Assembly: GCA_026988575.1 (NCBI GenBank)
Contig: JALSKZ010000028.1
Coordinates: 1 to 62,045 of the forward strand
Length of the DNA: 62,045 nt
Direction of reading: 5' to 3'
Source: Thermodesulfobacteriales bacterium
GTDB lineage: Bacteria > Desulfobacterota > Thermodesulfobacteria > Thermodesulfobacteriales > Thermodesulfatatoraceae
This document shows, piece after piece, positions 1 through 62,045 of the stretch. The notes under the pieces were generated by a model, which worked only from the letters and a program-made list of their open reading frames with translations, searched no databases and had not been told where the DNA came from. The position numbers and the translations under genes are program-made. Positions within the stretch are counted from its first letter, which is position 1. Each line of letters begins with the position of its first letter.

Positions 1-66
1 GACATTATTTTACCTCTCCATGAACCACGTTTTGCCGGGCTAAAGACCATCCCTGACGAGCTGTAG
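1..66 (+). CDS. C-terminal tail of an unidentified protein (cut by window edge)
   Basis: The first 22 codons form an open frame that enters from the left edge and ends at TAG (64-66), giving a tail of 21 residues ending in TIPDEL. The frame looks like coding sequence, but it is too short to identify and no domain is visible. It stops 20 bp before the convergent tRNA-Leu gene. It could also be a chance open stretch. Confidence 0.4.
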   Translation, partial: DIILPLHEPRFAGLKTIPDEL

Positions 67-86
67 AAAGAGGTTTAAGGAGGGGG

Positions 87-173
87 TGGTGCCGAGGGCG
101 GGACTCGAACCCGCACGGGCTTACGCCCACTGCCCCCTCAAGACAGCGTGTCTACCAATTCCACCACCTCGGC
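87..173 (-). tRNA. tRNA-Leu (anticodon GAG), CCA encoded
   Basis: The reverse complement folds as a class II tRNA. The acceptor stem GCCGAGG pairs with CCTCGGC. The D arm carries GGTAGAC. The anticodon stem CTGTC/GGCAG encloses loop TTGAGGG, giving anticodon GAG. A long variable arm (GGGCGTAAGCCC) and the T arm GGGTTCGAGTCCC follow, and the genome encodes the 3' CCA. The long variable arm with a GAG anticodon identifies tRNA-Leu decoding CUC/CUU. A promoter-like sequence lies about 10 bp upstream. Confidence 0.97.
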
Positions 174-183
174 ACATGCCTTT

Positions 184-212
184 TATTTAAACAGCGAAAA
201 ACCAAGCGTCAA
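184..212 (-). promoter_or_regulatory. candidate sigma-70 promoter for tRNA-Leu
   Basis: On the minus strand TTGACG (207-212) is followed by a 17-bp spacer and TAAATA (184-189), ending about 10 bp before the tRNA 5' end. The -35 box matches 5 of 6 consensus bases, and the -10 box is weaker. The position between the M23 peptidase stop and the tRNA is right for a dedicated tRNA promoter. Confidence 0.5.
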
Positions 213-228
213 GAGATATTCTGCCTTT

Positions 229-1074
229 CTATTGGGTAAGATGGGCAAGTTTACGTCCTGCACGTATATATTTGAGAGGGTTTATGGGCCTACCCCAATA
301 GCGGATCTCATAATGGACATGGGGACCGGTACTACGACCAGTATTACCTAAATAACCAATAATTTGGCCCTGTTTTACCCTTTCCCCCCGACGAACTATG
401 TATTTGCAAAGGTGGCCATATACAGTGATGTAACCGTGTTTATGACGAATTTTCACGTAACGTCCAAGACCCCTTTGGTACCCTAAGCGATACACAATCC
501 CGTCGGCCGTGGCCCTCACCGGCTCGCCATAGGGACCAACGATATCTATGCCGGCATGAAAGGCCCGTTTTTTGGTAAAGGGATCTTTTCGAAAGCCGTA
601 GTAGGAAGAAATATAACCCCGGCAAGGCTTACCTAAAGGGACATGTTTCATCACCTTTAAATATTTGTCCATGCGTTCCAACAGGAGCTTATATTGTTCT
701 GTAGGGGCCAGATAAGGACCACCTTGGCCCTTGGTTACCTTACCCAAACGTCTTACATATCTTGAAAGCCCAAGCTCCCGCATAAGCTTGCGCATAAGGG
801 TAGACTTTTGCCGCAAAAGTCCCACGGCATTTTGTAAAAGCTCTTGTTTTTCCTTCTCTAGCTGGTCGATTTGGCTTTGAAGCTCTCTCTCACGGAGCTC
901 AAGAGCGATAATTTGCTGTTCTAAAGAGACGATTTTTTTGTTTAATTGGTAATTATGCCACAGCAATATTATCACTACAGCCGTTAAAAAGGCCGTCACC
1001 ACCGGGAAGAGCAACCAGGGCCAGGAAAATAACTTTCCTCTTTCTGTGGACACACTAGAGCTTTCCGTCCTCAT
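229..1074 (-). CDS. membrane-anchored M23 (LytM-type) peptidase
   Basis: A zinc metalloendopeptidase family protein that probably cuts or regulates peptidoglycan crosslinks in the periplasm. An N-terminal transmembrane helix (about residues 20-42) is followed by a coiled coil rich in Leu, Glu and Gln (about 45-85), a linker, and a C-terminal M23 domain. The domain carries FHAGIDI (HxxxD zinc ligands), the HGYITVYGHL motif and the GPHVHYE motif (HxH), so the catalytic residues are present and this is not an obvious degenerate EnvC/NlpD-type activator. I chose the ATG at 1074 (MRTESS); the frame stays open to a TTG at 1110, where I see no ribosome-binding site. It is divergent from prmA with very little space between them. 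The start is uncertain; the family call is firm. Confidence 0.88.
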   Translation of the reverse strand: MRTESSSVSTERGKLFSWPWLLFPVVTAFLTAVVIILLWHNYQLNKKIVSLEQQIIALELRERELQSQIDQLEKEKQELLQNAVGLLRQKSTLMRKLMRELGLSRYVRRLGKVTKGQGGPYLAPTEQYKLLLERMDKYLKVMKHVPLGKPCRGYISSYYGFRKDPFTKKRAFHAGIDIVGPYGEPVRATADGIVYRLGYQRGLGRYVKIRHKHGYITVYGHLCKYIVRRGERVKQGQIIGYLGNTGRSTGPHVHYEIRYWGRPINPLKYIRAGRKLAHLTQ

Positions 1075-1133
1075 GGGCCGCAAGATGCCAGAAACCCCTT
1101 CAAAAATCAAGTCTTTTATGCTTGATTATATGA

Positions 1134-2063
1134 ATGATGAAAGACAAAGACCAACGTATTTGGCTCGAAATAAATATAACCACACCCCTATACCTAGCTG
1201 ATGCCGTAGGTACATACTTGACCGACCTCACCGGCCAGGGGATAAAATGGGCCGAAGAGGAAACAGCTGATGGTGGCCGCCAGGTAAAAATCACCGGCTA
1301 TTTAGCCCCCGAACAGACAGAAACTAATCTCTTAAAAAGGCTTGACCAATATCTAAGGGCCCTGGCGGAAATATTTCCCGAACTGCACTCTGTAAAAATA
1401 GAGACCAACCCCTTACCGGAGGAAGATTGGGAATGTGCCTGGCAGGAATTCTTTAAACCTCTCAAAGTAACGGAAAAAATAGTTATCAAACCTTCCTGGG
1501 AGGACTATAGCCCCCAAGAAGGGGAAATAATCATCGAAATTGACCCGGGACGCGCCTTTGGCACCGGGCATCACCCCTCTACTTATTTAGTACTCAAAAA
1601 CATCCAGCGACTCTTTGAACAGTATTACCAGCCCCGTTCTATATCACCCACTGTACTAGATGTAGGTACAGGTACCGGTATTTTGGCCATTGCCGCCTTA
1701 AAATTCGGCGCCACCAAGGCCTTAGGCCTGGATATAGATTACGAGGCTGTTCAAAGCGCCCGAGAAAACGCCGCCCGCAACGGGGTATATGACCGTTTTT
1801 TGGTCGCTAATATACCTTTGTGGGAAATAAAAGATTCTTTTGATCTGATATTGGCCAATATCTCGGCCTACACCTTAAAATCGCTAGCCCCATATCTTGC
1901 CCAACTCCTTAAACCCAAGGGGCACCTCCTACTGTCAGGTTTCTTGAAAGAAGATGTTAGAGATCTTAAAAAGACCTACGAAGAACTGGGCCTTAGCGTA
2001 ATCCATGTGGAAGTAGATCCCGAATTTGCAGAATGGGCAATAATCAACTTATACCGAAACTAA
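1134..2063 (+). CDS. prmA: ribosomal protein L11 methyltransferase
   Basis: S-adenosylmethionine-dependent enzyme that trimethylates ribosomal protein L11. The N-terminal substrate-recognition domain (about residues 1-110) is followed by a class I Rossmann methyltransferase fold with the SAM motif LDVGTGTGILAIAA (about 180-195). The PrmA signature DPGRAFGTGHHPST lies just ahead of it and LANI (NPPY-like position) is at about 240. The length of 309 residues is slightly above the usual 290-295. Two tandem ATG codons (1134, 1137) could serve as start. Its 3' end overlaps rsmE by 31 bp, so the two ribosome-modification enzymes are probably translationally coupled. Confidence 0.95.
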   Translation: MMKDKDQRIWLEINITTPLYLADAVGTYLTDLTGQGIKWAEEETADGGRQVKITGYLAPEQTETNLLKRLDQYLRALAEIFPELHSVKIETNPLPEEDWECAWQEFFKPLKVTEKIVIKPSWEDYSPQEGEIIIEIDPGRAFGTGHHPSTYLVLKNIQRLFEQYYQPRSISPTVLDVGTGTGILAIAALKFGATKALGLDIDYEAVQSARENAARNGVYDRFLVANIPLWEIKDSFDLILANISAYTLKSLAPYLAQLLKPKGHLLLSGFLKEDVRDLKKTYEELGLSVIHVEVDPEFAEWAIINLYRN

Positions 2064-2800
2064 ATCGTTTTTGGGCCGGCGATGCCCGCCCTGGACACAC
2101 CCTACAACTAGACCCTAGCGAAGCACACCATTTATTACACGTCCTCCGTCTCGGAGAAGGGGATCTGATATCTTTAATCAACGGGAAAGGTCAAGAATTT
2201 GAGGGCCACATTGCCCGCATAAAGGGGAAAAAGGTCTGGATAAAGGTCCTAAAATTGCGACGTACAGAACCACCCCCCAAAAAAGAGATAATTTTTATAC
2301 TTCCCCTCCTCAAAAAAGACTACACCCTCTTTTTGGCGGAAAAGGCCGTGGAACTAGGTATTACTAAACTCCAGCCCTTTTATAACCAGCACACGGTTTT
2401 ACGGCCCACAGATCATCTTAGGACTAAACTCGAAGCCCGCAGCAGACAAGCCCTAAAACAGTGCGGGAGGTTATGGGCCCTAACCATCGAACCGCTACGG
2501 CCCCTTTGGGAATTAGAAATTCCGGCCGAACGTAAAATTTTTGCCTACGAAAAAGAAACTTCCTTATCTCTAAAAACCGTCTTAAACGGGTTTAAAGGCC
2601 AATCTTTGGCCCTGCTTTCGGGGCCCGAAGGGGGCTTTACCCCTGAGGAGGCCCAAAGATTGCGGGAGAAGGGATTTATTGCGGTCTCCCTTGGGCCATA
2701 CGTCCTTCGAGCAGAAACAGCGGCCTTTTATCTCATGAGTTTGGCCCATGCCTGGGCTTATTTAGACCCCAACGGCCTATTCTCTTTTCGGTCTTTATGA
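2033..2800 (+). CDS. rsmE: 16S rRNA m3U1498 methyltransferase
   Basis: RsmE methylates N3 of U1498 in 16S rRNA. The protein has the N-terminal PUA-like domain with SEAHHLLHVLRL and a C-terminal SPOUT (alpha/beta knot) domain. The knot motifs LLSGPEGGFTPEE and VSLGPYVLRAETAAFY, which bind SAM in this family, are intact. The length of 255 residues is normal. The ATG lies inside the end of prmA in another frame, consistent with a coupled prmA-rsmE pair, an arrangement common in many bacteria. Confidence 0.95.
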   Translation: MGNNQLIPKLNRFWAGDARPGHTLQLDPSEAHHLLHVLRLGEGDLISLINGKGQEFEGHIARIKGKKVWIKVLKLRRTEPPPKKEIIFILPLLKKDYTLFLAEKAVELGITKLQPFYNQHTVLRPTDHLRTKLEARSRQALKQCGRLWALTIEPLRPLWELEIPAERKIFAYEKETSLSLKTVLNGFKGQSLALLSGPEGGFTPEEAQRLREKGFIAVSLGPYVLRAETAAFYLMSLAHAWAYLDPNGLFSFRSL

Positions 2801-2851
2801 TTATAATTTTGATTCAAAATGAAACACTATCTTGAAAGAGAGGTGAAGATT

Positions 2852-3724
2852 ATGTTCACCAATACCCTAAAAACCTTTTTATTATTAGCCGCCCTCACGG
2901 CCCTTTTTGTCGTAGTGGGAGACGCCATTGGTGGGCGTCAAGGAGCCACTTTGGCTCTAATTTTGGCGGCGGTAATGAATTTTTTTGCCTACTGGTTTTC
3001 CGATAAAATGGCCCTGGCCATGTCTGGAGCGCGTCCGGTCTCGGAGGCCGAAGCCCCAGAGCTTCACCAGATAGTGGCTAAACTTGCCCGGCAGGCAGGG
3101 ATACCTAAACCCCGGGTCTATATCATTCCCAGCCAGACCCCTAACGCCTTTGCCACTGGCCGAAATCCTTCGCATGCTGCCGTAGCGGTTACCGCAGGAA
3201 TCATGCAAATTCTCAACCGAGACGAACTAGAAGGGGTTTTGGCCCACGAAATTTCCCACATAAAAAATCGGGACATCCTCATTTCTTCTATTGCGGCCGT
3301 ACTGGCCGGCGCCATTGCCTATTTGGCCCAGATGGCTCAATGGGCCTTGTTTTTTGGGGGTTTGGGCCACGATGACGAAGAAAACAATAACCCTTTAGGT
3401 TTTATAGGGGTAATCCTCATGATCGTTTTAGCCCCCTTGGCCGCCACCCTTATTCAACTTGCGGTGAGCCGTAGTCGCGAATACTTGGCCGACGCCACCG
3501 GGGCCAAAATTTGTCGCTGCCCCCTTTCCTTAGCCCGCGCGCTTGAAAAACTGGAAGCCTGGAACCGCCAAATGCCCATGAATGTAAACCCGGCCCAAGC
3601 ACAAATGTTTATTGTAAACCCTTTAAAGGGTGAGGGGCTTATGCAGCTTTTTTCTACCCATCCCCCTATTCAAGACCGAATTGCTCGTCTGGTAGAGCTG
3701 GCCAAACGCGAGGGCCTGGCTTAA
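2852..3724 (+). CDS. htpX: membrane zinc protease HtpX
   Basis: M48-family protease of the inner membrane that degrades damaged membrane proteins. Two N-terminal transmembrane helices precede the zinc-binding HEISH (about residue 130), followed by two more hydrophobic segments (about 145-165 and 180-205). The third ligand lies in the [11 protein letters not shown] region. The start is taken at ATG 2852 (MFTNTLK) because GAGAGGTGA lies just upstream; an in-frame ATG at 2819 would add 11 polar residues ahead of the membrane helix. The length of 290 residues is typical. It follows rsmE and may share its transcript. Confidence 0.95.
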
Positions 3725-3733
3725 AATAGCGCC

Positions 3734-4339
3734 ATGACCAAAATCTGGCTGTTAAGGCACGGACAAACCCAGGCTAATATAGTAGGGCGTTTTGCCGGAC
3801 GTACTCCAGAGCCCCTCACCGAAGAAGGACGCCACCAGGCCCAAAAAGCCGGACAAAAACTCCGAGGAGAGGGGATAAGGCGCATCTACGCAAGTCCCCT
3901 CCTCCGCACCATGGAAACCGCGCGCCTGGTGGCTCAAGAACTGGAAAACTCTGTAGAAATCGTCCCCGACGAAGACTTCCTCGAAATAAATATCCCCCCG
4001 TGGGAGGGCAAAAAGAAAACGGAATTAAAAAAAGAGCCCTCCTTACAGTACGAAATTTGGTCCAAGACACCCCATCTCTTTAGATTGGAAGGGTGTGAAA
4101 CCTTAGAGCAAGTCCTCAGAAGGGCTGTCAGGGGCTGTGAAAGGGTATTTCAGCAGGAACAAGGACACACAAGCCTTATCGTCACCCATATGGTGGTAGT
4201 AAGGGTTATTTTGCTCCATTATTTGCGGTTACCCCTTTCTGCCTACCGCAAGATACCCGTACCCAACGCCACCCCTATAATGCTCCAAAGAAGTCCAAAC
4301 CATACCCTGGTAGAAGCCCCCTTTGAGCTACCCCGATGA
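3734..4339 (+). CDS. histidine phosphatase family protein (phosphoglycerate mutase-like)
   Basis: Branch-1 histidine phosphatase. The catalytic LLRHGQT (residues 6-12) supplies the phosphorylated His, SPLLRTMETA supplies the second Arg, and VTHMVVVR contains the C-terminal His. The family covers cofactor-dependent phosphoglycerate mutases, alpha-ribazole phosphatase (CobC) and sugar phosphatases. At 201 residues it fits the small phosphatase group better than GpmA. The substrate cannot be read from sequence. It starts 10 bp after htpX and overlaps lpxK by 4 bp (ATGA). Confidence 0.88.
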   Translation: MTKIWLLRHGQTQANIVGRFAGRTPEPLTEEGRHQAQKAGQKLRGEGIRRIYASPLLRTMETARLVAQELENSVEIVPDEDFLEINIPPWEGKKKTELKKEPSLQYEIWSKTPHLFRLEGCETLEQVLRRAVRGCERVFQQEQGHTSLIVTHMVVVRVILLHYLRLPLSAYRKIPVPNATPIMLQRSPNHTLVEAPFELPR

Positions 4340-5391
4340 GCCTGGACAGCTTCTGGCAAAATATTCGCCGTTATTTAAGACCATGGGGGTATCTGTACGG
4401 AAAGATTATGCAGCTCAGAGAAAAGGCCTATTTCAGAGGGCTTTTACCCTGTTTTGCCTTGCCTGCTTATGTAATAAGCATAGGCAACCTCACGTTAGGT
4501 GGAGAGGGTAAAACCCCTTTGGTCATGGCTTTGGCTTCAAAAATCCAAAGAGAAGGCTATTCGGTAGCGATTATCAGTCGAGGCTATGGGGGCCGTACCA
4601 AGGGCCCTTTTATAGCCTCGCGAGGGCATGGCCCCCTTGCCGATCCAGCATTCCTTGGAGACGAGACTTTTTTTATGGCTAGCAGGCTTGGTGTCCCGGT
4701 GGTTATCGGCCGAGACCGAATCGCTGCGGGTGTCCTGGCCTTAAAAGAATTTAACCCTCAGGTACTCATCCTTGATGACGGTTTTCAACACCTACGCCTG
4801 GCTCGAGACCTAGACCTGGTCTTATTTGCCGCAGACAGTCCCTACACCCTAAAAGACGCTGTCTTCCCTGCCGGGAGGCTCCGTGAACCAGTTACGGCCT
4901 TAAAACGGGCCAGCGCCTTTCTCATTACCAAGGCCAATCTCTACCCCAAGGGTAGTGCCAAACTGGCCGCAGAACTTATGGCCTTGGGTCGTCCCTTATT
5001 TGAGGTGCCCTTTTCCATAAGGGGCATAATCCCTCTTAAAGACTGGCCTCAAAGGAACTATGTTACCCCCCACGGCCGGGCCCTGGCCTTCTGTGGCCTG
5101 GCCAAACCCGAATCCTTCCGTAGGGTCCTTAAAAGTATCAATATAGAACCTGTTGCCTGGCGGCACTTCCCCGACCACCATTATTACCAAAGAGATGATA
5201 TCGCTAGCCTTACGACCTTGGCCCAGACATATAAGACCGATTTTTTTATCACCACCGAAAAAGACGCCCCCAAGCTAAAACCTTTTAGGAAAGCCCTTCA
5301 CCCTTGTTTTGTCCTAGAAGTAGGGGCCGAGATACCAGAAACACTGTGGCAGTTCTTAAAAGAAGAAATGACAAAGGGCACCAACCCCTAA
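4336..5391 (+). CDS. lpxK: tetraacyldisaccharide 4'-kinase
   Basis: LpxK phosphorylates the 4' position of the lipid A disaccharide precursor at the inner membrane. The N-terminal hydrophobic region is followed by SIGNLTLGGEGKTPLV, the modified Walker A, then SRGYGGR and LDDGFQHLRLARDLDLVL, which are signature motifs. The length of 351 residues is normal. The gene shows that this organism makes lipid A and is therefore a diderm. It overlaps the preceding phosphatase by ATGA, and its last 36 bp overlap the convergent DGK-like gene. Confidence 0.95.
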   Translation: MSLDSFWQNIRRYLRPWGYLYGKIMQLREKAYFRGLLPCFALPAYVISIGNLTLGGEGKTPLVMALASKIQREGYSVAIISRGYGGRTKGPFIASRGHGPLADPAFLGDETFFMASRLGVPVVIGRDRIAAGVLALKEFNPQVLILDDGFQHLRLARDLDLVLFAADSPYTLKDAVFPAGRLREPVTALKRASAFLITKANLYPKGSAKLAAELMALGRPLFEVPFSIRGIIPLKDWPQRNYVTPHGRALAFCGLAKPESFRRVLKSINIEPVAWRHFPDHHYYQRDDIASLTTLAQTYKTDFFITTEKDAPKLKPFRKALHPCFVLEVGAEIPETLWQFLKEEMTKGTNP

Positions 5392-5946
5392 GGGTAAGAC
5401 CAGGTTATCGTCTACAGGGGAAAGATTCTCAAGCAGGGCGGTAAGTATCGCTCCCCCTAAGGCCTTCAGAAGGGTTATCTTCCAGAGCCAGAAGATCAAA
5501 GTGGTTGACACAAAACATACTAAGGTCCCGCTTAGGGTTTTACGTAAAAAGGCCGGGGTGGGCCACAAACGGCCTCCTAGGCCAGCCAGGGGATCTGCTA
5601 CCGCCAGGACCACCAGGGCTAGGCAACCGCAAGAGTTTCCAAAGAGGAGAAAGCTCAGGGCCAGCCCCCAAAAATAATATACCGTAGCCACGGGAGCATT
5701 GGTCTCGTAAGTACGCATCAGTCTACCGGCTACCGAACGCAAAAAGCGCTGTCCTAAAGGAGAATGCCGGCGCCACCAATCAAATATCGTGAGCAAGAGG
5801 GCCAAAAGGGCAAAGACCCAACCGGCCTTGTCTCCGAAAAAATAAGGGACAAGCAATAAGACCAGGCCCGAAAGGTGAAACAAACGACGTGCAAGTTCTA
5901 AATTATTCCCACTCAATGGTGGCCGGCGGTTTGGAGGAAATGTCAT
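5356..5946 (-). CDS. DGK1/SEC59-like CTP-dependent lipid kinase family membrane protein
   Basis: Polytopic membrane protein with about six hydrophobic segments. The N-terminal [17 protein letters not shown] and the internal [12 protein letters not shown] and [17 protein letters not shown] resemble the diacylglycerol, dolichol and phytol kinase family, which is related to CDP-diglyceride synthetases. These kinases phosphorylate lipid alcohols using CTP. The substrate is unknown; undecaprenol or diacylglycerol recycling is plausible. The 5' end overlaps the end of guaA by 44 bp and the 3' end overlaps convergent lpxK by 36 bp. Confidence 0.75.
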
Positions 5947-7450
5947 AGACTACACGATTAACGCCTTGTACCTCGTTTATAATGCGGTTGGAGATCCGGG
6001 CTAACAAATCGTGGGGCAGACGCGTCCAATCGGCAGTCATAGCGTCTACACTGTCCACACAACGTATAGCCACTACATATTCATAAGTACGATAATCACC
6101 CATTACACCCACTGTTTTTATCGGTAATAATACGGCAAAGCTCTGCCATACCTTGCGGTACCAACCACTTTGTTTCATCTCCTCCAGCACTATGGCATCG
6201 GCCTGCCTCAGGATACGCAACCTTTCTTTGGTCACCTCGCCCAAGATCCTTATGGCCAAGCCAGGGCCGGGAAATGGTTGTCTGTATACAATATCTTCGG
6301 GTAAACCAAGCTCGCGGGCTATCTCTCGCACTTCGTCTTTAAACAATTCCCGCAGGGGCTCAATAAGTTTGAGTTTCATACGTTCAGGAAGGCCCCCTAC
6401 GTTGTGATGACTTTTTATAGTGGCTGAAGGCCCCCGAAAAGACACACTCTCTATGACGTCGGGGTAAAGGGTCCCTTGAGCCAGGTATTTTACCCCACCT
6501 ACCTTTTTGGCCTCTTCTTCAAAGACCTCAATGAAGGTGTGTCCTATAAGGCGACGCTTTTCTTCGGGATCCACGACCCCTTTGAGACGCTCCAGAAATC
6601 TCTCGGAGGCGTCCACGTAACGGACTTCCAGGCCTAAAGAAGACATGAGGGCTAATACACTTTCTGCCTCATTTTGGCGAAGCACACCATTGTTCACAAA
6701 AATAGGTACCAGGCGTTCCCCTAGGGCACGGTGCACTATAATAGCCGTTACCGTGGAATCTATCCCCCCCGAGAGGGCACAAATCACCCTTTCCTCAGGC
6801 CCTACAATCTCTTGGATTTCCTGAATGGTCTTTTTTATGAAGGACTTCATGGTCCAGGAAGGAGAGCATCCCGCCACCCGAAAGACAAAATTGGCCAGCA
6901 CCTGTCGGCCGATCTCGGTGTGGGCGACTTCGGGATGAAACTGGACCCCAAAAAGAGGCTTTTCTTTGTGGCGCACCGCGGCATAGGGTGAATTATCGCT
7001 GTGGGCAATGGATTCAAAGCCTGGAGGCAACTCCTCCACCCGATCGCCGTGACTCATCCAAACACGATATCGTCTGGAGGGCTCAAGGCCATAAAAGAGG
7101 TCTTTGTGGTCTAGAATAGTCAGCTCAGCAGGCCCATATTCCCTCTTTTGACTATGTTCTACTTTACCCCCGAGCAAATAAGCCATGAGCTGCATCCCGT
7201 AACAAATACCCAATATGGGCACACCCAGATCTAGTAATTCCCGGGGGACCTGAGGGGCTTCTTTATCATATACACTGGCAGGTCCTCCAGAGAGGATAAT
7301 CCCTTTGGGGGCAAAGGCCTTTATTTCCTCTAACGAGGCCGTACAAGGCCTTATCTCACTATAAACATGTAACTCACGCACGCGCCGGGCAATAAGCTGG
7401 GTGGTCTGCGATCCAAAGTCTAAGACCAATATCTTGTCGTTATTTGGCAT
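5903..7450 (-). CDS. guaA: GMP synthase (glutamine-hydrolysing)
   Basis: Converts XMP to GMP with glutamine and ATP, the last step of guanine nucleotide synthesis. The class I glutamine amidotransferase domain has the nucleophile loop [15 protein letters not shown] and the His/Glu pair QFHPEVAHT. The ATP pyrophosphatase domain has the P-loop [10 protein letters not shown], and the dimerisation domain ends in the conserved KPPATIEWE. The length of 515 residues is normal. It overlaps the psiE-like gene upstream by 11 bp and the lipid-kinase gene downstream, forming a compact three-gene minus-strand unit. Confidence 0.98.
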
Positions 7451-7928
7451 TAAACAACCTCCTAGAACGACGCAATAAGACCACGGCCCCTACCAGGGCC
7501 AAAATAAGTATCCCCAAGACCAACATTTCTAGCATGTAATACTTAAGGCGTGTCAGAGCCACAGAGCCTGCGTGGGAAGTCTCAAAGGCAATAATGAGCA
7601 AACGACGCACAGAGGCAATAATAGCCACCATGAGATAGGGCTCCACACAAGCCAGGTGATATTCCTCCCCAAAGACGATCTGCACCGTGTGTAAAATTTC
7701 TAAGAACATAAGGGCTAGGAGAAAACTGTCCATTACCTTGAGAATAGAATGCGCTTCAAGAGAGTGCCCAAAAACATGTAAGAGATTTAGCACCCCTTCC
7801 CACAACACTACCCCGGTGGCACACAGTATGAGAAAGGCCACAAATATGTAAAAAAAACGTTCTATTTTCAATAGACTATCTTGAAGAAGGATGTCCAACC
7901 ATGCTCTCTTAGAAGGAGGATTGCCCAT
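7440..7928 (-). CDS. PsiE-like phosphate-starvation-inducible membrane protein
   Basis: Small membrane protein of 162 residues with four hydrophobic segments (about 25-50, 62-85, 95-115 and 130-152). The region [38 protein letters not shown] resembles the PsiE/DUF2319 family. Biochemical function is unknown for the family. It is the first gene of the unit with guaA. The start codon at 7928 is divergent from the HAD-type gene, with about 70 bp between the two starts. Confidence 0.7.
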
Positions 7929-7940
7929 AGCCTATTCCCT

Positions 7941-7969
7941 TTGCTACATTTTGTTTTGCACAGTATAAA
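7941..7969 (+). promoter_or_regulatory. candidate sigma-70 promoter for the HAD-type gene
   Basis: TTGCTA (7941-7946), a 17-bp spacer and TATAAA (7964-7969) lie about 30 bp ahead of the GTG start at 8001. The -10 box matches 5 of 6 and the -35 box 4 of 6. This supports the internal start chosen for the next gene. Confidence 0.5.
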
Positions 7970-8000
7970 CGGCCACATAAAATCTTTCCAGGAGGTAGTT

Positions 8001-9050
8001 GTGCCTCAGGTCAATTTAGATTGTGAAGGCCCTTTGACCCTTAATGATAATGCCTTTGAACTCTGTGCCGCCTTCATCCCCCGCGGGGAACATTTTTTTG
8101 CCTTAGTATCCCGTTATGATGATTATTTGGCCGACGTGGAAAGGCGTCCGGGGTACAAGGCTGGAGATACCTTGCGGTTGGTACTACCTTTTTTAGTAGC
8201 CCACGGAGTTACCAATAAGATTGTACGCGAATTTTCCCAAAAAACCCTTAAAATGCTCCCTGGGACCCCTGATTTCTTAAATTTTTTACGCCAAAAGATC
8301 CCGGCCTTTATTATAAGTACGAGCTACCGTCCCTATCTGGAGGCCTTATCCCAAGTAACTGGCTTTCCGTTGGAAAACATCTTTTGTACCGAGGTAGATT
8401 TCGATCGCTACAGACCTTCTAAGTCAGAGAGTTCTCTCTTAAAGGAGTTGGCTCAGGAAATAGCCTCCATGCCCATGATTCATATCCCTGAGGGGGCCCA
8501 AAGCATGACAGACCTCCCTGCAGAGAGCCAAAGGGTGATCTTGCGCCTGGAACAAATTTTCTGGGAAATCATACCAACCTTTCAGACCGGACGCTTTTTA
8601 GAAGACGTAAATCCCATCGGAGGGATAGAAAAGGCCCGGGCTACCCAAGAAAGTGTCCTTCGTACGGGTTTGTCTCTGGAAGAAGTACTTTATGTAGGCG
8701 ACAGCATTACCGATGTAGAGGCCTTTAACTTAGTACGTAAAGAGCAGGGGGCCACCGTGGCCTTTAACGGAAACATCTATGCCCTAAAAGCCGCTGAGTT
8801 TTACGCCCTGGCCTTTGAAGCACGCGTTTTAAAGGCCCTGGCCCACTTGTTCGCCCGACAAGGCCGCGATGGACTCCTTGATTTGGCCCTTAAAGGACCT
8901 GCTCTAGCCCTAAATGGGCCCCTGGCCGAAATAAAAGGGCTGGACTTTAAGTTTGGTTTAGTAGAAGGAGAAGACTTCCCAAGTCTTGTAGAAGAAAGCC
9001 TCTTGTGGCGAAAAAGAGTAAGAGGCAGGGCCATCGGGGCCTTAGGCTAG
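8001..9050 (+). CDS. HAD-superfamily protein, EhaR-like, function unknown
   Basis: I start this gene at GTG 8001, which is preceded by AGGAGG and a promoter-like sequence. The frame is open 120 bp further upstream, but that part would lie antisense inside the psiE-like gene. The N-terminal NLDCEGPLTLNDNAFE is in the position of HAD motif I (DxD), with the second Asp replaced by Glu. FIISTSYRPY is motif II-like, and LYVGDSITDVEAF is motif IV. Similar proteins in methanogens are annotated as energy-converting hydrogenase subunit EhaR from gene neighbourhood; no Eha genes are visible here. Probably a phosphatase-like fold of unknown substrate. Confidence 0.75.
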   Translation: MPQVNLDCEGPLTLNDNAFELCAAFIPRGEHFFALVSRYDDYLADVERRPGYKAGDTLRLVLPFLVAHGVTNKIVREFSQKTLKMLPGTPDFLNFLRQKIPAFIISTSYRPYLEALSQVTGFPLENIFCTEVDFDRYRPSKSESSLLKELAQEIASMPMIHIPEGAQSMTDLPAESQRVILRLEQIFWEIIPTFQTGRFLEDVNPIGGIEKARATQESVLRTGLSLEEVLYVGDSITDVEAFNLVRKEQGATVAFNGNIYALKAAEFYALAFEARVLKALAHLFARQGRDGLLDLALKGPALALNGPLAEIKGLDFKFGLVEGEDFPSLVEESLLWRKRVRGRAIGALG

Positions 9051-9092
9051 TTAGTTTAGGTCTATTTAAAAAATTTTTCTCAAGGAGGTCAC

Positions 9093-9974
9093 ATGAGCGG
9101 AGGGATTTCTGGTTTTGATATTTTTTGGCTCCTTTTTATGTTGATGACCCTACAGCCCCTATTACGCCAGCGAATGCTTGAAGCAGCCAGGCAACGGATG
9201 ATAACCAAGTTAGAAAACAAGCGCCGTTCCCGAGTCATACTCCTGGTCCATCGTCAAGAAACCATGAGTTTCTTTGGCTTTCCGCTCATGCGCTTTATCG
9301 ACATAAACGACTCAGAGCAGGTCATTCGGGCCATACACTTAACGGATAAAAGCGTCCCCATTGATATCATTTTACATACCCCTGGGGGACTGGTCCTGGC
9401 GGCCTTGCAGATTGCTAGAGCAGTAAAACGGCACCCCGCCAAGGTAACGGCCTTTGTCCCCCATTACGCCATGAGTGGAGGCACCCTGATTGCCTTGGCC
9501 GCCGACGAGATCGTCCTAGACGAACACGCTGTTCTCGGACCAGTAGATCCTCAATTAGGACAATCGCCTGCGGCCTCGGTAGTAAAGGTCTTAAAGCAAA
9601 AACCCCTGGAAAAGATCGATGACCAAACGTTGATCATGGCCGACGTGGCCGAAAAGGCCCTGAGACAAATGAAACAAAACCTAAAGGAACTCCTTCAGGG
9701 CCGCTACCCGCCGGAAAAAGCAGACGAATTAGCCGAAATATTGTCTCAAGGCCGCTGGACACATGACTACCCCATAACTTACGACGAGGCCAAACGCCTG
9801 GGGCTCCCGGTACGGACAGATATGCCCAAAGAGATCTATCAATTAATGGAACTATTCCCCCAACCCATGCGCCATTACCCTTCGGTAGAATTCGCCCCCA
9901 CCCCGCGGCGGACCCCTTCACGGGGCAACCAAAATGGCTTACTTAGTAATATCTGGCAGAGATTTTGGCATTAA
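9093..9974 (+). CDS. SDH-family Clp-fold serine proteinase (membrane-anchored)
   Basis: A protein of 293 residues with an N-terminal hydrophobic segment (about 8-26) and a ClpP/crotonase-fold domain. The segments IILHTPGGLVLAALQIARAV and FVPHYAMSGGTLIALAADEIVLD carry the oxyanion loop and the nucleophile Ser in AMSGGT, and DEHAVLGPVDPQLG follows. This matches the SppA-related family with a Ser-Asp-His catalytic arrangement (PF01972). It is probably a membrane-surface protease or peptidase. AAGGAGG precedes the ATG. It lies between the HAD gene and apeB on the same strand. Confidence 0.82.
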   Translation: MSGGISGFDIFWLLFMLMTLQPLLRQRMLEAARQRMITKLENKRRSRVILLVHRQETMSFFGFPLMRFIDINDSEQVIRAIHLTDKSVPIDIILHTPGGLVLAALQIARAVKRHPAKVTAFVPHYAMSGGTLIALAADEIVLDEHAVLGPVDPQLGQSPAASVVKVLKQKPLEKIDDQTLIMADVAEKALRQMKQNLKELLQGRYPPEKADELAEILSQGRWTHDYPITYDEAKRLGLPVRTDMPKEIYQLMELFPQPMRHYPSVEFAPTPRRTPSRGNQNGLLSNIWQRFWH

Positions 9975-9998
9975 CCCTTAAATTATAAGGAGGCAATC

Positions 9999-11399
9999 AT
10001 GGCGGAAGAGTTAAAAGAACTGCGTAAGAAACTTTTTTACCGCTCCAACCACGTGTGGGATCATCTCCAGGCAGACGAAAAAGAAGCCCTTGAGACCATC
10101 TCCAAAGACTACCGCAATTTCTTGAGCAAAGCCAAGACCGAAAGAGAATGTATCGAGACCATTACCTCTTTGTTAGAAAAACGCGGGTTTAAGCCCGAAG
10201 GACAGACACGCCTATATCAGAGTTTACACGGTAAGAGTCTGGCAGCCATAGTGGCTGGACGCAAACCCCCTTATTATGGCCTGCGACTTATCGCCACCCA
10301 TATTGATAGCCCCCGTCTCGATCTCAAATTGCACCCCTTGGTAGAAGAATTTGAAATGGCCTTTCTCAAGACACACTACTACGGGGGGATCAAAAAATAT
10401 CATTGGGTAGCCATACCCCTTGCCTTACACGGGGTAGTGGTAAAGAGCGATGGACGGACAGTAAAGATGGTTATAGGAGAAGACCCCAACGACCCTGTAT
10501 TTACTATCTGTGATCTATTGCCCCACCTGGCCCGCCGGGTACAGGGAGACAAAAAGCTCTTTGAGGCCATACCAGGGGAAAAACTAAACGTGCTTTTTGG
10601 TGGCCTACCTCTTGGTGATGATCCCGAGGAGAAAAATCGCGTCAAACTCGGGGTACTAAAACTCCTTTATGATAGATACGGGATACGCGAAGAAGACTTT
10701 ATTAGTGCCGAGATCGAAATAGTCCCCGCCGGAGCGGCCCGAGAAGTAGGGCTCGACCGGGCCTTTATAGGCGGCTACGGCCAAGACGATCGCATATGTG
10801 CCTTTGCCGCCTTGGCAGCCATCTTAAATCTAGAGGCCCCGGAATATACCTGCGTGGCCCTCTTTTTAGACAAAGAGGAGATTGGCTCCGATGGGAATAC
10901 AGGAGCCAAGAGCCGGTTCCTGGAAAAACTCTATTATGATCTACTCAAAAGGTGTGGGATATCCGCCTCGGCAGACAACGTACTGGAGATGTTCTTCCGC
11001 ACCAAAGCCATCTCGGGAGACGTTACCGCAGGCATAGATCCCTTCTATGTAGAAGTCCACGAGACGCAAAACGATGCTCGGCTAGGACACGGCGTAGTCA
11101 TTACCAAATATACCGGTCACCGGGGCAAATACGAAGCCAATGACGCCCATGCCGAATATGTGGGCTGGATAAGAAAAATTTTTGACCAAGCCGGCGTTAT
11201 ATGGCAGGCCGCCTCTTGTGGCAAAGTAGATGAGGGCGGCGGGGGTACAGTGGCCAAATATCTCGCCTTTCGTGGCCTGGATATTATTGACCTGGGCCCT
11301 CCCCTCCTGGGCATGCACTCTCCCTTTGAGATATGCCACAAGACCGATCTTTACATGACTTACAGGGGCTATAAGTGCTTTTTTGAAGCGGGGGAATAA
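9999..11399 (+). CDS. apeB: M18 family aminopeptidase
   Basis: Zinc aminopeptidase that removes N-terminal (often acidic) residues. Metal-ligand motifs are visible in order: ATHIDSPRLDLK (His and Asp), LDKEEIGSDGNTGAKS (Glu-Glu pair), the DARLGHGVVITKYTGHRGKYEANDAH region, and the C-terminal LLGMHSPFEICHK with the last His. The length of 466 residues fits M18 enzymes, which form large dodecamers. AAGGAGG precedes the ATG. Its TAA overlaps the ATG of trmI by one base (TAATG), so translation is probably coupled. Confidence 0.9.
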   Translation: MAEELKELRKKLFYRSNHVWDHLQADEKEALETISKDYRNFLSKAKTERECIETITSLLEKRGFKPEGQTRLYQSLHGKSLAAIVAGRKPPYYGLRLIATHIDSPRLDLKLHPLVEEFEMAFLKTHYYGGIKKYHWVAIPLALHGVVVKSDGRTVKMVIGEDPNDPVFTICDLLPHLARRVQGDKKLFEAIPGEKLNVLFGGLPLGDDPEEKNRVKLGVLKLLYDRYGIREEDFISAEIEIVPAGAAREVGLDRAFIGGYGQDDRICAFAALAAILNLEAPEYTCVALFLDKEEIGSDGNTGAKSRFLEKLYYDLLKRCGISASADNVLEMFFRTKAISGDVTAGIDPFYVEVHETQNDARLGHGVVITKYTGHRGKYEANDAHAEYVGWIRKIFDQAGVIWQAASCGKVDEGGGGTVAKYLAFRGLDIIDLGPPLLGMHSPFEICHKTDLYMTYRGYKCFFEAGE

Positions 11400-12169
11400 T
11401 GCAGGAAACCATAAAACCCGGCGACCTCATCCTATTGGCCACCGAAGAAGGTAAAACTTACCTTGTTTATGCCGAAAAAAAGGCCTTTCAAACCCATAAA
11501 GATAGCTTTGATTTGGGTCTTCTCTTAGGACACCCCTGGGGAACCCGCTTAAAGGGGCAAAAGGGTACCTATTGCTTTGCCCTGCGCCCTACCCTCCATG
11601 ACCATCTCATGAAGCTCAAAAGGGTGACCCAAATCATATACCCCAAAGATATTGGCTATATATTACTCAAGCTGGACATAGGGCCGGGTAAGGTAGTCTT
11701 AGAATGTGGCACAGGCTCTGGGGCCCTATTATTGGCCCTGGCCCACAGCGTAGGTCCTTCGGGAAAGGTCATTACCTACGAAAAAGAAAAACGTTTCCAA
11801 GAGGTAGCCCTTTCTAATGCCAAGCGTGTGGGGTTGTTAGATCGTATTGTCTTTAAAGACATAGCCGTAAACACCTTTGAAGAAGAGGAAGAAATAGATG
11901 CCGTTTTCCTGGACTTAAAGACTCCGTGGGAGCTCTTACCCGCGGCCTGGAAGGCCTTGAAAGGGGGAGCTCCCCTGGGTATTCTCCTGCCCACCACGAA
12001 TCAAGTGAGCGAAACCCTTAAACAACTACAACAATTACCCTTTACCCAGACCGAAGTCGTAGAATTATTCATCCGTTTTTACAAAACTAATCCCCAGAGG
12101 TTACGTCCGGAAGATCGCATGGTAGGCCACACTGGCTTTTTGATCTTTTCCAGAAAGTACCTTCCTTAA
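11399..12169 (+). CDS. trmI: tRNA (adenine-N1)-methyltransferase, A58
   Basis: Methylates N1 of A58 in the T loop of tRNA; in thermophiles this modification stabilises tRNA at high temperature. The small N-terminal beta domain contains GKTYLVYAEKKAF, followed by a Rossmann domain with LECGTGSGALLLALA and DAVFLDLKTPWE. The C-terminal EDRMVGHTGFLIF is the TrmI signature. The length of 256 residues is typical. It ends 5 bp from the convergent trkA gene. Confidence 0.93.
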   Translation: MQETIKPGDLILLATEEGKTYLVYAEKKAFQTHKDSFDLGLLLGHPWGTRLKGQKGTYCFALRPTLHDHLMKLKRVTQIIYPKDIGYILLKLDIGPGKVVLECGTGSGALLLALAHSVGPSGKVITYEKEKRFQEVALSNAKRVGLLDRIVFKDIAVNTFEEEEEIDAVFLDLKTPWELLPAAWKALKGGAPLGILLPTTNQVSETLKQLQQLPFTQTEVVELFIRFYKTNPQRLRPEDRMVGHTGFLIFSRKYLP

Positions 12170-12174
12170 ATTTA

Positions 12175-12828
12175 TTACCCCTTGGGCATTTTTTCGATAA
12201 ATTCTTTTTTCCCCAAGACAAAAAGCTCTTCTTCTTTTTCGATTACGTGCTCAGCTGGCGGAAGCAAGATAAGCTTTTGGGTAATTTTATTCCTTATGGC
12301 CAGCACATAAACGTGGAAACGACGTCTGAGATCGAGCTCTTTGAGGCTGCGCCCAATAAATTCTGCAGGTGGGTCAAGGCGTGCAATAAGGAACTCGGGC
12401 AAAAGGGGCAAAAAGTCTACCATGTTGGGGTTAATGAGGGCACGAGCCTCCTTAAGGGCGGCATCCTGTTCGGGTATTACCACCCTATCGGCCCCTAAGA
12501 GCTCTAGAATCCGTGCGTGGGCCTCGTCGTTAGCCTTGGCTATTATCGATTTGGCCCCAAGTTCTTTGAGATAAAGCACTATAAGCACACTTGCCGCCAA
12601 GTTGCTCATGGCCACAATTACCTGTTCAGCCTCATCAACCCCTATACTCTTTAAGACTTCCTTACGGGTAGCATCAGCCACAAGGGCCTCGGCTACTTCG
12701 TTGCTGAGGTCTTCTACCATTTTTTGGTTGCGGTCTATGCACAAGACTTCAAGGCCCTCGGCCGCCAAAGTTTTGGCCAAATAAGAACCAAACCGACCTA
12801 AACCAATAACGATAAATTTTCTAACCAT
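12175..12828 (-). CDS. trkA: TrkA/KtrA-type potassium channel regulatory subunit
   Basis: Cytoplasmic gating subunit of a K+ uptake system. The N-terminal RCK domain has the nucleotide-binding FIVIGLGRFGSYLAKTLA and Asp at the end of strand 2 (LCIDRN). The C-terminal RCK-C domain covers about residues 135-215. The length of 217 residues is that of single-RCK KtrA rather than the duplicated E. coli TrkA. The start overlaps the stop of trkH by one base (TAATG), so the pair is made together. Confidence 0.93.
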   Translation of the reverse strand: MVRKFIVIGLGRFGSYLAKTLAAEGLEVLCIDRNQKMVEDLSNEVAEALVADATRKEVLKSIGVDEAEQVIVAMSNLAASVLIVLYLKELGAKSIIAKANDEAHARILELLGADRVVIPEQDAALKEARALINPNMVDFLPLLPEFLIARLDPPAEFIGRSLKELDLRRRFHVYVLAIRNKITQKLILLPPAEHVIEKEEELFVLGKKEFIEKMPKG

Positions 12829-14204
12829 TAGCCCACCATCACCTTTTCTTCTACATAACGGTAAGGACGGGGCTCTTTACCTGCTTCAGCAAGAAAAGAA
12901 AGCAGGGAGAGCAACCCTACTCTGCCCACAAACATGGCCAGGATTATACAAATTTTACCCCACAAATTAAGGTGAGGGGTAAGACCAGTGCTAAGCCCCA
13001 CCGTGCCCAAAGCCGAAACAACCTCAAAAAGGGCAGCCAAAAATTGATGCTCAGATTTATAAAAAGGTAAATTGGGTTCTGTAAGGGTAATAAAAAAGTG
13101 AAAAGTCATGATCACCAAAAGGGAAATAATCACCAAGGTCACGGCCTTTCCTACTAAATCCATAGGGATGGTACGTTTAAGGGCAATCGTCTGGTGAAAC
13201 CCCCGCAGGCGACTAAGGGCGGTAAACCATAAAACCGCCAACGTGGTGGTCTTAATACCTCCGCCTGTGGACCCCGGGCAGGCCCCCACAAACATGAGGG
13301 CAATAAAAATGTAGATACTGTGCTCGGAAAACCGGGCAATATCTATGGTGTTAAAGCCAGCAGTACGGGCGCTCACACTGTGAAAAAGGGCCGTCAAAAT
13401 CTTTAGCGGCCAGGGGAAAGGAGAAAGAACGCCGTTTCGTTCAAACCACAGAAAGGCCAAGGCCCCTAAAAAAACTAAGAGGAGATGGGTGCCCAAAGTC
13501 AGACGAAAGTGAAGGGAAAAACGCCACCTTTTGTGCCGCCACCTTTTGCGAAAATAGACCCAAAGTTCGTACACAATGGGAAACCCTGTATTACCTAAGA
13601 GGATGGCCAACATTATCAAGAAGGGTAGAGCATAAGCATGTTGAAAAGCCACAAGCCCCTGAGGCAGGGTAGAAAACCCCGCATTACAGAAGGCAGAAAC
13701 CGCATGGAAAAGGGCCTGAAAAAAGGCCTGGCCCACACTAAAATGGGCCCTCAAAAAGCACAACCATAGACCCAAAAAGATTAGACCCTCGGCGGCAAAG
13801 GTATAAATAAAGATGGTAAAGAGGAGAGTCCGTGGCTCTGGGGTGAAGTGAGGCAAAAAACTCTCTTGGATAGATAAACGGCTAGAAAAACTCCAAGATT
13901 GTTTGAAGCCTAAGGCGATAAATATAGAAAAGGTCATTACCCCCAGGCCCCCAAGCTGCATGAGAATCAAGATTACAATCTTGCCCCACAGACTAAAATC
14001 TAAGGCCGTGTTTACCACTGTAAGCCCGGTCACACAAATGGCCGAAGTGGAGGTAAAAAGGGCGTCAATAAAAGAAAGCCTTCCGTAGTGGGAAAAGGGT
14101 AACCAAAGCGCCAAGGCCCCTATAAAGTCGGCCAGGGCAAAGGAATAAATGACCATCCGTGCAGGATGACGTTCAAATCGACGATTAATACGTCGCCATT
14201 CCAT
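12828..14204 (-). CDS. trkH: TrkH/KtrB-type potassium transporter
   Basis: Membrane pore subunit of K+ uptake. Four repeats, each with a pore loop, can be seen: TSTSAICVTGLTVVNT, HAVSAFCNAGFSTLP, HSVSARTAGFNTIDI and EVVSALGTVGLSTGL; the conserved filter Gly is present in each. The length of 458 residues fits KtrB. It follows trpD by 7 bp on the same strand and precedes its regulator trkA. Confidence 0.95.
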   Translation of the reverse strand: MEWRRINRRFERHPARMVIYSFALADFIGALALWLPFSHYGRLSFIDALFTSTSAICVTGLTVVNTALDFSLWGKIVILILMQLGGLGVMTFSIFIALGFKQSWSFSSRLSIQESFLPHFTPEPRTLLFTIFIYTFAAEGLIFLGLWLCFLRAHFSVGQAFFQALFHAVSAFCNAGFSTLPQGLVAFQHAYALPFLIMLAILLGNTGFPIVYELWVYFRKRWRHKRWRFSLHFRLTLGTHLLLVFLGALAFLWFERNGVLSPFPWPLKILTALFHSVSARTAGFNTIDIARFSEHSIYIFIALMFVGACPGSTGGGIKTTTLAVLWFTALSRLRGFHQTIALKRTIPMDLVGKAVTLVIISLLVIMTFHFFITLTEPNLPFYKSEHQFLAALFEVVSALGTVGLSTGLTPHLNLWGKICIILAMFVGRVGLLSLLSFLAEAGKEPRPYRYVEEKVMVG

Positions 14205-14211
14205 AAAAAGA

Positions 14212-15255
14212 TCATTGAGAGATCAGGTGGCTAAAACTACGCAGGGCCTCAAGCTTTTCGTAAGCTTTTCCCGAAGAGAGGATTTGGTCAGCCAACTTTA
14301 CCCCGGCCTTGAGGTCAATGGTTTTCTCGGCGGCATAAAGGGCTGCACCTGCGTTTAGGACTAACATATCCCGTTTAGGACCCTTTAAGTGACCTCTTAA
14401 GAGTTCTTCTATAATGCGCGCATTTTCTGAGGCATCGCCTCCTAATAATTCCTCTGGGTCTTCACAAAGTTCAAGCCCTACGTCTTCGGGGTCCACATAG
14501 TAAGTGGTAATACGCCCTTCTCTCAATTCTGACACCTTGGTAGAGCCCGTAACGGTAAATTCATCGTAACCACCTTCCCCAAATACCACCAGGGCGCGCC
14601 GACAACCCAGGTCATCAAGAGCAAAGGCCATCTTTTCGGTGAGGCGAAAATCAGATACCCCAAGGACCTGAACATTAGCCCCAGCCGGATTGGCCAAAGG
14701 CCCCAAGAGGTTAAAAATACTACGGAACCCCACTTCACGTCGCGGACGGGCGACATTTTTCATGGCGGGATGGTAGAGAGGGGCAAATAAAAAACAAAGA
14801 CCGGTCTCTTCCAGGCAACGTACTGCTATCTCAGGAGGCATGTCTACCTTAAGGCCCAAAGCCTCTAAGACATCCACACTCCCACACTTGCTCGATACCG
14901 AACGATTACCATGTTTGGCCACCTTTACACCCGCAGCAGCCACCACAAAGGCCGCTGCCGTAGAGACATTATAGGTGCCCTTTTGGTCTCCTCCTGTACC
15001 GCAGGTATCTACCAATGGTTCCTCGGCAGGCAAATGTAAAGGAAGACGGCGGGCATGCTCGCGTAAGACCCTGGCCGCCGCCGCCAATTCCTGCCAGGTC
15101 TCACCCTTTAGGCGCATGGCCGCAAGAAAGGCCCCTATTTGCGCCTCGGTGGCCTTACCGTTCATCATTAGATCTATTGCTTCTGCTGCCTCTGAAGGGG
15201 TCAAGTCTTTATTTTCTACGAGCTTTGCCAGTAAAGCCTTAAAGGCTTCAGCCAT
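14212..15255 (-). CDS. trpD: anthranilate phosphoribosyltransferase
   Basis: Second step of tryptophan synthesis, joining PRPP to anthranilate. The glycine-rich DTCGTGGDQKGTYNVSTAAAFV binds PRPP, KHGNRSVSSKCGSVDVLEALG is the anthranilate site, and the second metal-site motif follows. I take the ATG at 15255 (MAEAF), which has GGGAGG upstream; the frame stays open 69 bp further. The length of 347 residues is normal. No other trp gene is nearby, so this copy is outside a trp operon. It sits between a DUF2934 gene and trkH. Confidence 0.95.
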   Translation of the reverse strand: MAEAFKALLAKLVENKDLTPSEAAEAIDLMMNGKATEAQIGAFLAAMRLKGETWQELAAAARVLREHARRLPLHLPAEEPLVDTCGTGGDQKGTYNVSTAAAFVVAAAGVKVAKHGNRSVSSKCGSVDVLEALGLKVDMPPEIAVRCLEETGLCFLFAPLYHPAMKNVARPRREVGFRSIFNLLGPLANPAGANVQVLGVSDFRLTEKMAFALDDLGCRRALVVFGEGGYDEFTVTGSTKVSELREGRITTYYVDPEDVGLELCEDPEELLGGDASENARIIEELLRGHLKGPKRDMLVLNAGAALYAAEKTIDLKAGVKLADQILSSGKAYEKLEALRSFSHLISQ

Positions 15256-15327
15256 CAAAACGACCTCCCGCCTGCTTTTCTCCCAAGATCTAACGCAGTC
15301 TGTACAAAAAACAAGTTTTCCCAAAGA

Positions 15328-15801
15328 TTACACGTAAAGTTTGGCTGCTGTTTCTACCAAATTTTCGGCCGCAAGCCAGTCATCGAGGTCACGACCATGT
15401 TCTCCCCCACGCTGGAGATAAAGCTCGTAGGCAATTTTTTCGATAAGACCACGTTTGGCCTCCTCCGCCGCCTCGGCCAAACCTAGAAACTCTACCGCCA
15501 ATTTAGGCCCCTTTGCCGAATGAAACTCCACCCCTAATACTTTATCTCCCTCTCTCCAGACATATAAGGCCCGGGGGGATCCTAATGTGTACACCAACTC
15601 TACAGGAGATTCCACATCGACTTTACCTACGTAAAGATCAACCGCCTTTTTCTTTTCTTGATAGACAAACCCCATAAAGGGCAAACCACTACCCACTTCT
15701 TCTTTATCTACCCATACCCGTACCGGTCGAAATTGATACTGTGTGTTAAAACTTTTCAAAAATGCCGGCCAATCTTTCTTTAAGATACGTTCCTTTTTCA
15801 T
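15328..15801 (-). CDS. conserved hypothetical protein with DUF2934-like C-terminus
   Basis: A small soluble protein of 157 residues. The C-terminal segment IEKIAYELYLQRGGEHGRDLDDWLAAE resembles DUF2934, a short motif of unknown function common in proteobacteria. The N-terminal 100 residues are beta-rich and resemble nothing I recognise with confidence; DUF5335 is one possibility. ATG 15801 is chosen because AAGGAGGG precedes it; the frame is open to 15858. It is the first gene before trpD-trkH-trkA. Confidence 0.6.
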   Translation of the reverse strand: MKKERILKKDWPAFLKSFNTQYQFRPVRVWVDKEEVGSGLPFMGFVYQEKKKAVDLYVGKVDVESPVELVYTLGSPRALYVWREGDKVLGVEFHSAKGPKLAVEFLGLAEAAEEAKRGLIEKIAYELYLQRGGEHGRDLDDWLAAENLVETAAKLYV

Positions 15802-15934
15802 GATTACCCTCCTTACCAAGGACAAATGGAAAGGCTCCCCCTCCTTAGACCCCACCATTTAGACCAGTTAGTCCTTCTTTGGAAAAAACACCAACTTTTT
15901 AATTTTTCGCCCTTATCAAGATAAACTTTAAACT

Positions 15935-15965
15935 TTTAAAAAAAGAAAAAGCGGGGAAACCCCGC
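15935..15965 (-). terminator. intrinsic terminator of the biotin-carboxylase operon
   Basis: GCGGGG-AAA-CCCCGC (15951-15965) forms a perfect 6-bp GC stem. On the minus strand it is followed by a T-rich tract (TTTTTCTTTTTTT). It lies 53 bp past the stop of the carboxyltransferase gene at 16019, as expected for a rho-independent terminator of that operon. Confidence 0.85.
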
Positions 15966-16018
15966 TCATTATATAATTACCGCAAATATTATAATACACT
16001 CTAACGTTAGACAAAAGT

Positions 16019-18034
16019 TTATTCTAAAGGTTTTAACTCGAACAAAAGTTGACCCTCCTCGACTGTTTCGTTTAGTTTTACATGGATAGCTACAATTTGA
16101 GCATCAAAAGGAGCAACTATAGCGTTTTCCATTTTCATAGCTTCCAGATTAGCTATTTCTTCTCCTTTACGAACGATATCCCCTACCTTTAAAGTACCTC
16201 TTTCCGGATTACCTATACGCCATATAGTTCCTGTAATTGGGGCACCAATTTGATTGGGGCCTTGGGCCTTGCGCACTTCTTTCTTTTTGGCCCGTGGGGT
16301 CTCAATGGTGTAAACCCTTGTCTTATTATTTACTTTCATCACCACGTGGATCAGGCCTTCATGTTCGGCACCAACTGATACTAATTCGATGGTGTATGGC
16401 TTACCGTCTATTTCGAAATCTACCTTGTCTCCAGGCTTCTTTAAGCCCTCCCGCCACACATTGGTCGGCAGGACCAGGGGAGTCAAACCAAATTCTTCAC
16501 GAAATTTTATAAAGTCTATGGCATCCTTGGGATGCATTAAAAAGAGGATAAATTCTTCTTCAGTAGGTTCCCGCTGGATCTGATCTTTCAGTTCCCGCCG
16601 CAGTCTTTCTAAATCATCAGGAGGAACCGTTTCTAAAGGAGAAAGATCCGTACGTTCCTTAATCTTTTCTTCCCATTCATCGCCAAAAGCGCTCTTATAT
16701 ACCCAGTCGGCCGGCCACCCCATGGGAAGCCGACCATATTTACCCAATATAAGGTTCTTAAAATCTCCCGGGGCATTACGAAAGAGCTGTAAGAGCTCTT
16801 CCTGCTCGTGGGGTTCCATCTTCTCAAAGTCCTGGTCCACTTCTTCGACAAATTTAGTAAGGAGACGAATCACGTGCTGAACACCGGCTTCTCCTTTTTC
16901 TTTGGCATACTTATTGACGATGCCACAACAGGTCACCCACGTAATTTGTGAACCAGGGGTCACATCAAAATATTTCACTATACGATTATAAAGCGACATT
17001 ACGCGGAGGATCTGGGGCATCAAATGGAGAAAACCACCTTTTTCGGCCTGTTCAAAGGAGCTCGGAAAGGCCCCTCCGGGCATACGGTGTTTGGTCACGT
17101 TATGATCAAAACCTTTAAAAGGTGATTCTGCCCAATAATAATGGTTTATCCATTCGCGAATCTTTTGTACGGCTTCTTCGGCGACTTCCCGATTCAGGTG
17201 AACCTTTATTCCCGCCTCTTCCAAATAGGCGTGCACGGCCAGAATAGGTGGTTGACCATAAAAACGGGTGAGGGAATCTTCTTCTACGTCAAGCACCTTG
17301 GCTCCGGCTCGAGCAGCCGCCAACAGGGCCGGCAGGGCCAAGCCGTCTGTAGTATGACGGTGATATTGGATGACCAAATCGGGATACTTCTGTTTAATGG
17401 CATCGATGAGTTCCTCGATACGTTTGGGGCTCCCCACCCCCGCCATATCCTTAATGCACAGGATAATCTCGTCTGTGCCGCCACACAGATCGACAATATC
17501 ATCGATGACCGAGAGGTAGTATTCGTTGGTGGTCCATTCCGCCTGGGTAAAAGAAATGGCAGGTTGGAAGAGGCGCCCCCGAGACATAACGATTTCGGCC
17601 ACACTGCGCATATTCCGCACGTCGTTTAAGAACGAAAAGCAGCGCCATACATCTATGTCTACCTGAGAGACCACATACTCAATCACGTTTTTAGGATAAG
17701 GCCTGTAGCCCCAGAGATTGGTCTCCCGTATAAGGGTCTGGAGGAGCACATTGGGCATATACTCGCGCAAGAGCCTTATCTCTTCAAAAGGGCTCTCCCG
17801 CCGATTCATAATACCCACATGCCAGCGGGCACCGCCGTGACATTCGGCACTAAAAAGCCCCATTTTTTCATAATACGGGGCCAGGGTTACCAAATCGTGT
17901 ATGCGATGCCGATTTTTATAGTCTGACTGACCAGCATCACGCATGCCGGTGGAAGTCAGCATCACCGCCTCGGTTTCCCTCAAAACTTTGACAATTTCTT
18001 TGGGGCTCATTCCTGGTCTTACAATATTCCACAT
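16019..18034 (-). CDS. biotin-dependent carboxyltransferase subunit (2-oxoglutarate/pyruvate carboxylase type)
   Basis: Large subunit of a two-subunit biotin carboxylase. The N-terminal carboxyltransferase TIM barrel contains MRDAGQS and NLWGYRPYPKNVIEY, with the metal-binding YHRHTTDG and the lysine-containing IKDMAG. A middle conserved carboxylase domain follows, then a C-terminal biotinyl domain with EAMKMEN (biotin Lys about residue 634 of 671). ATG 18034 has AAAGGTGG upstream. The usual DTTLRDGxQS of pyruvate carboxylase reads TSTGMRDAGQS here. From memory this, together with the overall sequence, resembles CfiA, the 2-oxoglutarate carboxylase of Hydrogenobacter. PycB or oxaloacetate decarboxylase alpha are the alternatives. 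It lies 13 bp after its partner. Confidence 0.82.
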   Translation of the reverse strand: MWNIVRPGMSPKEIVKVLRETEAVMLTSTGMRDAGQSDYKNRHRIHDLVTLAPYYEKMGLFSAECHGGARWHVGIMNRRESPFEEIRLLREYMPNVLLQTLIRETNLWGYRPYPKNVIEYVVSQVDIDVWRCFSFLNDVRNMRSVAEIVMSRGRLFQPAISFTQAEWTTNEYYLSVIDDIVDLCGGTDEIILCIKDMAGVGSPKRIEELIDAIKQKYPDLVIQYHRHTTDGLALPALLAAARAGAKVLDVEEDSLTRFYGQPPILAVHAYLEEAGIKVHLNREVAEEAVQKIREWINHYYWAESPFKGFDHNVTKHRMPGGAFPSSFEQAEKGGFLHLMPQILRVMSLYNRIVKYFDVTPGSQITWVTCCGIVNKYAKEKGEAGVQHVIRLLTKFVEEVDQDFEKMEPHEQEELLQLFRNAPGDFKNLILGKYGRLPMGWPADWVYKSAFGDEWEEKIKERTDLSPLETVPPDDLERLRRELKDQIQREPTEEEFILFLMHPKDAIDFIKFREEFGLTPLVLPTNVWREGLKKPGDKVDFEIDGKPYTIELVSVGAEHEGLIHVVMKVNNKTRVYTIETPRAKKKEVRKAQGPNQIGAPITGTIWRIGNPERGTLKVGDIVRKGEEIANLEAMKMENAIVAPFDAQIVAIHVKLNETVEEGQLLFELKPLE

Positions 18035-18047
18035 ATCAAAACCACCT

Positions 18048-19505
18048 TTACATCCAATTTTGTGGCCCAAGGGCCGAGATTTTGGCTACGTATTTGGCAA
18101 TTTTAAGGACTTCGTCTTCGGTATTCTTCTCCTCAAACATGGCCACCAACTCATCCATGTGTTCCTCTATAAAGGAAGTAGAAAAATGGCCTGCTTGAAA
18201 CTTCGGATGTCGAATAATGCTTAAGAGGAGAGGCGCAATGGTCTTTACTCCCTCGACGCGCAGATCGCGACCTAATACCCTATCCATGGTCCTGATAGCC
18301 CCGTTTCTATTGGTACCAGTGGTCATTAGTAACATGAGAAGCGAATCGTAATAGGGGGGCACCTCTGCCCCTTCGTATACCCCTTGGGTGATCCGCACCG
18401 CAGGCCCCTGGGGTAGTTGAAGCCTTGTAATAGTCCCAAAGGAAGGGTTAAAGGTAATAGGATCCTCTGCATTGATGCGCACCTCAAGGGCCCATCGGTT
18501 GGTCTTTATCTGAGATTGTCGCACGGGCAGGGGTTTGCCTTCGGCGACATCTATCATCAGAGAGACCAAATCAAGACCAGTAATAAGCTCGGTTACACCA
18601 TGTTCCACCTGTAAACGGGTGTTCACCTCTAAAAAATAGAATTTTTTGGTCATCGAATCAAAGATAAATTCCACCGTACCTGCAGAGGAGTAGCCTATTT
18701 CCCGCATAAGCCGCACAGCGGTATAGCAAATCTCCTCCCGGAGATCTTCATCTAAAGAAGGTGAAGGAGCCTCTTCAATAATTTTTTGGTTGCGCCGCTG
18801 AAGGGTACATTCGCGTTCGTAAAGATGTACTACTTTGCCGTAAAAGTCTCCCACTACTTGGACTTCTATATGTCTACCCTTACTGATGTATTTTTCCACC
18901 AACAGCCGATCATCTCCAAAGGCCTTCATGGCCTCAGACTTTGCCTTGGCAAAGGCCACCTGGAGCTCGTCTTCTGAATTAACCCGGGTCATACCCTTTC
19001 CCCCGCCACCACGGGCGGCCTTTAACATAATAGGATAAGTAATGTTTTCTTCCTCAAGCCAGTGCTTAATTTGGTTTATATCCCGCACATCACTAAGCCC
19101 GGGAATAGTAGGGACATTGGCCTTTTGGGCCAGGCGTTTAGCTTCTACTTTGTCTCCCATAGCCCTAATAACTTGAGGAGGTGGACCGATCCAGATCAGA
19201 CCAGCATCCATTACCATTTCGGCAAAGGCGGCGTTTTCCGCCAAAAAACCCCAGCCAGGGTGTAAGGCATCAGCACCAGCCTTAAGGGCTGCCCCTATAA
19301 TCTTTTCCATGTTCAGATAAGACTCCAAAGGAGGGGCCTCCCCAATATGAACCGCTGAATCAGCCAAACGCACATGGTAAGCCAGGCGATCCGGATTGCT
19401 ATAGACAGCAATGGTATGAATACGCCTGTCTCTACAGGTATCCATAACACGCACTGCCGGTACACCACGATTGGCAATCAAGACACTGCGTATCTTTTTT
19501 TCCAT
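18048..19505 (-). CDS. biotin carboxylase subunit (AccC/PycA/CfiB type)
   Basis: ATP-grasp enzyme that carboxylates biotin on the partner subunit. The N-terminal domain starts VLIANRGVPAVRVMDTC, where most family members have GEIA(V)R. The ATP-grasp loop AARGGGGKGM, the YLEVN-like FLEVNTRLQVEHGVTE catalytic motif and a C-terminal domain follow. The length of 485 residues is slightly long. Its stop lies 13 bp upstream of the carboxyltransferase start, so the two are co-transcribed and end at the terminator near 15950. Because the partner carries the biotin, it belongs to a 2-oxoacid carboxylase rather than acetyl-CoA carboxylase. GGAG precedes the ATG. Confidence 0.88.
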   Translation of the reverse strand: MEKKIRSVLIANRGVPAVRVMDTCRDRRIHTIAVYSNPDRLAYHVRLADSAVHIGEAPPLESYLNMEKIIGAALKAGADALHPGWGFLAENAAFAEMVMDAGLIWIGPPPQVIRAMGDKVEAKRLAQKANVPTIPGLSDVRDINQIKHWLEEENITYPIMLKAARGGGGKGMTRVNSEDELQVAFAKAKSEAMKAFGDDRLLVEKYISKGRHIEVQVVGDFYGKVVHLYERECTLQRRNQKIIEEAPSPSLDEDLREEICYTAVRLMREIGYSSAGTVEFIFDSMTKKFYFLEVNTRLQVEHGVTELITGLDLVSLMIDVAEGKPLPVRQSQIKTNRWALEVRINAEDPITFNPSFGTITRLQLPQGPAVRITQGVYEGAEVPPYYDSLLMLLMTTGTNRNGAIRTMDRVLGRDLRVEGVKTIAPLLLSIIRHPKFQAGHFSTSFIEEHMDELVAMFEEKNTEDEVLKIAKYVAKISALGPQNWM

Positions 19506-19633
19506 AATTTGCTCCTTTTTTACAAAATCGCTAAATATTCAAAGAAAGACTATATTGTAAAAACCTATTTTAGGAAAGCTTGTTAAGCTAGAACCAAAGA
19601 ATAAATACACAAAAGGTCAGGGCTAAAAAAAAG

Positions 19634-20503
19634 TTGAAAGGCGAAATTTTCCAAAATTTAGCAAAAATTGTTAAAAAATTAGAATTAAGTGGCTTAACAA
19701 ACTCCGAAGCCCGTACTGAGGCCCGCATTATTGTTGCTCATGTGTTAAGAGTGGGTCCTCTGGATGTATATTTTCACTCCAAGCCGTTAACCCCTGAGGA
19801 AAAAAAAGAGATAGAAAAATTGCTCAAAAGACGCTGTCAGGGAGAGCCCTTGGCCTATGTACTTGGAGAAGCGGAGTTTTGGGGCCGGCGCTTTGTGGTT
19901 GGCCAGGGGGTACTAATCCCTCGGCCAGAGACAGAACAACTGGTAGAAGTGGCCTTATCTTTAATTTCTCCTGGGCCGCAATGGGTATGCGAATTAGGGG
20001 TGGGTTCGGGAGTGGTTAGTCTAACTCTGGCCTTAGAACGAAAGGATTTAAAGGTCTTTGGGATAGAAAAGAGCCCCAAGGCCCTCCAAATTGCCCTTAC
20101 TAACCGCAAACAGTGGCGTTTAGAGAAAAGAGTCTTTTTCGCCAGGGGAGATTGGTTCTCCCCCCTGCGTCCGGGCCCTTATTTTAGCTTAGTCGTTAGC
20201 AATCCGCCTTATATAGCACCTGAAGAATGGACCGAACTCCCACCCGAAATTCGAGACTATGAACCCAAAGAGGCCCTCTGGGCCCCGAAAAAAGGGCTTT
20301 ACTATATCGAAAAGACCCTTAGAGAGGCCCCTACCTACCTAAAACCTAACGGATTCGTGTGCCTAGAAATTGGCTACCGACAGGGCCCCTTAGTCAGAGA
20401 AATAGCCTCCCGTATGGGATATAAAACAGAAATAATAAAGGATTTTGCAGGTCACCAGCGTATTTTGGTGGCTAAACTAAAAGATACCCTTGCACATAGG
20501 TGA
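19634..20503 (+). CDS. prmC: release factor glutamine methyltransferase
   Basis: Methylates the Gln of the GGQ motif in peptide chain release factors RF1/RF2. The N-terminal helical bundle (residues 1-85) is followed by a Rossmann domain with CELGVGSGVVSLTLA (SAM binding) and the catalytic VVSNPPYIA. LIPRPETEQLVE is the PrmC signature. The length of 289 residues is normal. The start is a TTG at 19634 with no clear ribosome-binding site, so the exact N-terminus is uncertain. It overlaps or abuts murA. Confidence 0.92.
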   Translation: MKGEIFQNLAKIVKKLELSGLTNSEARTEARIIVAHVLRVGPLDVYFHSKPLTPEEKKEIEKLLKRRCQGEPLAYVLGEAEFWGRRFVVGQGVLIPRPETEQLVEVALSLISPGPQWVCELGVGSGVVSLTLALERKDLKVFGIEKSPKALQIALTNRKQWRLEKRVFFARGDWFSPLRPGPYFSLVVSNPPYIAPEEWTELPPEIRDYEPKEALWAPKKGLYYIEKTLREAPTYLKPNGFVCLEIGYRQGPLVREIASRMGYKTEIIKDFAGHQRILVAKLKDTLAHR

Positions 20504-20546
20504 ATTCTGCCTTAAAAAGGCTGCTAAAAAAGCGATTGGTATAAAA

Positions 20547-21827
20547 ATGTCTACGCAAAACAGCACTTGTCTCTTTATAGAGGGCGGGCACAAACTTTCT
20601 GGGGAGATAAAGATTAGCGGGGCCAAAAATGCTGCTCTCCCAGCCCTTGCGGCCACTATCTTGGCCCCAGGGGAGTTTCTTTTTAAGAACATGCCCTGGC
20701 TGCTTGACGTATCTACTATGTTAGAACTCCTCTGTAGGCTTGGCGCCCATTACGATAGCCTAGATGATACGTTAAGTGTGGACACTTCTGTCTTGGAACA
20801 CTACGAGGCCTCCTACGAATTGGTTACCCGTATGCGGGCCTCTATATTGGTCTTAGGACCTTTATTGGCCCGCAAGGGCAAGGCCCGGGTGGCCCTTCCG
20901 GGAGGATGCGACATTGGGAAACGGCCTGTCAATTTTCACTTAAAGGGTCTGGCAGCCTTGGGCGCCAAATACTCCCTGGAAAAAGGATATATCAACGTCA
21001 AGGCCCCAAGGAGGCTAAGAGGGGCAGAAATAATCTTTGATTTTCCCTCGGTTACCGCCACCGAAAACATCATGATGGCCGCGGTTTTGGCCCGGGGTAA
21101 AACCATTATTGGTAACGCAGCCCGTGAACCCGAGGTGGTCTTTTTAGGGGAAATGCTGAATCTTATGGGGGCCAAGATAAAAGGCCTGGGCACCGAAAAT
21201 ATAGTTATCGAAGGGGTAAAAGAACTATCTCCGGTGGAGATAACCATAATTCCCGACCGTATAGAAGCAGGCACCTACCTTATGGCCCCGGGATTGGCCG
21301 GAGGAGAACTTATTCTAACCCACGTCAATCCCCACCACTTGAGCACGGTCATTGCCAAACTGCGCGAGATTGGGCTAGAGATAGAAGAAGACGGAGACAA
21401 GCTGCGAAGTCGGCGGAAACGCTCTCTAAAACCTACCACGGTAAGAACAGCTCCGTATCCGGGCTTTCCCACAGACCTTCAGGCCCAGATAATGGCCCTA
21501 CTCTCAAAGGCCAGCGGGACCTCGGTAATAGTAGAAACGGTCTTTGAAAATCGCTTCAAACACGCCGAAGAGCTACGGCGCATGGGGGCTGATATAGTCC
21601 TTGAGGGGCAAGTAGCGGTGGTAAGAGGGGTAAAAAAACTACAAGCTGCTCCGGTAAAAGCAACTGATTTACGCGCCAGTGCCTCTTTAGTCTTGGCTGG
21701 ATTAGGGGCCGATGGTGTAACAGAAATCGCCCAAATAAATCACCTAAAAAGGGGTTATGAGGCCCTCACAGAGAAGTTATCTAAGGTAGGAGCCAAGATC
21801 TGGGAAGCCCCGTGTCAAGCTACCTAA
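20547..21827 (+). CDS. murA: UDP-N-acetylglucosamine 1-carboxyvinyltransferase
   Basis: First committed step of peptidoglycan synthesis, transferring enolpyruvate from PEP. The conserved ISGAKNAALPALAA holds the catalytic Lys. The active-site loop LPGGCDIGKRPVNFHLKGL has the Cys that fosfomycin alkylates, so the enzyme should be of the sensitive type; CDIG replaces the commoner CAIG. I prefer ATG 20547 (MSTQNS); an upstream in-frame start at 20490 would overlap prmC. The length from 20547 is 426 residues, close to the usual 420. It is followed without a gap by holB. Confidence 0.95.
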   Translation: MSTQNSTCLFIEGGHKLSGEIKISGAKNAALPALAATILAPGEFLFKNMPWLLDVSTMLELLCRLGAHYDSLDDTLSVDTSVLEHYEASYELVTRMRASILVLGPLLARKGKARVALPGGCDIGKRPVNFHLKGLAALGAKYSLEKGYINVKAPRRLRGAEIIFDFPSVTATENIMMAAVLARGKTIIGNAAREPEVVFLGEMLNLMGAKIKGLGTENIVIEGVKELSPVEITIIPDRIEAGTYLMAPGLAGGELILTHVNPHHLSTVIAKLREIGLEIEEDGDKLRSRRKRSLKPTTVRTAPYPGFPTDLQAQIMALLSKASGTSVIVETVFENRFKHAEELRRMGADIVLEGQVAVVRGVKKLQAAPVKATDLRASASLVLAGLGADGVTEIAQINHLKRGYEALTEKLSKVGAKIWEAPCQAT

Positions 21828-22823
21828 ATGGCCGAGATGGTATCTTTTGAAGACATAGTGGGGCAAAAGCAGGCCTTAGACGTGCTAGAAAAGGCCTTTA
21901 AAACCAAACGGCTTCCCCATGCCTATCTGTTTGTAGGGCCCGAAGGGGTAGGAAAAGAAACTACCGCCAAAGCCCTTTTTCTAAAACTTGTCTGTCATAA
22001 ACAAGAGGGGTGTAACCAGTGTATTGGCTGTCGTAAATATATAAAGGGCATTCACCCAGACGTAGAAATTTTATCCCCTCAGGGGAAAAATATCAAAATT
22101 GGACAGATAAGGGACCTAGAAAGGAAGCTTCGTTTTGTACCCCTTGAGGCCCCTAAAAGGCTAATACTCATCCCCCAAGCAGAATATCTCTCCCGAGAAG
22201 CAGCCAATGCCTTGCTAAAATCCCTAGAAGAGCCCCCACCTTATACGCTCTTTATCCTCATAGCGCGCTCTACCAATTACCTATTACCCACTATTGTATC
22301 CCGAACCCAGGTGATACGCTTTCGCCCCCTTTCTCAAGAGGCCTTAAAGGACTTACTAATAAATAGATTCGGGAAGATACCCGAAGAGGCCTTAGGGCTT
22401 TCGGTACTGGCCGAGGGTAGTATAGGGCGTGCCCTGCGTATATCAGAAAAGGGATATTTAGAAGAACTCTCCCGCCTGGCCCATGCCTTACAACAACCAG
22501 ACCCCACCTTTTTACTTGGTCTTGCCGAAACCTTGGCTAACCTCCGAGAGCAATTGCCCACCTTTTTAGAATTGCTTCTGGTCTGGCTACGCCAAAGCCT
22601 GAGAGCCCAGTGGGGCCTGGAGGACTATCCTAGTATCTTCCCTCCTCCTGTGCCCAAATCAATAATTGTGACCGCCTCCCATTTGGTAGAGGAGTCTCTC
22701 CAGCGCCTAGAGTTCAACGTCCAAAGAGAATTAAATCTCTTGAGTCTCTTTTTGCAGCTTAGGGAGCTCTGGAACCTTGCGGAGAAGACGGAAGTATCCA
22801 CCAAAGGCGCAAGCTCGACATAA
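21828..22823 (+). CDS. holB: DNA polymerase III delta' subunit
   Basis: Clamp-loader subunit. The AAA+ module has Walker A GPEGVGKETTAKAL, a zinc finger CHKQEGCNQCIGC (four Cys), and the SRC-like region EAANALLKSLEEPP with the sensor region around it. The ATG follows the murA stop directly. The last 93 bp overlap the convergent fmdE-like gene, an unusually long coding-coding overlap; the C-terminal domain is not needed for catalysis and may tolerate it. Confidence 0.9.
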   Translation: MAEMVSFEDIVGQKQALDVLEKAFKTKRLPHAYLFVGPEGVGKETTAKALFLKLVCHKQEGCNQCIGCRKYIKGIHPDVEILSPQGKNIKIGQIRDLERKLRFVPLEAPKRLILIPQAEYLSREAANALLKSLEEPPPYTLFILIARSTNYLLPTIVSRTQVIRFRPLSQEALKDLLINRFGKIPEEALGLSVLAEGSIGRALRISEKGYLEELSRLAHALQQPDPTFLLGLAETLANLREQLPTFLELLLVWLRQSLRAQWGLEDYPSIFPPPVPKSIIVTASHLVEESLQRLEFNVQRELNLLSLFLQLRELWNLAEKTEVSTKGASST

Positions 22824-23375
22824 GATTTCCCCTCGCTTTTCTACATCGCGACCGTCTTGGACCCAGGCCCCACACCTAGCACATTGTACTCGCCGCCGAG
22901 GACGCCCAGGCAAATCAAAATCCGAAGGCCTTACTTCTACCTCAAGCACCTCGAAGAGCTCTTCGTCTGGCATAAGCTTATAGGCCTCCAGCTGACGTTT
23001 GTATTTATCGGCTATGTGGGGACAATAACGTTTAGAGAGCTCACGGGCCTCTTCTCGGGCAATGACCCTAAAGGCCTTCCCGGTCTCCAGATTGACAAAG
23101 GTAGCGGCCATAATGCCATAGTCCACAAACTTGAGCGATCTTTTTCCTAGACTTGCCCCGGTAACCGATTGAATGGCGTCGGTGGCACAACGATCTATCT
23201 CGACATAGATCAGAAATTTCTTGCGGTCTTTACCCTTGGGATCCCTAAGACCTAAAAGGCGCATTCCCAAAAGGGCCATACGTATACCCAGGACCTGCCC
23301 TGCACATATATGGCCGTGAGTACGGGCCGATTCGGCCAACAACTCTTCAAAAGGGGTTTCTAAAAGGTCACCCAT
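22731..23375 (-). CDS. fmdE: FmdE-family protein (formylmethanofuran dehydrogenase subunit E-like)
   Basis: The N-terminal FmdE domain has the signature THGHICAGQVLGIRMA, where His and Cys bind metal, and VEIDRCATDAIQSVTGASLGKR. The C-terminus has a zinc-ribbon, CARCG...CRAC (about residues 167-190). FmdE proteins are widespread in sulfate reducers and methanogens; they are linked to formylmethanofuran dehydrogenase or molybdenum enzymes, but their biochemical role is not settled. ATG 23375 has AAAGGAG upstream and the frame is open 69 bp further. It is 5 bp from the ispF stop in an mscS-ispF-fmdE unit. Confidence 0.88.
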   Translation of the reverse strand: MGDLLETPFEELLAESARTHGHICAGQVLGIRMALLGMRLLGLRDPKGKDRKKFLIYVEIDRCATDAIQSVTGASLGKRSLKFVDYGIMAATFVNLETGKAFRVIAREEARELSKRYCPHIADKYKRQLEAYKLMPDEELFEVLEVEVRPSDFDLPGRPRRRVQCARCGAWVQDGRDVEKRGEILCRACAFGGYFRLLRKVPELPKLQKETQEI

Positions 23376-23380
23376 CACCC

Positions 23381-23869
23381 TTACTCCTTTGCCCTGTAAA
23401 TGAGGGCCACCGCATAAGCGGCCATACCTTCTAAACGCCCGCAAGGCCCAAGCCCTTCGCTCGTCTTGGCCTTTATGCTTACCTGATCCACAGACACCTT
23501 CAATACCGCAGCCAAGCTTTTACGCATGGAGGGCAGAAACGGGGCCAATTTAGGTTGCTGAGCCACTATAGTAAGATCAACGTTGCCTACCTCCCAGCTA
23601 CAAGAATGAAGAAGCTCTACCACCCGCTTCAATAGCTCCATACTACAAATACCCCTATATTTAGGATCACGGTCTGGAAAATGTTGCCCTATATCTCCCA
23701 AAGCTGCCGCACCAAGTAAGGCATCGATTAAGGCGTGAATAGCCACGTCGGCATCCGAATGCCCTAAAAGCCCCAAAGGGAAAGGTATTTCTACCCCGCA
23801 GAGGAAAAGTCGTCTGCCCTCTACCAACCGATGTATATCGTAACCTATACCCACTCTAAAATCACTCAT
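23381..23869 (-). CDS. ispF: 2-C-methyl-D-erythritol 2,4-cyclodiphosphate synthase
   Basis: MEP-pathway isoprenoid enzyme. GIGYDIHRL carries the zinc-binding Asp and His, LLGHSDADVAIHALIDALLGAAALGDIGQHFPD is the signature, and the C-terminal KAKTSEGLGPCGRLEGMAAYAV matches the family. ATG 23869 (MSDFRVG) is chosen because the family starts there; it overlaps the mscS stop by 8 bp. The length of 162 residues is normal. The usual partner ispD is 24 kb away in this window rather than adjacent. Confidence 0.95.
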   Translation of the reverse strand: MSDFRVGIGYDIHRLVEGRRLFLCGVEIPFPLGLLGHSDADVAIHALIDALLGAAALGDIGQHFPDRDPKYRGICSMELLKRVVELLHSCSWEVGNVDLTIVAQQPKLAPFLPSMRKSLAAVLKVSVDQVSIKAKTSEGLGPCGRLEGMAAYAVALIYRAKE

Positions 23870-26171
23870 TTGGACCACTCTCTTTTGTCTTCTTAAGGTC
23901 CTGCCAAATATCAACACTAACCGAACGTAAATGTATATCTCTTTGGGGGAAGGGGATCTCGATTTGAGCCTCTTTTAGGGATTGATAAAGACTGTGATAA
24001 TAGTCACTGTATATATCTGAAAGGGCTTTGCGTACTTCAGCCTGTCTAATCCAAACAGCCAACTCAAAATTCAGACTACTATCTCCAAAGCCCACAAATC
24101 TTACTAAAGTACGGTGACTTGCATCTTCACGCGTAAAAGATACCCGCTGAGCCGCCTTTAAAGCTACCTGTTCCACCAGTTTGGGATCTGTACCATAGGC
24201 TACGCCAAAGGGAATTATAACGCGCCGCCAGTCGTCATCGTAGGTCCAAGTAGCTATCCTCTGAGAAACAAATTCTGCATTAGGTACTATAATTTCTAAG
24301 GCATCGAAAGTGCGAATCACCGTACTGCGAATGTTTATTTTTTTTACGATTCCTAGAGTTCCGTCTTCAAGTTGAATCAAATCGCCTACTTTAATACTAC
24401 GTTCAGTCAATAAAATTATACCTGAGACAAAATTATTAGCTATAGTCTGTAGACCAAAACCAATACCAACAGAGAGAGCGCCAAAAATGAGCGCCACTTG
24501 ATTGAGATTAACACCTGCTGTAGACAAAGTAACAAGAACAAGCAAAACAAGAAGAAAATAATAAGAAAGGGTAGATAAAGAGTTTACTAGCCCCGGGGCC
24601 ATATGAAAATGCTTAATAAGCAACTGTTCTATCTTCCACCTTATTATTTTTAGAGAAAGAAATCCTAAAATAAATACTAGAACGGCTTCTAGTAAAGCAA
24701 GCAAAGTAAAATTAGCACCCCTGACTGTCAAAAGGGGGTAATGCAAAACAAGATAAATCTGCTCAGAGAATTCCTTTGTTTTTTGCCAAAATCTAGTCAA
24801 TATATCTTGAAACAAGCCAATTTTTATTTGCCACAAATAAACTACAAGTTGAACATGATGATTATATCTCCTTAAATCTTGAATAGATTGCTGATAAAAA
24901 AGACTTATATCTCTGGCATCTTTAACAAAATCTTTTTCCTCTTTAAGGAGATTAATTAAAGATGTGCGTTTTACGCCATGAACATTTTGCAAAGATTCTA
25001 AGTGGAAAGATATGGAACTTTGAAGGGCTAATAAACGACGATTTAAATAATCTCTACTTTGCTTAAACTCTTGTAAAGCTAAAGAAAAATCATTAAAATA
25101 GCTTCTCAAAATTTGTAATTCTTTCTTAAATTCACTACCAGAACAATATTTATAACAATGGAGCCATTCATAAAAAAATTGGAGATAACGTACATTTAAC
25201 TGATAGATTTGTTTTCTCTTAGCAAGATTATCTAGCTTTAATTCAAGCCTCTCTTTAGCTATTTCCCAACGTTTCTGAATAAAGGTTTTATCTGGAGAAG
25301 AATTCCCTTCGGCACGCAGTAGCTTTATGTTAATTAATGCCAAAGATTTTTCTAATTTTTTGGCCTGAAGATCGCATAAAGAAGACTCTTTATCAGATTG
25401 TTGTTTTAGATCTTTAATATCTTTCATTAATGAGGATAGATCTGCAGAAGTTACAATTAGATGCTGAAAGGCCTTACATAGCACTTTTTTCAATCTTTCC
25501 TGAAGTTTAATTAAACGTGTTTTATAATCTATATTACGTTGGAAATTGAGAGTGGCTAAAGCATAGCGGGCCTGGAGAGTTAACAATTCAGCCAAACGTA
25601 AATAAGCTTTGGGGCCGGGAGGAGTAGTTTGCCACAGATTAAGGTACTCGAAATAAAGTTGGTTAAGACCATCCTCAAGACGGGATAACTCCATCTTTTG
25701 AAAGGTTATTTGGTCTCCTAAGACGCTTATTTCCTCTTGCAGCTGGAAATCCTGATCTAGCAACAAATGGAAGTCTTTGACCGAAAATCTAGACTTAGCT
25801 GTCTCAACCTCGATAGGTAGTGGTCTTGGATGGGCCTTTAATTCGGTGTTGATTTTTTCCCAAAACCCGGGAAGGCGCTTTAACATATCTAAAGCGGATT
25901 TTAGATCGTTTCGTTCTCCAGGCGAAACCCTAGGTAAAAGGGAAGAAATTTCTTTTACTACTTCTTGCACAAAGGCCTGGCGTTTCTTTAAAAAATCTGC
26001 GCGAACCTTAGGGTCTTGAGCTATGTAACGTAAATCTTTAGCCGGAGAGATAAGGGTAAGCCCCCAACCTGGGGTACAAAAACAAATTAATAGACCTAGT
26101 AAGAGAAAAAAATTTCCTATTATAAAGATAGAGTATCTTTCCCTTCGCAATTTCCTAGTAGGCAGGTTCAT
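23862..26171 (-). CDS. large mechanosensitive channel of the MscS/MscK type
   Basis: A membrane protein of 769 residues. A signal-like N-terminal helix is followed by a long, helix-rich periplasmic domain (about 30-470) with many Leu, Lys and Gln residues (coiled-coil-like). At least four membrane helices follow, and then the MscS pore helix and beta domain: VALIFGALSVGIGFGLQTIANNFVSG, LTERSIKVGDLIQL and GTLGIVKKINIRSTVIRTFD. The architecture is that of MscK/MscM large channels that open under hypo-osmotic stress. ATG 26171 follows GGGAG. It is divergent from mpl, with 14 bp between start codons. It is lower in GC than its neighbours. Confidence 0.88.
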   Translation of the reverse strand: MNLPTRKLRRERYSIFIIGNFFLLLGLLICFCTPGWGLTLISPAKDLRYIAQDPKVRADFLKKRQAFVQEVVKEISSLLPRVSPGERNDLKSALDMLKRLPGFWEKINTELKAHPRPLPIEVETAKSRFSVKDFHLLLDQDFQLQEEISVLGDQITFQKMELSRLEDGLNQLYFEYLNLWQTTPPGPKAYLRLAELLTLQARYALATLNFQRNIDYKTRLIKLQERLKKVLCKAFQHLIVTSADLSSLMKDIKDLKQQSDKESSLCDLQAKKLEKSLALINIKLLRAEGNSSPDKTFIQKRWEIAKERLELKLDNLAKRKQIYQLNVRYLQFFYEWLHCYKYCSGSEFKKELQILRSYFNDFSLALQEFKQSRDYLNRRLLALQSSISFHLESLQNVHGVKRTSLINLLKEEKDFVKDARDISLFYQQSIQDLRRYNHHVQLVVYLWQIKIGLFQDILTRFWQKTKEFSEQIYLVLHYPLLTVRGANFTLLALLEAVLVFILGFLSLKIIRWKIEQLLIKHFHMAPGLVNSLSTLSYYFLLVLLVLVTLSTAGVNLNQVALIFGALSVGIGFGLQTIANNFVSGIILLTERSIKVGDLIQLEDGTLGIVKKINIRSTVIRTFDALEIIVPNAEFVSQRIATWTYDDDWRRVIIPFGVAYGTDPKLVEQVALKAAQRVSFTREDASHRTLVRFVGFGDSSLNFELAVWIRQAEVRKALSDIYSDYYHSLYQSLKEAQIEIPFPQRDIHLRSVSVDIWQDLKKTKESGPNE

Positions 26172-26185
26172 GCTATTTTTCTCCC

Positions 26186-27613
26186 ATGGCACATTATAAA
26201 CGAATTCATATGTTGGGTATAGGCGGTGTGGGTATGGGAGCCCTGGCCGGGCTTCTTTGTGAGGCCGGTTTTCAAGTTACTGGTGCAGAGGCAAAACCTG
26301 TATATCCCCCCATGAGCGAGTTGCTTGAAGCCTTAAATATCTCTGTCTTTTATGGCTATAAGCCTGAAAATCTGGCCCAGGCCCAACCCGATTTGGTAAT
26401 CGTGGGTAATGTAATTCGGCGCACCAATCCAGAGGTTCAAGAGGTATTAAACCTCAAAATACCCTATCTTTCCTTTCCTGAAGCCTTACGGCACTTCTTT
26501 CTGACGGGAAAAAAATCTTTGGTAGTGGCAGGTACTCATGGGAAGACCACCACTTCTGCCCTGTTAAGCCATTGTTTAGAAAGGCTCCACACAAACCCTA
26601 CTTTCTTAGTAGGAGGGCTATTACAGAGTAAAAATAAAAATTTTGCCCTGGGGCAAGGCCCGTACGTGGTATTAGAAGGAGACGAATATGATACCGCCTT
26701 TTTTGATAAACGCCCTAAATTTGTTCACTATGCCCCTGAGGCCGTTATATTAACCGGTATAGAATACGACCACGCTGACATATACCCCCACCTAGAAAGT
26801 CTAAAACAGGCTTTTGTTTCCTTGATCAACCTGATACCCCCCCGAGGGCTTTTGGTATACTGCGCGGATAATCTTCTTGCCAGAGAATTGGCCTCTAAGG
26901 CCCCTTGTACCTGTCTTTCCTACGGTAAGACCTCTAAGGCCAAGGTAAGACTTTACAAGAGAATCCCTTCCCCCAAGGGGCAGGAGATTATTTTTTCGTA
27001 TGCAGACCGACTTTTTAATATCTTTGTCCCGCTTATCGGGGAACACAACGCCTTAAATACCTTGGCGGTCTGGACTATATTAGTGGGGCTTGGCTTTGAA
27101 CCAGAAAAGATAGCCCCTACCTTTGGCGACTTTAGAGGCACTAAAAGGCGCCAAGAAGTGCTTTGCTATAACCCCATTGTAATTATAGACGATTTTGCCC
27201 ATCACCCCACAGCAGTCCGAGTGACTTTAAGGGCGGTGGCCGAAGCCTTTAGCCCCAAAAGGATCGTGGCCTGTTTTGAACCCCGCACCAATACCAGTCG
27301 TAGAAATATCTTTCAAAAAGATTATGAAAAGGCCCTGGCCGAAGGGAATGTAGTGCTTTTAAAAGAACCTCCCGATATAGATAAAGTACCCCAAAACCAA
27401 CGTATCTGCCTAAAGACCCTGACCCAAGGTTTAAGAAACCAGGGCATTGAGGCCTACCATTTTTCTGGTAGCCAGGAATTACTTAAAAAGCTTATCGAAA
27501 TAATTCGCCCTGGGGACTTGGTAATTTTTATGTCTAATGGTCCCTTTGACCGTCTTCCGTTAAAGTTGCACCAAAGTCTTTCTCAGGCGAAACACTTATG
27601 CCACCTGTTTTAA
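26186..27613 (+). CDS. mpl: UDP-N-acetylmuramate:L-Ala-gamma-D-Glu-meso-DAP ligase
   Basis: Murein recycling ligase that reattaches the released tripeptide to UDP-MurNAc. The N-terminal MurC-like domain has MLGIGGVGMGALAGLL, the ATP loop is AGTHGKTTTSALL, and the Mpl-specific EGDEYDTAFFDKRPKF is present. It then has DDFAHHPTAV and FEPRTNTSRR. These last features separate Mpl from MurC. The length of 475 residues is normal. Its last 16 bp overlap nfi. Confidence 0.92.
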   Translation: MAHYKRIHMLGIGGVGMGALAGLLCEAGFQVTGAEAKPVYPPMSELLEALNISVFYGYKPENLAQAQPDLVIVGNVIRRTNPEVQEVLNLKIPYLSFPEALRHFFLTGKKSLVVAGTHGKTTTSALLSHCLERLHTNPTFLVGGLLQSKNKNFALGQGPYVVLEGDEYDTAFFDKRPKFVHYAPEAVILTGIEYDHADIYPHLESLKQAFVSLINLIPPRGLLVYCADNLLARELASKAPCTCLSYGKTSKAKVRLYKRIPSPKGQEIIFSYADRLFNIFVPLIGEHNALNTLAVWTILVGLGFEPEKIAPTFGDFRGTKRRQEVLCYNPIVIIDDFAHHPTAVRVTLRAVAEAFSPKRIVACFEPRTNTSRRNIFQKDYEKALAEGNVVLLKEPPDIDKVPQNQRICLKTLTQGLRNQGIEAYHFSGSQELLKKLIEIIRPGDLVIFMSNGPFDRLPLKLHQSLSQAKHLCHLF

Positions 27614-28248
27614 AAGACCTACAGTTACTCCAAGAAAAATGGGCCGCCAAAGTTGTCTTGAGCCCCTTAAATAAAAAGGTAACCTTGGTAGCAGGCGTAG
27701 ATGTAGGCTATATCCCCGCCAAGAACCTCTCTGTAGGGGCGGTAATACTGATCGACTTAAAATCTTGCAAGGTGGTAGAGAAACATACGGTAGTACTACC
27801 TACCCCTTTCCCCTATATTCCAGGTTTTTTGTCCTTTAGGGAAATACCTGTAATGTTAGAAGCCATCCAGAAACTCGTTAACAAACCAGAGGTTATTATG
27901 GTAGATGGACAAGGGATTCTTCACCCCCGGGGTATAGGCCTGGCCACTCACTTGGGGCTAACCCTAGGGCTACCCACCATAGGAATAGCTAAAAAACCCT
28001 TAGTAGGTGATTTTGTCCCCCCGGATAAAAAAGCAGGAAGTCTCTCCCCTATTATCTTTAGGGGAGTAATAAGCGGTTTGGCCTTACGCCCTAGAACAGG
28101 CGTAAAACCCATCTATATTTCTCCTGGACATCTTATTACCTTGGAGGAAAGTCTAGAGATTGTAAAAACTTGCCTTAGAGGATATAGGCTTCCAGAGCCT
28201 ATACGCTTGGCCCATCTTTTGAGTCAACAAGGAAAGAAATTAATTTAA
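27598..28248 (+). CDS. nfi: endonuclease V (deoxyinosine 3' endonuclease)
   Basis: Repairs deaminated adenine by nicking near deoxyinosine. GVDVGYIP carries the catalytic Asp of motif I, PYIPGFLSFREIP is the wedge/signature motif, VDGQGILHPRGIGLATHLGL provides the second Asp and structural residues, and GVAKKPL appears as GIAKKPL. The length of 216 residues is normal. It overlaps mpl by 16 bp, and its last 9 bp overlap the convergent HAMP gene that ends the cytochrome operon. Confidence 0.93.
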   Translation: MPPVLKDLQLLQEKWAAKVVLSPLNKKVTLVAGVDVGYIPAKNLSVGAVILIDLKSCKVVEKHTVVLPTPFPYIPGFLSFREIPVMLEAIQKLVNKPEVIMVDGQGILHPRGIGLATHLGLTLGLPTIGIAKKPLVGDFVPPDKKAGSLSPIIFRGVISGLALRPRTGVKPIYISPGHLITLEESLEIVKTCLRGYRLPEPIRLAHLLSQQGKKLI

Positions 28249-28779
28249 TTTGTAGTTGCCTATCCTTTTTTTAACCGCTTCTAGGTATTTTTGGGCCTCA
28301 GCCACCTTCCCTTCTTTTAGGGCCTTATCCAGACCATTAATATCGTTTAGAATCTTTGACATATCTTCCCGCACGGTATCAATAACTACATTGGCCGCAC
28401 TGGCTAATGACTGGAAACGATCTCCACGGCGCAAGCTAACTTTTTTGGTAAGATCTCGCTTTTCCGCAACGTATCGAAGATCTTGCTCTATCCGGTAGAT
28501 CGGCCCGGCAATTTTTTGGGGTAAAAATATAGCGATTAAAAGACCGGCCACTAGGCATATACCACCAGAGGCCAAAATTACCGGGAGTAGGAGATCGCTT
28601 ACATGTTTAATAGTAAGATGGGCCTTATAAAGGCTCTGGCCAATTTCTCGATGGCTAAACAGATAAAGGATTACCAGAGCTATTGAAATGGCCACTAAAA
28701 CTGTCAAAAAGATACGCCATAAGAGCCACCGCTGTAATTCCCACTTTACTTTGAGATTTAGCTTTTTTCGCCTCTCCAT
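28240..28779 (-). CDS. two-helix HAMP-type membrane protein, last gene of the cytochrome operon
   Basis: A protein of 179 residues with two transmembrane helices (about 18-43 and 65-88), then a HAMP-like linker (GPIYRIEQDLRYVAEKRDLT) and a helical tail. There is no methyl-accepting, kinase or cyclase output domain. Similar truncated chemoreceptor-like proteins occur beside multiheme cytochromes in Desulfobacterota, but their role is unknown. ATG 28779 with AGAGGTG upstream is preferred over GTG 28782. It starts 9 bp after the 5-heme cytochrome and is the last gene of the operon. Confidence 0.7.
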   Translation of the reverse strand: MERRKKLNLKVKWELQRWLLWRIFLTVLVAISIALVILYLFSHREIGQSLYKAHLTIKHVSDLLLPVILASGGICLVAGLLIAIFLPQKIAGPIYRIEQDLRYVAEKRDLTKKVSLRRGDRFQSLASAANVVIDTVREDMSKILNDINGLDKALKEGKVAEAQKYLEAVKKRIGNYKLN

Positions 28780-28788
28780 CACGCACCT

Positions 28789-29850
28789 CTACTTTTGAGA
28801 ATGACAGGATAAACAAAGGGCCTCTCCATACTTTCTTAACCTGTACGGATAAGGAGAACCATGGGGATTATGACAAGTAGCGCAGGTCATCACTCCTGCG
28901 GCCAAAGGTAAATCGTTCTTAAGGGCCATATTGGGTTTGAGGGGTACCCCAACGGGGTGAGAGACCCCCAACATACTCTTTTTATGACACTGATAACAGG
29001 CATCTATTCCAGACCAATTCAAGGGTTTCATGTACGGATGGTCCTTGGGTATTTCTTTAGTTTTATTACTAGATATAGAGACAGGGACTCCCCCAAGACG
29101 CCAATCAAAAGATCCGTCACTATAAATTTCTAAGACCGGTTCGTCTAAAGAGGAACGATACAGATGGACCTCGATATCTTGCGCAGGCGGCATAACAGGG
29201 ACTGTCCGCGGCTCAGAAATTTGAAAAGAAAAAGACAAAGGAGGAGCAGGAAGGCCGTCAAAATCTTTGGCCTCCACCGTACACGTATAGGTCTTACCTT
29301 TTACCACGTGAGCCAAGGGGATCACCTGAAAAGTATAATAATTTTCATCCGTCCCACCAGAGACTCCCCCACAGGAGATAAAAACCTGAGTAGGCACATT
29401 AGTCTTGACGCATATTTCGGCCTCTACCCATGGCTCTTCCTGAACACCACAAAACCATACCCGCTCAATCTTTGCCTCTGGGCCTTTAACAAGGGACTTG
29501 GCCGAAGCAAAAGAAAGTATCTTATGAAAGGGAGGAGACATGCTCTGAAACACCAGATCATAGGCCTTAAACTTGGGCGATAGTACTATATAGGCCCGGC
29601 CCCCTCTAAAATGTTGCTTCAAAAACCATTTTACTCCTTGAAGGGAAGCATTCAAATCAGTCGTCGAAAAAGAACCTTCATGACAAACACTACATTTGCC
29701 TTCTATATAAGGAGGATGAAGATGACTACTATGAGGGGGAAGCATTTTATTGGCTAAATGACATTCCTGGCACGTCTTAGCTGGCGCAGGAGCCCCAAAA
29801 CCCAAGCAAACTATTATTAAGAGGTTAAACAGTAAAAACCTGATTCTCAC
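28789..29850 (-). CDS. 5-heme c-type cytochrome with central beta-sandwich-like domain
   Basis: A secreted cytochrome with an N-terminal signal peptide (about 1-24, cleaved near APA-KT). Two heme motifs come early (CQECH, CSVCH). A region of about 200 residues without heme motifs is beta-rich and Fn3-like. Three heme motifs follow near the C-terminus (CYQCH, CATCH followed by NPHG, CLSCH). The GTG start at 29850 is preceded by AGGTGGG. It lies 24 bp below the propeller gene in the minus-strand operon. The heme-domain-heme layout suggests a docking module inserted between electron-transfer ends. Confidence 0.85.
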   Translation of the reverse strand: MRIRFLLFNLLIIVCLGFGAPAPAKTCQECHLANKMLPPHSSHLHPPYIEGKCSVCHEGSFSTTDLNASLQGVKWFLKQHFRGGRAYIVLSPKFKAYDLVFQSMSPPFHKILSFASAKSLVKGPEAKIERVWFCGVQEEPWVEAEICVKTNVPTQVFISCGGVSGGTDENYYTFQVIPLAHVVKGKTYTCTVEAKDFDGLPAPPLSFSFQISEPRTVPVMPPAQDIEVHLYRSSLDEPVLEIYSDGSFDWRLGGVPVSISSNKTKEIPKDHPYMKPLNWSGIDACYQCHKKSMLGVSHPVGVPLKPNMALKNDLPLAAGVMTCATCHNPHGSPYPYRLRKYGEALCLSCHSQK

Positions 29851-29873
29851 TGCTACCCACCTAAAAATTGTTG

Positions 29874-31205
29874 TTATTTACCTACTACAAGACCAAAAGG
29901 TCGACACCCAAGAAAGATTTTCCCTATTAATTCTTCGGAAGCGGTATCTACCACGGCCACGGCCTTTTCTCCTCTCAACGCTATATATAGCCAACCTCTA
30001 CGGGGACAAGAGGCCATAGTAAAAGGACCTTTGCCTACCCTTATCTTCCTCGCCACCGATAGCTGATTTAAAGAAAGCACCGAAATGGTCCCTTCTTTCT
30101 CGTTGCTAACATATATTCGGCTACCCTGACCAAAAACTTGAACGGCCCCCGCACCACTCCTGATTCTCCCTAGGGGCTCAAAAGCCCCTACCCCAAAGAC
30201 ATCTACCATTCCTGTCCCATAATCCGCCACATAGAGGCGATTTCTCCCCACCCATAGCCCCCTAGGTCGTTGCCCTGCCTTTATAGTAGATACCAGATCA
30301 AGGTTGGGAGTAAGGACATAGATATTTTGATCTGATGGTGAAGAAACAAAGATTCTATTTAATAAACTACTGAAGAAAACCTCAGAAGGAGAATAACCTA
30401 AACGTTTTGACAAAACTAAATTACCAGAAAATATATTATAAAGTAAAACATAACTCGAATCAGGATCAGTAATTAATGCCATTTTAGAAGGTAAAAGAAC
30501 AAAGAAAGTAGGAGAACGGACTAACGGTAAAATAAAGTTATCTACAATCCTAAAACTAGAAAGTTCAACCAAACTAAACGTACGTGTTTTATCAGAAAGA
30601 ACATATAGCATATCATTATTATTATCGACGCTCAACCATTTTGGTTGCGAAGGGATATAGAGGGAAGCTTGCACTTGGTTATTATCTGCTCTAACAACAA
30701 ACAATGTAGAGGCATCATCACAGGTAACATAGAGGTTTTCACCTCTAAGTGGACGTTTTTGCAACCTAACATAAAAGGTTGGTTGAAAAACTTTTCCTTT
30801 TAAAGAAGCTTTAACATCCCAAATTAGAAAAATAGAAAGGCTTACATTATCTCTTATAGATACACTTAAAGGCAAAGATAGCTTTTTTTTAGAGATAGAA
30901 ACAACCTGACCATCTACATCAACTTGGCGAAAATACAGATCAATAGAGGAAAAAACTTCTCGATTTAATTCTATATACCCAAGATAGACCTGACCGAAGG
31001 TAGATTTACTACTAACTTTTGAAGGAATATCGCGCAGATTATAAATTCTATTAGTTCCCTTAAGTTCTATACGTTGCAAAGAAATGGTAACATTTTGGGA
31101 AGCAGGATGAATAACATTCAAAAAAATGTTTAGTCTCCCTGCTTGACAAAGATCATTAGAAAAAAAGAAAAATAGAATAACTATTAAAACATACCTTAAA
31201 AACAT
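29874..31205 (-). CDS. secreted YncE-like beta-propeller protein
   Basis: A protein of 443 residues with a signal peptide (about 1-22). An N-terminal beta domain (about 25-155) is followed by a seven-bladed-type propeller of repeats such as NDMLYVLSD, NRIFVSSPSDQNIYVL, NRLYVADYGTGMVDVFG, SRIYVSNEKEGTISVLS and GWLYIALRGEKAVAVVD. Such YVTN/YncE propellers are often found next to multiheme cytochromes. Binding or scaffolding is more likely than catalysis. GGGGAGAAT precedes the ATG. It overlaps the 8-heme cytochrome stop by 10 bp. Confidence 0.8.
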   Translation of the reverse strand: MFLRYVLIVILFFFFSNDLCQAGRLNIFLNVIHPASQNVTISLQRIELKGTNRIYNLRDIPSKVSSKSTFGQVYLGYIELNREVFSSIDLYFRQVDVDGQVVSISKKKLSLPLSVSIRDNVSLSIFLIWDVKASLKGKVFQPTFYVRLQKRPLRGENLYVTCDDASTLFVVRADNNQVQASLYIPSQPKWLSVDNNNDMLYVLSDKTRTFSLVELSSFRIVDNFILPLVRSPTFFVLLPSKMALITDPDSSYVLLYNIFSGNLVLSKRLGYSPSEVFFSSLLNRIFVSSPSDQNIYVLTPNLDLVSTIKAGQRPRGLWVGRNRLYVADYGTGMVDVFGVGAFEPLGRIRSGAGAVQVFGQGSRIYVSNEKEGTISVLSLNQLSVARKIRVGKGPFTMASCPRRGWLYIALRGEKAVAVVDTASEELIGKIFLGCRPFGLVVGK

Positions 31206-32578
31206 ATTCTCCCCGAGAGACTATCTTTGTACCCATGTTTATGACATTTAAGACAAGGGATAGGAGGCTTACCACCCATACCTCCCCCTCCCATATCATG
31301 ACACGTTTTACAATGCTGTCTAGGATAAGGTGCATCATACTCTATATGATGAACTCCTTCCCATTTATTTGTAAGACTAGAATTACCATATAAGGCAGCA
31401 TCGTCTTTATGGCATGCTTTACAAAAGTAGCCAATAGTATTATCATCGATATTTATTTGTTGAGATATAATAACACCGTTTACTTCAGAACGCAGCAGAA
31501 AAGGATTAGGAGAACCATGAGGTTCATGACAGTCAGTACAAGAAGTAATAAAATTGATATCTCGTCCAATACCTACTGTAGAAACATAGGGTTTTTTCAT
31601 ATAAATGATAACTGAAGCAGGATTACGACCGTGCTTATCTGAATAAACCTCGGCACTATCACCATCGTTCATAATTGTATACCAATCTATTTTCCTCAAA
31701 TATCTGCCTAATTCAGTACTATAAATTTCATTAGTAGAATTATGACATGCTGTACAAAATGTTACATAATCTGGCATTTTTTGCCCTGTATAATCAGATA
31801 CACCACCAGGCTCATAGGTACTTTGACTAGAGTAGTAAAATGGAGCTTGATAATGGCTAGGATATAGTTCACTCATACGTTCATCAGTATCATCACCCCA
31901 TAGCGTATTATGTCCTTCTTGTCGGTTGCCAATATTCTTCGAAACGGGCAAAGACACTGCAGAATAATCCGCAGCATTCTGTACATTGTGTTTTATAAGT
32001 TTAGCTAAATGGACGTTATGACAAGCCACACAAGGATTAGATTTATCCTTAAAGAAAGACCAGCCTTGATTTTTGGCAAAACTATAAATATCGTATAAAT
32101 CATGATAGGAAGAATTTGTATAAAGATTTTTTAAATTAAAAGCATCGAAAATAGTATTAACGGTAACAAAACTACTGCCTCCAAAGGTTTTACTATAATC
32201 ATAATTTGTTATACCACCACTTTGGTAAGAAGAGGGGCCATGGCATAAAAAACATATATTATCACTGGCCTCATAGGGACTTTCTGTAACATTAGTATTA
32301 TAATTAGGGGCAAATAAACCAAAACTATTAGGGCCAATAGCCTGACTATTAGGGCCAATAGCCTGACCCTCTATAGAGCCATGTTGTAAATGGCAATGGC
32401 CACAATTACCCCGACCATAAGCACTTAGAGCTGAACGCTTAACACCGAAAATTTTATCACCGTGGGCCGAATCAGTATATTTACCCGCCCAGGAAAAACT
32501 AACGGCCCAACCATACATAAAGACAAAAAGGGCCATTAAAACACTAATAAATTTAGTCTTTTGACGTGTGACAGGCAT
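31196..32578 (-). CDS. 8-heme secreted c-type cytochrome
   Basis: After a signal peptide (MPVTRQKTKF..., cleaved near FSWA-GKY) there are eight CxxCH motifs: CGHCH, CFLCH, CVACH, CTACH, CTDCH, CKACH, CKTCH and CLKCH. Long Asn/Ser/Tyr-rich segments separate them, and this spacing is unlike the compact 26-heme and 16-heme ladders. EPHGSPNP resembles the heme-5 region of the OmcS-like neighbours. ATG 32578 is used, but starts at 32587 and 32614 are possible; all overlap the upstream gene. A 21-bp tandem duplication lies within the coding region. Confidence 0.85.
   Translation of the reverse strand: MPVTRQKTKFISVLMALFVFMYGWAVSFSWAGKYTDSAHGDKIFGVKRSALSAYGRGNCGHCHLQHGSIEGQAIGPNSQAIGPNSFGLFAPNYNTNVTESPYEASDNICFLCHGPSSYQSGGITNYDYSKTFGGSSFVTVNTIFDAFNLKNLYTNSSYHDLYDIYSFAKNQGWSFFKDKSNPCVACHNVHLAKLIKHNVQNAADYSAVSLPVSKNIGNRQEGHNTLWGDDTDERMSELYPSHYQAPFYYSSQSTYEPGGVSDYTGQKMPDYVTFCTACHNSTNEIYSTELGRYLRKIDWYTIMNDGDSAEVYSDKHGRNPASVIIYMKKPYVSTVGIGRDINFITSCTDCHEPHGSPNPFLLRSEVNGVIISQQINIDDNTIGYFCKACHKDDAALYGNSSLTNKWEGVHHIEYDAPYPRQHCKTCHDMGGGGMGGKPPIPCLKCHKHGYKDSLSGRICF
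32325..32366 (-). repeat. 21-bp perfect tandem duplication inside the 8-heme cytochrome gene
   Basis: The unit at 32325-32345 is repeated exactly at 32346-32366. In the protein it duplicates the heptapeptide QAIGPNS between the first and second heme motifs. The length is a multiple of three, so the frame is kept. It looks like a recent slippage or unequal-crossover event. Confidence 0.9.
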
Positions 32579-33647
32579 TGCATCCATTGGTATTAGTTTT
32601 TTCTGGCCATCCATAATAATCCCATCTTAAAATATGTTTGTAAGGTGACCCATGTGCCCTATGACACGATATACACGTAACAATTGCGTCTTTTTGAAAA
32701 GTGATATTTGTTTTAGGAGCAGATACATTTTCGCTCCCCACCGGGGCAATGACAGAATAAGGATTAGAACCACTGGCTCCACTAGCCGCATAATTGCCTG
32801 GATAGTCACGATATTCTGAGTTGATCCCCGTATTACTCATGTCATAATCTGTAGGATGTCTCAACCAAGGGGAACCCCATCCTGCACTATTATCACTAAT
32901 TTGACCGCTACCGTTATGAAAATATCCATGACATTCGGCGCAAAAATAACTTATAGTGGATTTATCTACGTCTGTTTCAGAGGCCCTATCATAACCCTTA
33001 TATTGATTATGGTGAGAAACATCAGGTTGATATTCCCAATTAGGATCTTCATAACCTACAATACCTAATAAGAATCGATAACTACTGCCTACTGTCTTAC
33101 CATCTATAGTGGTATCATCGGCATGATGAGCGCCAATTATGGCCTCAAACTCATCCTGCTTAGATCGATCTCCATGGCACCCATTTGCACCCGCACAGCT
33201 CAACTGAGAAGATAGAGCAGTACCTCCTGGAGGGGTATTCCCAAAAACCGAGTCCTCAGGAAAGGGCCTAACATTGTGGCCCTTGTCATCGCTTCCATTA
33301 GCTACCCAGAAAAAATTACCCCCTGCCAGGGTATTCGTGTTGCTTTCTGTACCGGTCTGGCCGTATAGAGGTTCAGAAGTAGAGTAAACATAAGGAGTGT
33401 AATTTTGACCATTATTAACACCGGTGTGACAACCAAGACAATCATTCACCACTAAGGCCTTGTAGGGACCACTCTTACCCCACGAAGATAATACCCCCCC
33501 ATTTTGGGAATAGTGCATGGTATGACATGACGAGCAGGGGATACCATCTCTAATTTTAGACCAAGAAGGAGCGCTAACCAAACAAAGCAAAAAACTACAG
33601 ACTATGAGAAGTTTTACATATTTAAACACCTCAAAGCCCCCAAACAT
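32553..33647 (-). CDS. OmcS-like hexaheme cytochrome (putative nanowire subunit), copy in the minus-strand operon
   Basis: Secreted cytochrome with a signal peptide (about 1-30) and heme motifs in OmcS-like order: CSSCHTMHYSQNG, CLGCH, GHNV, the odd CAGANGCH (C-x5-CH, 33174-33197), CAECHGYFHNGSG with the downstream WLRHP, CISCHRAHGSP, and a terminal CNACH. The same blocks appear in the two plus-strand paralogues at 44496 and 45637. The resemblance is to OmcS, whose monomers stack into conductive filaments. GTG 33629 is an alternative start just after the upstream stop. It overlaps its neighbours on both sides. Confidence 0.85.
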   Translation of the reverse strand: MFGGFEVFKYVKLLIVCSFLLCLVSAPSWSKIRDGIPCSSCHTMHYSQNGGVLSSWGKSGPYKALVVNDCLGCHTGVNNGQNYTPYVYSTSEPLYGQTGTESNTNTLAGGNFFWVANGSDDKGHNVRPFPEDSVFGNTPPGGTALSSQLSCAGANGCHGDRSKQDEFEAIIGAHHADDTTIDGKTVGSSYRFLLGIVGYEDPNWEYQPDVSHHNQYKGYDRASETDVDKSTISYFCAECHGYFHNGSGQISDNSAGWGSPWLRHPTDYDMSNTGINSEYRDYPGNYAASGASGSNPYSVIAPVGSENVSAPKTNITFQKDAIVTCISCHRAHGSPYKHILRWDYYGWPEKTNTNGCNACHTSKD

Positions 33648-34521
33648 CTATGCGGCCGTTGCCCTCATCTACGATAAAAAGTTTATCCTTGTATATTTTA
33701 ATATCCCAAGGATAGTGTACCTGCCCCAGACGAAAACCCTCCTTTAAAAAGGAATATCGAAAATTACCCTTTTCGTCAAAGATAAAAATCTTTTTTAAGT
33801 CCCTATCTAAGATATAAACATTCTGGTTCTGATCAAACTCAAAGGCTACAGGGAGCACCAGATGCACCCCTTTCAAAGAGAGAATTTTCTCTTTGCCCGA
33901 AACAAGATTTATACCTATCAAACGATGACCCATATTCTCTAAACCCCAAAGCCAATCTCCCCTTATTTTAATATCGAAAAACCCGACAAAATTTCGAATT
34001 TGGGGATATATTACCCTTTCCATATCAAGGGCTTCGTTTAATAAAAGCACTTTCCCCGAAGCACGATCCAATACTAATAATTTATTTTTCCAGTATAATA
34101 TTTTATCAAAAACGACTGGGTGTCCCTTGAAAAACAAAGTGTATCTACGGAGTTTATGCGCTTTAATATCAATAAACACGAGAGCATTATCCAGACGTTC
34201 CGTGAGCCACAACCTTCCCCTTTTGTCCCGCAACATATACATGGGCCCTTTTAGTTGGCCTCCAGCATCAAATTCCTTCAAAGGCTCTCCTTTGAAATTA
34301 AAAGATACAAGCCTATTATGCCCTGTATCGACCACGTAAATCTTCCCCTCTTGGACAAAAATACTCATGGGCTGCCAAAGAGGTGTATCATCAGGAGCCT
34401 TGGCCAAGGAAAAGAGGTAATGAAATTTATAGGCCTGACAAGGCTTGGGCTTTAAGCAAACCCCAAGCCCAAAAGTAAAAACTATTATCGCTATTAATAA
34501 TTCTTGTGACACTCTAGACAT
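33631..34521 (-). CDS. secreted NHL-type beta-propeller protein
   Basis: A protein of 296 residues with a signal peptide (about 1-29). Repeats include GKIYVVDTGHNRLVSFNFKGE, GRLWLTERLDNALVFIDI, NVYILDRDLKKIFIFDEKGN and KLFIVDEGNGRIDVWGL, which are typical NHL blades of a six-bladed propeller. GAGAGG precedes the ATG. It lies between the 16-heme and OmcS-like cytochrome genes and overlaps both. NHL-repeat genes also occur near omcS in Geobacter (from memory), so a role in cytochrome assembly or binding is plausible but not shown. Confidence 0.8.
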   Translation of the reverse strand: MSRVSQELLIAIIVFTFGLGVCLKPKPCQAYKFHYLFSLAKAPDDTPLWQPMSIFVQEGKIYVVDTGHNRLVSFNFKGEPLKEFDAGGQLKGPMYMLRDKRGRLWLTERLDNALVFIDIKAHKLRRYTLFFKGHPVVFDKILYWKNKLLVLDRASGKVLLLNEALDMERVIYPQIRNFVGFFDIKIRGDWLWGLENMGHRLIGINLVSGKEKILSLKGVHLVLPVAFEFDQNQNVYILDRDLKKIFIFDEKGNFRYSFLKEGFRLGQVHYPWDIKIYKDKLFIVDEGNGRIDVWGL

Positions 34522-35666
34522 AGAGCGGCCTCTCCACTAAGTTTCAACTCGTATTTAAAATTGGTCCCCATGGGCTCATGACAAGTGATACAAGTAACCG
34601 GCTGGCCATTTCGGGGGTCCAAGACCTTGTTGCCCACAGGATGGGTAAACTTGCCTTGCGTCTTATGACAACGTACACAAACTTGGTTCCCATCACCATT
34701 TAGCATGGCCGGGTGATTCGAACCATGCGCTTTATGACATTCTAAACAATTGTTTCTCTTGGGATGAATATACAAACTCTCTAATTTCTGTTTATAAGCC
34801 GTAGGATGACAAGAAGTACAAAGTCTAGCAGGTGAGTCTACAAGTAACTCTTTGGTCTCACCCACGTGCGGATTATGACATAAAATACAGGCGTTTTTAT
34901 CATATCCACCCAATAAATGATTATGAAACTTATAGAAAGTTTTCATCTCTTGCTTATGACACTGTAAACACTTATTTATCCCTTTATAAGGAGATTTATG
35001 ACAAACCTTACAATTACCCTTAGCGAAGGGTTTATGTTTAAATGGACGCAACAAATTTCTATTATTACTCTGGTGAGGAGAATGACAAGATAAACAATTT
35101 TTAATATCTTTTCTATCAAAATGGGCCTTCAAAAATTTATCATTCTTTTTGTGACATTTCAGACAAATACTATCTGGTTTCTTATTATTTAAAAACCTAG
35201 TATCAAACCCAAAATGGGGATCGTGACAGACAAGACACTCTCCTTTTGCAAAAGGTTTGTGTAAGTATTTTTCTTTTTTTGCTAACTCTTTATGACAAGA
35301 AAGGCAGGTAGTTTTTGTATCTTTTCTCAATAATGCCTTATATTTTGAGGCATGAGGAACATGACAACGCAAACAAGCTTTTTCTCTAACTGGACGATGA
35401 ATATATACAGCCTGTCTAAACTTTTTTTCTAAATCTTTATGACAAGTAAAACATATATTATTTACCGACTCACGTAGCAAAAACTTATGGCGAGATACAT
35501 GGGGCAAATGACATTTGAGACAATCATGTTTTTTTATTGGATCATGAACATAAGGCCCCGGAATAATTTTATCCTTGGGATGGCATTTAAAACACACCTT
35601 TTGCGCCAACGCAACGTGAATATTAAAAACTAAAAGAGTAAACAAAATCAGGAAAAATCTCTTCAT
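34494..35666 (-). CDS. 16-heme c-type cytochrome
   Basis: A protein of 390 residues with a signal peptide (MKRFFLILFTLLVF..., cleaved near ALA-QKV). I count 16 CxxCH motifs, mostly in paired units: a CxxCH...PH motif, about 25 residues, then CxxCHK (Paired_CXXCH type). Many HxPF and H(K/R)P segments supply distal histidines. Lys-rich, Cys-dense and compact, it reads as a linear heme wire. ATG 35666 overlaps the stop of the 26-heme gene by ATGA, so the two are translationally coupled. Confidence 0.9.
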   Translation of the reverse strand: MKRFFLILFTLLVFNIHVALAQKVCFKCHPKDKIIPGPYVHDPIKKHDCLKCHLPHVSRHKFLLRESVNNICFTCHKDLEKKFRQAVYIHRPVREKACLRCHVPHASKYKALLRKDTKTTCLSCHKELAKKEKYLHKPFAKGECLVCHDPHFGFDTRFLNNKKPDSICLKCHKKNDKFLKAHFDRKDIKNCLSCHSPHQSNNRNLLRPFKHKPFAKGNCKVCHKSPYKGINKCLQCHKQEMKTFYKFHNHLLGGYDKNACILCHNPHVGETKELLVDSPARLCTSCHPTAYKQKLESLYIHPKRNNCLECHKAHGSNHPAMLNGDGNQVCVRCHKTQGKFTHPVGNKVLDPRNGQPVTCITCHEPMGTNFKYELKLSGEAALCLECHKNY

Positions 35667-37597
35667 TTCCGCCCTCCCTGATGACAGGGAGCACACTCCC
35701 CTTTAGCGAACGGTTCATGTTCCACAGGCCACAACATCTTCTTATCTGGACCTCCGTGGGGATCATGACACAAAATACACGAGCTTGTTTTAGGAACTAT
35801 ATTATTATGAGCCTTGATCATCGCCTTATCTATTTTATGACAATCAACACAAATCTTTCCCGCCTGTTTTCTTAATAAGTAAGACAATTTAGAAGCATGA
35901 CTATAATGACACCTAATACAACTATCTTTCTTTTTAACTGGAGGATGAGCATAACCTAGTTGCCAGTTTTGTGCAATTTCCTGGTGACAAGAAAGACACA
36001 AACTATTTAAATCATCGTTTAAAAACCAAACATTAGATGCACCATGAGGATCATGACATTTAGCACAACTACCCTTTTCCGCCGGCGGATGGACAACAGG
36101 CATAGATTTAATCTTTAAAGCCAAATTATTATGGCAATTAAAACAAATTGTCTCGAGAGGTTTCTTTATTTGAAAGGCATAATCAGAAGAATGAGCATCA
36201 TGACATAAAAGACAATTCCCTTCCTTAAAAGGCTTGTGTAATTTTTTAGATTGGTAATTGGCCATAAAGTTTTTATGACAACCTTCACAAAGCTGAGGGA
36301 CACTTTTGTTAAGTAAAAGCTTTTCATTTGACGAATGCGGATTATGGCAAGAAGAACATTGTCCTTTATTGAAAGGCGCATGTAGACTAAAAAGATCCTC
36401 TTGTCGCTTTACATTCTTATGGCAAGAGAAGCAAAGATCTTTCTGTTTTTTTACTAACAAAAATTTATTTTTAGACCAGTGTGATGCATGACACAAGAAA
36501 CAATTATGATCTTTAGAGGGTGGATGCTTAAACTTACCTTCCATTAAATTTCTATGACAAGAAAGGCACAAGTTTTTCTTTTTATCTTTTAAAAGGTCTG
36601 GATATTTTGATATATGTCCTTTATGACAGGCCAAACATTCTCCACTTTTAACAGGTTTATGAACACTTTGATATTTCTCAAAATTCTTTTTATCATATTT
36701 CTTATGACAAGAAACACATAGAAAAGAAGGAGCTTGTTTCAATAGATAGGAATGATAACTAGCATGTGGTCTATGACAAGTAAGACATTTTTCCTCCTGA
36801 TAAGGAGGATGATTACTGCGAGATTTTTCCAATTTATGACACGTTACACAATTGGCATTTTGTCCCTGTTTCAGAAGAAAAGAGCCATTTTTTTCAACAT
36901 GGCACTTGAGACAATCTCCCTTAAGAATAGGTTTATGGACATAAGGCTTTAAGAGAAAAGAATTATCGCCTCCATGTGGATTATGACACTGAACACAGCC
37001 ATTATTAAAAGCAAAACCGAAATGTTTCTCTCGAAGGAGAGACTTGTCCTTATGACAAGATAAACAAAGAGCAGAAGAGTTTTGCTTTAATAAATACTTA
37101 ACATTAGAAGCATGAGGATCATGGCAGTAAAGACATCCCTTATCTAAGGCTTTATGCCGAACTTTATATTTTAAAATATCCTGATGACAATCAAGACATA
37201 TTTGTGAACTTTGTTTTTTTAATAAAAATTTATATTTCGAAGAGTGGGGGTAATGACAGTCATAACACTTTCCCCCTTGTACGGGCTTGTGCATATATTT
37301 CTTTTGAAAGAGAGGAAGATCTTGGCGATGACAATTAAAACAAATACCTGGAGGATTCCCCTTTAAAAAGGCTCCACCAATTATTCCATGAGGACGATGA
37401 CAACCTGTACAATTATTATCTTCTACGGGCTTGTGCACTACAGGGCCATGTTTACGGACCAACTTGGCATACTTTGGGTGACAATCAACGCACGTCTTCT
37501 TGGTTTGAGGAGGTGGGGCCTTTGACACACAAGAAACCACAAAAACACAACAAAATAGGAGAACAAAAAATTTAGCATCTTTAAGAATGCGAACCAT
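35663..37597 (-). CDS. 26-heme cytochrome lipoprotein
   Basis: The N-terminus MVRILKDAKFFVLLFCCVFV continues to a lipobox VVSC (Cys 23), so this should be a lipoprotein. I count 26 CxxCH motifs in 644 residues, in about 13 repeats of a CHxPH unit and a CLxCHK unit roughly 45 residues apart, with HKPV/HPP segments between. No other domain is present. A lipid anchor and a heme ladder of this length suit a wire along or across the outer-membrane face. GGAGG precedes the ATG. It overlaps the isomerase gene by 17 bp and the 16-heme gene by 4 bp. Confidence 0.92.
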   Translation of the reverse strand: MVRILKDAKFFVLLFCCVFVVSCVSKAPPPQTKKTCVDCHPKYAKLVRKHGPVVHKPVEDNNCTGCHRPHGIIGGAFLKGNPPGICFNCHRQDLPLFQKKYMHKPVQGGKCYDCHYPHSSKYKFLLKKQSSQICLDCHQDILKYKVRHKALDKGCLYCHDPHASNVKYLLKQNSSALCLSCHKDKSLLREKHFGFAFNNGCVQCHNPHGGDNSFLLKPYVHKPILKGDCLKCHVEKNGSFLLKQGQNANCVTCHKLEKSRSNHPPYQEEKCLTCHRPHASYHSYLLKQAPSFLCVSCHKKYDKKNFEKYQSVHKPVKSGECLACHKGHISKYPDLLKDKKKNLCLSCHRNLMEGKFKHPPSKDHNCFLCHASHWSKNKFLLVKKQKDLCFSCHKNVKRQEDLFSLHAPFNKGQCSSCHNPHSSNEKLLLNKSVPQLCEGCHKNFMANYQSKKLHKPFKEGNCLLCHDAHSSDYAFQIKKPLETICFNCHNNLALKIKSMPVVHPPAEKGSCAKCHDPHGASNVWFLNDDLNSLCLSCHQEIAQNWQLGYAHPPVKKKDSCIRCHYSHASKLSYLLRKQAGKICVDCHKIDKAMIKAHNNIVPKTSSCILCHDPHGGPDKKMLWPVEHEPFAKGECAPCHQGGRK

Positions 37598-39221
37598 TAG
37601 CTGCCTCCAACTGCCTCCTCAACTCCTTCCATACCCTATTATTGACTTTTATATCGGAACGTGCACGCAACTTTTCAATATATTTTTGCTGCAATTCTTG
37701 AAATTTCTGCTGCTTGAGCATCTTGATAATATGATCCTTGACCATCTCAAATGAATGCACCCTTTTCGGGTATTGACGTATAAGATAAACAATACAATAC
37801 CAGTTATCTTGACCACTCTTGAAGTGTATAATGGGCGAAATATCACCAGGCTTTAATTTGCTGACCGCCTTACGCATTTCTGGTACCAGACGATTGAGAG
37901 GAAAACGCTCTGGACGCACTCCGTGAAATTGGACTTCTTTGCCCACATCAAAGAATGACTCACCCGACTTTATGCGCTTATACACTTCTCTAATAAGCTT
38001 TGGATCCTTGCTCTTTATAACGGCTATCTCTACCATTTCGGGAGAAGTATAGGCTTCTTTATGTTTTTCATAAAACGCCTTAGCCTCCTTTTCTGTTACT
38101 TTAACCTGAGGCCATATAATTTTTTGTTTCAATTCATTAACAAGCATTTGTTTCTTGTAAAAAGAAAATAAATCCTTTAAAGGAGGCTTATTTTCATAAT
38201 GCCTATTCATAGCTTCCATAGCAGTTAGTGTCTGTGCTATATATGTATTAATAAGAAAATGTTTAAGTTTATCTAACTCCTTAGGTGTCACTTTTCTGCC
38301 ATGTAGTCTGAGCTTAACCTCTCTTTTGAGGTTCTCTTGAAACTGTTTGGCCGTAAGTTTATCTCCCTGGATCTGGAGCACCACCTTATCACCCAAATCT
38401 TTAGGCAAAGGTTTTAGATCAATTTTATTTATCACGTCCCAATAAACTTTTACATTATATTTCTTTTTCAATCTCTTTAACAATTCTGCCGTTAATAAAG
38501 CTTCTTCCTTTTTATGAATTTTATAGGCTATCTCTCTTTCTACTCTCTTAAAGTCTTCTTTATCTGGCCCGACCTTTTCTTTAACATATAAAAGAAAATA
38601 AGTCTTATGGTAATATAAAGGCCCCACTATTGAATTTGGGTTAGCCTTAAGAACAGTTTGTCTTAATTCTTTTGGAATAGTTATAGGCCTTTCCCAACCG
38701 AAATCTTTGGCTTTACCAACTTTTTGTAACTTTTCATATAATTTTTCAAAATCTTGCTCTGTATGTACTTTCTTCTTCCACTCATTCATCTCGTTCTGAT
38801 CTTTAGTAAATATGGCCTTAATTCTCAAACGAGGCACATAATTTTTAACATATTCCTTCCAAAGCCTTTCTCTAGATAAATCTATTTTACTATCTACTTC
38901 CTCATTTTTTAGCAGCAAAAGACTTCTAACTTCTAAAAAGACCCTCAACTTATGCTTGTAAGAAGCATCCTCATCCAGAGCCAGCCTTTTTCCTTCGTTT
39001 GATAACAACACCCAATTTATAAAAGAATCTGGACTCTTAGGAGGGTTCATTTTGGGTTCTTTCCAATATTGCCACCACTTTAAATAATCTTCCTTACTAT
39101 ATTCATGTCCATTAATCTTAACCAAATAAGAATCCCAAAAGAAAGCCTTAGCTACTCTAAGGTGGAAAAAGATAGACAATAACAAAAGAACAAAAAAACT
39201 TTTCCGAATTATATTACGCAT
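37581..39221 (-). CDS. periplasmic SurA/PpiC-type peptidyl-prolyl isomerase
   Basis: A protein of 546 residues with a signal peptide (about 1-26). Two parvulin-like regions are recognisable: residues about 130-225 (ending GPLYYHKTYFLLYVKEKVGP) and about 385-490 (PEMVEIAVIKSKDP...LKPGDISPIIHFKSGQDNWYCIVYLI). The second is closer to consensus. Helical segments surround them as in SurA chaperones. A likely role is folding or outer-membrane delivery of the barrel or cytochromes of this operon. The start is taken at ATG 39221; a TTG at 39233 is possible. Confidence 0.8.
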   Translation of the reverse strand: MRNIIRKSFFVLLLLSIFFHLRVAKAFFWDSYLVKINGHEYSKEDYLKWWQYWKEPKMNPPKSPDSFINWVLLSNEGKRLALDEDASYKHKLRVFLEVRSLLLLKNEEVDSKIDLSRERLWKEYVKNYVPRLRIKAIFTKDQNEMNEWKKKVHTEQDFEKLYEKLQKVGKAKDFGWERPITIPKELRQTVLKANPNSIVGPLYYHKTYFLLYVKEKVGPDKEDFKRVEREIAYKIHKKEEALLTAELLKRLKKKYNVKVYWDVINKIDLKPLPKDLGDKVVLQIQGDKLTAKQFQENLKREVKLRLHGRKVTPKELDKLKHFLINTYIAQTLTAMEAMNRHYENKPPLKDLFSFYKKQMLVNELKQKIIWPQVKVTEKEAKAFYEKHKEAYTSPEMVEIAVIKSKDPKLIREVYKRIKSGESFFDVGKEVQFHGVRPERFPLNRLVPEMRKAVSKLKPGDISPIIHFKSGQDNWYCIVYLIRQYPKRVHSFEMVKDHIIKMLKQQKFQELQQKYIEKLRARSDIKVNNRVWKELRRQLEAANGSHS

Positions 39222-39223
39222 TA

Positions 39224-39802
39224 TTAACTGCAACCCCCTAAATGTTTAGCATGCCATTGATCTAAAACTTCCTGCACCATACGCTCTACAAGCCCCGTAA
39301 TGGTATAGACACGACCAAAATGTAAAATTTTACGATATTCTTCTGCTGTCCGTGCATGATATGTAGACCATAACAATTTGCCCGTTTTTATATCTCTAAC
39401 TTCAATAATAAAAGCGAGCTTAATATTATCATTTTTTTTCTCTAATTTTAATACTCTACCAGAAACCAGAGCCTGAGCCTTCATTCTCTGGGCCAACAAT
39501 TTCCTTAAAGAAGGAGAAATATTTTTACCTATTAAAAGTCTTTCCATTATCATAAAATGACGTACCTGTCCTTCAGGTATCACTTGGAAGCTAGGATCTT
39601 CTATTAAGGCATTCATAAAAACCCGATATAATAAGCGAGAAATAGCCGGATCATTGGTCTCATTTTTGAAGGGAATCAAAACAATACGACAAGGACGAAA
39701 ATAATGTGGAGCTAAATCTAAACGAGGCAACCTAGACGAAGCACATCCATACGTTAAAAAAAGTATTAATACTAAAGTAAACTTTAAAAATCTTCTACCC
39801 AT
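39224..39802 (-). CDS. CsgG/TolB-N-like lipoprotein
   Basis: A protein of 192 residues with a probable lipobox TYGC (Cys 20). CRIVLIPFKNETNDPAISRLLYRVFMNALIED is the pattern of the CsgG/FlgT/TolB N-terminal alpha/beta fold, followed by AQALVSGRVLKLEK...LAFIIEVRDIKTGKLLWST. Proteins of this shape include CsgG, the curli outer-membrane export channel, and LpoB/FlgT-type accessory lipoproteins. It lacks the extended barrel-forming loops I would need to call it a channel. It overlaps the upstream gene by 19 bp and ends 2 bp from the isomerase start. Confidence 0.65.
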   Translation of the reverse strand: MGRRFLKFTLVLILFLTYGCASSRLPRLDLAPHYFRPCRIVLIPFKNETNDPAISRLLYRVFMNALIEDPSFQVIPEGQVRHFMIMERLLIGKNISPSLRKLLAQRMKAQALVSGRVLKLEKKNDNIKLAFIIEVRDIKTGKLLWSTYHARTAEEYRKILHFGRVYTITGLVERMVQEVLDQWHAKHLGGCS

Positions 39803-41265
39803 TTGCTCTCTTTTTTTACTACCGGTTTAGCTTCACTAGAAGCCTGCATTACTATAGTTCTCAAAGGCTGATATCTAATAAACGACCTATTACCTAGTAT
39901 ATCGCGCACTTCTAAAGTGTAATAAATAGGGCCCTTCTTTTGGGACAATGTGATTCCTTTAAAATCGGGGCTGGTACTGGTGTATTCCGCCAACAAATTA
40001 CCCGCAGCATCCCAAAATTCTAAACGCCACGACTCTATAGGAAGTAGATGTTTCCCTATTTTTATTTTGATATGGAGTTTGTTTTGGTCATCTTTTTGAG
40101 CGATTAAAGATGCAAGAGGAGGCTGACGGACAAAAAGTACCTCTTTTCCTTTCTCCGTTACGTTACCAGCCAGATCCCACACCTTTAGACGGATAAAATA
40201 TTTACCACTAGGCAAAAAATGTCCCCCTGTATTGGTGCCCCGCCACACAAATTTTGAGGGTAAAGCCCCTGGTTGTTCTTCTTTTAAGACCACCTGTTTA
40301 TTTTTATTCAAAACTTCAAAGGTCCAACGGGCAATTGGTTCGGATTTATAAAGGATCGGCACCACATAAATATAACGGTTAAAAGCGATCTCACCATTAA
40401 TTTCTTGCCCTTGTACTAAACGCAGCCCAATATTTGGCGGCTGGTTATCAACAAAATAGGTAGATAAGAAAATTTTCTTTTGGAGAGGATAAGCCGACCA
40501 TTTTAGGAGCAAACTGATAGGATATCTACCCTCTTCCGCCGGCGCCAACCACCTGGCCACAAACATGGAATTTTTTCTATGGGCCGGTATTTTTTGGCCC
40601 GCAGTCACAAAAAAGACTTCGTCTGGATAAGGACCAGAAATATCCAAGCGGACGGCACATTCCAATGTATGCTTTCCCTTAACTCGACGGGGTTTGAGAA
40701 ATATATCGGCGATTTCTACCACAGGGGGCTCATAACCGCCCTTTTGCACTTCTGCCGGCAGGGCCTTGAGTAAGGCTGTAACGGTCTGCTTTTCTATGGC
40801 TGCAAAATCTAATTGGTTGAGGGCCAAAACACTGACTTCCTCCTTGCCAGAATACACCGCTGTACGGGCCCAAATAACCCGGTAATCTTTGGGACGAATC
40901 AGTCTAACCGTAACACCTAAAGCAGGATCATCTTTCTTTAATTCTGTTACCGTACCCACCATGATCAAATTGGCTTCGTAAGCGCGAGAAGCCTTAATGG
41001 CGGTAATGCGATCCACCCACCCTATCCAACGAATCCTATTTTGCGCCAAAAAGGGAAGGACTTCTTTAGGGGTAACAACCTCTACGCCCCTCTCTTTTAA
41101 GGCCCTAGCAATCTTACTAGGCACCTCAAAATTGACCCCGTTTACCCCTTTAGAGAGGTCTTCAAAAGGGAAAATAACTATACGCGCCCTTAAAGGGGCA
41201 GAAAATAGAAAGAAGAGGCCTATAATTAATATAAAAAACGAGAACCCCGGACCCTTTGAAAGCAC
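39784..41265 (-). CDS. secreted protein with CsgG-like N-domain and FlgD-like Ig domains
   Basis: A protein of 493 residues with a signal peptide (about 1-27). The N-terminal part (RIVIFPFEDLSKGVNGVNFEVPSKIARALKERG...ANLIMVGTVTEL) has the CsgG/TolB-N pattern. The C-terminal half has beta-sandwich segments such as GTNTGGHFLPSGKYFIRLKVWDLAGN and YYTLEVRDILGN, typical of FlgD-like Ig domains. The GTG start follows GAGGAGGG. The combination suggests an envelope protein that binds partners rather than an enzyme. It is the second of three CsgG-like genes in a row. Confidence 0.65.
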   Translation of the reverse strand: MLSKGPGFSFFILIIGLFFLFSAPLRARIVIFPFEDLSKGVNGVNFEVPSKIARALKERGVEVVTPKEVLPFLAQNRIRWIGWVDRITAIKASRAYEANLIMVGTVTELKKDDPALGVTVRLIRPKDYRVIWARTAVYSGKEEVSVLALNQLDFAAIEKQTVTALLKALPAEVQKGGYEPPVVEIADIFLKPRRVKGKHTLECAVRLDISGPYPDEVFFVTAGQKIPAHRKNSMFVARWLAPAEEGRYPISLLLKWSAYPLQKKIFLSTYFVDNQPPNIGLRLVQGQEINGEIAFNRYIYVVPILYKSEPIARWTFEVLNKNKQVVLKEEQPGALPSKFVWRGTNTGGHFLPSGKYFIRLKVWDLAGNVTEKGKEVLFVRQPPLASLIAQKDDQNKLHIKIKIGKHLLPIESWRLEFWDAAGNLLAEYTSTSPDFKGITLSQKKGPIYYTLEVRDILGNRSFIRYQPLRTIVMQASSEAKPVVKKESKWVEDF

Positions 41266-41355
41266 AAGACCCTCCTCAAAAGCCCATTAACCGGAACAAA
41301 CTTGTTTTAACACCTAATATAAAAGATGACCAATCTCCCCCAAAAAGCAATTAAA

Positions 41356-41385
41356 ATTTAATGTTCAATGTCGGGAATACGTCAA
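41356..41385 (-). promoter_or_regulatory. candidate internal promoter of the cytochrome operon
   Basis: In the 138-bp gap, on the minus strand, TTGACG (41380-41385), an 18-bp spacer and TTAAAT (41356-41361) precede the CsgG/FlgD-like gene by about 90 bp. The -35 box is good; the -10 box matches 4 of 6. It could let the downstream cytochrome genes be expressed apart from the barrel gene. Confidence 0.35.
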
Positions 41386-41403
41386 AAAAACTTAATTACC
41401 AGA

Positions 41404-41991
41404 TTAGCGCAAGGTGCGTAATAAATCTTGAACCAGATCAAAACTTAGCTGAGTGAGATCTTTACTACGCAGACCAAAGACACGCCCCAAGGTACTATAA
41501 CCGCTGGCTGTACCACTGGCCTGCCAGACGATTTCTCCGGTAGAGCCATCTATTAAAGTAAGGGTTAAGGCCACAACAGGATAACTATACGAACCATCGC
41601 GGACTATTTCATAGGCATCCACCGAACCGGTAATTAAACCTTGAACACCTAATTTTTTGGCGATACGGCGCAACGTAGCCTTATTATACACCCCTTGCTC
41701 ACCCACTACCTCCTCCAATAGGACCATATCCACCAGAGAGCGGTCAACTACATCAAAAATACCTTCGGTAAGTAACTCGGTCATGACTATATTTCTTAAG
41801 CGCTCGGCGGCAAATTTTTGTTGCGTATTATTTTGAAATTTGAGTACGGCTACACGTTTGATATATGTCGTATCAACTCCTGGCCTCAAAAAGGATTTCT
41901 GTACATAAGAGGCGCCACAAGAGGATAAGACAAACATCACGAGCAACCCGAAAAAGACCTTAAAAATATTAGACTTAAGAATATTATTCAT
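41404..41991 (-). CDS. CsgG-family outer-membrane lipoprotein
   Basis: A protein of 195 residues with lipobox LSSC (Cys 25). IKRVAVLKFQNNTQQKFAAERLRNIVMTELLTEGIFDVVDRS is a clear CsgG-family pattern, followed by AKKLGVQGLITGSVDAYEI, VALTLTLIDGSTGEIVWQASGTASG and a C-terminal helix. Of the three CsgG-like proteins here this is the closest to CsgG proper, although shorter than the curli channel (about 260-275 residues). GAGGTT precedes the ATG. It lies 27 bp after the beta-barrel gene. Confidence 0.78.
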   Translation of the reverse strand: MNNILKSNIFKVFFGLLVMFVLSSCGASYVQKSFLRPGVDTTYIKRVAVLKFQNNTQQKFAAERLRNIVMTELLTEGIFDVVDRSLVDMVLLEEVVGEQGVYNKATLRRIAKKLGVQGLITGSVDAYEIVRDGSYSYPVVALTLTLIDGSTGEIVWQASGTASGYSTLGRVFGLRSKDLTQLSFDLVQDLLRTLR

Positions 41992-42018
41992 AATAACCTC
42001 CAATATATTACTTAATGC

Positions 42019-44007
42019 CTAAAATCTAGCTGTTAGATTTAACATCCAAGACCAACTTTTCACATTGTCTGTTTTCGTCCAAGAATAATTACTCTTAAAA
42101 GAGAAATAGCGACTTATACGCCAAGAAAAGAAACTTGATATTTGATCCGTTTTATTATTGTCTCTGAGGCCAGAATATTGAAAATTTATTTGCGTTTTCG
42201 GCGTCAAAGAAAACCATATAGAATAAGTGGAATTTACGGTGGTTTCATCTTCCGAAAACTTAATACCTTCCATACCATGAAACGAACATGAATCGGAGAA
42301 AGTCCAGCTTAGATCGAACATAATATAATGGCTAGTTAAAGAAGAAGTATTACTGGTATCATTCCAATCAAATTGATAAATAGAATTTAAAGTTATAGAA
42401 GGCTTTATCCTAGCAATTGCATTTATTCTTGAATAGAAATTTCTAGAAGAAATATCAGTTTCATAATTGTAATTATTGGAATAAGTAATATCCCATCGAA
42501 GATCTAAATCAGGATATACCTGAGCAGAAGTACTGACATTAAAAATATTATTTCGACCCTTTTTTCGACCTCCTTCTTCGAGAAGAGTTCGTGTAAAACT
42601 AGTAGAAACATTTAATGTAGGTAAAATATCAGAAAAGACAGAAAAAGAAAAATTGCGCATTACATAATCTGGCTCATTTTCTGCCTGATTTTTGGTATAA
42701 GAGAAAGCCATATTAGGCTGAAAATATTTATTTACAAACCACGAACTGGAAAAAGCGTGCATTATATCTTTAGAATCTGGCCCTGGAGTAGGCTCAGACC
42801 TATCAGCAGAAAAAGAATAAGACAAAGACAAATTATCTGTAAAATTGTAAGATAACAATACATCCGTACGATAGGCGTGAAGGAGACGTTTATATTGAGA
42901 GGAAGTTATATATTTATATGCTCTAAATAATGGACTATTATTCATTTGCAAGCTCTGCGCAGAGGTAGTTCGGGGTATAAGTAAAAGATAGCGAGCCTGG
43001 TTAAAATTTAAATAAGAAGGTGTAGAAAAATCGTAAGGAAGAGAAACATTACTTGCCAGCTGCGTCCAGATAATCTTATCTCGACTATAATAAATATCCC
43101 ATTTTACATCATTAGGAATAGCTTTCCAATTTTGGGAATCATAAAAAAATTCTAAATACCCGATCTCTTCGGTGCCTAAATCAATAAGTATACCATAATT
43201 ACTATCTTGATTAGGATCTGCATTTTGAACAAGACCTATATAACTATTAAAATCGTCAGAATTGCTACCAGCAGGCAATTGATTCTGCCAGTTGGTAGGC
43301 AGCCATTCTATGGAAACCTTTATCGGATATTTGGCCTTACCGTTTTCTATTTGACCTTCCCATCTATTCTTAGAATAATTAAATTGTTGACTAAGAGAAT
43401 AAGAAAGTCTGCGCCAAGAACCAGCATAAGAAGCCCTTAATAAATGGGAAAAATCATTTGTGGTAGACATATTGGCATAATCTTCGCTGTGACTACCACG
43501 ATAGTCATAATAAACGTCCAGCCCTTTCCAATCTTTAGATAAATTTAAGCCCCAATAATTATTTTTAGTATCTATTTGGTGCGGATCGGCATTATCTCTC
43601 TCTTTAGAAGAACCATAATATAGCTTTGTGTCGACAATTTCCTTATAGAAGGAGGAAATAATAGCGTTCCAAGAGCGAGAAGAATAATCGGCTCCTTCAG
43701 AATTATGGCGTTCCGAATCTGTAGCGCTAAGATTAAAGTTAAAGTAATCGTTAACAAGAGATAAAAAGAACACCGGGCTCAAAAGCTCTTGATATTGAGA
43801 AGAGCGATTGACACGACTATAGCGGATAGTACTACCTAGATTGAGGGCGTTTGTGGCCTGAGAGGATAGGGTCAAAGAATAAATTTGGGAAAAGGCCCCG
43901 GTCTCTCCAGAAGAATCTACATAACGCCAATCGCCGGAAAAATTCATGGCCTTTAACGGAGAAACCAATAAAATTAAACAGAAAGAGACCAAATATAGGT
44001 GTCGCAT
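42019..44007 (-). CDS. outer-membrane beta-barrel protein with discoidin-like insert
   Basis: A protein of 662 residues with a signal peptide (MRHLYLVSFCLILLVSPLKA). It contains many alternating hydrophobic/polar strands rich in Tyr, Ser, Asn and Trp, and ends in the aromatic LNLTARF expected of a Bam-inserted barrel. Residues about 227-359 interrupt the strand pattern with a domain resembling F5/8 type C (IDLGTEEIGYLEFFYDSQNW, WDIYYSRDKIIWTQL, YLLLIP). First gene of the large operon, so the likely porin of a porin-cytochrome conduit. ATG 44007 starts at the signal peptide; the frame is open to 44055. Confidence 0.82.
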   Translation of the reverse strand: MRHLYLVSFCLILLVSPLKAMNFSGDWRYVDSSGETGAFSQIYSLTLSSQATNALNLGSTIRYSRVNRSSQYQELLSPVFFLSLVNDYFNFNLSATDSERHNSEGADYSSRSWNAIISSFYKEIVDTKLYYGSSKERDNADPHQIDTKNNYWGLNLSKDWKGLDVYYDYRGSHSEDYANMSTTNDFSHLLRASYAGSWRRLSYSLSQQFNYSKNRWEGQIENGKAKYPIKVSIEWLPTNWQNQLPAGSNSDDFNSYIGLVQNADPNQDSNYGILIDLGTEEIGYLEFFYDSQNWKAIPNDVKWDIYYSRDKIIWTQLASNVSLPYDFSTPSYLNFNQARYLLLIPRTTSAQSLQMNNSPLFRAYKYITSSQYKRLLHAYRTDVLLSYNFTDNLSLSYSFSADRSEPTPGPDSKDIMHAFSSSWFVNKYFQPNMAFSYTKNQAENEPDYVMRNFSFSVFSDILPTLNVSTSFTRTLLEEGGRKKGRNNIFNVSTSAQVYPDLDLRWDITYSNNYNYETDISSRNFYSRINAIARIKPSITLNSIYQFDWNDTSNTSSLTSHYIMFDLSWTFSDSCSFHGMEGIKFSEDETTVNSTYSIWFSLTPKTQINFQYSGLRDNNKTDQISSFFSWRISRYFSFKSNYSWTKTDNVKSWSWMLNLTARF

Positions 44008-44019
44008 AATTGACTCTGT

Positions 44020-44048
44020 TAAATATATCCTATTGTTTTGAAACTCAA
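44020..44048 (-). promoter_or_regulatory. candidate promoter of the minus-strand cytochrome operon
   Basis: On the minus strand TTGAGT (44043-44048), a 17-bp spacer and TATTTA (44020-44025) lie just ahead of the barrel gene. The match is moderate (4 of 6 and 3 of 6), and the predicted leader would be only a few bases long. It is therefore a weak call. Confidence 0.25.
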
Positions 44049-44495
44049 GCCACAAAAGAAAATATTTATATGCACAAAATGCCCAAAAAGAAGGGAATTA
44101 GCCCCAATTTTATGCTTTTTGGCCTAAAAATAAAAAAAAACGCGGTTTGCACTTCCCCCCTGTATCCTTTAGCTTCAGCCTATAAATGTAATTTGTTATT
44201 TGTGTGTAACGCATTTTAGAATATTTTTAAGCTGGGAATAAAAAATAGTTTATACTACATTTAGATCGCTAAGGAGAACAGTAAATCTAAGGATAGAGGG
44301 TATTTTTAATAAAATATCGAAAAAAATAGAAAAAATTGATTGGTCATTGGGTTCGACTTGAATTATCTTATTATCGGAAGGTGAAAAATAAAGTTAAGGG
44401 CAAAGGGGGGATTGAGGACGAGGTAGAAGAAAGTTTTTTAGGTTGGTGATTGATAGGTTTACAAAATAATTCAAAAACGTAAGGGGGGAAAGGTT
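44049..44495. other. 447-bp AT-rich divergent intergenic region
   Basis: This is the longest gene-free stretch inside the cytochrome island, between the divergent barrel and OmcS-like operons. It has runs of A and T and no credible gene; a short plus-strand frame (44010-44219) has no ribosome-binding site or family resemblance. It probably carries the promoters and operators of both operons. I see no riboswitch I can name. Confidence 0.6.
44227..44256 (+). promoter_or_regulatory. candidate promoter of the plus-strand OmcS-like operon
   Basis: TTAAGC (44227-44232), an 18-bp spacer and TATACT (44251-44256). The -10 box is strong (5 of 6) and the -35 box weak, which could mean activator dependence. 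It would give a leader of about 230 nt before the ATG at 44496. AAGGGGGG is the likely ribosome-binding site of that gene. Confidence 0.3.
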
Positions 44496-45581
44496 ATGAA
44501 ACACAAATGGTTAATGTTAATTATTTTTATGGCTTTGGTTTTGGCCTTGCCTCAAGGGTCATGGGCCCGGGTGCAAGGGGCATGTTCAGACTGTCACACC
44601 ATGCATAATTCCCAAAATGGGGCAACGATTTACGCAAACGGTCCGTATCGGGCCCTCACCAAAGGCGATTGTGTGGGATGCCATACGGGGACCAATAGCG
44701 GTAGTAACAACATCCCCTACGTCCTGGATAATTCCCAGCCTAACTACGGCACCTTTGGAATTTCTGGGAATACCCTGGCTGGTGGAAACTTCTATTGGGT
44801 CAAGAACGGAGACGATACCACAGGCCACAACGTAGAGGGTATAGCTAATGTGGATCAAAACATCGGCATGACTCCTCCGGGCTGGAATTCTGGCTTTAAC
44901 GCCAACGGCCAGATTGCTCCTAATGGTTGGGATCATCAATTAACTTGTGCGGGTGTATATGGCTGTCATGGTAAACATGAAGAAGTTGATGATTTTGCTG
45001 ATATCCGCGGTGCCCACCACGCCGATGACAGCACCATCGATGGCTCCACGGTTGGTACGAGCTTCCGTTTCCTCTATGGGATAAAAGGTATTGAAGACTC
45101 CGATTGGGAGTATCAGCCCACCTCTACCGAACACAACCAGTACTATGCTGTAAATCGTACCGATGTAAGCAGCATGCCTTCCGATACAGCTACTATTAAT
45201 TATCTATGTGCGGAGTGTCATGGCGATTTCCACAGCGGTACTGGTGTAAGTTACACAGGTTCTGGGTCTCCGTGGCTGCGTCACCCCTCTGACTTTGCCT
45301 TGAGCAGTGCTTCTGGTGCGGGTTATACCGACTATCCTGGTCCTTTTGGTACTAAGGGTACCTATTGGCCAGGTGCACCTCTGGGAAGCGACTTGACTGG
45401 GGGAGTTTTAAGCACCGTAACCTTTAGTGGGACTGACGATATCGTCCTTTGCATCTCCTGTCACCGCGCACACGGTTCTCCTTACGCAGACCTGCTCCGG
45501 TGGGATTACAATAACTGTAAGGCTTCCAGCGGAAACGGTAGTGAATGTGGTTGTTTTGCCTGTCATACCAACAAGTATTAA
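44496..45581 (+). CDS. OmcS-like hexaheme cytochrome (putative nanowire subunit), first plus-strand copy
   Basis: A protein of 361 residues with signal peptide (cleaved near SWA-RV). Heme motifs run CSDCHTMHNSQNG, CVGCH, CAGVYGCH (C-x5-CH, 44946-44969), CAECHGDFHSGTG with SPWLRHP, CISCHRAHGSP and a terminal CFACHTNK. OmcS of Geobacter has the same order of landmarks: CHTMHNS, a second heme, GHN, a third heme, CANCHTDIHN with LRHP, CLSCHRAH and a terminal heme. In OmcS these hemes form filaments conducting electrons outside the cell. The strong ribosome-binding site and long leader suggest high, regulated expression. The filament role is inferred. Confidence 0.87.
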   Translation: MKHKWLMLIIFMALVLALPQGSWARVQGACSDCHTMHNSQNGATIYANGPYRALTKGDCVGCHTGTNSGSNNIPYVLDNSQPNYGTFGISGNTLAGGNFYWVKNGDDTTGHNVEGIANVDQNIGMTPPGWNSGFNANGQIAPNGWDHQLTCAGVYGCHGKHEEVDDFADIRGAHHADDSTIDGSTVGTSFRFLYGIKGIEDSDWEYQPTSTEHNQYYAVNRTDVSSMPSDTATINYLCAECHGDFHSGTGVSYTGSGSPWLRHPSDFALSSASGAGYTDYPGPFGTKGTYWPGAPLGSDLTGGVLSTVTFSGTDDIVLCISCHRAHGSPYADLLRWDYNNCKASSGNGSECGCFACHTNKY

Positions 45582-45592
45582 GGTTAAAAGGA

Positions 45593-45621
45593 CCAAGAGA
45601 GGGGGGAACCTCCTCTCTTGG
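45593..45621 (+). terminator. strong hairpin between the two OmcS-like genes
   Basis: CCAAGAGAGG (45593-45602) pairs perfectly with CCTCTCTTGG (45612-45621) around a 9-nt loop. Only TTT follows, so it is a poor intrinsic terminator. It is better read as a partial terminator or an mRNA-stabilising 3' hairpin that would raise the level of the first cytochrome over the second. The next ribosome-binding site begins 6 bp later. Confidence 0.5.
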
Positions 45622-45636
45622 TTTATGGAGGGGGGT

Positions 45637-46743
45637 ATGAAAAGAAATATTCTCGGAGTAACAATTTGGATCTTGGCGTTCATAATAGGTCTTTGTACTT
45701 CAAGCCACGCTCGTGTTTCTGGGGTATGTTCCAATTGTCATACTATGCATAATTCCCAAAACGGACAACCGGTATCTGCTGACGGACCAAACACCAATCT
45801 CACCAAATATGATTGTGTAGGGTGTCATTCTTCAAGCACTTCCTCTACTACCTATCAGCTAGGTGATAGTACAGTACCTGTAGTCCTTTATACTGGTGGC
45901 AGTGCCCCTACCCAATATCTCGCGGGGGGGAATTTTTGGTGGGTTAAGGAAGGTCTTGGTAATACCGACGGCAAGATTGGTGACCCTAAAGGTCACAATG
46001 TATTTCTAGGAGAAGATGACGATTTTCTGACTGAAGCTCCTGGTTCTTCAATAAATTGTACCAATAGCTGCCATACACGGCTTAGCGAAAAGGCTCAGGC
46101 TGGAGACCCCAGGCTCCAAGGCAAATACGGATGTTCGGGTTGTCATGTTTTTGTAAGGCATCACGCCAATGATCACCCCAACGGCAATTACAATAATGTG
46201 GTTGGCAAAGATGGCGGATGGTACAGATATTTGCCTTCTCCACATGTTACCAACTATGGAGTCGAAGGCATTGAAGACAGTGATTGGCAGGCCACGGTAA
46301 GTGCTTCAGACCATAATGAATATTTAGGTAAAGCTACTTCTTTCACTAATTCAGGTGGCTTTATGGCCATCGGGGCCGACACCATGACGGCCTATTGCAC
46401 CGGCTGTCACGGGAATTTCCACATAGAAAATGCTGATTATAAGGGAGGTTCTCCTTGGCTCCGTCACCCCTCGGATGCTGTCATTCCTGACCGCGGAGAA
46501 TACGCCAATTACACTACTTATAATCCTCTTGCCCCGGTAGCTAGGCCAGATCTCTCTAATTTTAATGGTCCTAGTGCTACAGTAACCCCAGGACAGGACA
46601 TGGTTATGTGTCTATCCTGTCACCGTCCTCACGGAAGCCCCTATGATGATATTCTCCGTTGGGATTACTCTCAATGCACGGTGGGTAATTCCAGTGAGTG
46701 TGGCTGCTTTATTTGTCACACCAATAAAGGAACCTATCAGTAG
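45637..46743 (+). CDS. OmcS-like multiheme cytochrome (6-7 hemes), second plus-strand copy
   Basis: Starts at ATG 45637 after GGAGGGGGG; the frame is open 210 bp further, inside the previous gene and its hairpin. The protein of 368 residues has a signal peptide (cleaved near SHA-RV). Motifs: CSNCHTMHNSQNG, CVGCH, GHNV, then CTNSCH (C-x3-CH) and, about 28 residues on, CSGCH, then CTGCHGNFH with SPWLRHP, CLSCHRPHGSP and CFICHTNK. There are six canonical motifs plus one with a spacing of three. It is a clear paralogue of the 44496 gene but altered in the heme-3 region. Confidence 0.86.
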   Translation: MKRNILGVTIWILAFIIGLCTSSHARVSGVCSNCHTMHNSQNGQPVSADGPNTNLTKYDCVGCHSSSTSSTTYQLGDSTVPVVLYTGGSAPTQYLAGGNFWWVKEGLGNTDGKIGDPKGHNVFLGEDDDFLTEAPGSSINCTNSCHTRLSEKAQAGDPRLQGKYGCSGCHVFVRHHANDHPNGNYNNVVGKDGGWYRYLPSPHVTNYGVEGIEDSDWQATVSASDHNEYLGKATSFTNSGGFMAIGADTMTAYCTGCHGNFHIENADYKGGSPWLRHPSDAVIPDRGEYANYTTYNPLAPVARPDLSNFNGPSATVTPGQDMVMCLSCHRPHGSPYDDILRWDYSQCTVGNSSECGCFICHTNKGTYQ

Positions 46744-46757
46744 ATAGGAGGAAGCTT

Positions 46758-47843
46758 GTGAAGCTTAAGGGGCCCAGAAAAGACATGCGCATCATCCTGT
46801 TTCTGGGCCTCTTTTCCTTTCTGTTCCTCTCTTTGTCGTCCGTTACGAAGGCTCAACGAGTTGATCAACATGCCTTAAGGAAGGCCCTCGAAGGTCGAGC
46901 CCAGCATGTAGAAGCCAAAGTAATTGCTGTCTTAAAGCACGACGACCTGGGCCAGGTCTTTTCCTTCCCGGCCTATCTGGCCTACGACCCGGTAAGAGAC
47001 GAACTATACGTAGTAGATACCGCCAAAAGTCGCATCGTTGTATTTAGTCCGGATTTATTCCCGGTCTTTTCTCTGGGAAAGGGCCGTGGTGTTACCTCTC
47101 CCGCCGGGCTCACCATAGATAATGAAGGTAACATATACCTGTGTCAGGGAACCAGCGAAGAGGATCCCAAGCCTCATATATCTATTTTCAACGCCGCCGC
47201 CATCAAAATAAAGGACATCTATTTCTCAGGGTTCCCAGGGGCCGAAAATTTTTCGCCTCACAAGATAGCCTTGGGGAAAAACGGCCAACTTTACGTAACC
47301 GGTTTAGATTACCGGGGGCTAATAGTACTGGACAAAGACGGACACTATTTAAAGACTATTGCCCCTAAAGATAGTATTATCCCCAACACACCTCCCCAAA
47401 AGGCCATTATCACCGATGTATTTGTGGATGGTAAAGGCCGCCTCTATCTCCTAAGTGAAGAGATGGGACGTTTTTATGTTTACGACGCTAAGGAAAAATT
47501 CCTCTTTAAAGGGGGAGAAAAAGGAGGAGGTCCTGGAAAACTCAGCCGCCCAAGGGGTATCTGTGCTGATCCTGTAAGAGGATTTATCTATGTAGTGGAT
47601 TATCTACGTCACACTGGGCAGGCTTACGACTACAATACTGGCAAATTGCTCTTTGAGTTTGGTGGTCGGGGGTGGAGCCCAGGCTGGTTTAATTATCCTT
47701 CAGATATAATGGTAGACAAATTTGGCCGGGTATACATAGCCGATCTATTTAATCACCGCGTACAGGTACTGGAGTTATCCACAGGGGAGACAGAAACTCC
47801 TTTTAGTAAGGTCCCTTCATTCTTACCCCTAGAAACTAGATAA
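46758..47843 (+). CDS. secreted NHL six-bladed beta-propeller protein
   Basis: A protein of 361 residues with a GTG start after AGGAGG and a signal peptide (about 1-32). Blades include DELYVVDTAKSRIVVFSPD, GNIYLCQGTSEED, GQLYVTGLDYRGLIVLDKDG, GRLYLLSEEMGRFYVYD, GFIYVVDYLRHTGQAYDYNTGK and GRVYIADLFNHRVQVLE. It starts 14 bp after the second OmcS-like gene and is clearly in that operon. The third propeller of the island, it is another hint that propellers are partners of these cytochromes. Confidence 0.85.
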   Translation: MKLKGPRKDMRIILFLGLFSFLFLSLSSVTKAQRVDQHALRKALEGRAQHVEAKVIAVLKHDDLGQVFSFPAYLAYDPVRDELYVVDTAKSRIVVFSPDLFPVFSLGKGRGVTSPAGLTIDNEGNIYLCQGTSEEDPKPHISIFNAAAIKIKDIYFSGFPGAENFSPHKIALGKNGQLYVTGLDYRGLIVLDKDGHYLKTIAPKDSIIPNTPPQKAIITDVFVDGKGRLYLLSEEMGRFYVYDAKEKFLFKGGEKGGGPGKLSRPRGICADPVRGFIYVVDYLRHTGQAYDYNTGKLLFEFGGRGWSPGWFNYPSDIMVDKFGRVYIADLFNHRVQVLELSTGETETPFSKVPSFLPLETR

Positions 47844-47852
47844 TCTTTGCTT

Positions 47853-48578
47853 ATGACCGCAGTTATTATACCGGCTGGGGGGAGTGGCAAACGGCTGGGA
47901 GCCCCTATTCCTAAACAGTTTCTCACCTTAGCTGGACGTCCCCTTATATTATGGACCATCGAACGGTTTGTAACTATAGAGGAAATAAAATTAATTATTA
48001 TTCCAGTCATTTGGGAATGGGCTCCTACTTTGGAAAAATTCCTCCAAGAGGCCCATTTCCCAACCCCCATTACCGTGGTCCCCGGAGGCCAGACCAGACA
48101 GGAATCGGTATGGTCTGGGTTGAGGGCCTTGCCCACCGAAACAGAGGTGGTTTTAGTACACGATGCAGCTCGCCCCCTTGTCTCTGAAACCGTTATTCGA
48201 GACGTGATCAAGGCGGTAAAACACTACGGGGCCGCCATTGCGGCAATGTCGGTTCGCGATACGGTCAAACAAGAAAAAGGAGGCTTTGTCGAAAAAACTC
48301 TCCCTCGAGAACATATTTACCTGGCCCAAACCCCCCAGGGGGCCTATAAAAATTTATTGCTAAAGGCCTTCGAAGAGGCCCACCACAGAGGATATTTGGC
48401 CACCGACGAGGCAGGGCTTTTAGAATATATAGGGGTACCAGTACGCCTGGTCTCTTCTCCACCTTCCAACTTTAAGGTGACCACCAAAGAAGACCTCAAA
48501 CTGGCCGACCTGATCTTACGCAACAGTAGGCCAACCACAAGAGAGCCTTCCCGGGGCCGGGAAGGCTCCTCAATTTAG
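47853..48578 (+). CDS. ispD: 2-C-methyl-D-erythritol 4-phosphate cytidylyltransferase
   Basis: MEP-pathway enzyme that makes CDP-methylerythritol from CTP. IPAGGSGKRLGAPIPKQFLTLAGRPLI is the nucleotide-binding signature, and VLVHDAARPLVS, TVKQ and LAQTPQGAYKNLLLKAFEEA follow. ATG 47853 begins MTAVIIPAGG; a TTG 6 bp upstream is not needed. The length of 241 residues is slightly long, because the last codons run through a hairpin. It starts 9 bp after the propeller gene and so may be read from the cytochrome promoter. Confidence 0.95.
   Translation: MTAVIIPAGGSGKRLGAPIPKQFLTLAGRPLILWTIERFVTIEEIKLIIIPVIWEWAPTLEKFLQEAHFPTPITVVPGGQTRQESVWSGLRALPTETEVVLVHDAARPLVSETVIRDVIKAVKHYGAAIAAMSVRDTVKQEKGGFVEKTLPREHIYLAQTPQGAYKNLLLKAFEEAHHRGYLATDEAGLLEYIGVPVRLVSSPPSNFKVTTKEDLKLADLILRNSRPTTREPSRGREGSSI
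48543..48568 (+). terminator. GC-rich hairpin at the 3' end of ispD
   Basis: GAGCCTTCCCGG pairs with CCGGGAAGGCTC, an almost loopless perfect palindrome of 12-bp arms that lies within the last codons of ispD. It is followed by CTCAATTTAG, so the T tract is short. It probably ends the OmcS-propeller-ispD transcript on the plus strand, since the next gene has its own promoter. Confidence 0.55.
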
Positions 48579-48609
48579 CCTATACTTATTGAAGATATTG
48601 AGAAACAAT

Positions 48610-48638
48610 TTGACAAAAAATAGAGCCAGACGTATAGG
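48610..48638 (+). promoter_or_regulatory. sigma-70-like promoter of the HdrA-MvhD gene
   Basis: A perfect TTGACA (48610-48615), a 17-bp spacer and TATAGG (48633-48638). The start codon follows at 48673 with GGAGGG as ribosome-binding site. It sits between the ispD hairpin and the gene, so the HdrA-like gene is probably its own transcription unit. Confidence 0.6.
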
Positions 48639-48672
48639 CTATCTTTAGAGACTCACCAGCATGGAGGGAACT

Positions 48673-50952
48673 ATGGCCAAAGAACAAATAAAGATTGGTT
48701 TAGTACTCTGTAGTTGTGGAAAAACTCTGGAAGAAAGAATTGATTTCAGACGATTGGAAGACCACGCCCGAAAGCTGCCTCACATTACCCAGATCATCAC
48801 GTGCAGTGATCTGTGTAAAGACCCTGAAAGTCATTTAAAAGGCCTAAAAGGTAAAGTAGATCGTCTTCTCTTCGCTGGGTGTTCGGAGAGATCTTCACTC
48901 AGTTTCCCAGAAGATCGTCTCTTTAAAGTCCTCGATTTTCTAGGGATAGACCAAGGTCTTTTCGAAACAGCAAATCTCAAAGAACAATGTGCCTTGGTCC
49001 ACGAGGACAGAGAGGCCACTACAGCAAAGGCCCTTGATTTACTACAGATGGCCTACGAAAAATTACTTACTAACCGTAAGGCGCACTCCTTTACGGAAGT
49101 CAAAAAAGAGGTCTTGGTTATTGGCGGAGGAGTAGCCGGTCTAAGCTGTGCTCAGGGGCTAGCTGATCTTGGAATCAAAGTTACGCTGGTAGAAAAAAAG
49201 CCCTATTTGGGAGGGCACCTCTGTCAGCTACCCTTGCTCTGGCAAAGCGAGGGATATGCTTCTGTATGCACCAGTGAATGCCTTGGGCCGGTAATTGTAC
49301 GCGAAACCCTCTTGAGGGATAACGTGGAAGCCTGGACCAGTGCGCAATTAGTAGAAGTAGCCAAGCGCAACGGGAACTTTTTTGTCAAAATAGAAAAAGA
49401 ACCTCTTTGGGTAGACCCTGAAAAATGTATCTCCTGTGGAAAGTGTACCGCAGTTTGCCCTGAAGAGATAAACAATGAATTTGAACTCGGGTTCAAGACA
49501 AGAAAAGTCATCGACAAAGACTTTGCTTTGGCCATGCCGGATACCTACAACATTGTAGGAGAGGCCTGTACCAAGTGTGGAGAATGTGTCAAGGTGTGTC
49601 CCACAGGAGCCATTAATCTTGAAGCTCCCAAAGAAACCATCGAGAAAGAATTCGGTGCCGTGGCCTTGGCCACAGGCTACTCTGCCTACGATATGCACGC
49701 CTTTGAAAACCTGGGCTACAAATGGCCCAATGTGGTGACCATGCTCGAGTTCGAACGGCTATGGGCCCATAAGTTCAATAACAAACCCCCTATCAGCATA
49801 GCCTTTATCTTATGTCAAAAGGATAAAGTGGGCTATTGTTCTCGACTTTGCTGCCTGGCCACTATGAAACACGCTGTCAGGCTCTCTATGGCCTATTTAG
49901 GTACAGAGGTAAACGTCTATTATCAGAGCTTGCGCACTTGTGGTCGGGCCTTTGAATCCTTCCGCCGAGAAGCCGAAGAAAAGGGCGTAGGCTTCTTGCA
50001 AACGGAAGTACAGCGCGTAGAGCAGGGAGAAGAAGGCTGGCTCAAGATCATTACCGATCAGGGAGAATTTGAGGCTGATTTAGTAGTACTTGCGGAACCT
50101 TTGGTACCTGCGGGGGCCAGATTGACCAAGATGTTTGGCGTAGAACAGGACGCCTACGGTTTCCCTATTGAATTTCAGCCCCGGCTTATACGTCCCCTAG
50201 AGACCAACGTGGAACGCGTCTTTGCCCTGGGAACCGCCAAGGGTTTTAAAGACATTCAGGAAAGTATAGAGTCTGGCCAAGCAGCAGCACTCAAGATATA
50301 CAATACCTTAAAAGGGCGCGAACAAAAGTTTGTCTCCATCATCGAAGAAGAAAAGTGCTCCCGCTGCGGGATATGCCTTAGTATATGCCCCCACGGGGCT
50401 ATAAGCATGGATGAAAAAGGGGCCCATATAGACCCGGCCTTTTGCAAAGGTTGTGGACTATGTTACGCCAGTTGTGCCACTAAAGCGATTAGACTCTTAA
50501 ATTTAGAAGACTACCAAATACTAAAAATGGCCGAAGTGGCCTTTGCCCAAACACCTCCCCACGAACCCCGTATACTGGCCTTCTTGTGTTACTGGTGCTC
50601 CTACGCTGCTGGAGATCTCATGGGTGTTAACGGTGAAAAACTACCAGAAAGCTTCCGCAGTATTCGCATAAGATGTTCCGCTTCTATAAACCCTGACGTA
50701 GTTTACGAAATATTTCGTCGCGATCTTGCTGACGGAGTACTAGTGGCCGGGTGTCCTCCCAAAAATTGTCATCACCTGTGGGGAAACGACATGCAGAACC
50801 GGCGCTTCAAATTACTCGGACAGGTATTTAAAGAGATAGGCCTGGGGCACAAAATAGCCCGCTGGGAATTTATCGGCGTAACCATGTGGCCCCAATTGGC
50901 TAAAATAATACGCTCCATGCACCAAACATTGAAGGAAGCCAAGAGTAGTTAA
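48673..50952 (+). CDS. HdrA-like flavoprotein with C-terminal MvhD domain (QmoB-like fusion), orphan
   Basis: A protein of 759 residues. The N-terminal HdrA-type domain (KIGLVLCSCGKTLEE) is followed by a Rossmann FAD site VLVIGGGVAGLSCAQGLADL (from about 147) and two [4Fe-4S] motifs CISCGKCTAVCP and CTKCGECVKVCP. Next come the HdrA signature YCSRLCCLATMKHAV, two more motifs CSRCGICLSICP and CKGCGLCYASC, and an MvhD domain with FLCYWCSYAAGD, RIRCS and GCPPKNCHH. HdrA-MvhD fusions occur in QmoB of sulfate reducers and in electron-bifurcating Hdr complexes. Here no hdrB, hdrC, qmoA or qmoC is adjacent, so the partner is unknown. ATG 48673 follows GGAGGG; it has its own promoter and terminator. 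Confidence 0.9.
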   Translation: MAKEQIKIGLVLCSCGKTLEERIDFRRLEDHARKLPHITQIITCSDLCKDPESHLKGLKGKVDRLLFAGCSERSSLSFPEDRLFKVLDFLGIDQGLFETANLKEQCALVHEDREATTAKALDLLQMAYEKLLTNRKAHSFTEVKKEVLVIGGGVAGLSCAQGLADLGIKVTLVEKKPYLGGHLCQLPLLWQSEGYASVCTSECLGPVIVRETLLRDNVEAWTSAQLVEVAKRNGNFFVKIEKEPLWVDPEKCISCGKCTAVCPEEINNEFELGFKTRKVIDKDFALAMPDTYNIVGEACTKCGECVKVCPTGAINLEAPKETIEKEFGAVALATGYSAYDMHAFENLGYKWPNVVTMLEFERLWAHKFNNKPPISIAFILCQKDKVGYCSRLCCLATMKHAVRLSMAYLGTEVNVYYQSLRTCGRAFESFRREAEEKGVGFLQTEVQRVEQGEEGWLKIITDQGEFEADLVVLAEPLVPAGARLTKMFGVEQDAYGFPIEFQPRLIRPLETNVERVFALGTAKGFKDIQESIESGQAAALKIYNTLKGREQKFVSIIEEEKCSRCGICLSICPHGAISMDEKGAHIDPAFCKGCGLCYASCATKAIRLLNLEDYQILKMAEVAFAQTPPHEPRILAFLCYWCSYAAGDLMGVNGEKLPESFRSIRIRCSASINPDVVYEIFRRDLADGVLVAGCPPKNCHHLWGNDMQNRRFKLLGQVFKEIGLGHKIARWEFIGVTMWPQLAKIIRSMHQTLKEAKSS

Positions 50953-50969
50953 TCTACCATGCGTTAAAG

Positions 50970-51020
50970 TCTGAGTCGGGGTTGTCCTTGCACTTTACCC
51001 CGGCTCAGATTAAATTTTCT
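50970..51020 (+). terminator. intrinsic terminator of the HdrA-MvhD gene
   Basis: TCTGAGTCGGGGT (50970-50982) pairs with ACCCCGGCTCAGA (50997-51009) with a single T-G wobble, around a 14-nt loop. TTAAATTTTCT follows. It lies 18 bp after the stop and before ffh, and fits a rho-independent terminator. Confidence 0.82.
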
Positions 51021-51049
51021 CCAAATAGCAAGAAGGGGTGTATTGTATT

Positions 51050-52378
51050 TTGTTTGAAAATCTTAGCGAACGCTTAGAAGATACCTTCAAAAGGATACGT
51101 GGTCGGGGCAAACTCACCCCTAAAGACGTAGAAAGAGGCCTACGTGAGGTACGTCTAGCCCTCCTAGAAGCCGACGTAAACTTTCGGGTCGTAAAGGATT
51201 TTATTAACCGGGTGAAAGAACGGGCCCTGGGGGCAGAGGTAATGGAAAGCCTCACCCCGGCCCAACAACTGATAAAGATCGTCCACGAAGAACTCATAAA
51301 GACCCTGGGCGAAAAAGCAGTTGCCCTGGACCTATCTGGACCTAAACCCATTCCCATCTTACTTGTGGGCTTACAGGGTTCAGGTAAAACGACTTCTGCG
51401 GCCAAATTGGCCTTGTTTTTGCGCAAAAAAGGACGCCGTCCCTTTTTAGTACCTGCGGATACCTATCGCCCAGCGGCCATAGATCAACTGCAAACCCTAG
51501 CCCGTCAGATAAATATCCCCTGCTACAACCCGGCCCAGGGCGAAACACCGGTGGAGATAGTGAAAAAGGCCCTGGCCGAGGCCAAGGCCCAGGGTTATGA
51601 CGTAGCCATTATCGATACGGCCGGCCGGCTACATATCGACGACCAAATGATGGCTGAGGTAGAAGAGATAAAAAAGGCTGTTGCCCCTCGCGAAGTCTTG
51701 CTGGTGGCGGACGCCATGACAGGCCAAGACGCGGTCAATATCGCCAAGAGTTTTCACGAAAAAGTGGGGCTAACCGGGGTCATTTTGACCAAAGTAGAAG
51801 GCGATGCCCGCGGTGGTGCGGCCCTTTCTATCCGGGCGGTTACCGGCTGTCCGATCAAATTTCTAGGGACCGGTGAAAAACTAAATGCCCTAGAAGTCTT
51901 TCATCCAGACCGCCTGGCCTCCCGGATCTTGGGCATGGGCGACGTCCTAAGTCTTATTGAAAAGGCTCAAGAGGCCTTTGATCTTAAAAAGGCCCAGGAA
52001 TTACACGATAAATTAAAAAAAGAGGCCTTTACTCTGGAAGATCTGCGAGACCAAATCCGCCAAATGAAGCGTCTTGGTTCTCTAGAGCAAATTTTGAAAA
52101 TGATCCCCGGCCTGGGCAATAAACTCAAAGATATCCCCTTTGATGAGCGCGAAATAGTAAAGATGGAAGCTATCATAAATTCTATGACTCCTCAGGAAAG
52201 ACGTTACCCCAAGATTATAAACGCCAGCCGCAAAAGGCGCATTGCCAAAGGCAGCGGCACCTCAGTTCAAGACGTAAATCGTCTACTTAAAAGCTACGAG
52301 GAAATGAGGCGCCTTTTTAAACGGGTGCGCAAAAAAGGCGGGCTTCAGGCCCTTGCCCGAAGCTTGTTTGGAAGGTAA
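51050..52378 (+). CDS. ffh: signal recognition particle protein Ffh (SRP54)
   Basis: GTPase that targets membrane proteins to the translocon with SRP RNA. The N domain, the G domain with GLQGSGKTTSAAKLA, DTAGR and TKVEGDARGG, and the M domain with the signal-sequence and RNA-binding part RRIAKGSGTSVQDVNRLLKSYEEM are all visible. The start is uncertain: the family begins MFENLSERL, which fits a TTG at 51050 about 11 nt after AAGGGG, while GTG 51038 would add four residues. The length of 442 residues is normal. It heads the rpsP-khpA-rimM group. Confidence 0.95.
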   Translation: MFENLSERLEDTFKRIRGRGKLTPKDVERGLREVRLALLEADVNFRVVKDFINRVKERALGAEVMESLTPAQQLIKIVHEELIKTLGEKAVALDLSGPKPIPILLVGLQGSGKTTSAAKLALFLRKKGRRPFLVPADTYRPAAIDQLQTLARQINIPCYNPAQGETPVEIVKKALAEAKAQGYDVAIIDTAGRLHIDDQMMAEVEEIKKAVAPREVLLVADAMTGQDAVNIAKSFHEKVGLTGVILTKVEGDARGGAALSIRAVTGCPIKFLGTGEKLNALEVFHPDRLASRILGMGDVLSLIEKAQEAFDLKKAQELHDKLKKEAFTLEDLRDQIRQMKRLGSLEQILKMIPGLGNKLKDIPFDEREIVKMEAIINSMTPQERRYPKIINASRKRRIAKGSGTSVQDVNRLLKSYEEMRRLFKRVRKKGGLQALARSLFGR

Positions 52379-52414
52379 AAAGAGAGAGCAAAATTTCTAA
52401 AGGAGGTGAAGTGG

Positions 52415-52684
52415 GTGGCTATAAAGATCAGGCTCATGCGTAAGGGACGTCGCAACCGGCCCTTCTATCGTGTGGTAGCTACAGAGGCCTCTGCCCCTAG
52501 AGACGGCAAATTTTTGGAAATATTAGGCTATTATGACCCGATAAAAGAGCCTTACGAATTTAAAGTAGACCAAGAGAAGGTACAGAAATGGCTTGATCGG
52601 GGGGCTATTCCCACCGAAACGGTAAAGGCCTTGCTCAAGCGGGCTGGTTTACTCTCTAAAAAAGCGCAGTCTTCCGCTGCCTAA
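52415..52684 (+). CDS. rpsP: 30S ribosomal protein S16
   Basis: Small-subunit protein. It begins MAIKIRLMRKGRRNRPFYRVVATEA, the family signature, and continues GKFLEILGYYDP. I choose GTG 52415 because the family starts there and AAGGAGGTGA lies just ahead; a GTG at 52406 falls inside that ribosome-binding site. The length of 89 residues is normal. The position between ffh and khpA is the common bacterial order. Confidence 0.96.
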   Translation: MAIKIRLMRKGRRNRPFYRVVATEASAPRDGKFLEILGYYDPIKEPYEFKVDQEKVQKWLDRGAIPTETVKALLKRAGLLSKKAQSSAA

Positions 52685-52735
52685 TAAAAGTGCCTATTAT
52701 TTTGACCAGCGGAAAGTTCAAGAGGGAGGTAGATC

Positions 52736-52975
52736 ATGGGAAAGCTGAAGGACCTTATCGAACAGATCGCCAAGGCATTGGTAGATAATCCAGATGCCGT
52801 CCAGGTCAACGAGATTGAGGGTGAACAAACCTCAGTTATTGAACTCAAGGTAGCCAAAGAAGATCTCGGGAAAGTAATTGGTAAACAAGGCCGCACGGCT
52901 AGGGCCATGCGGACTATTCTAAGCGCTGCTTCTACAAAATTACGGAAGCGTGCTGTGTTAGAAATCATCGAATAA
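52736..52975 (+). CDS. khpA: KH-domain RNA-binding protein KhpA
   Basis: A protein of 79 residues consisting of one KH domain with the RNA-binding loop [18 protein letters not shown]. KhpA works with KhpB in RNA binding that affects cell division and envelope synthesis in some bacteria. GAGGTAG precedes the ATG. It lies in the usual place between rpsP and rimM. Confidence 0.94.
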
Positions 52976-52999
52976 TTAAAGGCCCGGGCCTCCCTCAAA

Positions 53000-53521
53000 A
53001 TGTCTCGTAAAGTACCAATTGGGAGGATAGTCCGGGCTCACGGGCTAAAAGGGGAGGTAAAATTTCTCCCCTATACCCTTAATCAAGAACTTTTCTCACA
53101 GGTAACGACACTCTATCGTCGTAAGGGTGGTTTTTTTGTCCCTTTAAAGTTAGAGTCTATAAAGAAGGCCCCTAGTGGGGGCTTATTATTTGGCTTTAGG
53201 GAAATAAGAGACATAGAAGAGGCAGAAAGGCTAAAGAACGAAGAACTCTGGATAGATCTAAAAGACCTTCCTCCCTTAAAAGAAGGGGAATTTTATCATT
53301 ATCAACTTTTAGGCCTGGAGATAATCCAGGAAAATGGCCAAATATTAGGGAAAGTAAAGGGCATCATGCCCGTAGGTCCTTACGATCTTTTAGAAATAAG
53401 CCCTCCTGAAGGCAAGAGTTTTTATCTCCCCATGATCGAAGAGATAATCTTAAAAATCGATCTCCAAAAGGGTGTTATCGTGGTCAAACCCCCAGAGGGC
53501 CTTATTGAGAGCCAGCGCTAA
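53000..53521 (+). CDS. rimM: ribosome maturation factor RimM
   Basis: Binds S19 and helps 16S rRNA processing in the 30S head. The N-terminal barrel has IGRIVRAHGLKGEVKFLP and the C-terminal PRC-barrel has LLGLEIIQENGQILGKVKGI, VGPYDLLEI, and LPMIEEIILKIDLQKGVIVVKPPEGLIE. The length of 173 residues is normal. The usual next genes, trmD and rplS, are missing; dnaB with its own promoter follows instead. Confidence 0.95.
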   Translation: MSRKVPIGRIVRAHGLKGEVKFLPYTLNQELFSQVTTLYRRKGGFFVPLKLESIKKAPSGGLLFGFREIRDIEEAERLKNEELWIDLKDLPPLKEGEFYHYQLLGLEIIQENGQILGKVKGIMPVGPYDLLEISPPEGKSFYLPMIEEIILKIDLQKGVIVVKPPEGLIESQR

Positions 53522-53528
53522 ATCCCTT

Positions 53529-53557
53529 TTGAACAAATAGCCCCGGTCAGGTAAAAT
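53529..53557 (+). promoter_or_regulatory. sigma-70-like promoter of dnaB
   Basis: TTGAAC (53529-53534), a 17-bp spacer and TAAAAT (53552-53557) start 8 bp after the rimM stop. The predicted transcript begins about 20 bp before the dnaB start codon. The -10 box matches 5 of 6 and the -35 box 4 of 6. Confidence 0.55.
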
Positions 53558-53583
53558 AGGGTCATTAATTCGAGTAGGTGGTT

Positions 53584-54966
53584 ATGGCACGCAGAAGAAA
53601 ACGTCCCCGTGAAGAGGCATTTTTAGATCGGGTTCCTCCCCAAAATATCGAGGCTGAAAAGTGTGTCCTCGGAAGCATATTTTTAGATAACAATGCCCTG
53701 CTCAAGGTAATAGACCTCCTGCAACCAGAAGACTTCTATCGACCAGCCCATAGCTCTATCTTCCGGACGATGCTCGATCTGTTTAACAGCAACGAACCCA
53801 TAGACTTGGTAACGGTACACAACGCCCTACACGACAAAGACTTACTGGAACAGGTAGGTGGTGCGGCCTATTTGGCAGAATTGGCTCATTTTGTACCTAC
53901 AGCAGCCAACGTAGTTTATTATGCCCATATCGTCCGGGAAAAGTCCATCCTCAGACGGCTCATCGCCACGGCCACCGAAATAGCCAGCCGCTGTTACGAA
54001 GGTACCGAACCTGTAGACGACCTGTTAGAAGAGGCCGAAAGATCCATCTTTGAAATTCGGGCTCAGGGCAATTCCAAAAACTTTTTTTCGATAAAAGACA
54101 TCATCAAAAGTGCCGTTTATCAAATCGAGCAACTGCATCATCGTAAAGAAGAAATAACCGGAATACCCACTGGTTTTAGGGAGTTTGACCGTCTCACTGC
54201 TGGCCTCCAGCCAGCAGACCTTATCATTGTAGCGGGAAGGCCGAGTATGGGCAAAACCGCCTTGGCCTTAAATATTGCCCAGCATGCGGCCTTGGAACAT
54301 GAGGTGCCTGTGGCCATATTTTCTTTGGAAATGTCTAAGGAGCAATTGGCCACCAGGATGCTTTGTGCAGAGGCCAAGGTAGATGCCCAGGCCCTACGCA
54401 CGGGTAGACTATCTGATGCCGACTGGCAACGTCTTACTTTTGCGGCCAACAGGCTATCGCAGGCCTCTATTTTTGTCGACGACACCCCTGCCCTTACGGT
54501 ATTAGAGCTCAGGGCTAAAGCCCGGAGACTCATGGCGGAACACGGTTTAGGGCTGGTAATCATAGACTATCTGCAGCTGATGCGTAGTAGAGAACGGAGA
54601 GAACGCCGGGAGCAAGAAATTTCAGAGATCTCAAGCTCGCTTAAGGCCATGGCCAAGGAATTAAATATCCCGGTAGTGGCGCTTTCGCAATTGAATCGAC
54701 AGGTGGAAACCAGAGAGATAAAACGCCCTCAGTTGGCCGACTTGAGGGAATCGGGCGCCATTGAACAAGACGCAGATGTTATCGTATTTATCTACCGTGA
54801 TGAGGTCTACAATAAAGAGAGCCCCGATAAGGGTAAGGCCGAATTAATTATAGGCAAGCAACGAAACGGCCCTACCGGGACGGTAAAACTGGCCTTTTTG
54901 GCTCAATATTCCTGTTTTGCCAACCTGGACGAAGACCACACCGCGCTAGCTGCTGACCTTTTATAG
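53584..54966 (+). CDS. dnaB: replicative DNA helicase
   Basis: Hexameric fork helicase. The N-terminal domain starts PPQNIEAEKCVLGSIFLDNNAL and is followed by a RecA-like domain with Walker A GRPSMGKTALALNIA, Walker B LVIIDYLQLMRS, and LADLRESGAIEQDADVIVFIYRDE. No intein is seen. The length is 460 residues. ATG 53584 is preferred over GTG 53578. The stop is 2 bp from the end of the convergent rlmN. Confidence 0.96.
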   Translation: MARRRKRPREEAFLDRVPPQNIEAEKCVLGSIFLDNNALLKVIDLLQPEDFYRPAHSSIFRTMLDLFNSNEPIDLVTVHNALHDKDLLEQVGGAAYLAELAHFVPTAANVVYYAHIVREKSILRRLIATATEIASRCYEGTEPVDDLLEEAERSIFEIRAQGNSKNFFSIKDIIKSAVYQIEQLHHRKEEITGIPTGFREFDRLTAGLQPADLIIVAGRPSMGKTALALNIAQHAALEHEVPVAIFSLEMSKEQLATRMLCAEAKVDAQALRTGRLSDADWQRLTFAANRLSQASIFVDDTPALTVLELRAKARRLMAEHGLGLVIIDYLQLMRSRERRERREQEISEISSSLKAMAKELNIPVVALSQLNRQVETREIKRPQLADLRESGAIEQDADVIVFIYRDEVYNKESPDKGKAELIIGKQRNGPTGTVKLAFLAQYSCFANLDEDHTALAADLL

Positions 54967-54968
54967 GG

Positions 54969-56018
54969 CTAGGACAGAACCCCCCGTAACTGACCGCAAG
55001 CAGCCGCTATATCTTGCCCTTTACTCTGGCGGACGGTGGCTACATACCCCGCCTGCATGAGGATCTCTTGAAAGGCAAGGACCGTCTTGTCGTCTGGACG
55101 CTTAAAAGGCAGCGACGGGGCTTCGTTAAAGGGGATGAGATTGATCTTTGCCGGGACCCCCCTCAGTAGTTTGGCCAGCCGTTGGGCCTGAACAAGGGAA
55201 TCATTAATACCTGCCAGCAAAACGTACTCAAAGGTTATGCGCCAGCCGCGCTTCAAGGGAAAACTCTTACAGGCCTTTATTATCTCTTCTAAAGGATATT
55301 TCTTATTTACCGGGACTAATGAGGTACGGATTTGATCATCAGCAGCGTGGAGAGAAACGGCCAGTTTTACCCGTATTTCTTGTCCAAGGCGACGAATTTG
55401 AGGGACCAATCCCACGGTAGATACCGTGACCCGGCGAGGAGAAAAATCGAACCCTTTGGGATACAAGAGGATATTTAAGGCCTTAATCACCGCCTCGTAA
55501 TTGGCCAGAGGCTCCCCCATACCCATAAAGACCAGGTTGCGCAAGGGCTTTTTTTTATCTAGCCCTTGAGAAGATAAGATTTCTTGGGCCTTGAGTACCT
55601 GGCTGGTAATTTCTCCCGCAGAAAGATTACGCCGAAAACCCATCCGCCCGGTAAGACAGAAGGCACACCCCATGGCACAACCCACCTGAGAAGACACACA
55701 AAGGGTGTAGTGATCACGCTCGGGGATGAGTACACACTCTATGATCTCGCCGTCCTCGAGTCTTAGGGCCAGCTTGCGGGTACCATCCCTGGAGACTTCT
55801 TGACGAGCTAACTCCGGCAAGGCGATAGAAAATTCCCTTTCAAGGTCTCTGCGCAATTCCTTGGGCAGATCCGTCATTTGTTGAAAAGAATCTACACCTG
55901 CTACAGAAAGCCAGCGAAAGACCTGCCGCCCCCTAAAGGCAGGAAGGCCCTTTTGGGTAAAAAGGGCCTCTATCTCTGGCAAGCTTAAGTCTCTAAGATT
56001 CGGCCTTGAGTTTGGCAA
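54969..56018 (-). CDS. rlmN: 23S rRNA A2503 / tRNA A37 C2-methyltransferase
   Basis: Radical-SAM enzyme that methylates C2 of adenine. CAMGCAFCLTGRMGFRRNL holds the CxxxCxxC cluster, VFMGMGEPLANYEAV follows, and the C-terminal VRQSKGQDIAAACGQLRG includes the catalytic Cys. The length of 349 residues is normal. Its first 26 bp overlap the TPR lipoprotein gene, so the pair is probably co-transcribed. Confidence 0.95.
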   Translation of the reverse strand: MPNSRPNLRDLSLPEIEALFTQKGLPAFRGRQVFRWLSVAGVDSFQQMTDLPKELRRDLEREFSIALPELARQEVSRDGTRKLALRLEDGEIIECVLIPERDHYTLCVSSQVGCAMGCAFCLTGRMGFRRNLSAGEITSQVLKAQEILSSQGLDKKKPLRNLVFMGMGEPLANYEAVIKALNILLYPKGFDFSPRRVTVSTVGLVPQIRRLGQEIRVKLAVSLHAADDQIRTSLVPVNKKYPLEEIIKACKSFPLKRGWRITFEYVLLAGINDSLVQAQRLAKLLRGVPAKINLIPFNEAPSLPFKRPDDKTVLAFQEILMQAGYVATVRQSKGQDIAAACGQLRGVLS

Positions 56019-58260
56019 GGAGCTTGCGCGCCTCCTCTTTTTCAGGAAACGTTAGAGGAGATTTTACCACCTTTTCAAGCTCTTCTACAGCCTCCTGCTT
56101 TTTTCCCGCTGCGGCTAGGGCCTGAGCTAAGTGGTAACGCACAGGTAAAAATTGGGGATAATTTTGCAGGATATCCCGCAGGGTAGAAATAGCCAAATCG
56201 TAACTACCCTTCTTATAAAGTACCCAACCAAAGGTGTCCAGGACATATGGATTTTGTGGAGCCAGTTCTCGGGCCCGTTGGGCAAAAATAAAGGCCTCTT
56301 CGTAATTGCCCTGCTCAGCAAGCAACCAGGCAAGATTATTCACCGCTGGTACAAACTTGGGGGCCAATTCTACTATCTCGCGGTAAGTGGCCTCGGCATC
56401 TTTATAACGACCTAGTTTTTGGAGGAGCATGGCCTTTAACATGAGCAAACTAATATTTTCTGGCCGTTTCTTTAAGGCCGCATTGCACTCCGCCAAGGCC
56501 TGATTGAGCTTCCCTTCTCGGGCATATATAGCAGCTAACATGGTATAGGGGGGCAAAAATTTATCGTCGTTAGCAAGGGCCAGCTTTAGCAACTTTTCCG
56601 CCTGGGCTGTTTTTTTCTGCGCTAGATATATCTGGGCCTCTAAATAATAGACCGGGGCCTTATTCTTGAAGTATTTGAGATGTTTCTCACAAGTATTTAT
56701 GGCCTTTTTATAATCTTTTTGGGCCATATAGTAAGCCACTACTTTGGTAAGGGCCGGCAAATGCGTGGGGGCCAGCTCCAGGGTCTTCTGATACTCTTTT
56801 ATCGCCTGCTTTTTCTTTTTCTCGGCCAAAAGACAAGTAGCCAAACCAAAATGTACAGTGGGATTCTTGGGATAGAGCTCGGCCAGTCGTCGGTAGATCT
56901 TTTCGGCCTGATCGTACTTTTTTTCCATCATATAGGTTAGCGCTAACATCAAACCGGCCTCTCTACTGCGTGGCGCCAATCTTAAGACGGTAACTATTTG
57001 TTTGCGGGCCCCATCGATGTCTTTCTGGGCCAAAAGGAGACGTGCATAAAGCAAACGTGTCTTCAGGGCAAAGGGATTGGACTCGATGGCCTGTTGAAAG
57101 GCCTTTTGCGCCTGAGGTATCTCGCCCTGTAGGAGATGAATCACCCCTATAAAATGATGGGCCTCGGCGAGACGAGGCCGTTTTTGTACCACGTATTCAA
57201 AGTCTTTTAAGGCCTCGGCGGAAAGCCCCTTAGACAAACGCAACTTGCCGCGCACCAACCTGGCTAGCACATGGCCTCCATCCTTGGCCAAGACCTCTTT
57301 GATCAGCTCTTGGGCACCCTTGGCATCCCCTAAGTCCAACTTTATATAGGCTAATTGGGCCTTAAGATCCAAGGAGTTTGGCCATTTCTTTAAGCCCTCT
57401 TCCGCGACCTCCTGGGCCTTTTGCAACTGTTTGGTATTTCGATAAACTTCAACCAGTTCGATATACCCCTTAGGATCTCCAGGGTGTTTGTTGATCCATT
57501 CTCGCAGAAAGGCCACGGCCTGGGTTAGCTTTCCTTGGGCCATATAAAGGGCCACCAGCTGACGAACAAAACGGAAATCCTTGGGGTGTTTGGCAATTAA
57601 ATCCAAAAGCTCCCTTTGCGCATCTTGGACCTTTCCTTCCCGTAAATAGAGTCGGATCAAAAATTCACGCAAAATGATATTTTCCGGAAGCTTTTGCAGG
57701 GCCACTTTTAGTTGGGCTTCTGCCTTTTTAGGCTGCCCCTTTAAGAGCCAAACCTGCGCCAAAAGGGCAAGGGATTCAATGTTTTGGGGATCAAGTTCAT
57801 GGGCCTTTTGGGCAAGCTTAAGGGCCTCGTCCAACTTTTTTTGTCGTAGACGAAGTACCGCCAGGGTATTTAAGGCCTCAACATCTTGGGGCTTTTTCTG
57901 TAATACATATTTTAGGTGTTCTTCGGCCTCCTTAAAACGCTTGGACCCGATTAAAAGGGCGGCTAGCTTTACCCGGGCCTGGAGGTTTTCGGGATCTACG
58001 TCCACGGTCTTGCGCAACTCCGTTAAGGCCTTCCGGTAATCGCCAATCTTGAGGAAGATCAAGGCCAGCTGATAATGAGCCTGGGGATGTTTGGGGTCTA
58101 TTTGAATGACATTACGAAATTCAATGGCCGCCTCTTTTAATTTCCCCTCCTTGGCGTAAGCCAAACCACGTTGCATGTGGTCGTGGATCTTCTTCTCTGG
58201 GGAACTACATCCTAACACAAACAAGATTAGAAAGAGGCAAAAAAACTTTTTTAGTCTCAT
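55993..58260 (-). CDS. long TPR-repeat lipoprotein (PrsT-like)
   Basis: A protein of 755 residues with lipobox VLGC (Cys 18), then about 20 tetratricopeptide repeats filling the rest, for example AAIEFRNVIQIDPKHPQAHY and EAFIFAQRARELAPQNPYVL. The arrangement resembles the TPR lipoprotein PrsT found with exopolysaccharide and PEP-CTERM systems, but no such system is in the window, so the role is an open question. It is a protein-binding scaffold at the membrane. GAGGTGGG precedes the ATG. A hairpin lies just upstream in the likely leader. Confidence 0.85.
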   Translation of the reverse strand: MRLKKFFCLFLILFVLGCSSPEKKIHDHMQRGLAYAKEGKLKEAAIEFRNVIQIDPKHPQAHYQLALIFLKIGDYRKALTELRKTVDVDPENLQARVKLAALLIGSKRFKEAEEHLKYVLQKKPQDVEALNTLAVLRLRQKKLDEALKLAQKAHELDPQNIESLALLAQVWLLKGQPKKAEAQLKVALQKLPENIILREFLIRLYLREGKVQDAQRELLDLIAKHPKDFRFVRQLVALYMAQGKLTQAVAFLREWINKHPGDPKGYIELVEVYRNTKQLQKAQEVAEEGLKKWPNSLDLKAQLAYIKLDLGDAKGAQELIKEVLAKDGGHVLARLVRGKLRLSKGLSAEALKDFEYVVQKRPRLAEAHHFIGVIHLLQGEIPQAQKAFQQAIESNPFALKTRLLYARLLLAQKDIDGARKQIVTVLRLAPRSREAGLMLALTYMMEKKYDQAEKIYRRLAELYPKNPTVHFGLATCLLAEKKKKQAIKEYQKTLELAPTHLPALTKVVAYYMAQKDYKKAINTCEKHLKYFKNKAPVYYLEAQIYLAQKKTAQAEKLLKLALANDDKFLPPYTMLAAIYAREGKLNQALAECNAALKKRPENISLLMLKAMLLQKLGRYKDAEATYREIVELAPKFVPAVNNLAWLLAEQGNYEEAFIFAQRARELAPQNPYVLDTFGWVLYKKGSYDLAISTLRDILQNYPQFLPVRYHLAQALAAAGKKQEAVEELEKVVKSPLTFPEKEEARKLLAKLKAES

Positions 58261-58281
58261 AGACCCACCTCAAAAATAAAA

Positions 58282-58310
58282 TAAGAGACGGGAAATAAAC
58301 CCGTCTCTTA
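58282..58310. terminator. hairpin with T tracts on both sides, upstream of the TPR gene
   Basis: TAAGAGACGGG (58282-58292) pairs perfectly with CCCGTCTCTTA (58300-58310) around a 7-nt loop. T-rich runs follow in both directions (TTTTATTTTTGAGG on the minus strand). On the minus strand a promoter-like TTGTGT-N16-TATAAA lies just upstream (about 58315-58342), so the hairpin may be in the leader of the TPR transcript as an attenuator. It may equally be a two-way terminator for neighbours. Confidence 0.55.
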
Positions 58311-58353
58311 TATTTTATATTCTATTTTGTCCGAGACACAAAAAGTTTTTTAC

Positions 58354-58484
58354 GAGACCTTTGCAAAATTAACGAGATCAGTGTTGCAAGCACAACCGCA
58401 AGGGATCCGTTCCTATTTTTCGTTTCGAAAAATGGGAACGGATCCTGAAACGGGCCTTGAGAAAAGGTGTTTTGCAAAGGTCTC
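58354..58484. mobile_element. 131-bp MITE-like element with nested inverted repeats
   Basis: The outer ends GAGACCTTTGCAAAA (58354-58368) and TTTTGCAAAGGTCTC (58470-58484) are perfect 15-bp inverted repeats. Inside, a second palindrome has 20-bp arms (58403-58422 and 58426-58445) with one T-G mismatch and a 3-nt loop. No transposase gene is present. GAGACC-type ends resemble those of IS4/IS5-family elements as I recall them. I see no clear target-site duplication. It is probably a non-autonomous element moved by a transposase elsewhere in the genome. Confidence 0.7.
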
Positions 58485-58532
58485 AGATAATTATTTGGAA
58501 GCTAAAAAATTCTCTTTTATGAGGTTTAAATA

Positions 58533-59587
58533 GTGTTAGGAATTATAATAGATGTAGCAATTGGAGTTTTTTTATTTACATAATTTTAGCCCTCATTTGT
58601 TCTGGTATAGTAGAATTTATATTTACTTTTTTGGAAGTCAGAGCGGGAAATCTTAGAAGAATAATTAAAGATATTCTTGGGGTTCATGCAAATGAATTTT
58701 ACAAACAACCTTTCATTAAATCCTTAAAATCTCCACCGTTGAGTAGACTTAAAAGAATATTAAAGAAGGTTTATAAGAAATTTTTTAAATCTGACAAAGA
58801 AATAGAAATAAAACCAACTTATATTCCAGTAGAAAATTTTATACAAGCAATAGAAAATATGATTTTGTCTGGTATTTTTGATAAAAATGATAAGAATAAT
58901 TTCAAAGAAGCTTTGAAGAATTTAATTGAGGGAAATGGAAAACATAGAATGTGTATCTTTCCGGAAACAAAAAGCAGCGAATTTGAAAATGCCATTGCTT
59001 ACTTCCTCTATAAGTCCTCCAATATTGAAGAATTTCGTTGTGACTTAAGTAATTGGTATGAAAACGCAAGAGTAAGAGCTCAAGGCTGGTATAAGCGAAA
59101 GGCACAAGTGTGGCTTTTTATTTTTGGCTTTTTTTTAGCTGTCTCGCTTAATATAGATATAGTCAAAATAACGGAGACTTTATACGCTAATCATTTTTTA
59201 AGGGATGCTATCGTTGAAGAAGCTAAAATTTTCTGGAATCAAACTATCTCGGAGCAAAGTAAAAATTCTACATATTCAAAAGAAGAGAAAATAGTTGATA
59301 CAAAATCAAATAACATACAAATTGGTAAAAATAAAAGAGATTTAATTGCTGAGCTCAACTCTTATTTAGATATTGTGCCTATTGGTTGGAACAAAACCTC
59401 GTTTTTAACCATTATTTTAACAACTATTAAAAGCCCTGAAAAAATTCTCGGCTTCTTTCTCACTGCTATAGGTATTTCATTTGGAGCTTCGTTTTGGTTT
59501 GATCTTTTAGGAAAACTAATTAACTTACGCAGCACCGGACCAAAACCTGAGAGAATCAAAGAAGAAAAAAGCCACCTCTCACGCTGA
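58533..59587 (+). CDS. frameshifted membrane protein of unknown function, AT-rich
   Basis: The undamaged frame from TTG 58631 gives 318 residues: a basic region, two hydrophobic segments (about 160-178 and 275-295) and a charged tail. Upstream, the same frame encodes a hydrophobic segment (FIYIILALICSGIVEFIFTF) but has no start. A GTG at 58533, after GAGG, opens the other frame with a membrane-type N-terminus. One added T in the 7-T run at 58567-58573 would join the two into one protein starting MLGIIIDVAIGVFFIY. So this is either a disrupted gene, slippage-expressed, or a sequencing error. It is much richer in A+T than its neighbours, with the MITE adjacent: likely acquired. Function unknown. 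Confidence 0.55.
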
Positions 59588-59869
59588 GATTGCTTCGCTC
59601 ACTACGTTCGCTCGCAATGACCCCAAATGAATATGCTCGTCATACTCCCACACCTATCATTAGCAAGACGGGCAAGGACCGTGGTAGAGCCCCCAGAGCG
59701 GTCATCCCAAGGAGACCTTCAAGGACGACGAAGCGCTCCCTTCGCTTACGCTCCCTCGCCATGTCTCTTGGTATCGCAAAGCCCGTAGAGTCCTCGAAGG
59801 AGCTAGATCCTTCGCCGCGCCACAGGGATTGCTCGCCATGACCATGTTCACTCGCCATGACCATGTTCA
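59584..59869. repeat. mosaic of dispersed-type repeats
   Basis: At least three repeat-like pieces follow the frameshifted gene. The first (59584-59620) has paired TTCGCTC units and ATTGC/GCAAT ends, resembling repeats widespread between genes in many bacteria. The second (about 59700-59815) is rich in AAGG, CTTCG and CGAAGG blocks. The third is a perfect tandem pair of a 19-bp unit (59832-59850 and 59851-59869, CTCGCCATGACCATGTTCA). Frames across it are low-complexity and not credible genes. Confidence 0.6.
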
Positions 59870-59890
59870 ATTGTCATCTAGTAATATCAA

Positions 59891-59985
59891 CTAAAATATA
59901 AAAAAGCCGGCCTACAGATATCTTTTGTATTGCAGGAGATGCCTAATCCTAAAGACCCGAAGTTTATGGATAGACGGGCCGGTTT
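59891..59985 (-). other. unidentified three-stem RNA-like fold with terminal U tract
   Basis: On the minus strand CCGGCC (59977-59982) pairs with GGCCGG (59907-59912), enclosing two further stems: CTATCC/GGATTAG (59968-59973 with 59943-59949) and CCTGCA/TGTAGG (59931-59936 with 59911-59916, sharing bases with the outer stem). The outer stem is followed by TTTTTTATATTTT. The wobble pairing favours the minus strand. It could be a terminator, a small RNA or the hairpin end of a lost IS200/IS605-type element. The rest of 59870-60129 shows nothing else I can name. Confidence 0.3.
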
Positions 59986-60129
59986 AATTTGTATTAGACT
60001 TTGCCCAAAAATATCCGGTTTTCCGATTATTCAAAACAGAAAAGGATAAAAATGCCCAACGGTACTATAAAAAGATGTTACTTAACGTCGTTTTGTATCT
60101 TACAAAAATTTCCTTAAGGGAAGGGACAA

Positions 60130-61632
60130 ATGGTTTACAGATTCTTGTTGCTAATGCTTTTATCGCTCATGCTCTCGGCCTGCTCTTCAGAGGCCAAGTT
60201 CAAACCCCACCAAGAAGGCGGGGTCACCATCTACTGCCAGACGACTTTTGACCAGGGCAAAGACGGCTTTTACGCTTCCAAAAGGGCTAAAATAACCCTG
60301 GTAAATGATGCTATTTCCGGAAAGGCCCTGCAAACTATCTGCAAAGAGAAATGGGCAGGCCCTGCGGTAGAGCTTGACATCAAAGGCTCAAAAGGGCTTA
60401 AAATCGCCTTTATGGCCCAGGGCATTGGTTTTAAGACCGCAAGGCTCAACTTTTTCGACGAAAAGGCCCGGGATAACACCACCCCTTACGGTTACCGTTT
60501 TCTCCCTGACTACGAATGGACCCCGGTGCTCTATTACGTGGATCTTTTCCGCTACAATTCCAAAAGCTCTGGTCACGTAAGGAAAGACACCCATTTTAGC
60601 ACCCTGCGCTTCTGGGGGCCTGATCCGAAAGGTAAAAACGTGGCCCTTATCCTTGATAATTTCGTGGTCTATCGTGGAAAAGACACTTTGCCCCCAGGGC
60701 CCATTGCCAACCTAACCTTAGAGGCCTCACCGGTGGGTATCAAGCTTAGCTGGAGCCCTGCCCAAGATAATGTTTTCCCCATGGTATATGTGATTTCTAG
60801 GGCCGAAGGAAATGGCCCTTTTCGAAAAATTGCCGAAAGCTACAAACCCCAATACCTGGACCAAGACGTAAAAAAGGGAAGGCGCTATCGTTACCGGGTC
60901 CTGGCCTGTGATTTTGAAAATAATCTTGGCCCCTGGTCTGAAGTAAAAAGCATAACTTTTGACTTTGAAACCCCTGAAAATTTACGTGAAATAACGGTTT
61001 ATGAAAAAGACCGTGCACATTACGCGGCCCATATACGCAAAGTCCACGAATCAGGAAAGGGTCGGGTAAAAAAGGGCCTGGTGGTGCTTTTTGGTGATTC
61101 CCTTACCGGCCCCACCCTTTATCCCCGGCTTGTGGCTGGGGCCCTTGGGATTTACCGGGTCAAGGCCTATGGTTTTGCCGGGCAAACTACTGGCTTTGGA
61201 CGCCGCAAGATCAAAGAAATATTGGCCAAAGAGAGGCCTGAGTTTATCTTTATCATGTTTGGCACCAATAACGTCCGTGGGAAACTACGCACAGTTGATG
61301 TGTATAAAAAATGGGTAGATGACTTAGAAGTCATGGTAAAAGAGGCCGAAGCTCAGGGCACCGTGGCGGCTTTGGCCACCATACCTCCGCGGGGGTTTAA
61401 GGATCCGCTTTCTCTTCCCGAGGCATTATTTAACGAAGTGCTGATAGAAAGGGCCCATAAATTGGAAATTCCGGTGGCCTATATTTTCGAAAGTATCCAG
61501 CAGGCGGGAGAGAGAAGGCGCTTTATCTGGAAAGACGGAGTACACTGGACGCCGCAAGGTATGGAGCTTGCGGCCTGGACCTGGCGTGAAACCATGAGAC
61601 AGATAGAATTTGCCCTAAGGGATAAGCCATGA
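60130..61632 (+). CDS. SGNH/GDSL-hydrolase lipoprotein with Fn3-like domain
   Basis: A protein of 500 residues with lipobox LSAC (Cys 18). A beta-sandwich-like N-terminal domain (about 30-190) is followed by an Fn3-like domain (about 198-280, PIANLTLEASPVGIKLSWSPA...RYRVLACDFENNLGPWSEV). The C-terminal SGNH hydrolase carries LFGDSLTG (Ser nucleophile), FAGQTTG (Gly block), MFGTNNV (Asn block) and DGVHWTPQG (Asp/His). It is probably an esterase or deacetylase acting on envelope or extracellular glycans. AAGGGAAGGGAC precedes the ATG. It overlaps the UbiA-family gene by 4 bp. Confidence 0.85.
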   Translation: MVYRFLLLMLLSLMLSACSSEAKFKPHQEGGVTIYCQTTFDQGKDGFYASKRAKITLVNDAISGKALQTICKEKWAGPAVELDIKGSKGLKIAFMAQGIGFKTARLNFFDEKARDNTTPYGYRFLPDYEWTPVLYYVDLFRYNSKSSGHVRKDTHFSTLRFWGPDPKGKNVALILDNFVVYRGKDTLPPGPIANLTLEASPVGIKLSWSPAQDNVFPMVYVISRAEGNGPFRKIAESYKPQYLDQDVKKGRRYRYRVLACDFENNLGPWSEVKSITFDFETPENLREITVYEKDRAHYAAHIRKVHESGKGRVKKGLVVLFGDSLTGPTLYPRLVAGALGIYRVKAYGFAGQTTGFGRRKIKEILAKERPEFIFIMFGTNNVRGKLRTVDVYKKWVDDLEVMVKEAEAQGTVAALATIPPRGFKDPLSLPEALFNEVLIERAHKLEIPVAYIFESIQQAGERRRFIWKDGVHWTPQGMELAAWTWRETMRQIEFALRDKP

Positions 61633-62045
61633 AGAGGCTAGACCTTACGGCCTACATTGCCATTGCCCGCCCGGACCACTGGTTCAAAAACGGTTTCATG
61701 GTCCTTGGCGTGCTTCTTGCCTTTTTTCTTAAGCCCGAACTCTTTAAGACCAATTGGTACGCCAGGGTCTTCTTAGCCCTGGTGGTGGCGTGTCTGGTGG
61801 CCTCAAGCAACTACGTTATCAACGAGATCCTTGACGCCCCCAAAGACGCCCTGCACCCCACCAAGAAGAACCGCCCGATTCCCTCAGGGCGTGTTTATCT
61901 GCCGCTTGCCTATGCTGAATGGCTCATCTTGGCGGTGGTGGGGCTTGCCCTGGCCTATAAAATAAACCTGGCCTTTTTTCTTTCCGCCCTCTGGTTATGG
62001 ATTATGGGCTTTTTCTACAATGTGCCCCCTTTTCGCACCAAAGAC
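61629..62045 (+). CDS. UbiA-family prenyltransferase, 3' end beyond window
   Basis: The ATG at 61629 overlaps the SGNH gene stop (ATGA), and 139 codons remain open to the window end. The translation starts MKRLDLTAYIAIARPDHWFK and contains several membrane helices. The motif NEILDAPKDALHPTKKNRPI, in the position of the NDxxDxxxD metal/diphosphate site, is followed by PSG. This form, with HPxKxxRPIxSG, is typical of the decaprenyl-phosphate phosphoribosyltransferase branch of UbiA. Such enzymes attach phosphoribose to polyprenyl phosphate; other UbiA substrates remain possible. Confidence 0.82.
   Translation, partial: MKRLDLTAYIAIARPDHWFKNGFMVLGVLLAFFLKPELFKTNWYARVFLALVVACLVASSNYVINEILDAPKDALHPTKKNRPIPSGRVYLPLAYAEWLILAVVGLALAYKINLAFFLSALWLWIMGFFYNVPPFRTKD

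Follow-up and report, generated by a model that had tools for sequence, protein, structure and literature searches.

The closest described relatives of the locus are the osc (omcS-companion) operon in the GSU2493–GSU2505 region of Geobacter sulfurreducens and its counterpart in syntrophic sulfate reducers, named OetABI. An operon encoding a 26-heme and a 16-heme cytochrome, a PPIase and a six-bladed propeller was reported from Thermodesulfobacterales in 2017 (Skennerton 2017, PMC5539420), and an OetABI conduit with OmcS-like/OmcX filaments was proposed for syntrophic sulfate reducers (Murali 2023, PMC10553843); Thermodesulfobacteria are among the carriers named in these two studies. As cited in PMC12977616 and PMC13194489, and for Geobacter only, Shen 2025 assigns folding to OscH, secretion to OscE–G and morphology to OscD. 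Within the OmcS family, wire formation is proven only for Geobacter OmcS itself (PMC12977616), and the value of OmcS wires for current production is disputed (PMC13194489). In methane oxidation cultures at 70 °C, partner Thermodesulfobacteria express an extracellular OmcS-like cytochrome, described as 'pentaheme', at high levels (PMC9539880).

The window analysed here is the whole stretch of 62,045 nucleotides from a Thermodesulfobacteriales contig. Between positions 28240 and 47843 it carries an island of 16 genes in two divergent operons, as originally predicted: 13 on the minus strand, running from 44007 down to 28240, and three on the plus strand (44496–47843), with a 488-bp gap in which a promoter scan gave an uninformative 3 matches against 2.2 expected (Table 1). 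The accompanying statement that almost all genes overlap was too strong, since overlaps occur at 8 of the 12 junctions of the long operon and the two junctions of the short operon are free of them. The seven multiheme cytochromes, with 5, 8, 5, 16, 26, 5 and 6 CXXCH motifs, together contain the 71 announced (0.68 expected from residue shuffling), and the announced counts of 6, 6 and 6–7 hemes are reached by adding the CX5CH of the 32553 and 44496 proteins and the CX3CH of the third. Pfam and AlphaFold2 agree with the prediction of three beta-propellers, one periplasmic isomerase and one, very large, outer-membrane barrel. Of three CsgG-like proteins, one is clear, one is weak and the third, of 493 residues, has no CsgG match in Pfam; the last two are related, because a profile made from the 493-aa protein matches the weak one.

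Table 1. Genes of the island, with positions in the window
Feature	Position	Strand	Evidence
Two-TM HAMP-type inner-membrane protein without output domain	28240..28782	-	Family HAMP 3.1e-10; alignment A5
Pentaheme cytochrome with internal heme-free domain	28789..29850	-	5 CXXCH
YncE/lactonase-type beta-propeller (probably OscD)	29874..31205	-	PF21783 1.2e-5
Octaheme cytochrome, conserved accessory, start uncertain	31196..32614	-	8 CXXCH
OmcS-family cytochrome a, 5 CXXCH + CAGxxGCH (CX5CH)	32553..33647	-	Family profile vs OmcS 1.8e-30
NHL-type beta-propeller (OscK)	33631..34521	-	Pfam DUF5128/NHL; synteny
16-heme cytochrome (OscJ; candidate OetA)	34494..35696	-	16 CXXCH
26-heme cytochrome with lipobox (OscI; candidate OetB)	35663..37597	-	26 CXXCH
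Periplasmic parvulin-type PPIase (OscH)	37581..39233	-	PF13145 2.8e-22
Third CsgG-like lipoprotein	39224..39802	-	Weak Pfam LpoB 9.7e-4; profile A1 (from 493-aa protein) 6.3e-12
CsgG-like N-domain + FlgD-Ig-like C-domain, 493 aa (by order OscG)	39784..41265	-	FlgD_ig 3.4e-5
CsgG-like lipoprotein (by order OscF)	41404..42003	-	Pfam CsgG PF03783 4.4e-10, LpoB 2.2e-10
Outer-membrane beta-barrel, 662 aa (by order OscE; OetI-type)	42019..44007	-	AlphaFold2 model, gene order
OmcS-family cytochrome b, 5 CXXCH + CX5CH	44496..45581	+	Family profile, motif alignment
OmcS-family cytochrome c, 6 CXXCH + CX3CH (7 sites)	45637..46743	+	phmmer vs OmcS 6ef8 1.1e-8
NHL beta-propeller, partner of filament genes	46758..47843	+	NHL 2.8e-21

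Judged by its sequence, the island is a copy of the described osc/oet gene set and not a new kind of system. The original prediction correctly saw an island of the extracellular electron transfer type with filament cytochromes and export and folding helpers, and its nearest idea, an Oet-type conduit, was the right lead; its failure to recognise a described gene set is superseded by the reports from Thermodesulfobacterales (PMC5539420, PMC10553843). Like the osc operon, and in matching order, the island encodes OmcS-family cytochromes, propellers, a barrel, CsgG-type proteins, a PPIase and cytochromes with 26 and 16 hemes, including the fixed block of barrel, CsgG-type, PPIase, 26-heme, 16-heme and propeller genes and, linked to it, three OmcS-family hexa/heptaheme genes. 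It differs from the Geobacter operon in that its OmcS-like proteins form a sister clade, its 26-heme protein is a lipoprotein, one propeller lies downstream of rather than before the barrel, and it has in addition genes for a third CsgG-like protein, an octaheme and a pentaheme cytochrome and the HAMP-type protein. With the OetABI, or putative DIET, cluster it shares the core of 26-heme, 16-heme, PPIase and six-bladed propeller genes as well as the barrel and OmcS-like genes; a modelled barrel, a 16-heme protein with signal peptide and a 26-heme protein with lipobox occur together, and OetA would be the 16-heme and OetB the 26-heme cytochrome. OmcX-type genes for 11–12 hemes, described as 'often' present in OetABI clusters and so not strictly defining, are absent from the island and present in relatives.

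Comparison with related genomes, as originally suggested, shows how stable this arrangement is. The run barrel–CsgG–CsgG/Ig–CsgG–PPIase–26h–16h–propeller is unbroken over eight genes in 35 distinct loci and the order PPIase–26h–16h recurs in 58, the two together spanning Thermodesulfobacteria, Desulfobulbia, Desulfuromonadia and contigs labelled Nitrospirae. At E ≤ 1e-40, the profile made from the 493-aa protein finds matches in 30 genomes of Desulfuromonadia and 63 of Desulfobulbia. G. sulfurreducens was not found among the genomes searched and was represented by Geobacter-like species, with OmcS at 62–72% identity to a query that approximates the 6ef8 sequence. Their order is NHL–OmcS–OmcS-like–propeller–barrel–CsgG–CsgG/Ig–PPIase–26h–16h–propeller, in which no separate equivalent of the third CsgG-like lipoprotein was seen. 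Machinery and OmcS-like genes occur together in 32 of 33 genomes, and of 10 order-mates without the machinery only one has as much as an OmcS-like fragment, of 59 aa. The island adds a thermophilic case of the osc/oet system that is well conserved. Its nearest named match is Thermodesulfatator autotrophicus (71% identity) and dsrA is present in the same genome; the host is a Thermodesulfatator-like sulfur reducer, in line with the Thermodesulfobacteriota-like thermophile predicted. The GC content of the island is 39.8%, as compared with 47% in the flanks, which is weak evidence for recent horizontal transfer, since relatives dip alike, tracking their own genome GC, and Desulfobulbia show no dip; we discarded this explanation.

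Genes, gene order and heme numbers agree with those of the omcS-companion operon of Geobacter and of the Oet cluster, and three of the cytochromes belong to the OmcS family; the locus is of the osc/oet type and is likely both to export OmcS-family filaments and to wire them to the periplasm. In the periplasm, OmcS-family subunits would receive their hemes and fold with the aid of the PPIase; they would then leave through the large barrel, helped by the CsgG-type lipoproteins, and polymerise into heme wires on the outside of the cell. Electron transfer between periplasmic carriers and the base of the wire would fall to the 16- and 26-heme cytochromes together with the MtrB-sized barrel, and the propellers may serve in docking or in morphology. 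In a host with dsrA, electrons may come in from a partner or go out to an acceptor. The 'complete conduit plus wire' originally proposed is an inference.

Alternatively, the locus may encode a conduit only, as put forward in PMC10553843, the barrel holding the 16-heme protein and docking a surface-lipidated 26-heme protein while filament subunits leave via, for example, type IV pili or type II secretion. The lipobox of the island 26-heme protein, with a lipobox-like Cys in 57 of 63 relatives, is as described for OetB, but Geobacter-like orthologues, at 33–36% identity (E down to 4e-117), are without it. The same protein passes an MtrA/DmsE-type decaheme model with 268 bits (cut-off 192), a score that repeated CXXCH pairs can inflate. 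The barrel has no Pfam family match; its AlphaFold2 model (pLDDT 84) is a large beta-barrel with 11 + 17 long strands, in which residues 224–367 form a beta domain that does not belong to the barrel fold; F5/8 type C domains are matched there by profile, and we found no earlier description of such a domain inside this barrel. MtrB (6r2q_B) has the highest TM among the 50 PDB matches listed, 0.41, which is no proof of homology, and no sequence similarity to MtrB was detected. With no MtrC-type decaheme adjoining this barrel and its resemblance to MtrB weak, we rejected membership of MtrCAB, one of the systems the original prediction had proposed to check. The close linkage with OmcS-like genes, CsgG-type lipoproteins and the PPIase fits export, and Shen 2025, as cited in the two papers above, gives these genes secretion and folding, so that a conduit alone seems unlikely.

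A pure assembly machine, in which the 26- and 16-heme proteins would chaperone the filament subunits or control their heme and redox quality, without forming an electron path through the membrane, appears slightly less probable still. It would suit the nearly invariant heme numbers (exactly 26 CXXCH in 62 of 66 distinct relatives, exactly 16 in 54 of 63), the adjoining PPIase gene in the 58 loci and the near-strict co-occurrence with OmcS-like genes. Chaperones with 42 hemes in two proteins would, however, be unexpected, and a lipidated 26-heme protein, as in most lineages, points to an electron role at the membrane surface. Sequence does not separate the published conduit (OetABI) and assembly-machine (Osc) readings; as both concern the same genes, one can be tested directly against the other. 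A periplasmic electron store or a nitrite, tetrathionate or Hmc-type pathway is very improbable, since the weak NrfB/NrfH/HmcA-type matches of the 16- and 26-heme proteins lie far under the NCBIfam cut-offs and are a product of repeated CXXCH pairs, and the island has no catalytic subunit, yet holds an outer-membrane barrel, CsgG-type lipoproteins and OmcS-family proteins.

All three hexa/heptaheme cytochromes, the only OmcS-family proteins encoded in the genome, belong to this family by profile (E = 1.8e-30); cytochrome a alone gave no phmmer match in the PDB and required the family profile. With the OmcS nanowire (PDB 6ef8, 6nef) they share the CHTMH, GHN, RHP and CHRAH motifs and five of six CXXCH in register, and they differ from it in a CX5CH third site in two proteins and in seven sites in the other, whose gene starts at about 45637, behind a GGAGG, rather than at 45427. 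OmcS was the only strong PDB match of the family profile; 7tfs, which we take to be OmcE, scored 4.7e-4 over 48 positions and OmcZ was not matched, so that affiliation to OmcE or OmcZ, two of the comparisons originally suggested, is not supported. Among the observations that count against the favoured reading are these: the AlphaFold2 model of cytochrome a matches 6ef8 with E 4e-5 and a TM of only 0.39, the canonical third CXXCH is missing in two of the three candidates, and the island proteins form a sister clade of Geobacter OmcS/OmcT (FastTree support 0.95/0.89). They do not combine membership of the Geobacter OmcS clade with six CXXCH, and are not OmcS orthologues in the strict sense.

The CX5CH at the third heme site is found in all 94 members of the cytochrome a/b-type group, and we found no earlier description of such an invariant site in putative filament proteins. 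If it binds heme, 'pentaheme' OmcS-like proteins would be hexahemes, possibly miscounted, and the chain would have no gap at site 3. A coordinate-based check of the Desulfofervidus OmcS-like HS1_000170 led to a gene at 170 kb in genome G038 that encodes a 7-CXXCH protein, and we therefore claim no CX5CH for the published T. torris protein.

Among the accessory genes, the YncE/lactonase-type propeller directly precedes the barrel in Geobacter-like and Desulfofervidus-like loci. An equation of the barrel with OscD was dropped, since the Geobacter-like order has a propeller of about 470 aa before the barrel, matching the 473 residues of OscD (PMC13194489); this propeller is probably OscD. The NHL propeller of the short operon adjoins omcS-like genes in Geobacter-like loci too. 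The octaheme gene, whose product matches MtrC/MtrF domain II/IV at 2.3e-7, adjoins an OmcS-like gene in many loci. The pentaheme gene is followed by the HAMP gene in 25 of 27 distinct loci, a pair of which we found no earlier description; the HAMP match itself is seen in 6 of 19 family members. It is tempting to speculate, though we hold this somewhat more doubtful than not, that the OmcS-like 'pentaheme' cytochromes dominant outside Geobacter hold a sixth heme via the invariant CX5CH (CAGxxGCH) at the position of heme 3 of OmcS, giving a continuous hexaheme wire in sulfate-reducing thermophiles, and that the pentaheme–HAMP pair gives this system a redox-sensing or inner-membrane arm not described before.

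The island belongs to the osc/oet type of locus; it is well conserved and of a kind already described. The original prediction did not recognise its gene set from any described system, but the set is present in Skennerton 2017, Murali 2023 and Shen 2025. The first of these reported, from SEEP-SRB1, Desulfuromonadales and Thermodesulfobacterales, an operon that combines 26-heme and 16-heme cytochromes with a six-bladed propeller and a PPIase (PMC5539420). Murali 2023 named the OetABI conduit, with OmcX, OmcS-like and Apc2a proteins as filament candidates, and mapped OetABI to Thermodesulfobacteria among other groups (PMC10553843), so that the Oet-type conduits were an apt first guess. For OmcS, the osc genes of Shen 2025, as relayed by PMC12977616 and PMC13194489, serve folding (OscH), secretion (OscE–G) and morphology (OscD), and the same sources place in this system the 26-heme GSU2495 protein of ~70 kDa. 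Individual Osc letters may be assigned to the island genes from gene order and length. The interest of the locus lies in its CX5CH site, its pentaheme–HAMP pair and the testable conflict between two published readings.

Features discussed in the text (window coordinates unless another locus is named)
Feature	Position	Strand
Island	28240-47843	
OmcS-like cytochrome a	32553-33647	-
OmcS-like cytochrome b	44496-45581	+
OmcS-like cytochrome c	45637-46743	+
Barrel	42019-44007	-
HdrA/FlpD-like iron-sulfur flavoprotein, 763 aa	48661-50952	
Mur-ligase-like (Mpl-type) gene	26186-27613	
Mur-ligase-like gene, Thermodesulfobacterium hydrogeniphilum (locus L052)	17002-18300	
OmcS-like C-terminal fragment, 59 aa (locus L185)	G309:C1:489919-490080	

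The predicted layout of the 19.6-kb island was confirmed, with 13 minus-strand and 3 plus-strand genes diverging from a 488-bp gap, as were the heme counts, PPIase, propellers and CsgG-type proteins. The island proteins contain 71 canonical CXXCH motifs versus 0.68 after residue shuffling. The overlap claimed for almost all genes holds at 8 of 12 junctions in the long operon and at none in the short one, and the start of the third OmcS-like gene was corrected to near 45637.

Scanning GTDB contigs with cytochrome a gave 69 named loci, which were compared with loci from further genomes and Geobacter-like loci. As the neighbourhood mapping suggested at the outset reveals, one order recurs in relatives, Geobacter-like loci included: barrel, CsgG-like, CsgG/Ig, CsgG-like, PPIase, 26-heme, 16-heme, propeller, OmcS-like. 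In 35 distinct loci all eight genes from barrel to propeller stand side by side without interruption, as do PPIase–26-heme–16-heme in 58. Heme numbers hardly vary: exactly 26 in 62/66 distinct relatives of the 26-heme protein and exactly 16 in 54/63 of the 16-heme protein; fragments at contig edges and a small number of non-orthologues are among the exceptions. The Geobacter-like genomes encode OmcS at 62–72% identity; their block is preceded by omcS-type genes and by a propeller of ~470 aa, and includes two CsgG-type genes versus three in the island. A two-TM HAMP protein directly follows the pentaheme cytochrome in 25 of 27 distinct loci, the pair sitting behind the propeller in some and among the CsgG-type genes in others; none was seen in the Geobacter-like loci compared. 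One might speculate that it serves redox sensing or tethering. One or two 12-heme (OmcX-like) genes, absent from the island, adjoin an NHL propeller in family, order and Desulfuromonadia relatives (L107, L135, L139–L148). Among contigs L035 (JAMOVR010000148.1), L049 and L087, those labelled Heimdallarchaeota and Chloroflexi bear bacterial osc-type genes and one labelled Woesearchaeota bears an OmcS-like gene; L035 has 46–66% identity to the window over eight genes, and all are probably misbinned MAG contigs.

The suggested OmcS comparison was positive: a profile of 40 family members matched OmcS at 1.8e-30 (positions 33–333), as against 4.7e-4 over 48 positions for 7tfs, which we take to be OmcE. 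Cytochrome c by itself reached 1e-8. In a FastTree phylogeny of 152 sequences the three window cytochromes fall within a 129-member clade adjoining the Geobacter OmcS clade; no further OmcS-like gene was found in this genome. When cytochrome a was modelled with AlphaFold2 (pLDDT 80), OmcS was the model's sole PDB match of significant E, which lends the likeness weak support because the TM-score is just 0.39.

In one OmcS-like group C151, C157 and H158 (CAGxxGCH) are invariant (94/94 proteins), and CX5CH is present in 86 of 92 OmcS-like proteins having exactly five CXXCH. In the profile alignment the motif falls on CSSCH of OmcS heme 3, with three residues inserted. Candidate distal histidines are plentiful, H45, H124, H174, H175, H244 and H264 being kept in all 94 proteins, H332 in 92 and H213 in 89. 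Register, invariance and sufficient histidines thus make CX5CH a candidate site for a sixth heme. Alternatively, C151 and C157 may form a disulfide: AlphaFold2 predicts residues 149–159 as a beta hairpin with the two cysteines on facing strands, unlike the five CXXCH of cytochrome a, mostly in helical turns, and given this geometry a disulfide would fit equally well. Among the papers that our literature search returned, none names a CX5CH motif.

A single system serving as both electron conduit and filament assembly machine is the favoured interpretation of the barrel/26-heme/16-heme block. Assembly is suggested by the PPIase and CsgG-type lipoproteins, and by OmcS-like genes in 32/33 machinery-bearing genomes as against a single 59-aa fragment among 10 order-mates without machinery, although relatedness inflates such counts. 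That fragment is possibly a relic of a lost island. A conduit is suggested by the MtrA/DmsE-type score obtained and by a lipobox on the 26-heme protein in 57/63 relatives, which is however missing from the Geobacter-like proteins. The barrel model (pLDDT 84, pTM 0.67) comprises 11 strands, a beta domain (residues 224–367) and 17 strands, about 28 altogether from its DSSP string, a predicted size that would suit an export pore as well as a cytochrome-filled conduit. MtrB gave the highest TM-score among the PDB barrels listed (0.41, well under a fold call). The inserted domain weakly matches F5/8 type C domains (PDB profile E 0.002; Pfam, 5 of 18 members, best 1.7e-4).

This genome codes for a full-length DsrA and a NapC/NrfH-family protein; the organism therefore likely reduces sulfate or sulfur compounds, and electrons could as plausibly flow inward from a partner as outward. 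At group level, Thermodesulfobacteria include partners of ANME-1c at 70 °C (PMC9539880). The HdrA/FlpD-like flavoprotein gene near the right end of the island may provide a redox link. GC content is 39.8% in the island and 47% in its flanks, and the islands of family relatives show similar dips, tracking their own genome GC. Shortly downstream of the cassette lies the Mur-ligase-like gene, and its presence at a like place in T. hydrogeniphilum hints at an old common site.
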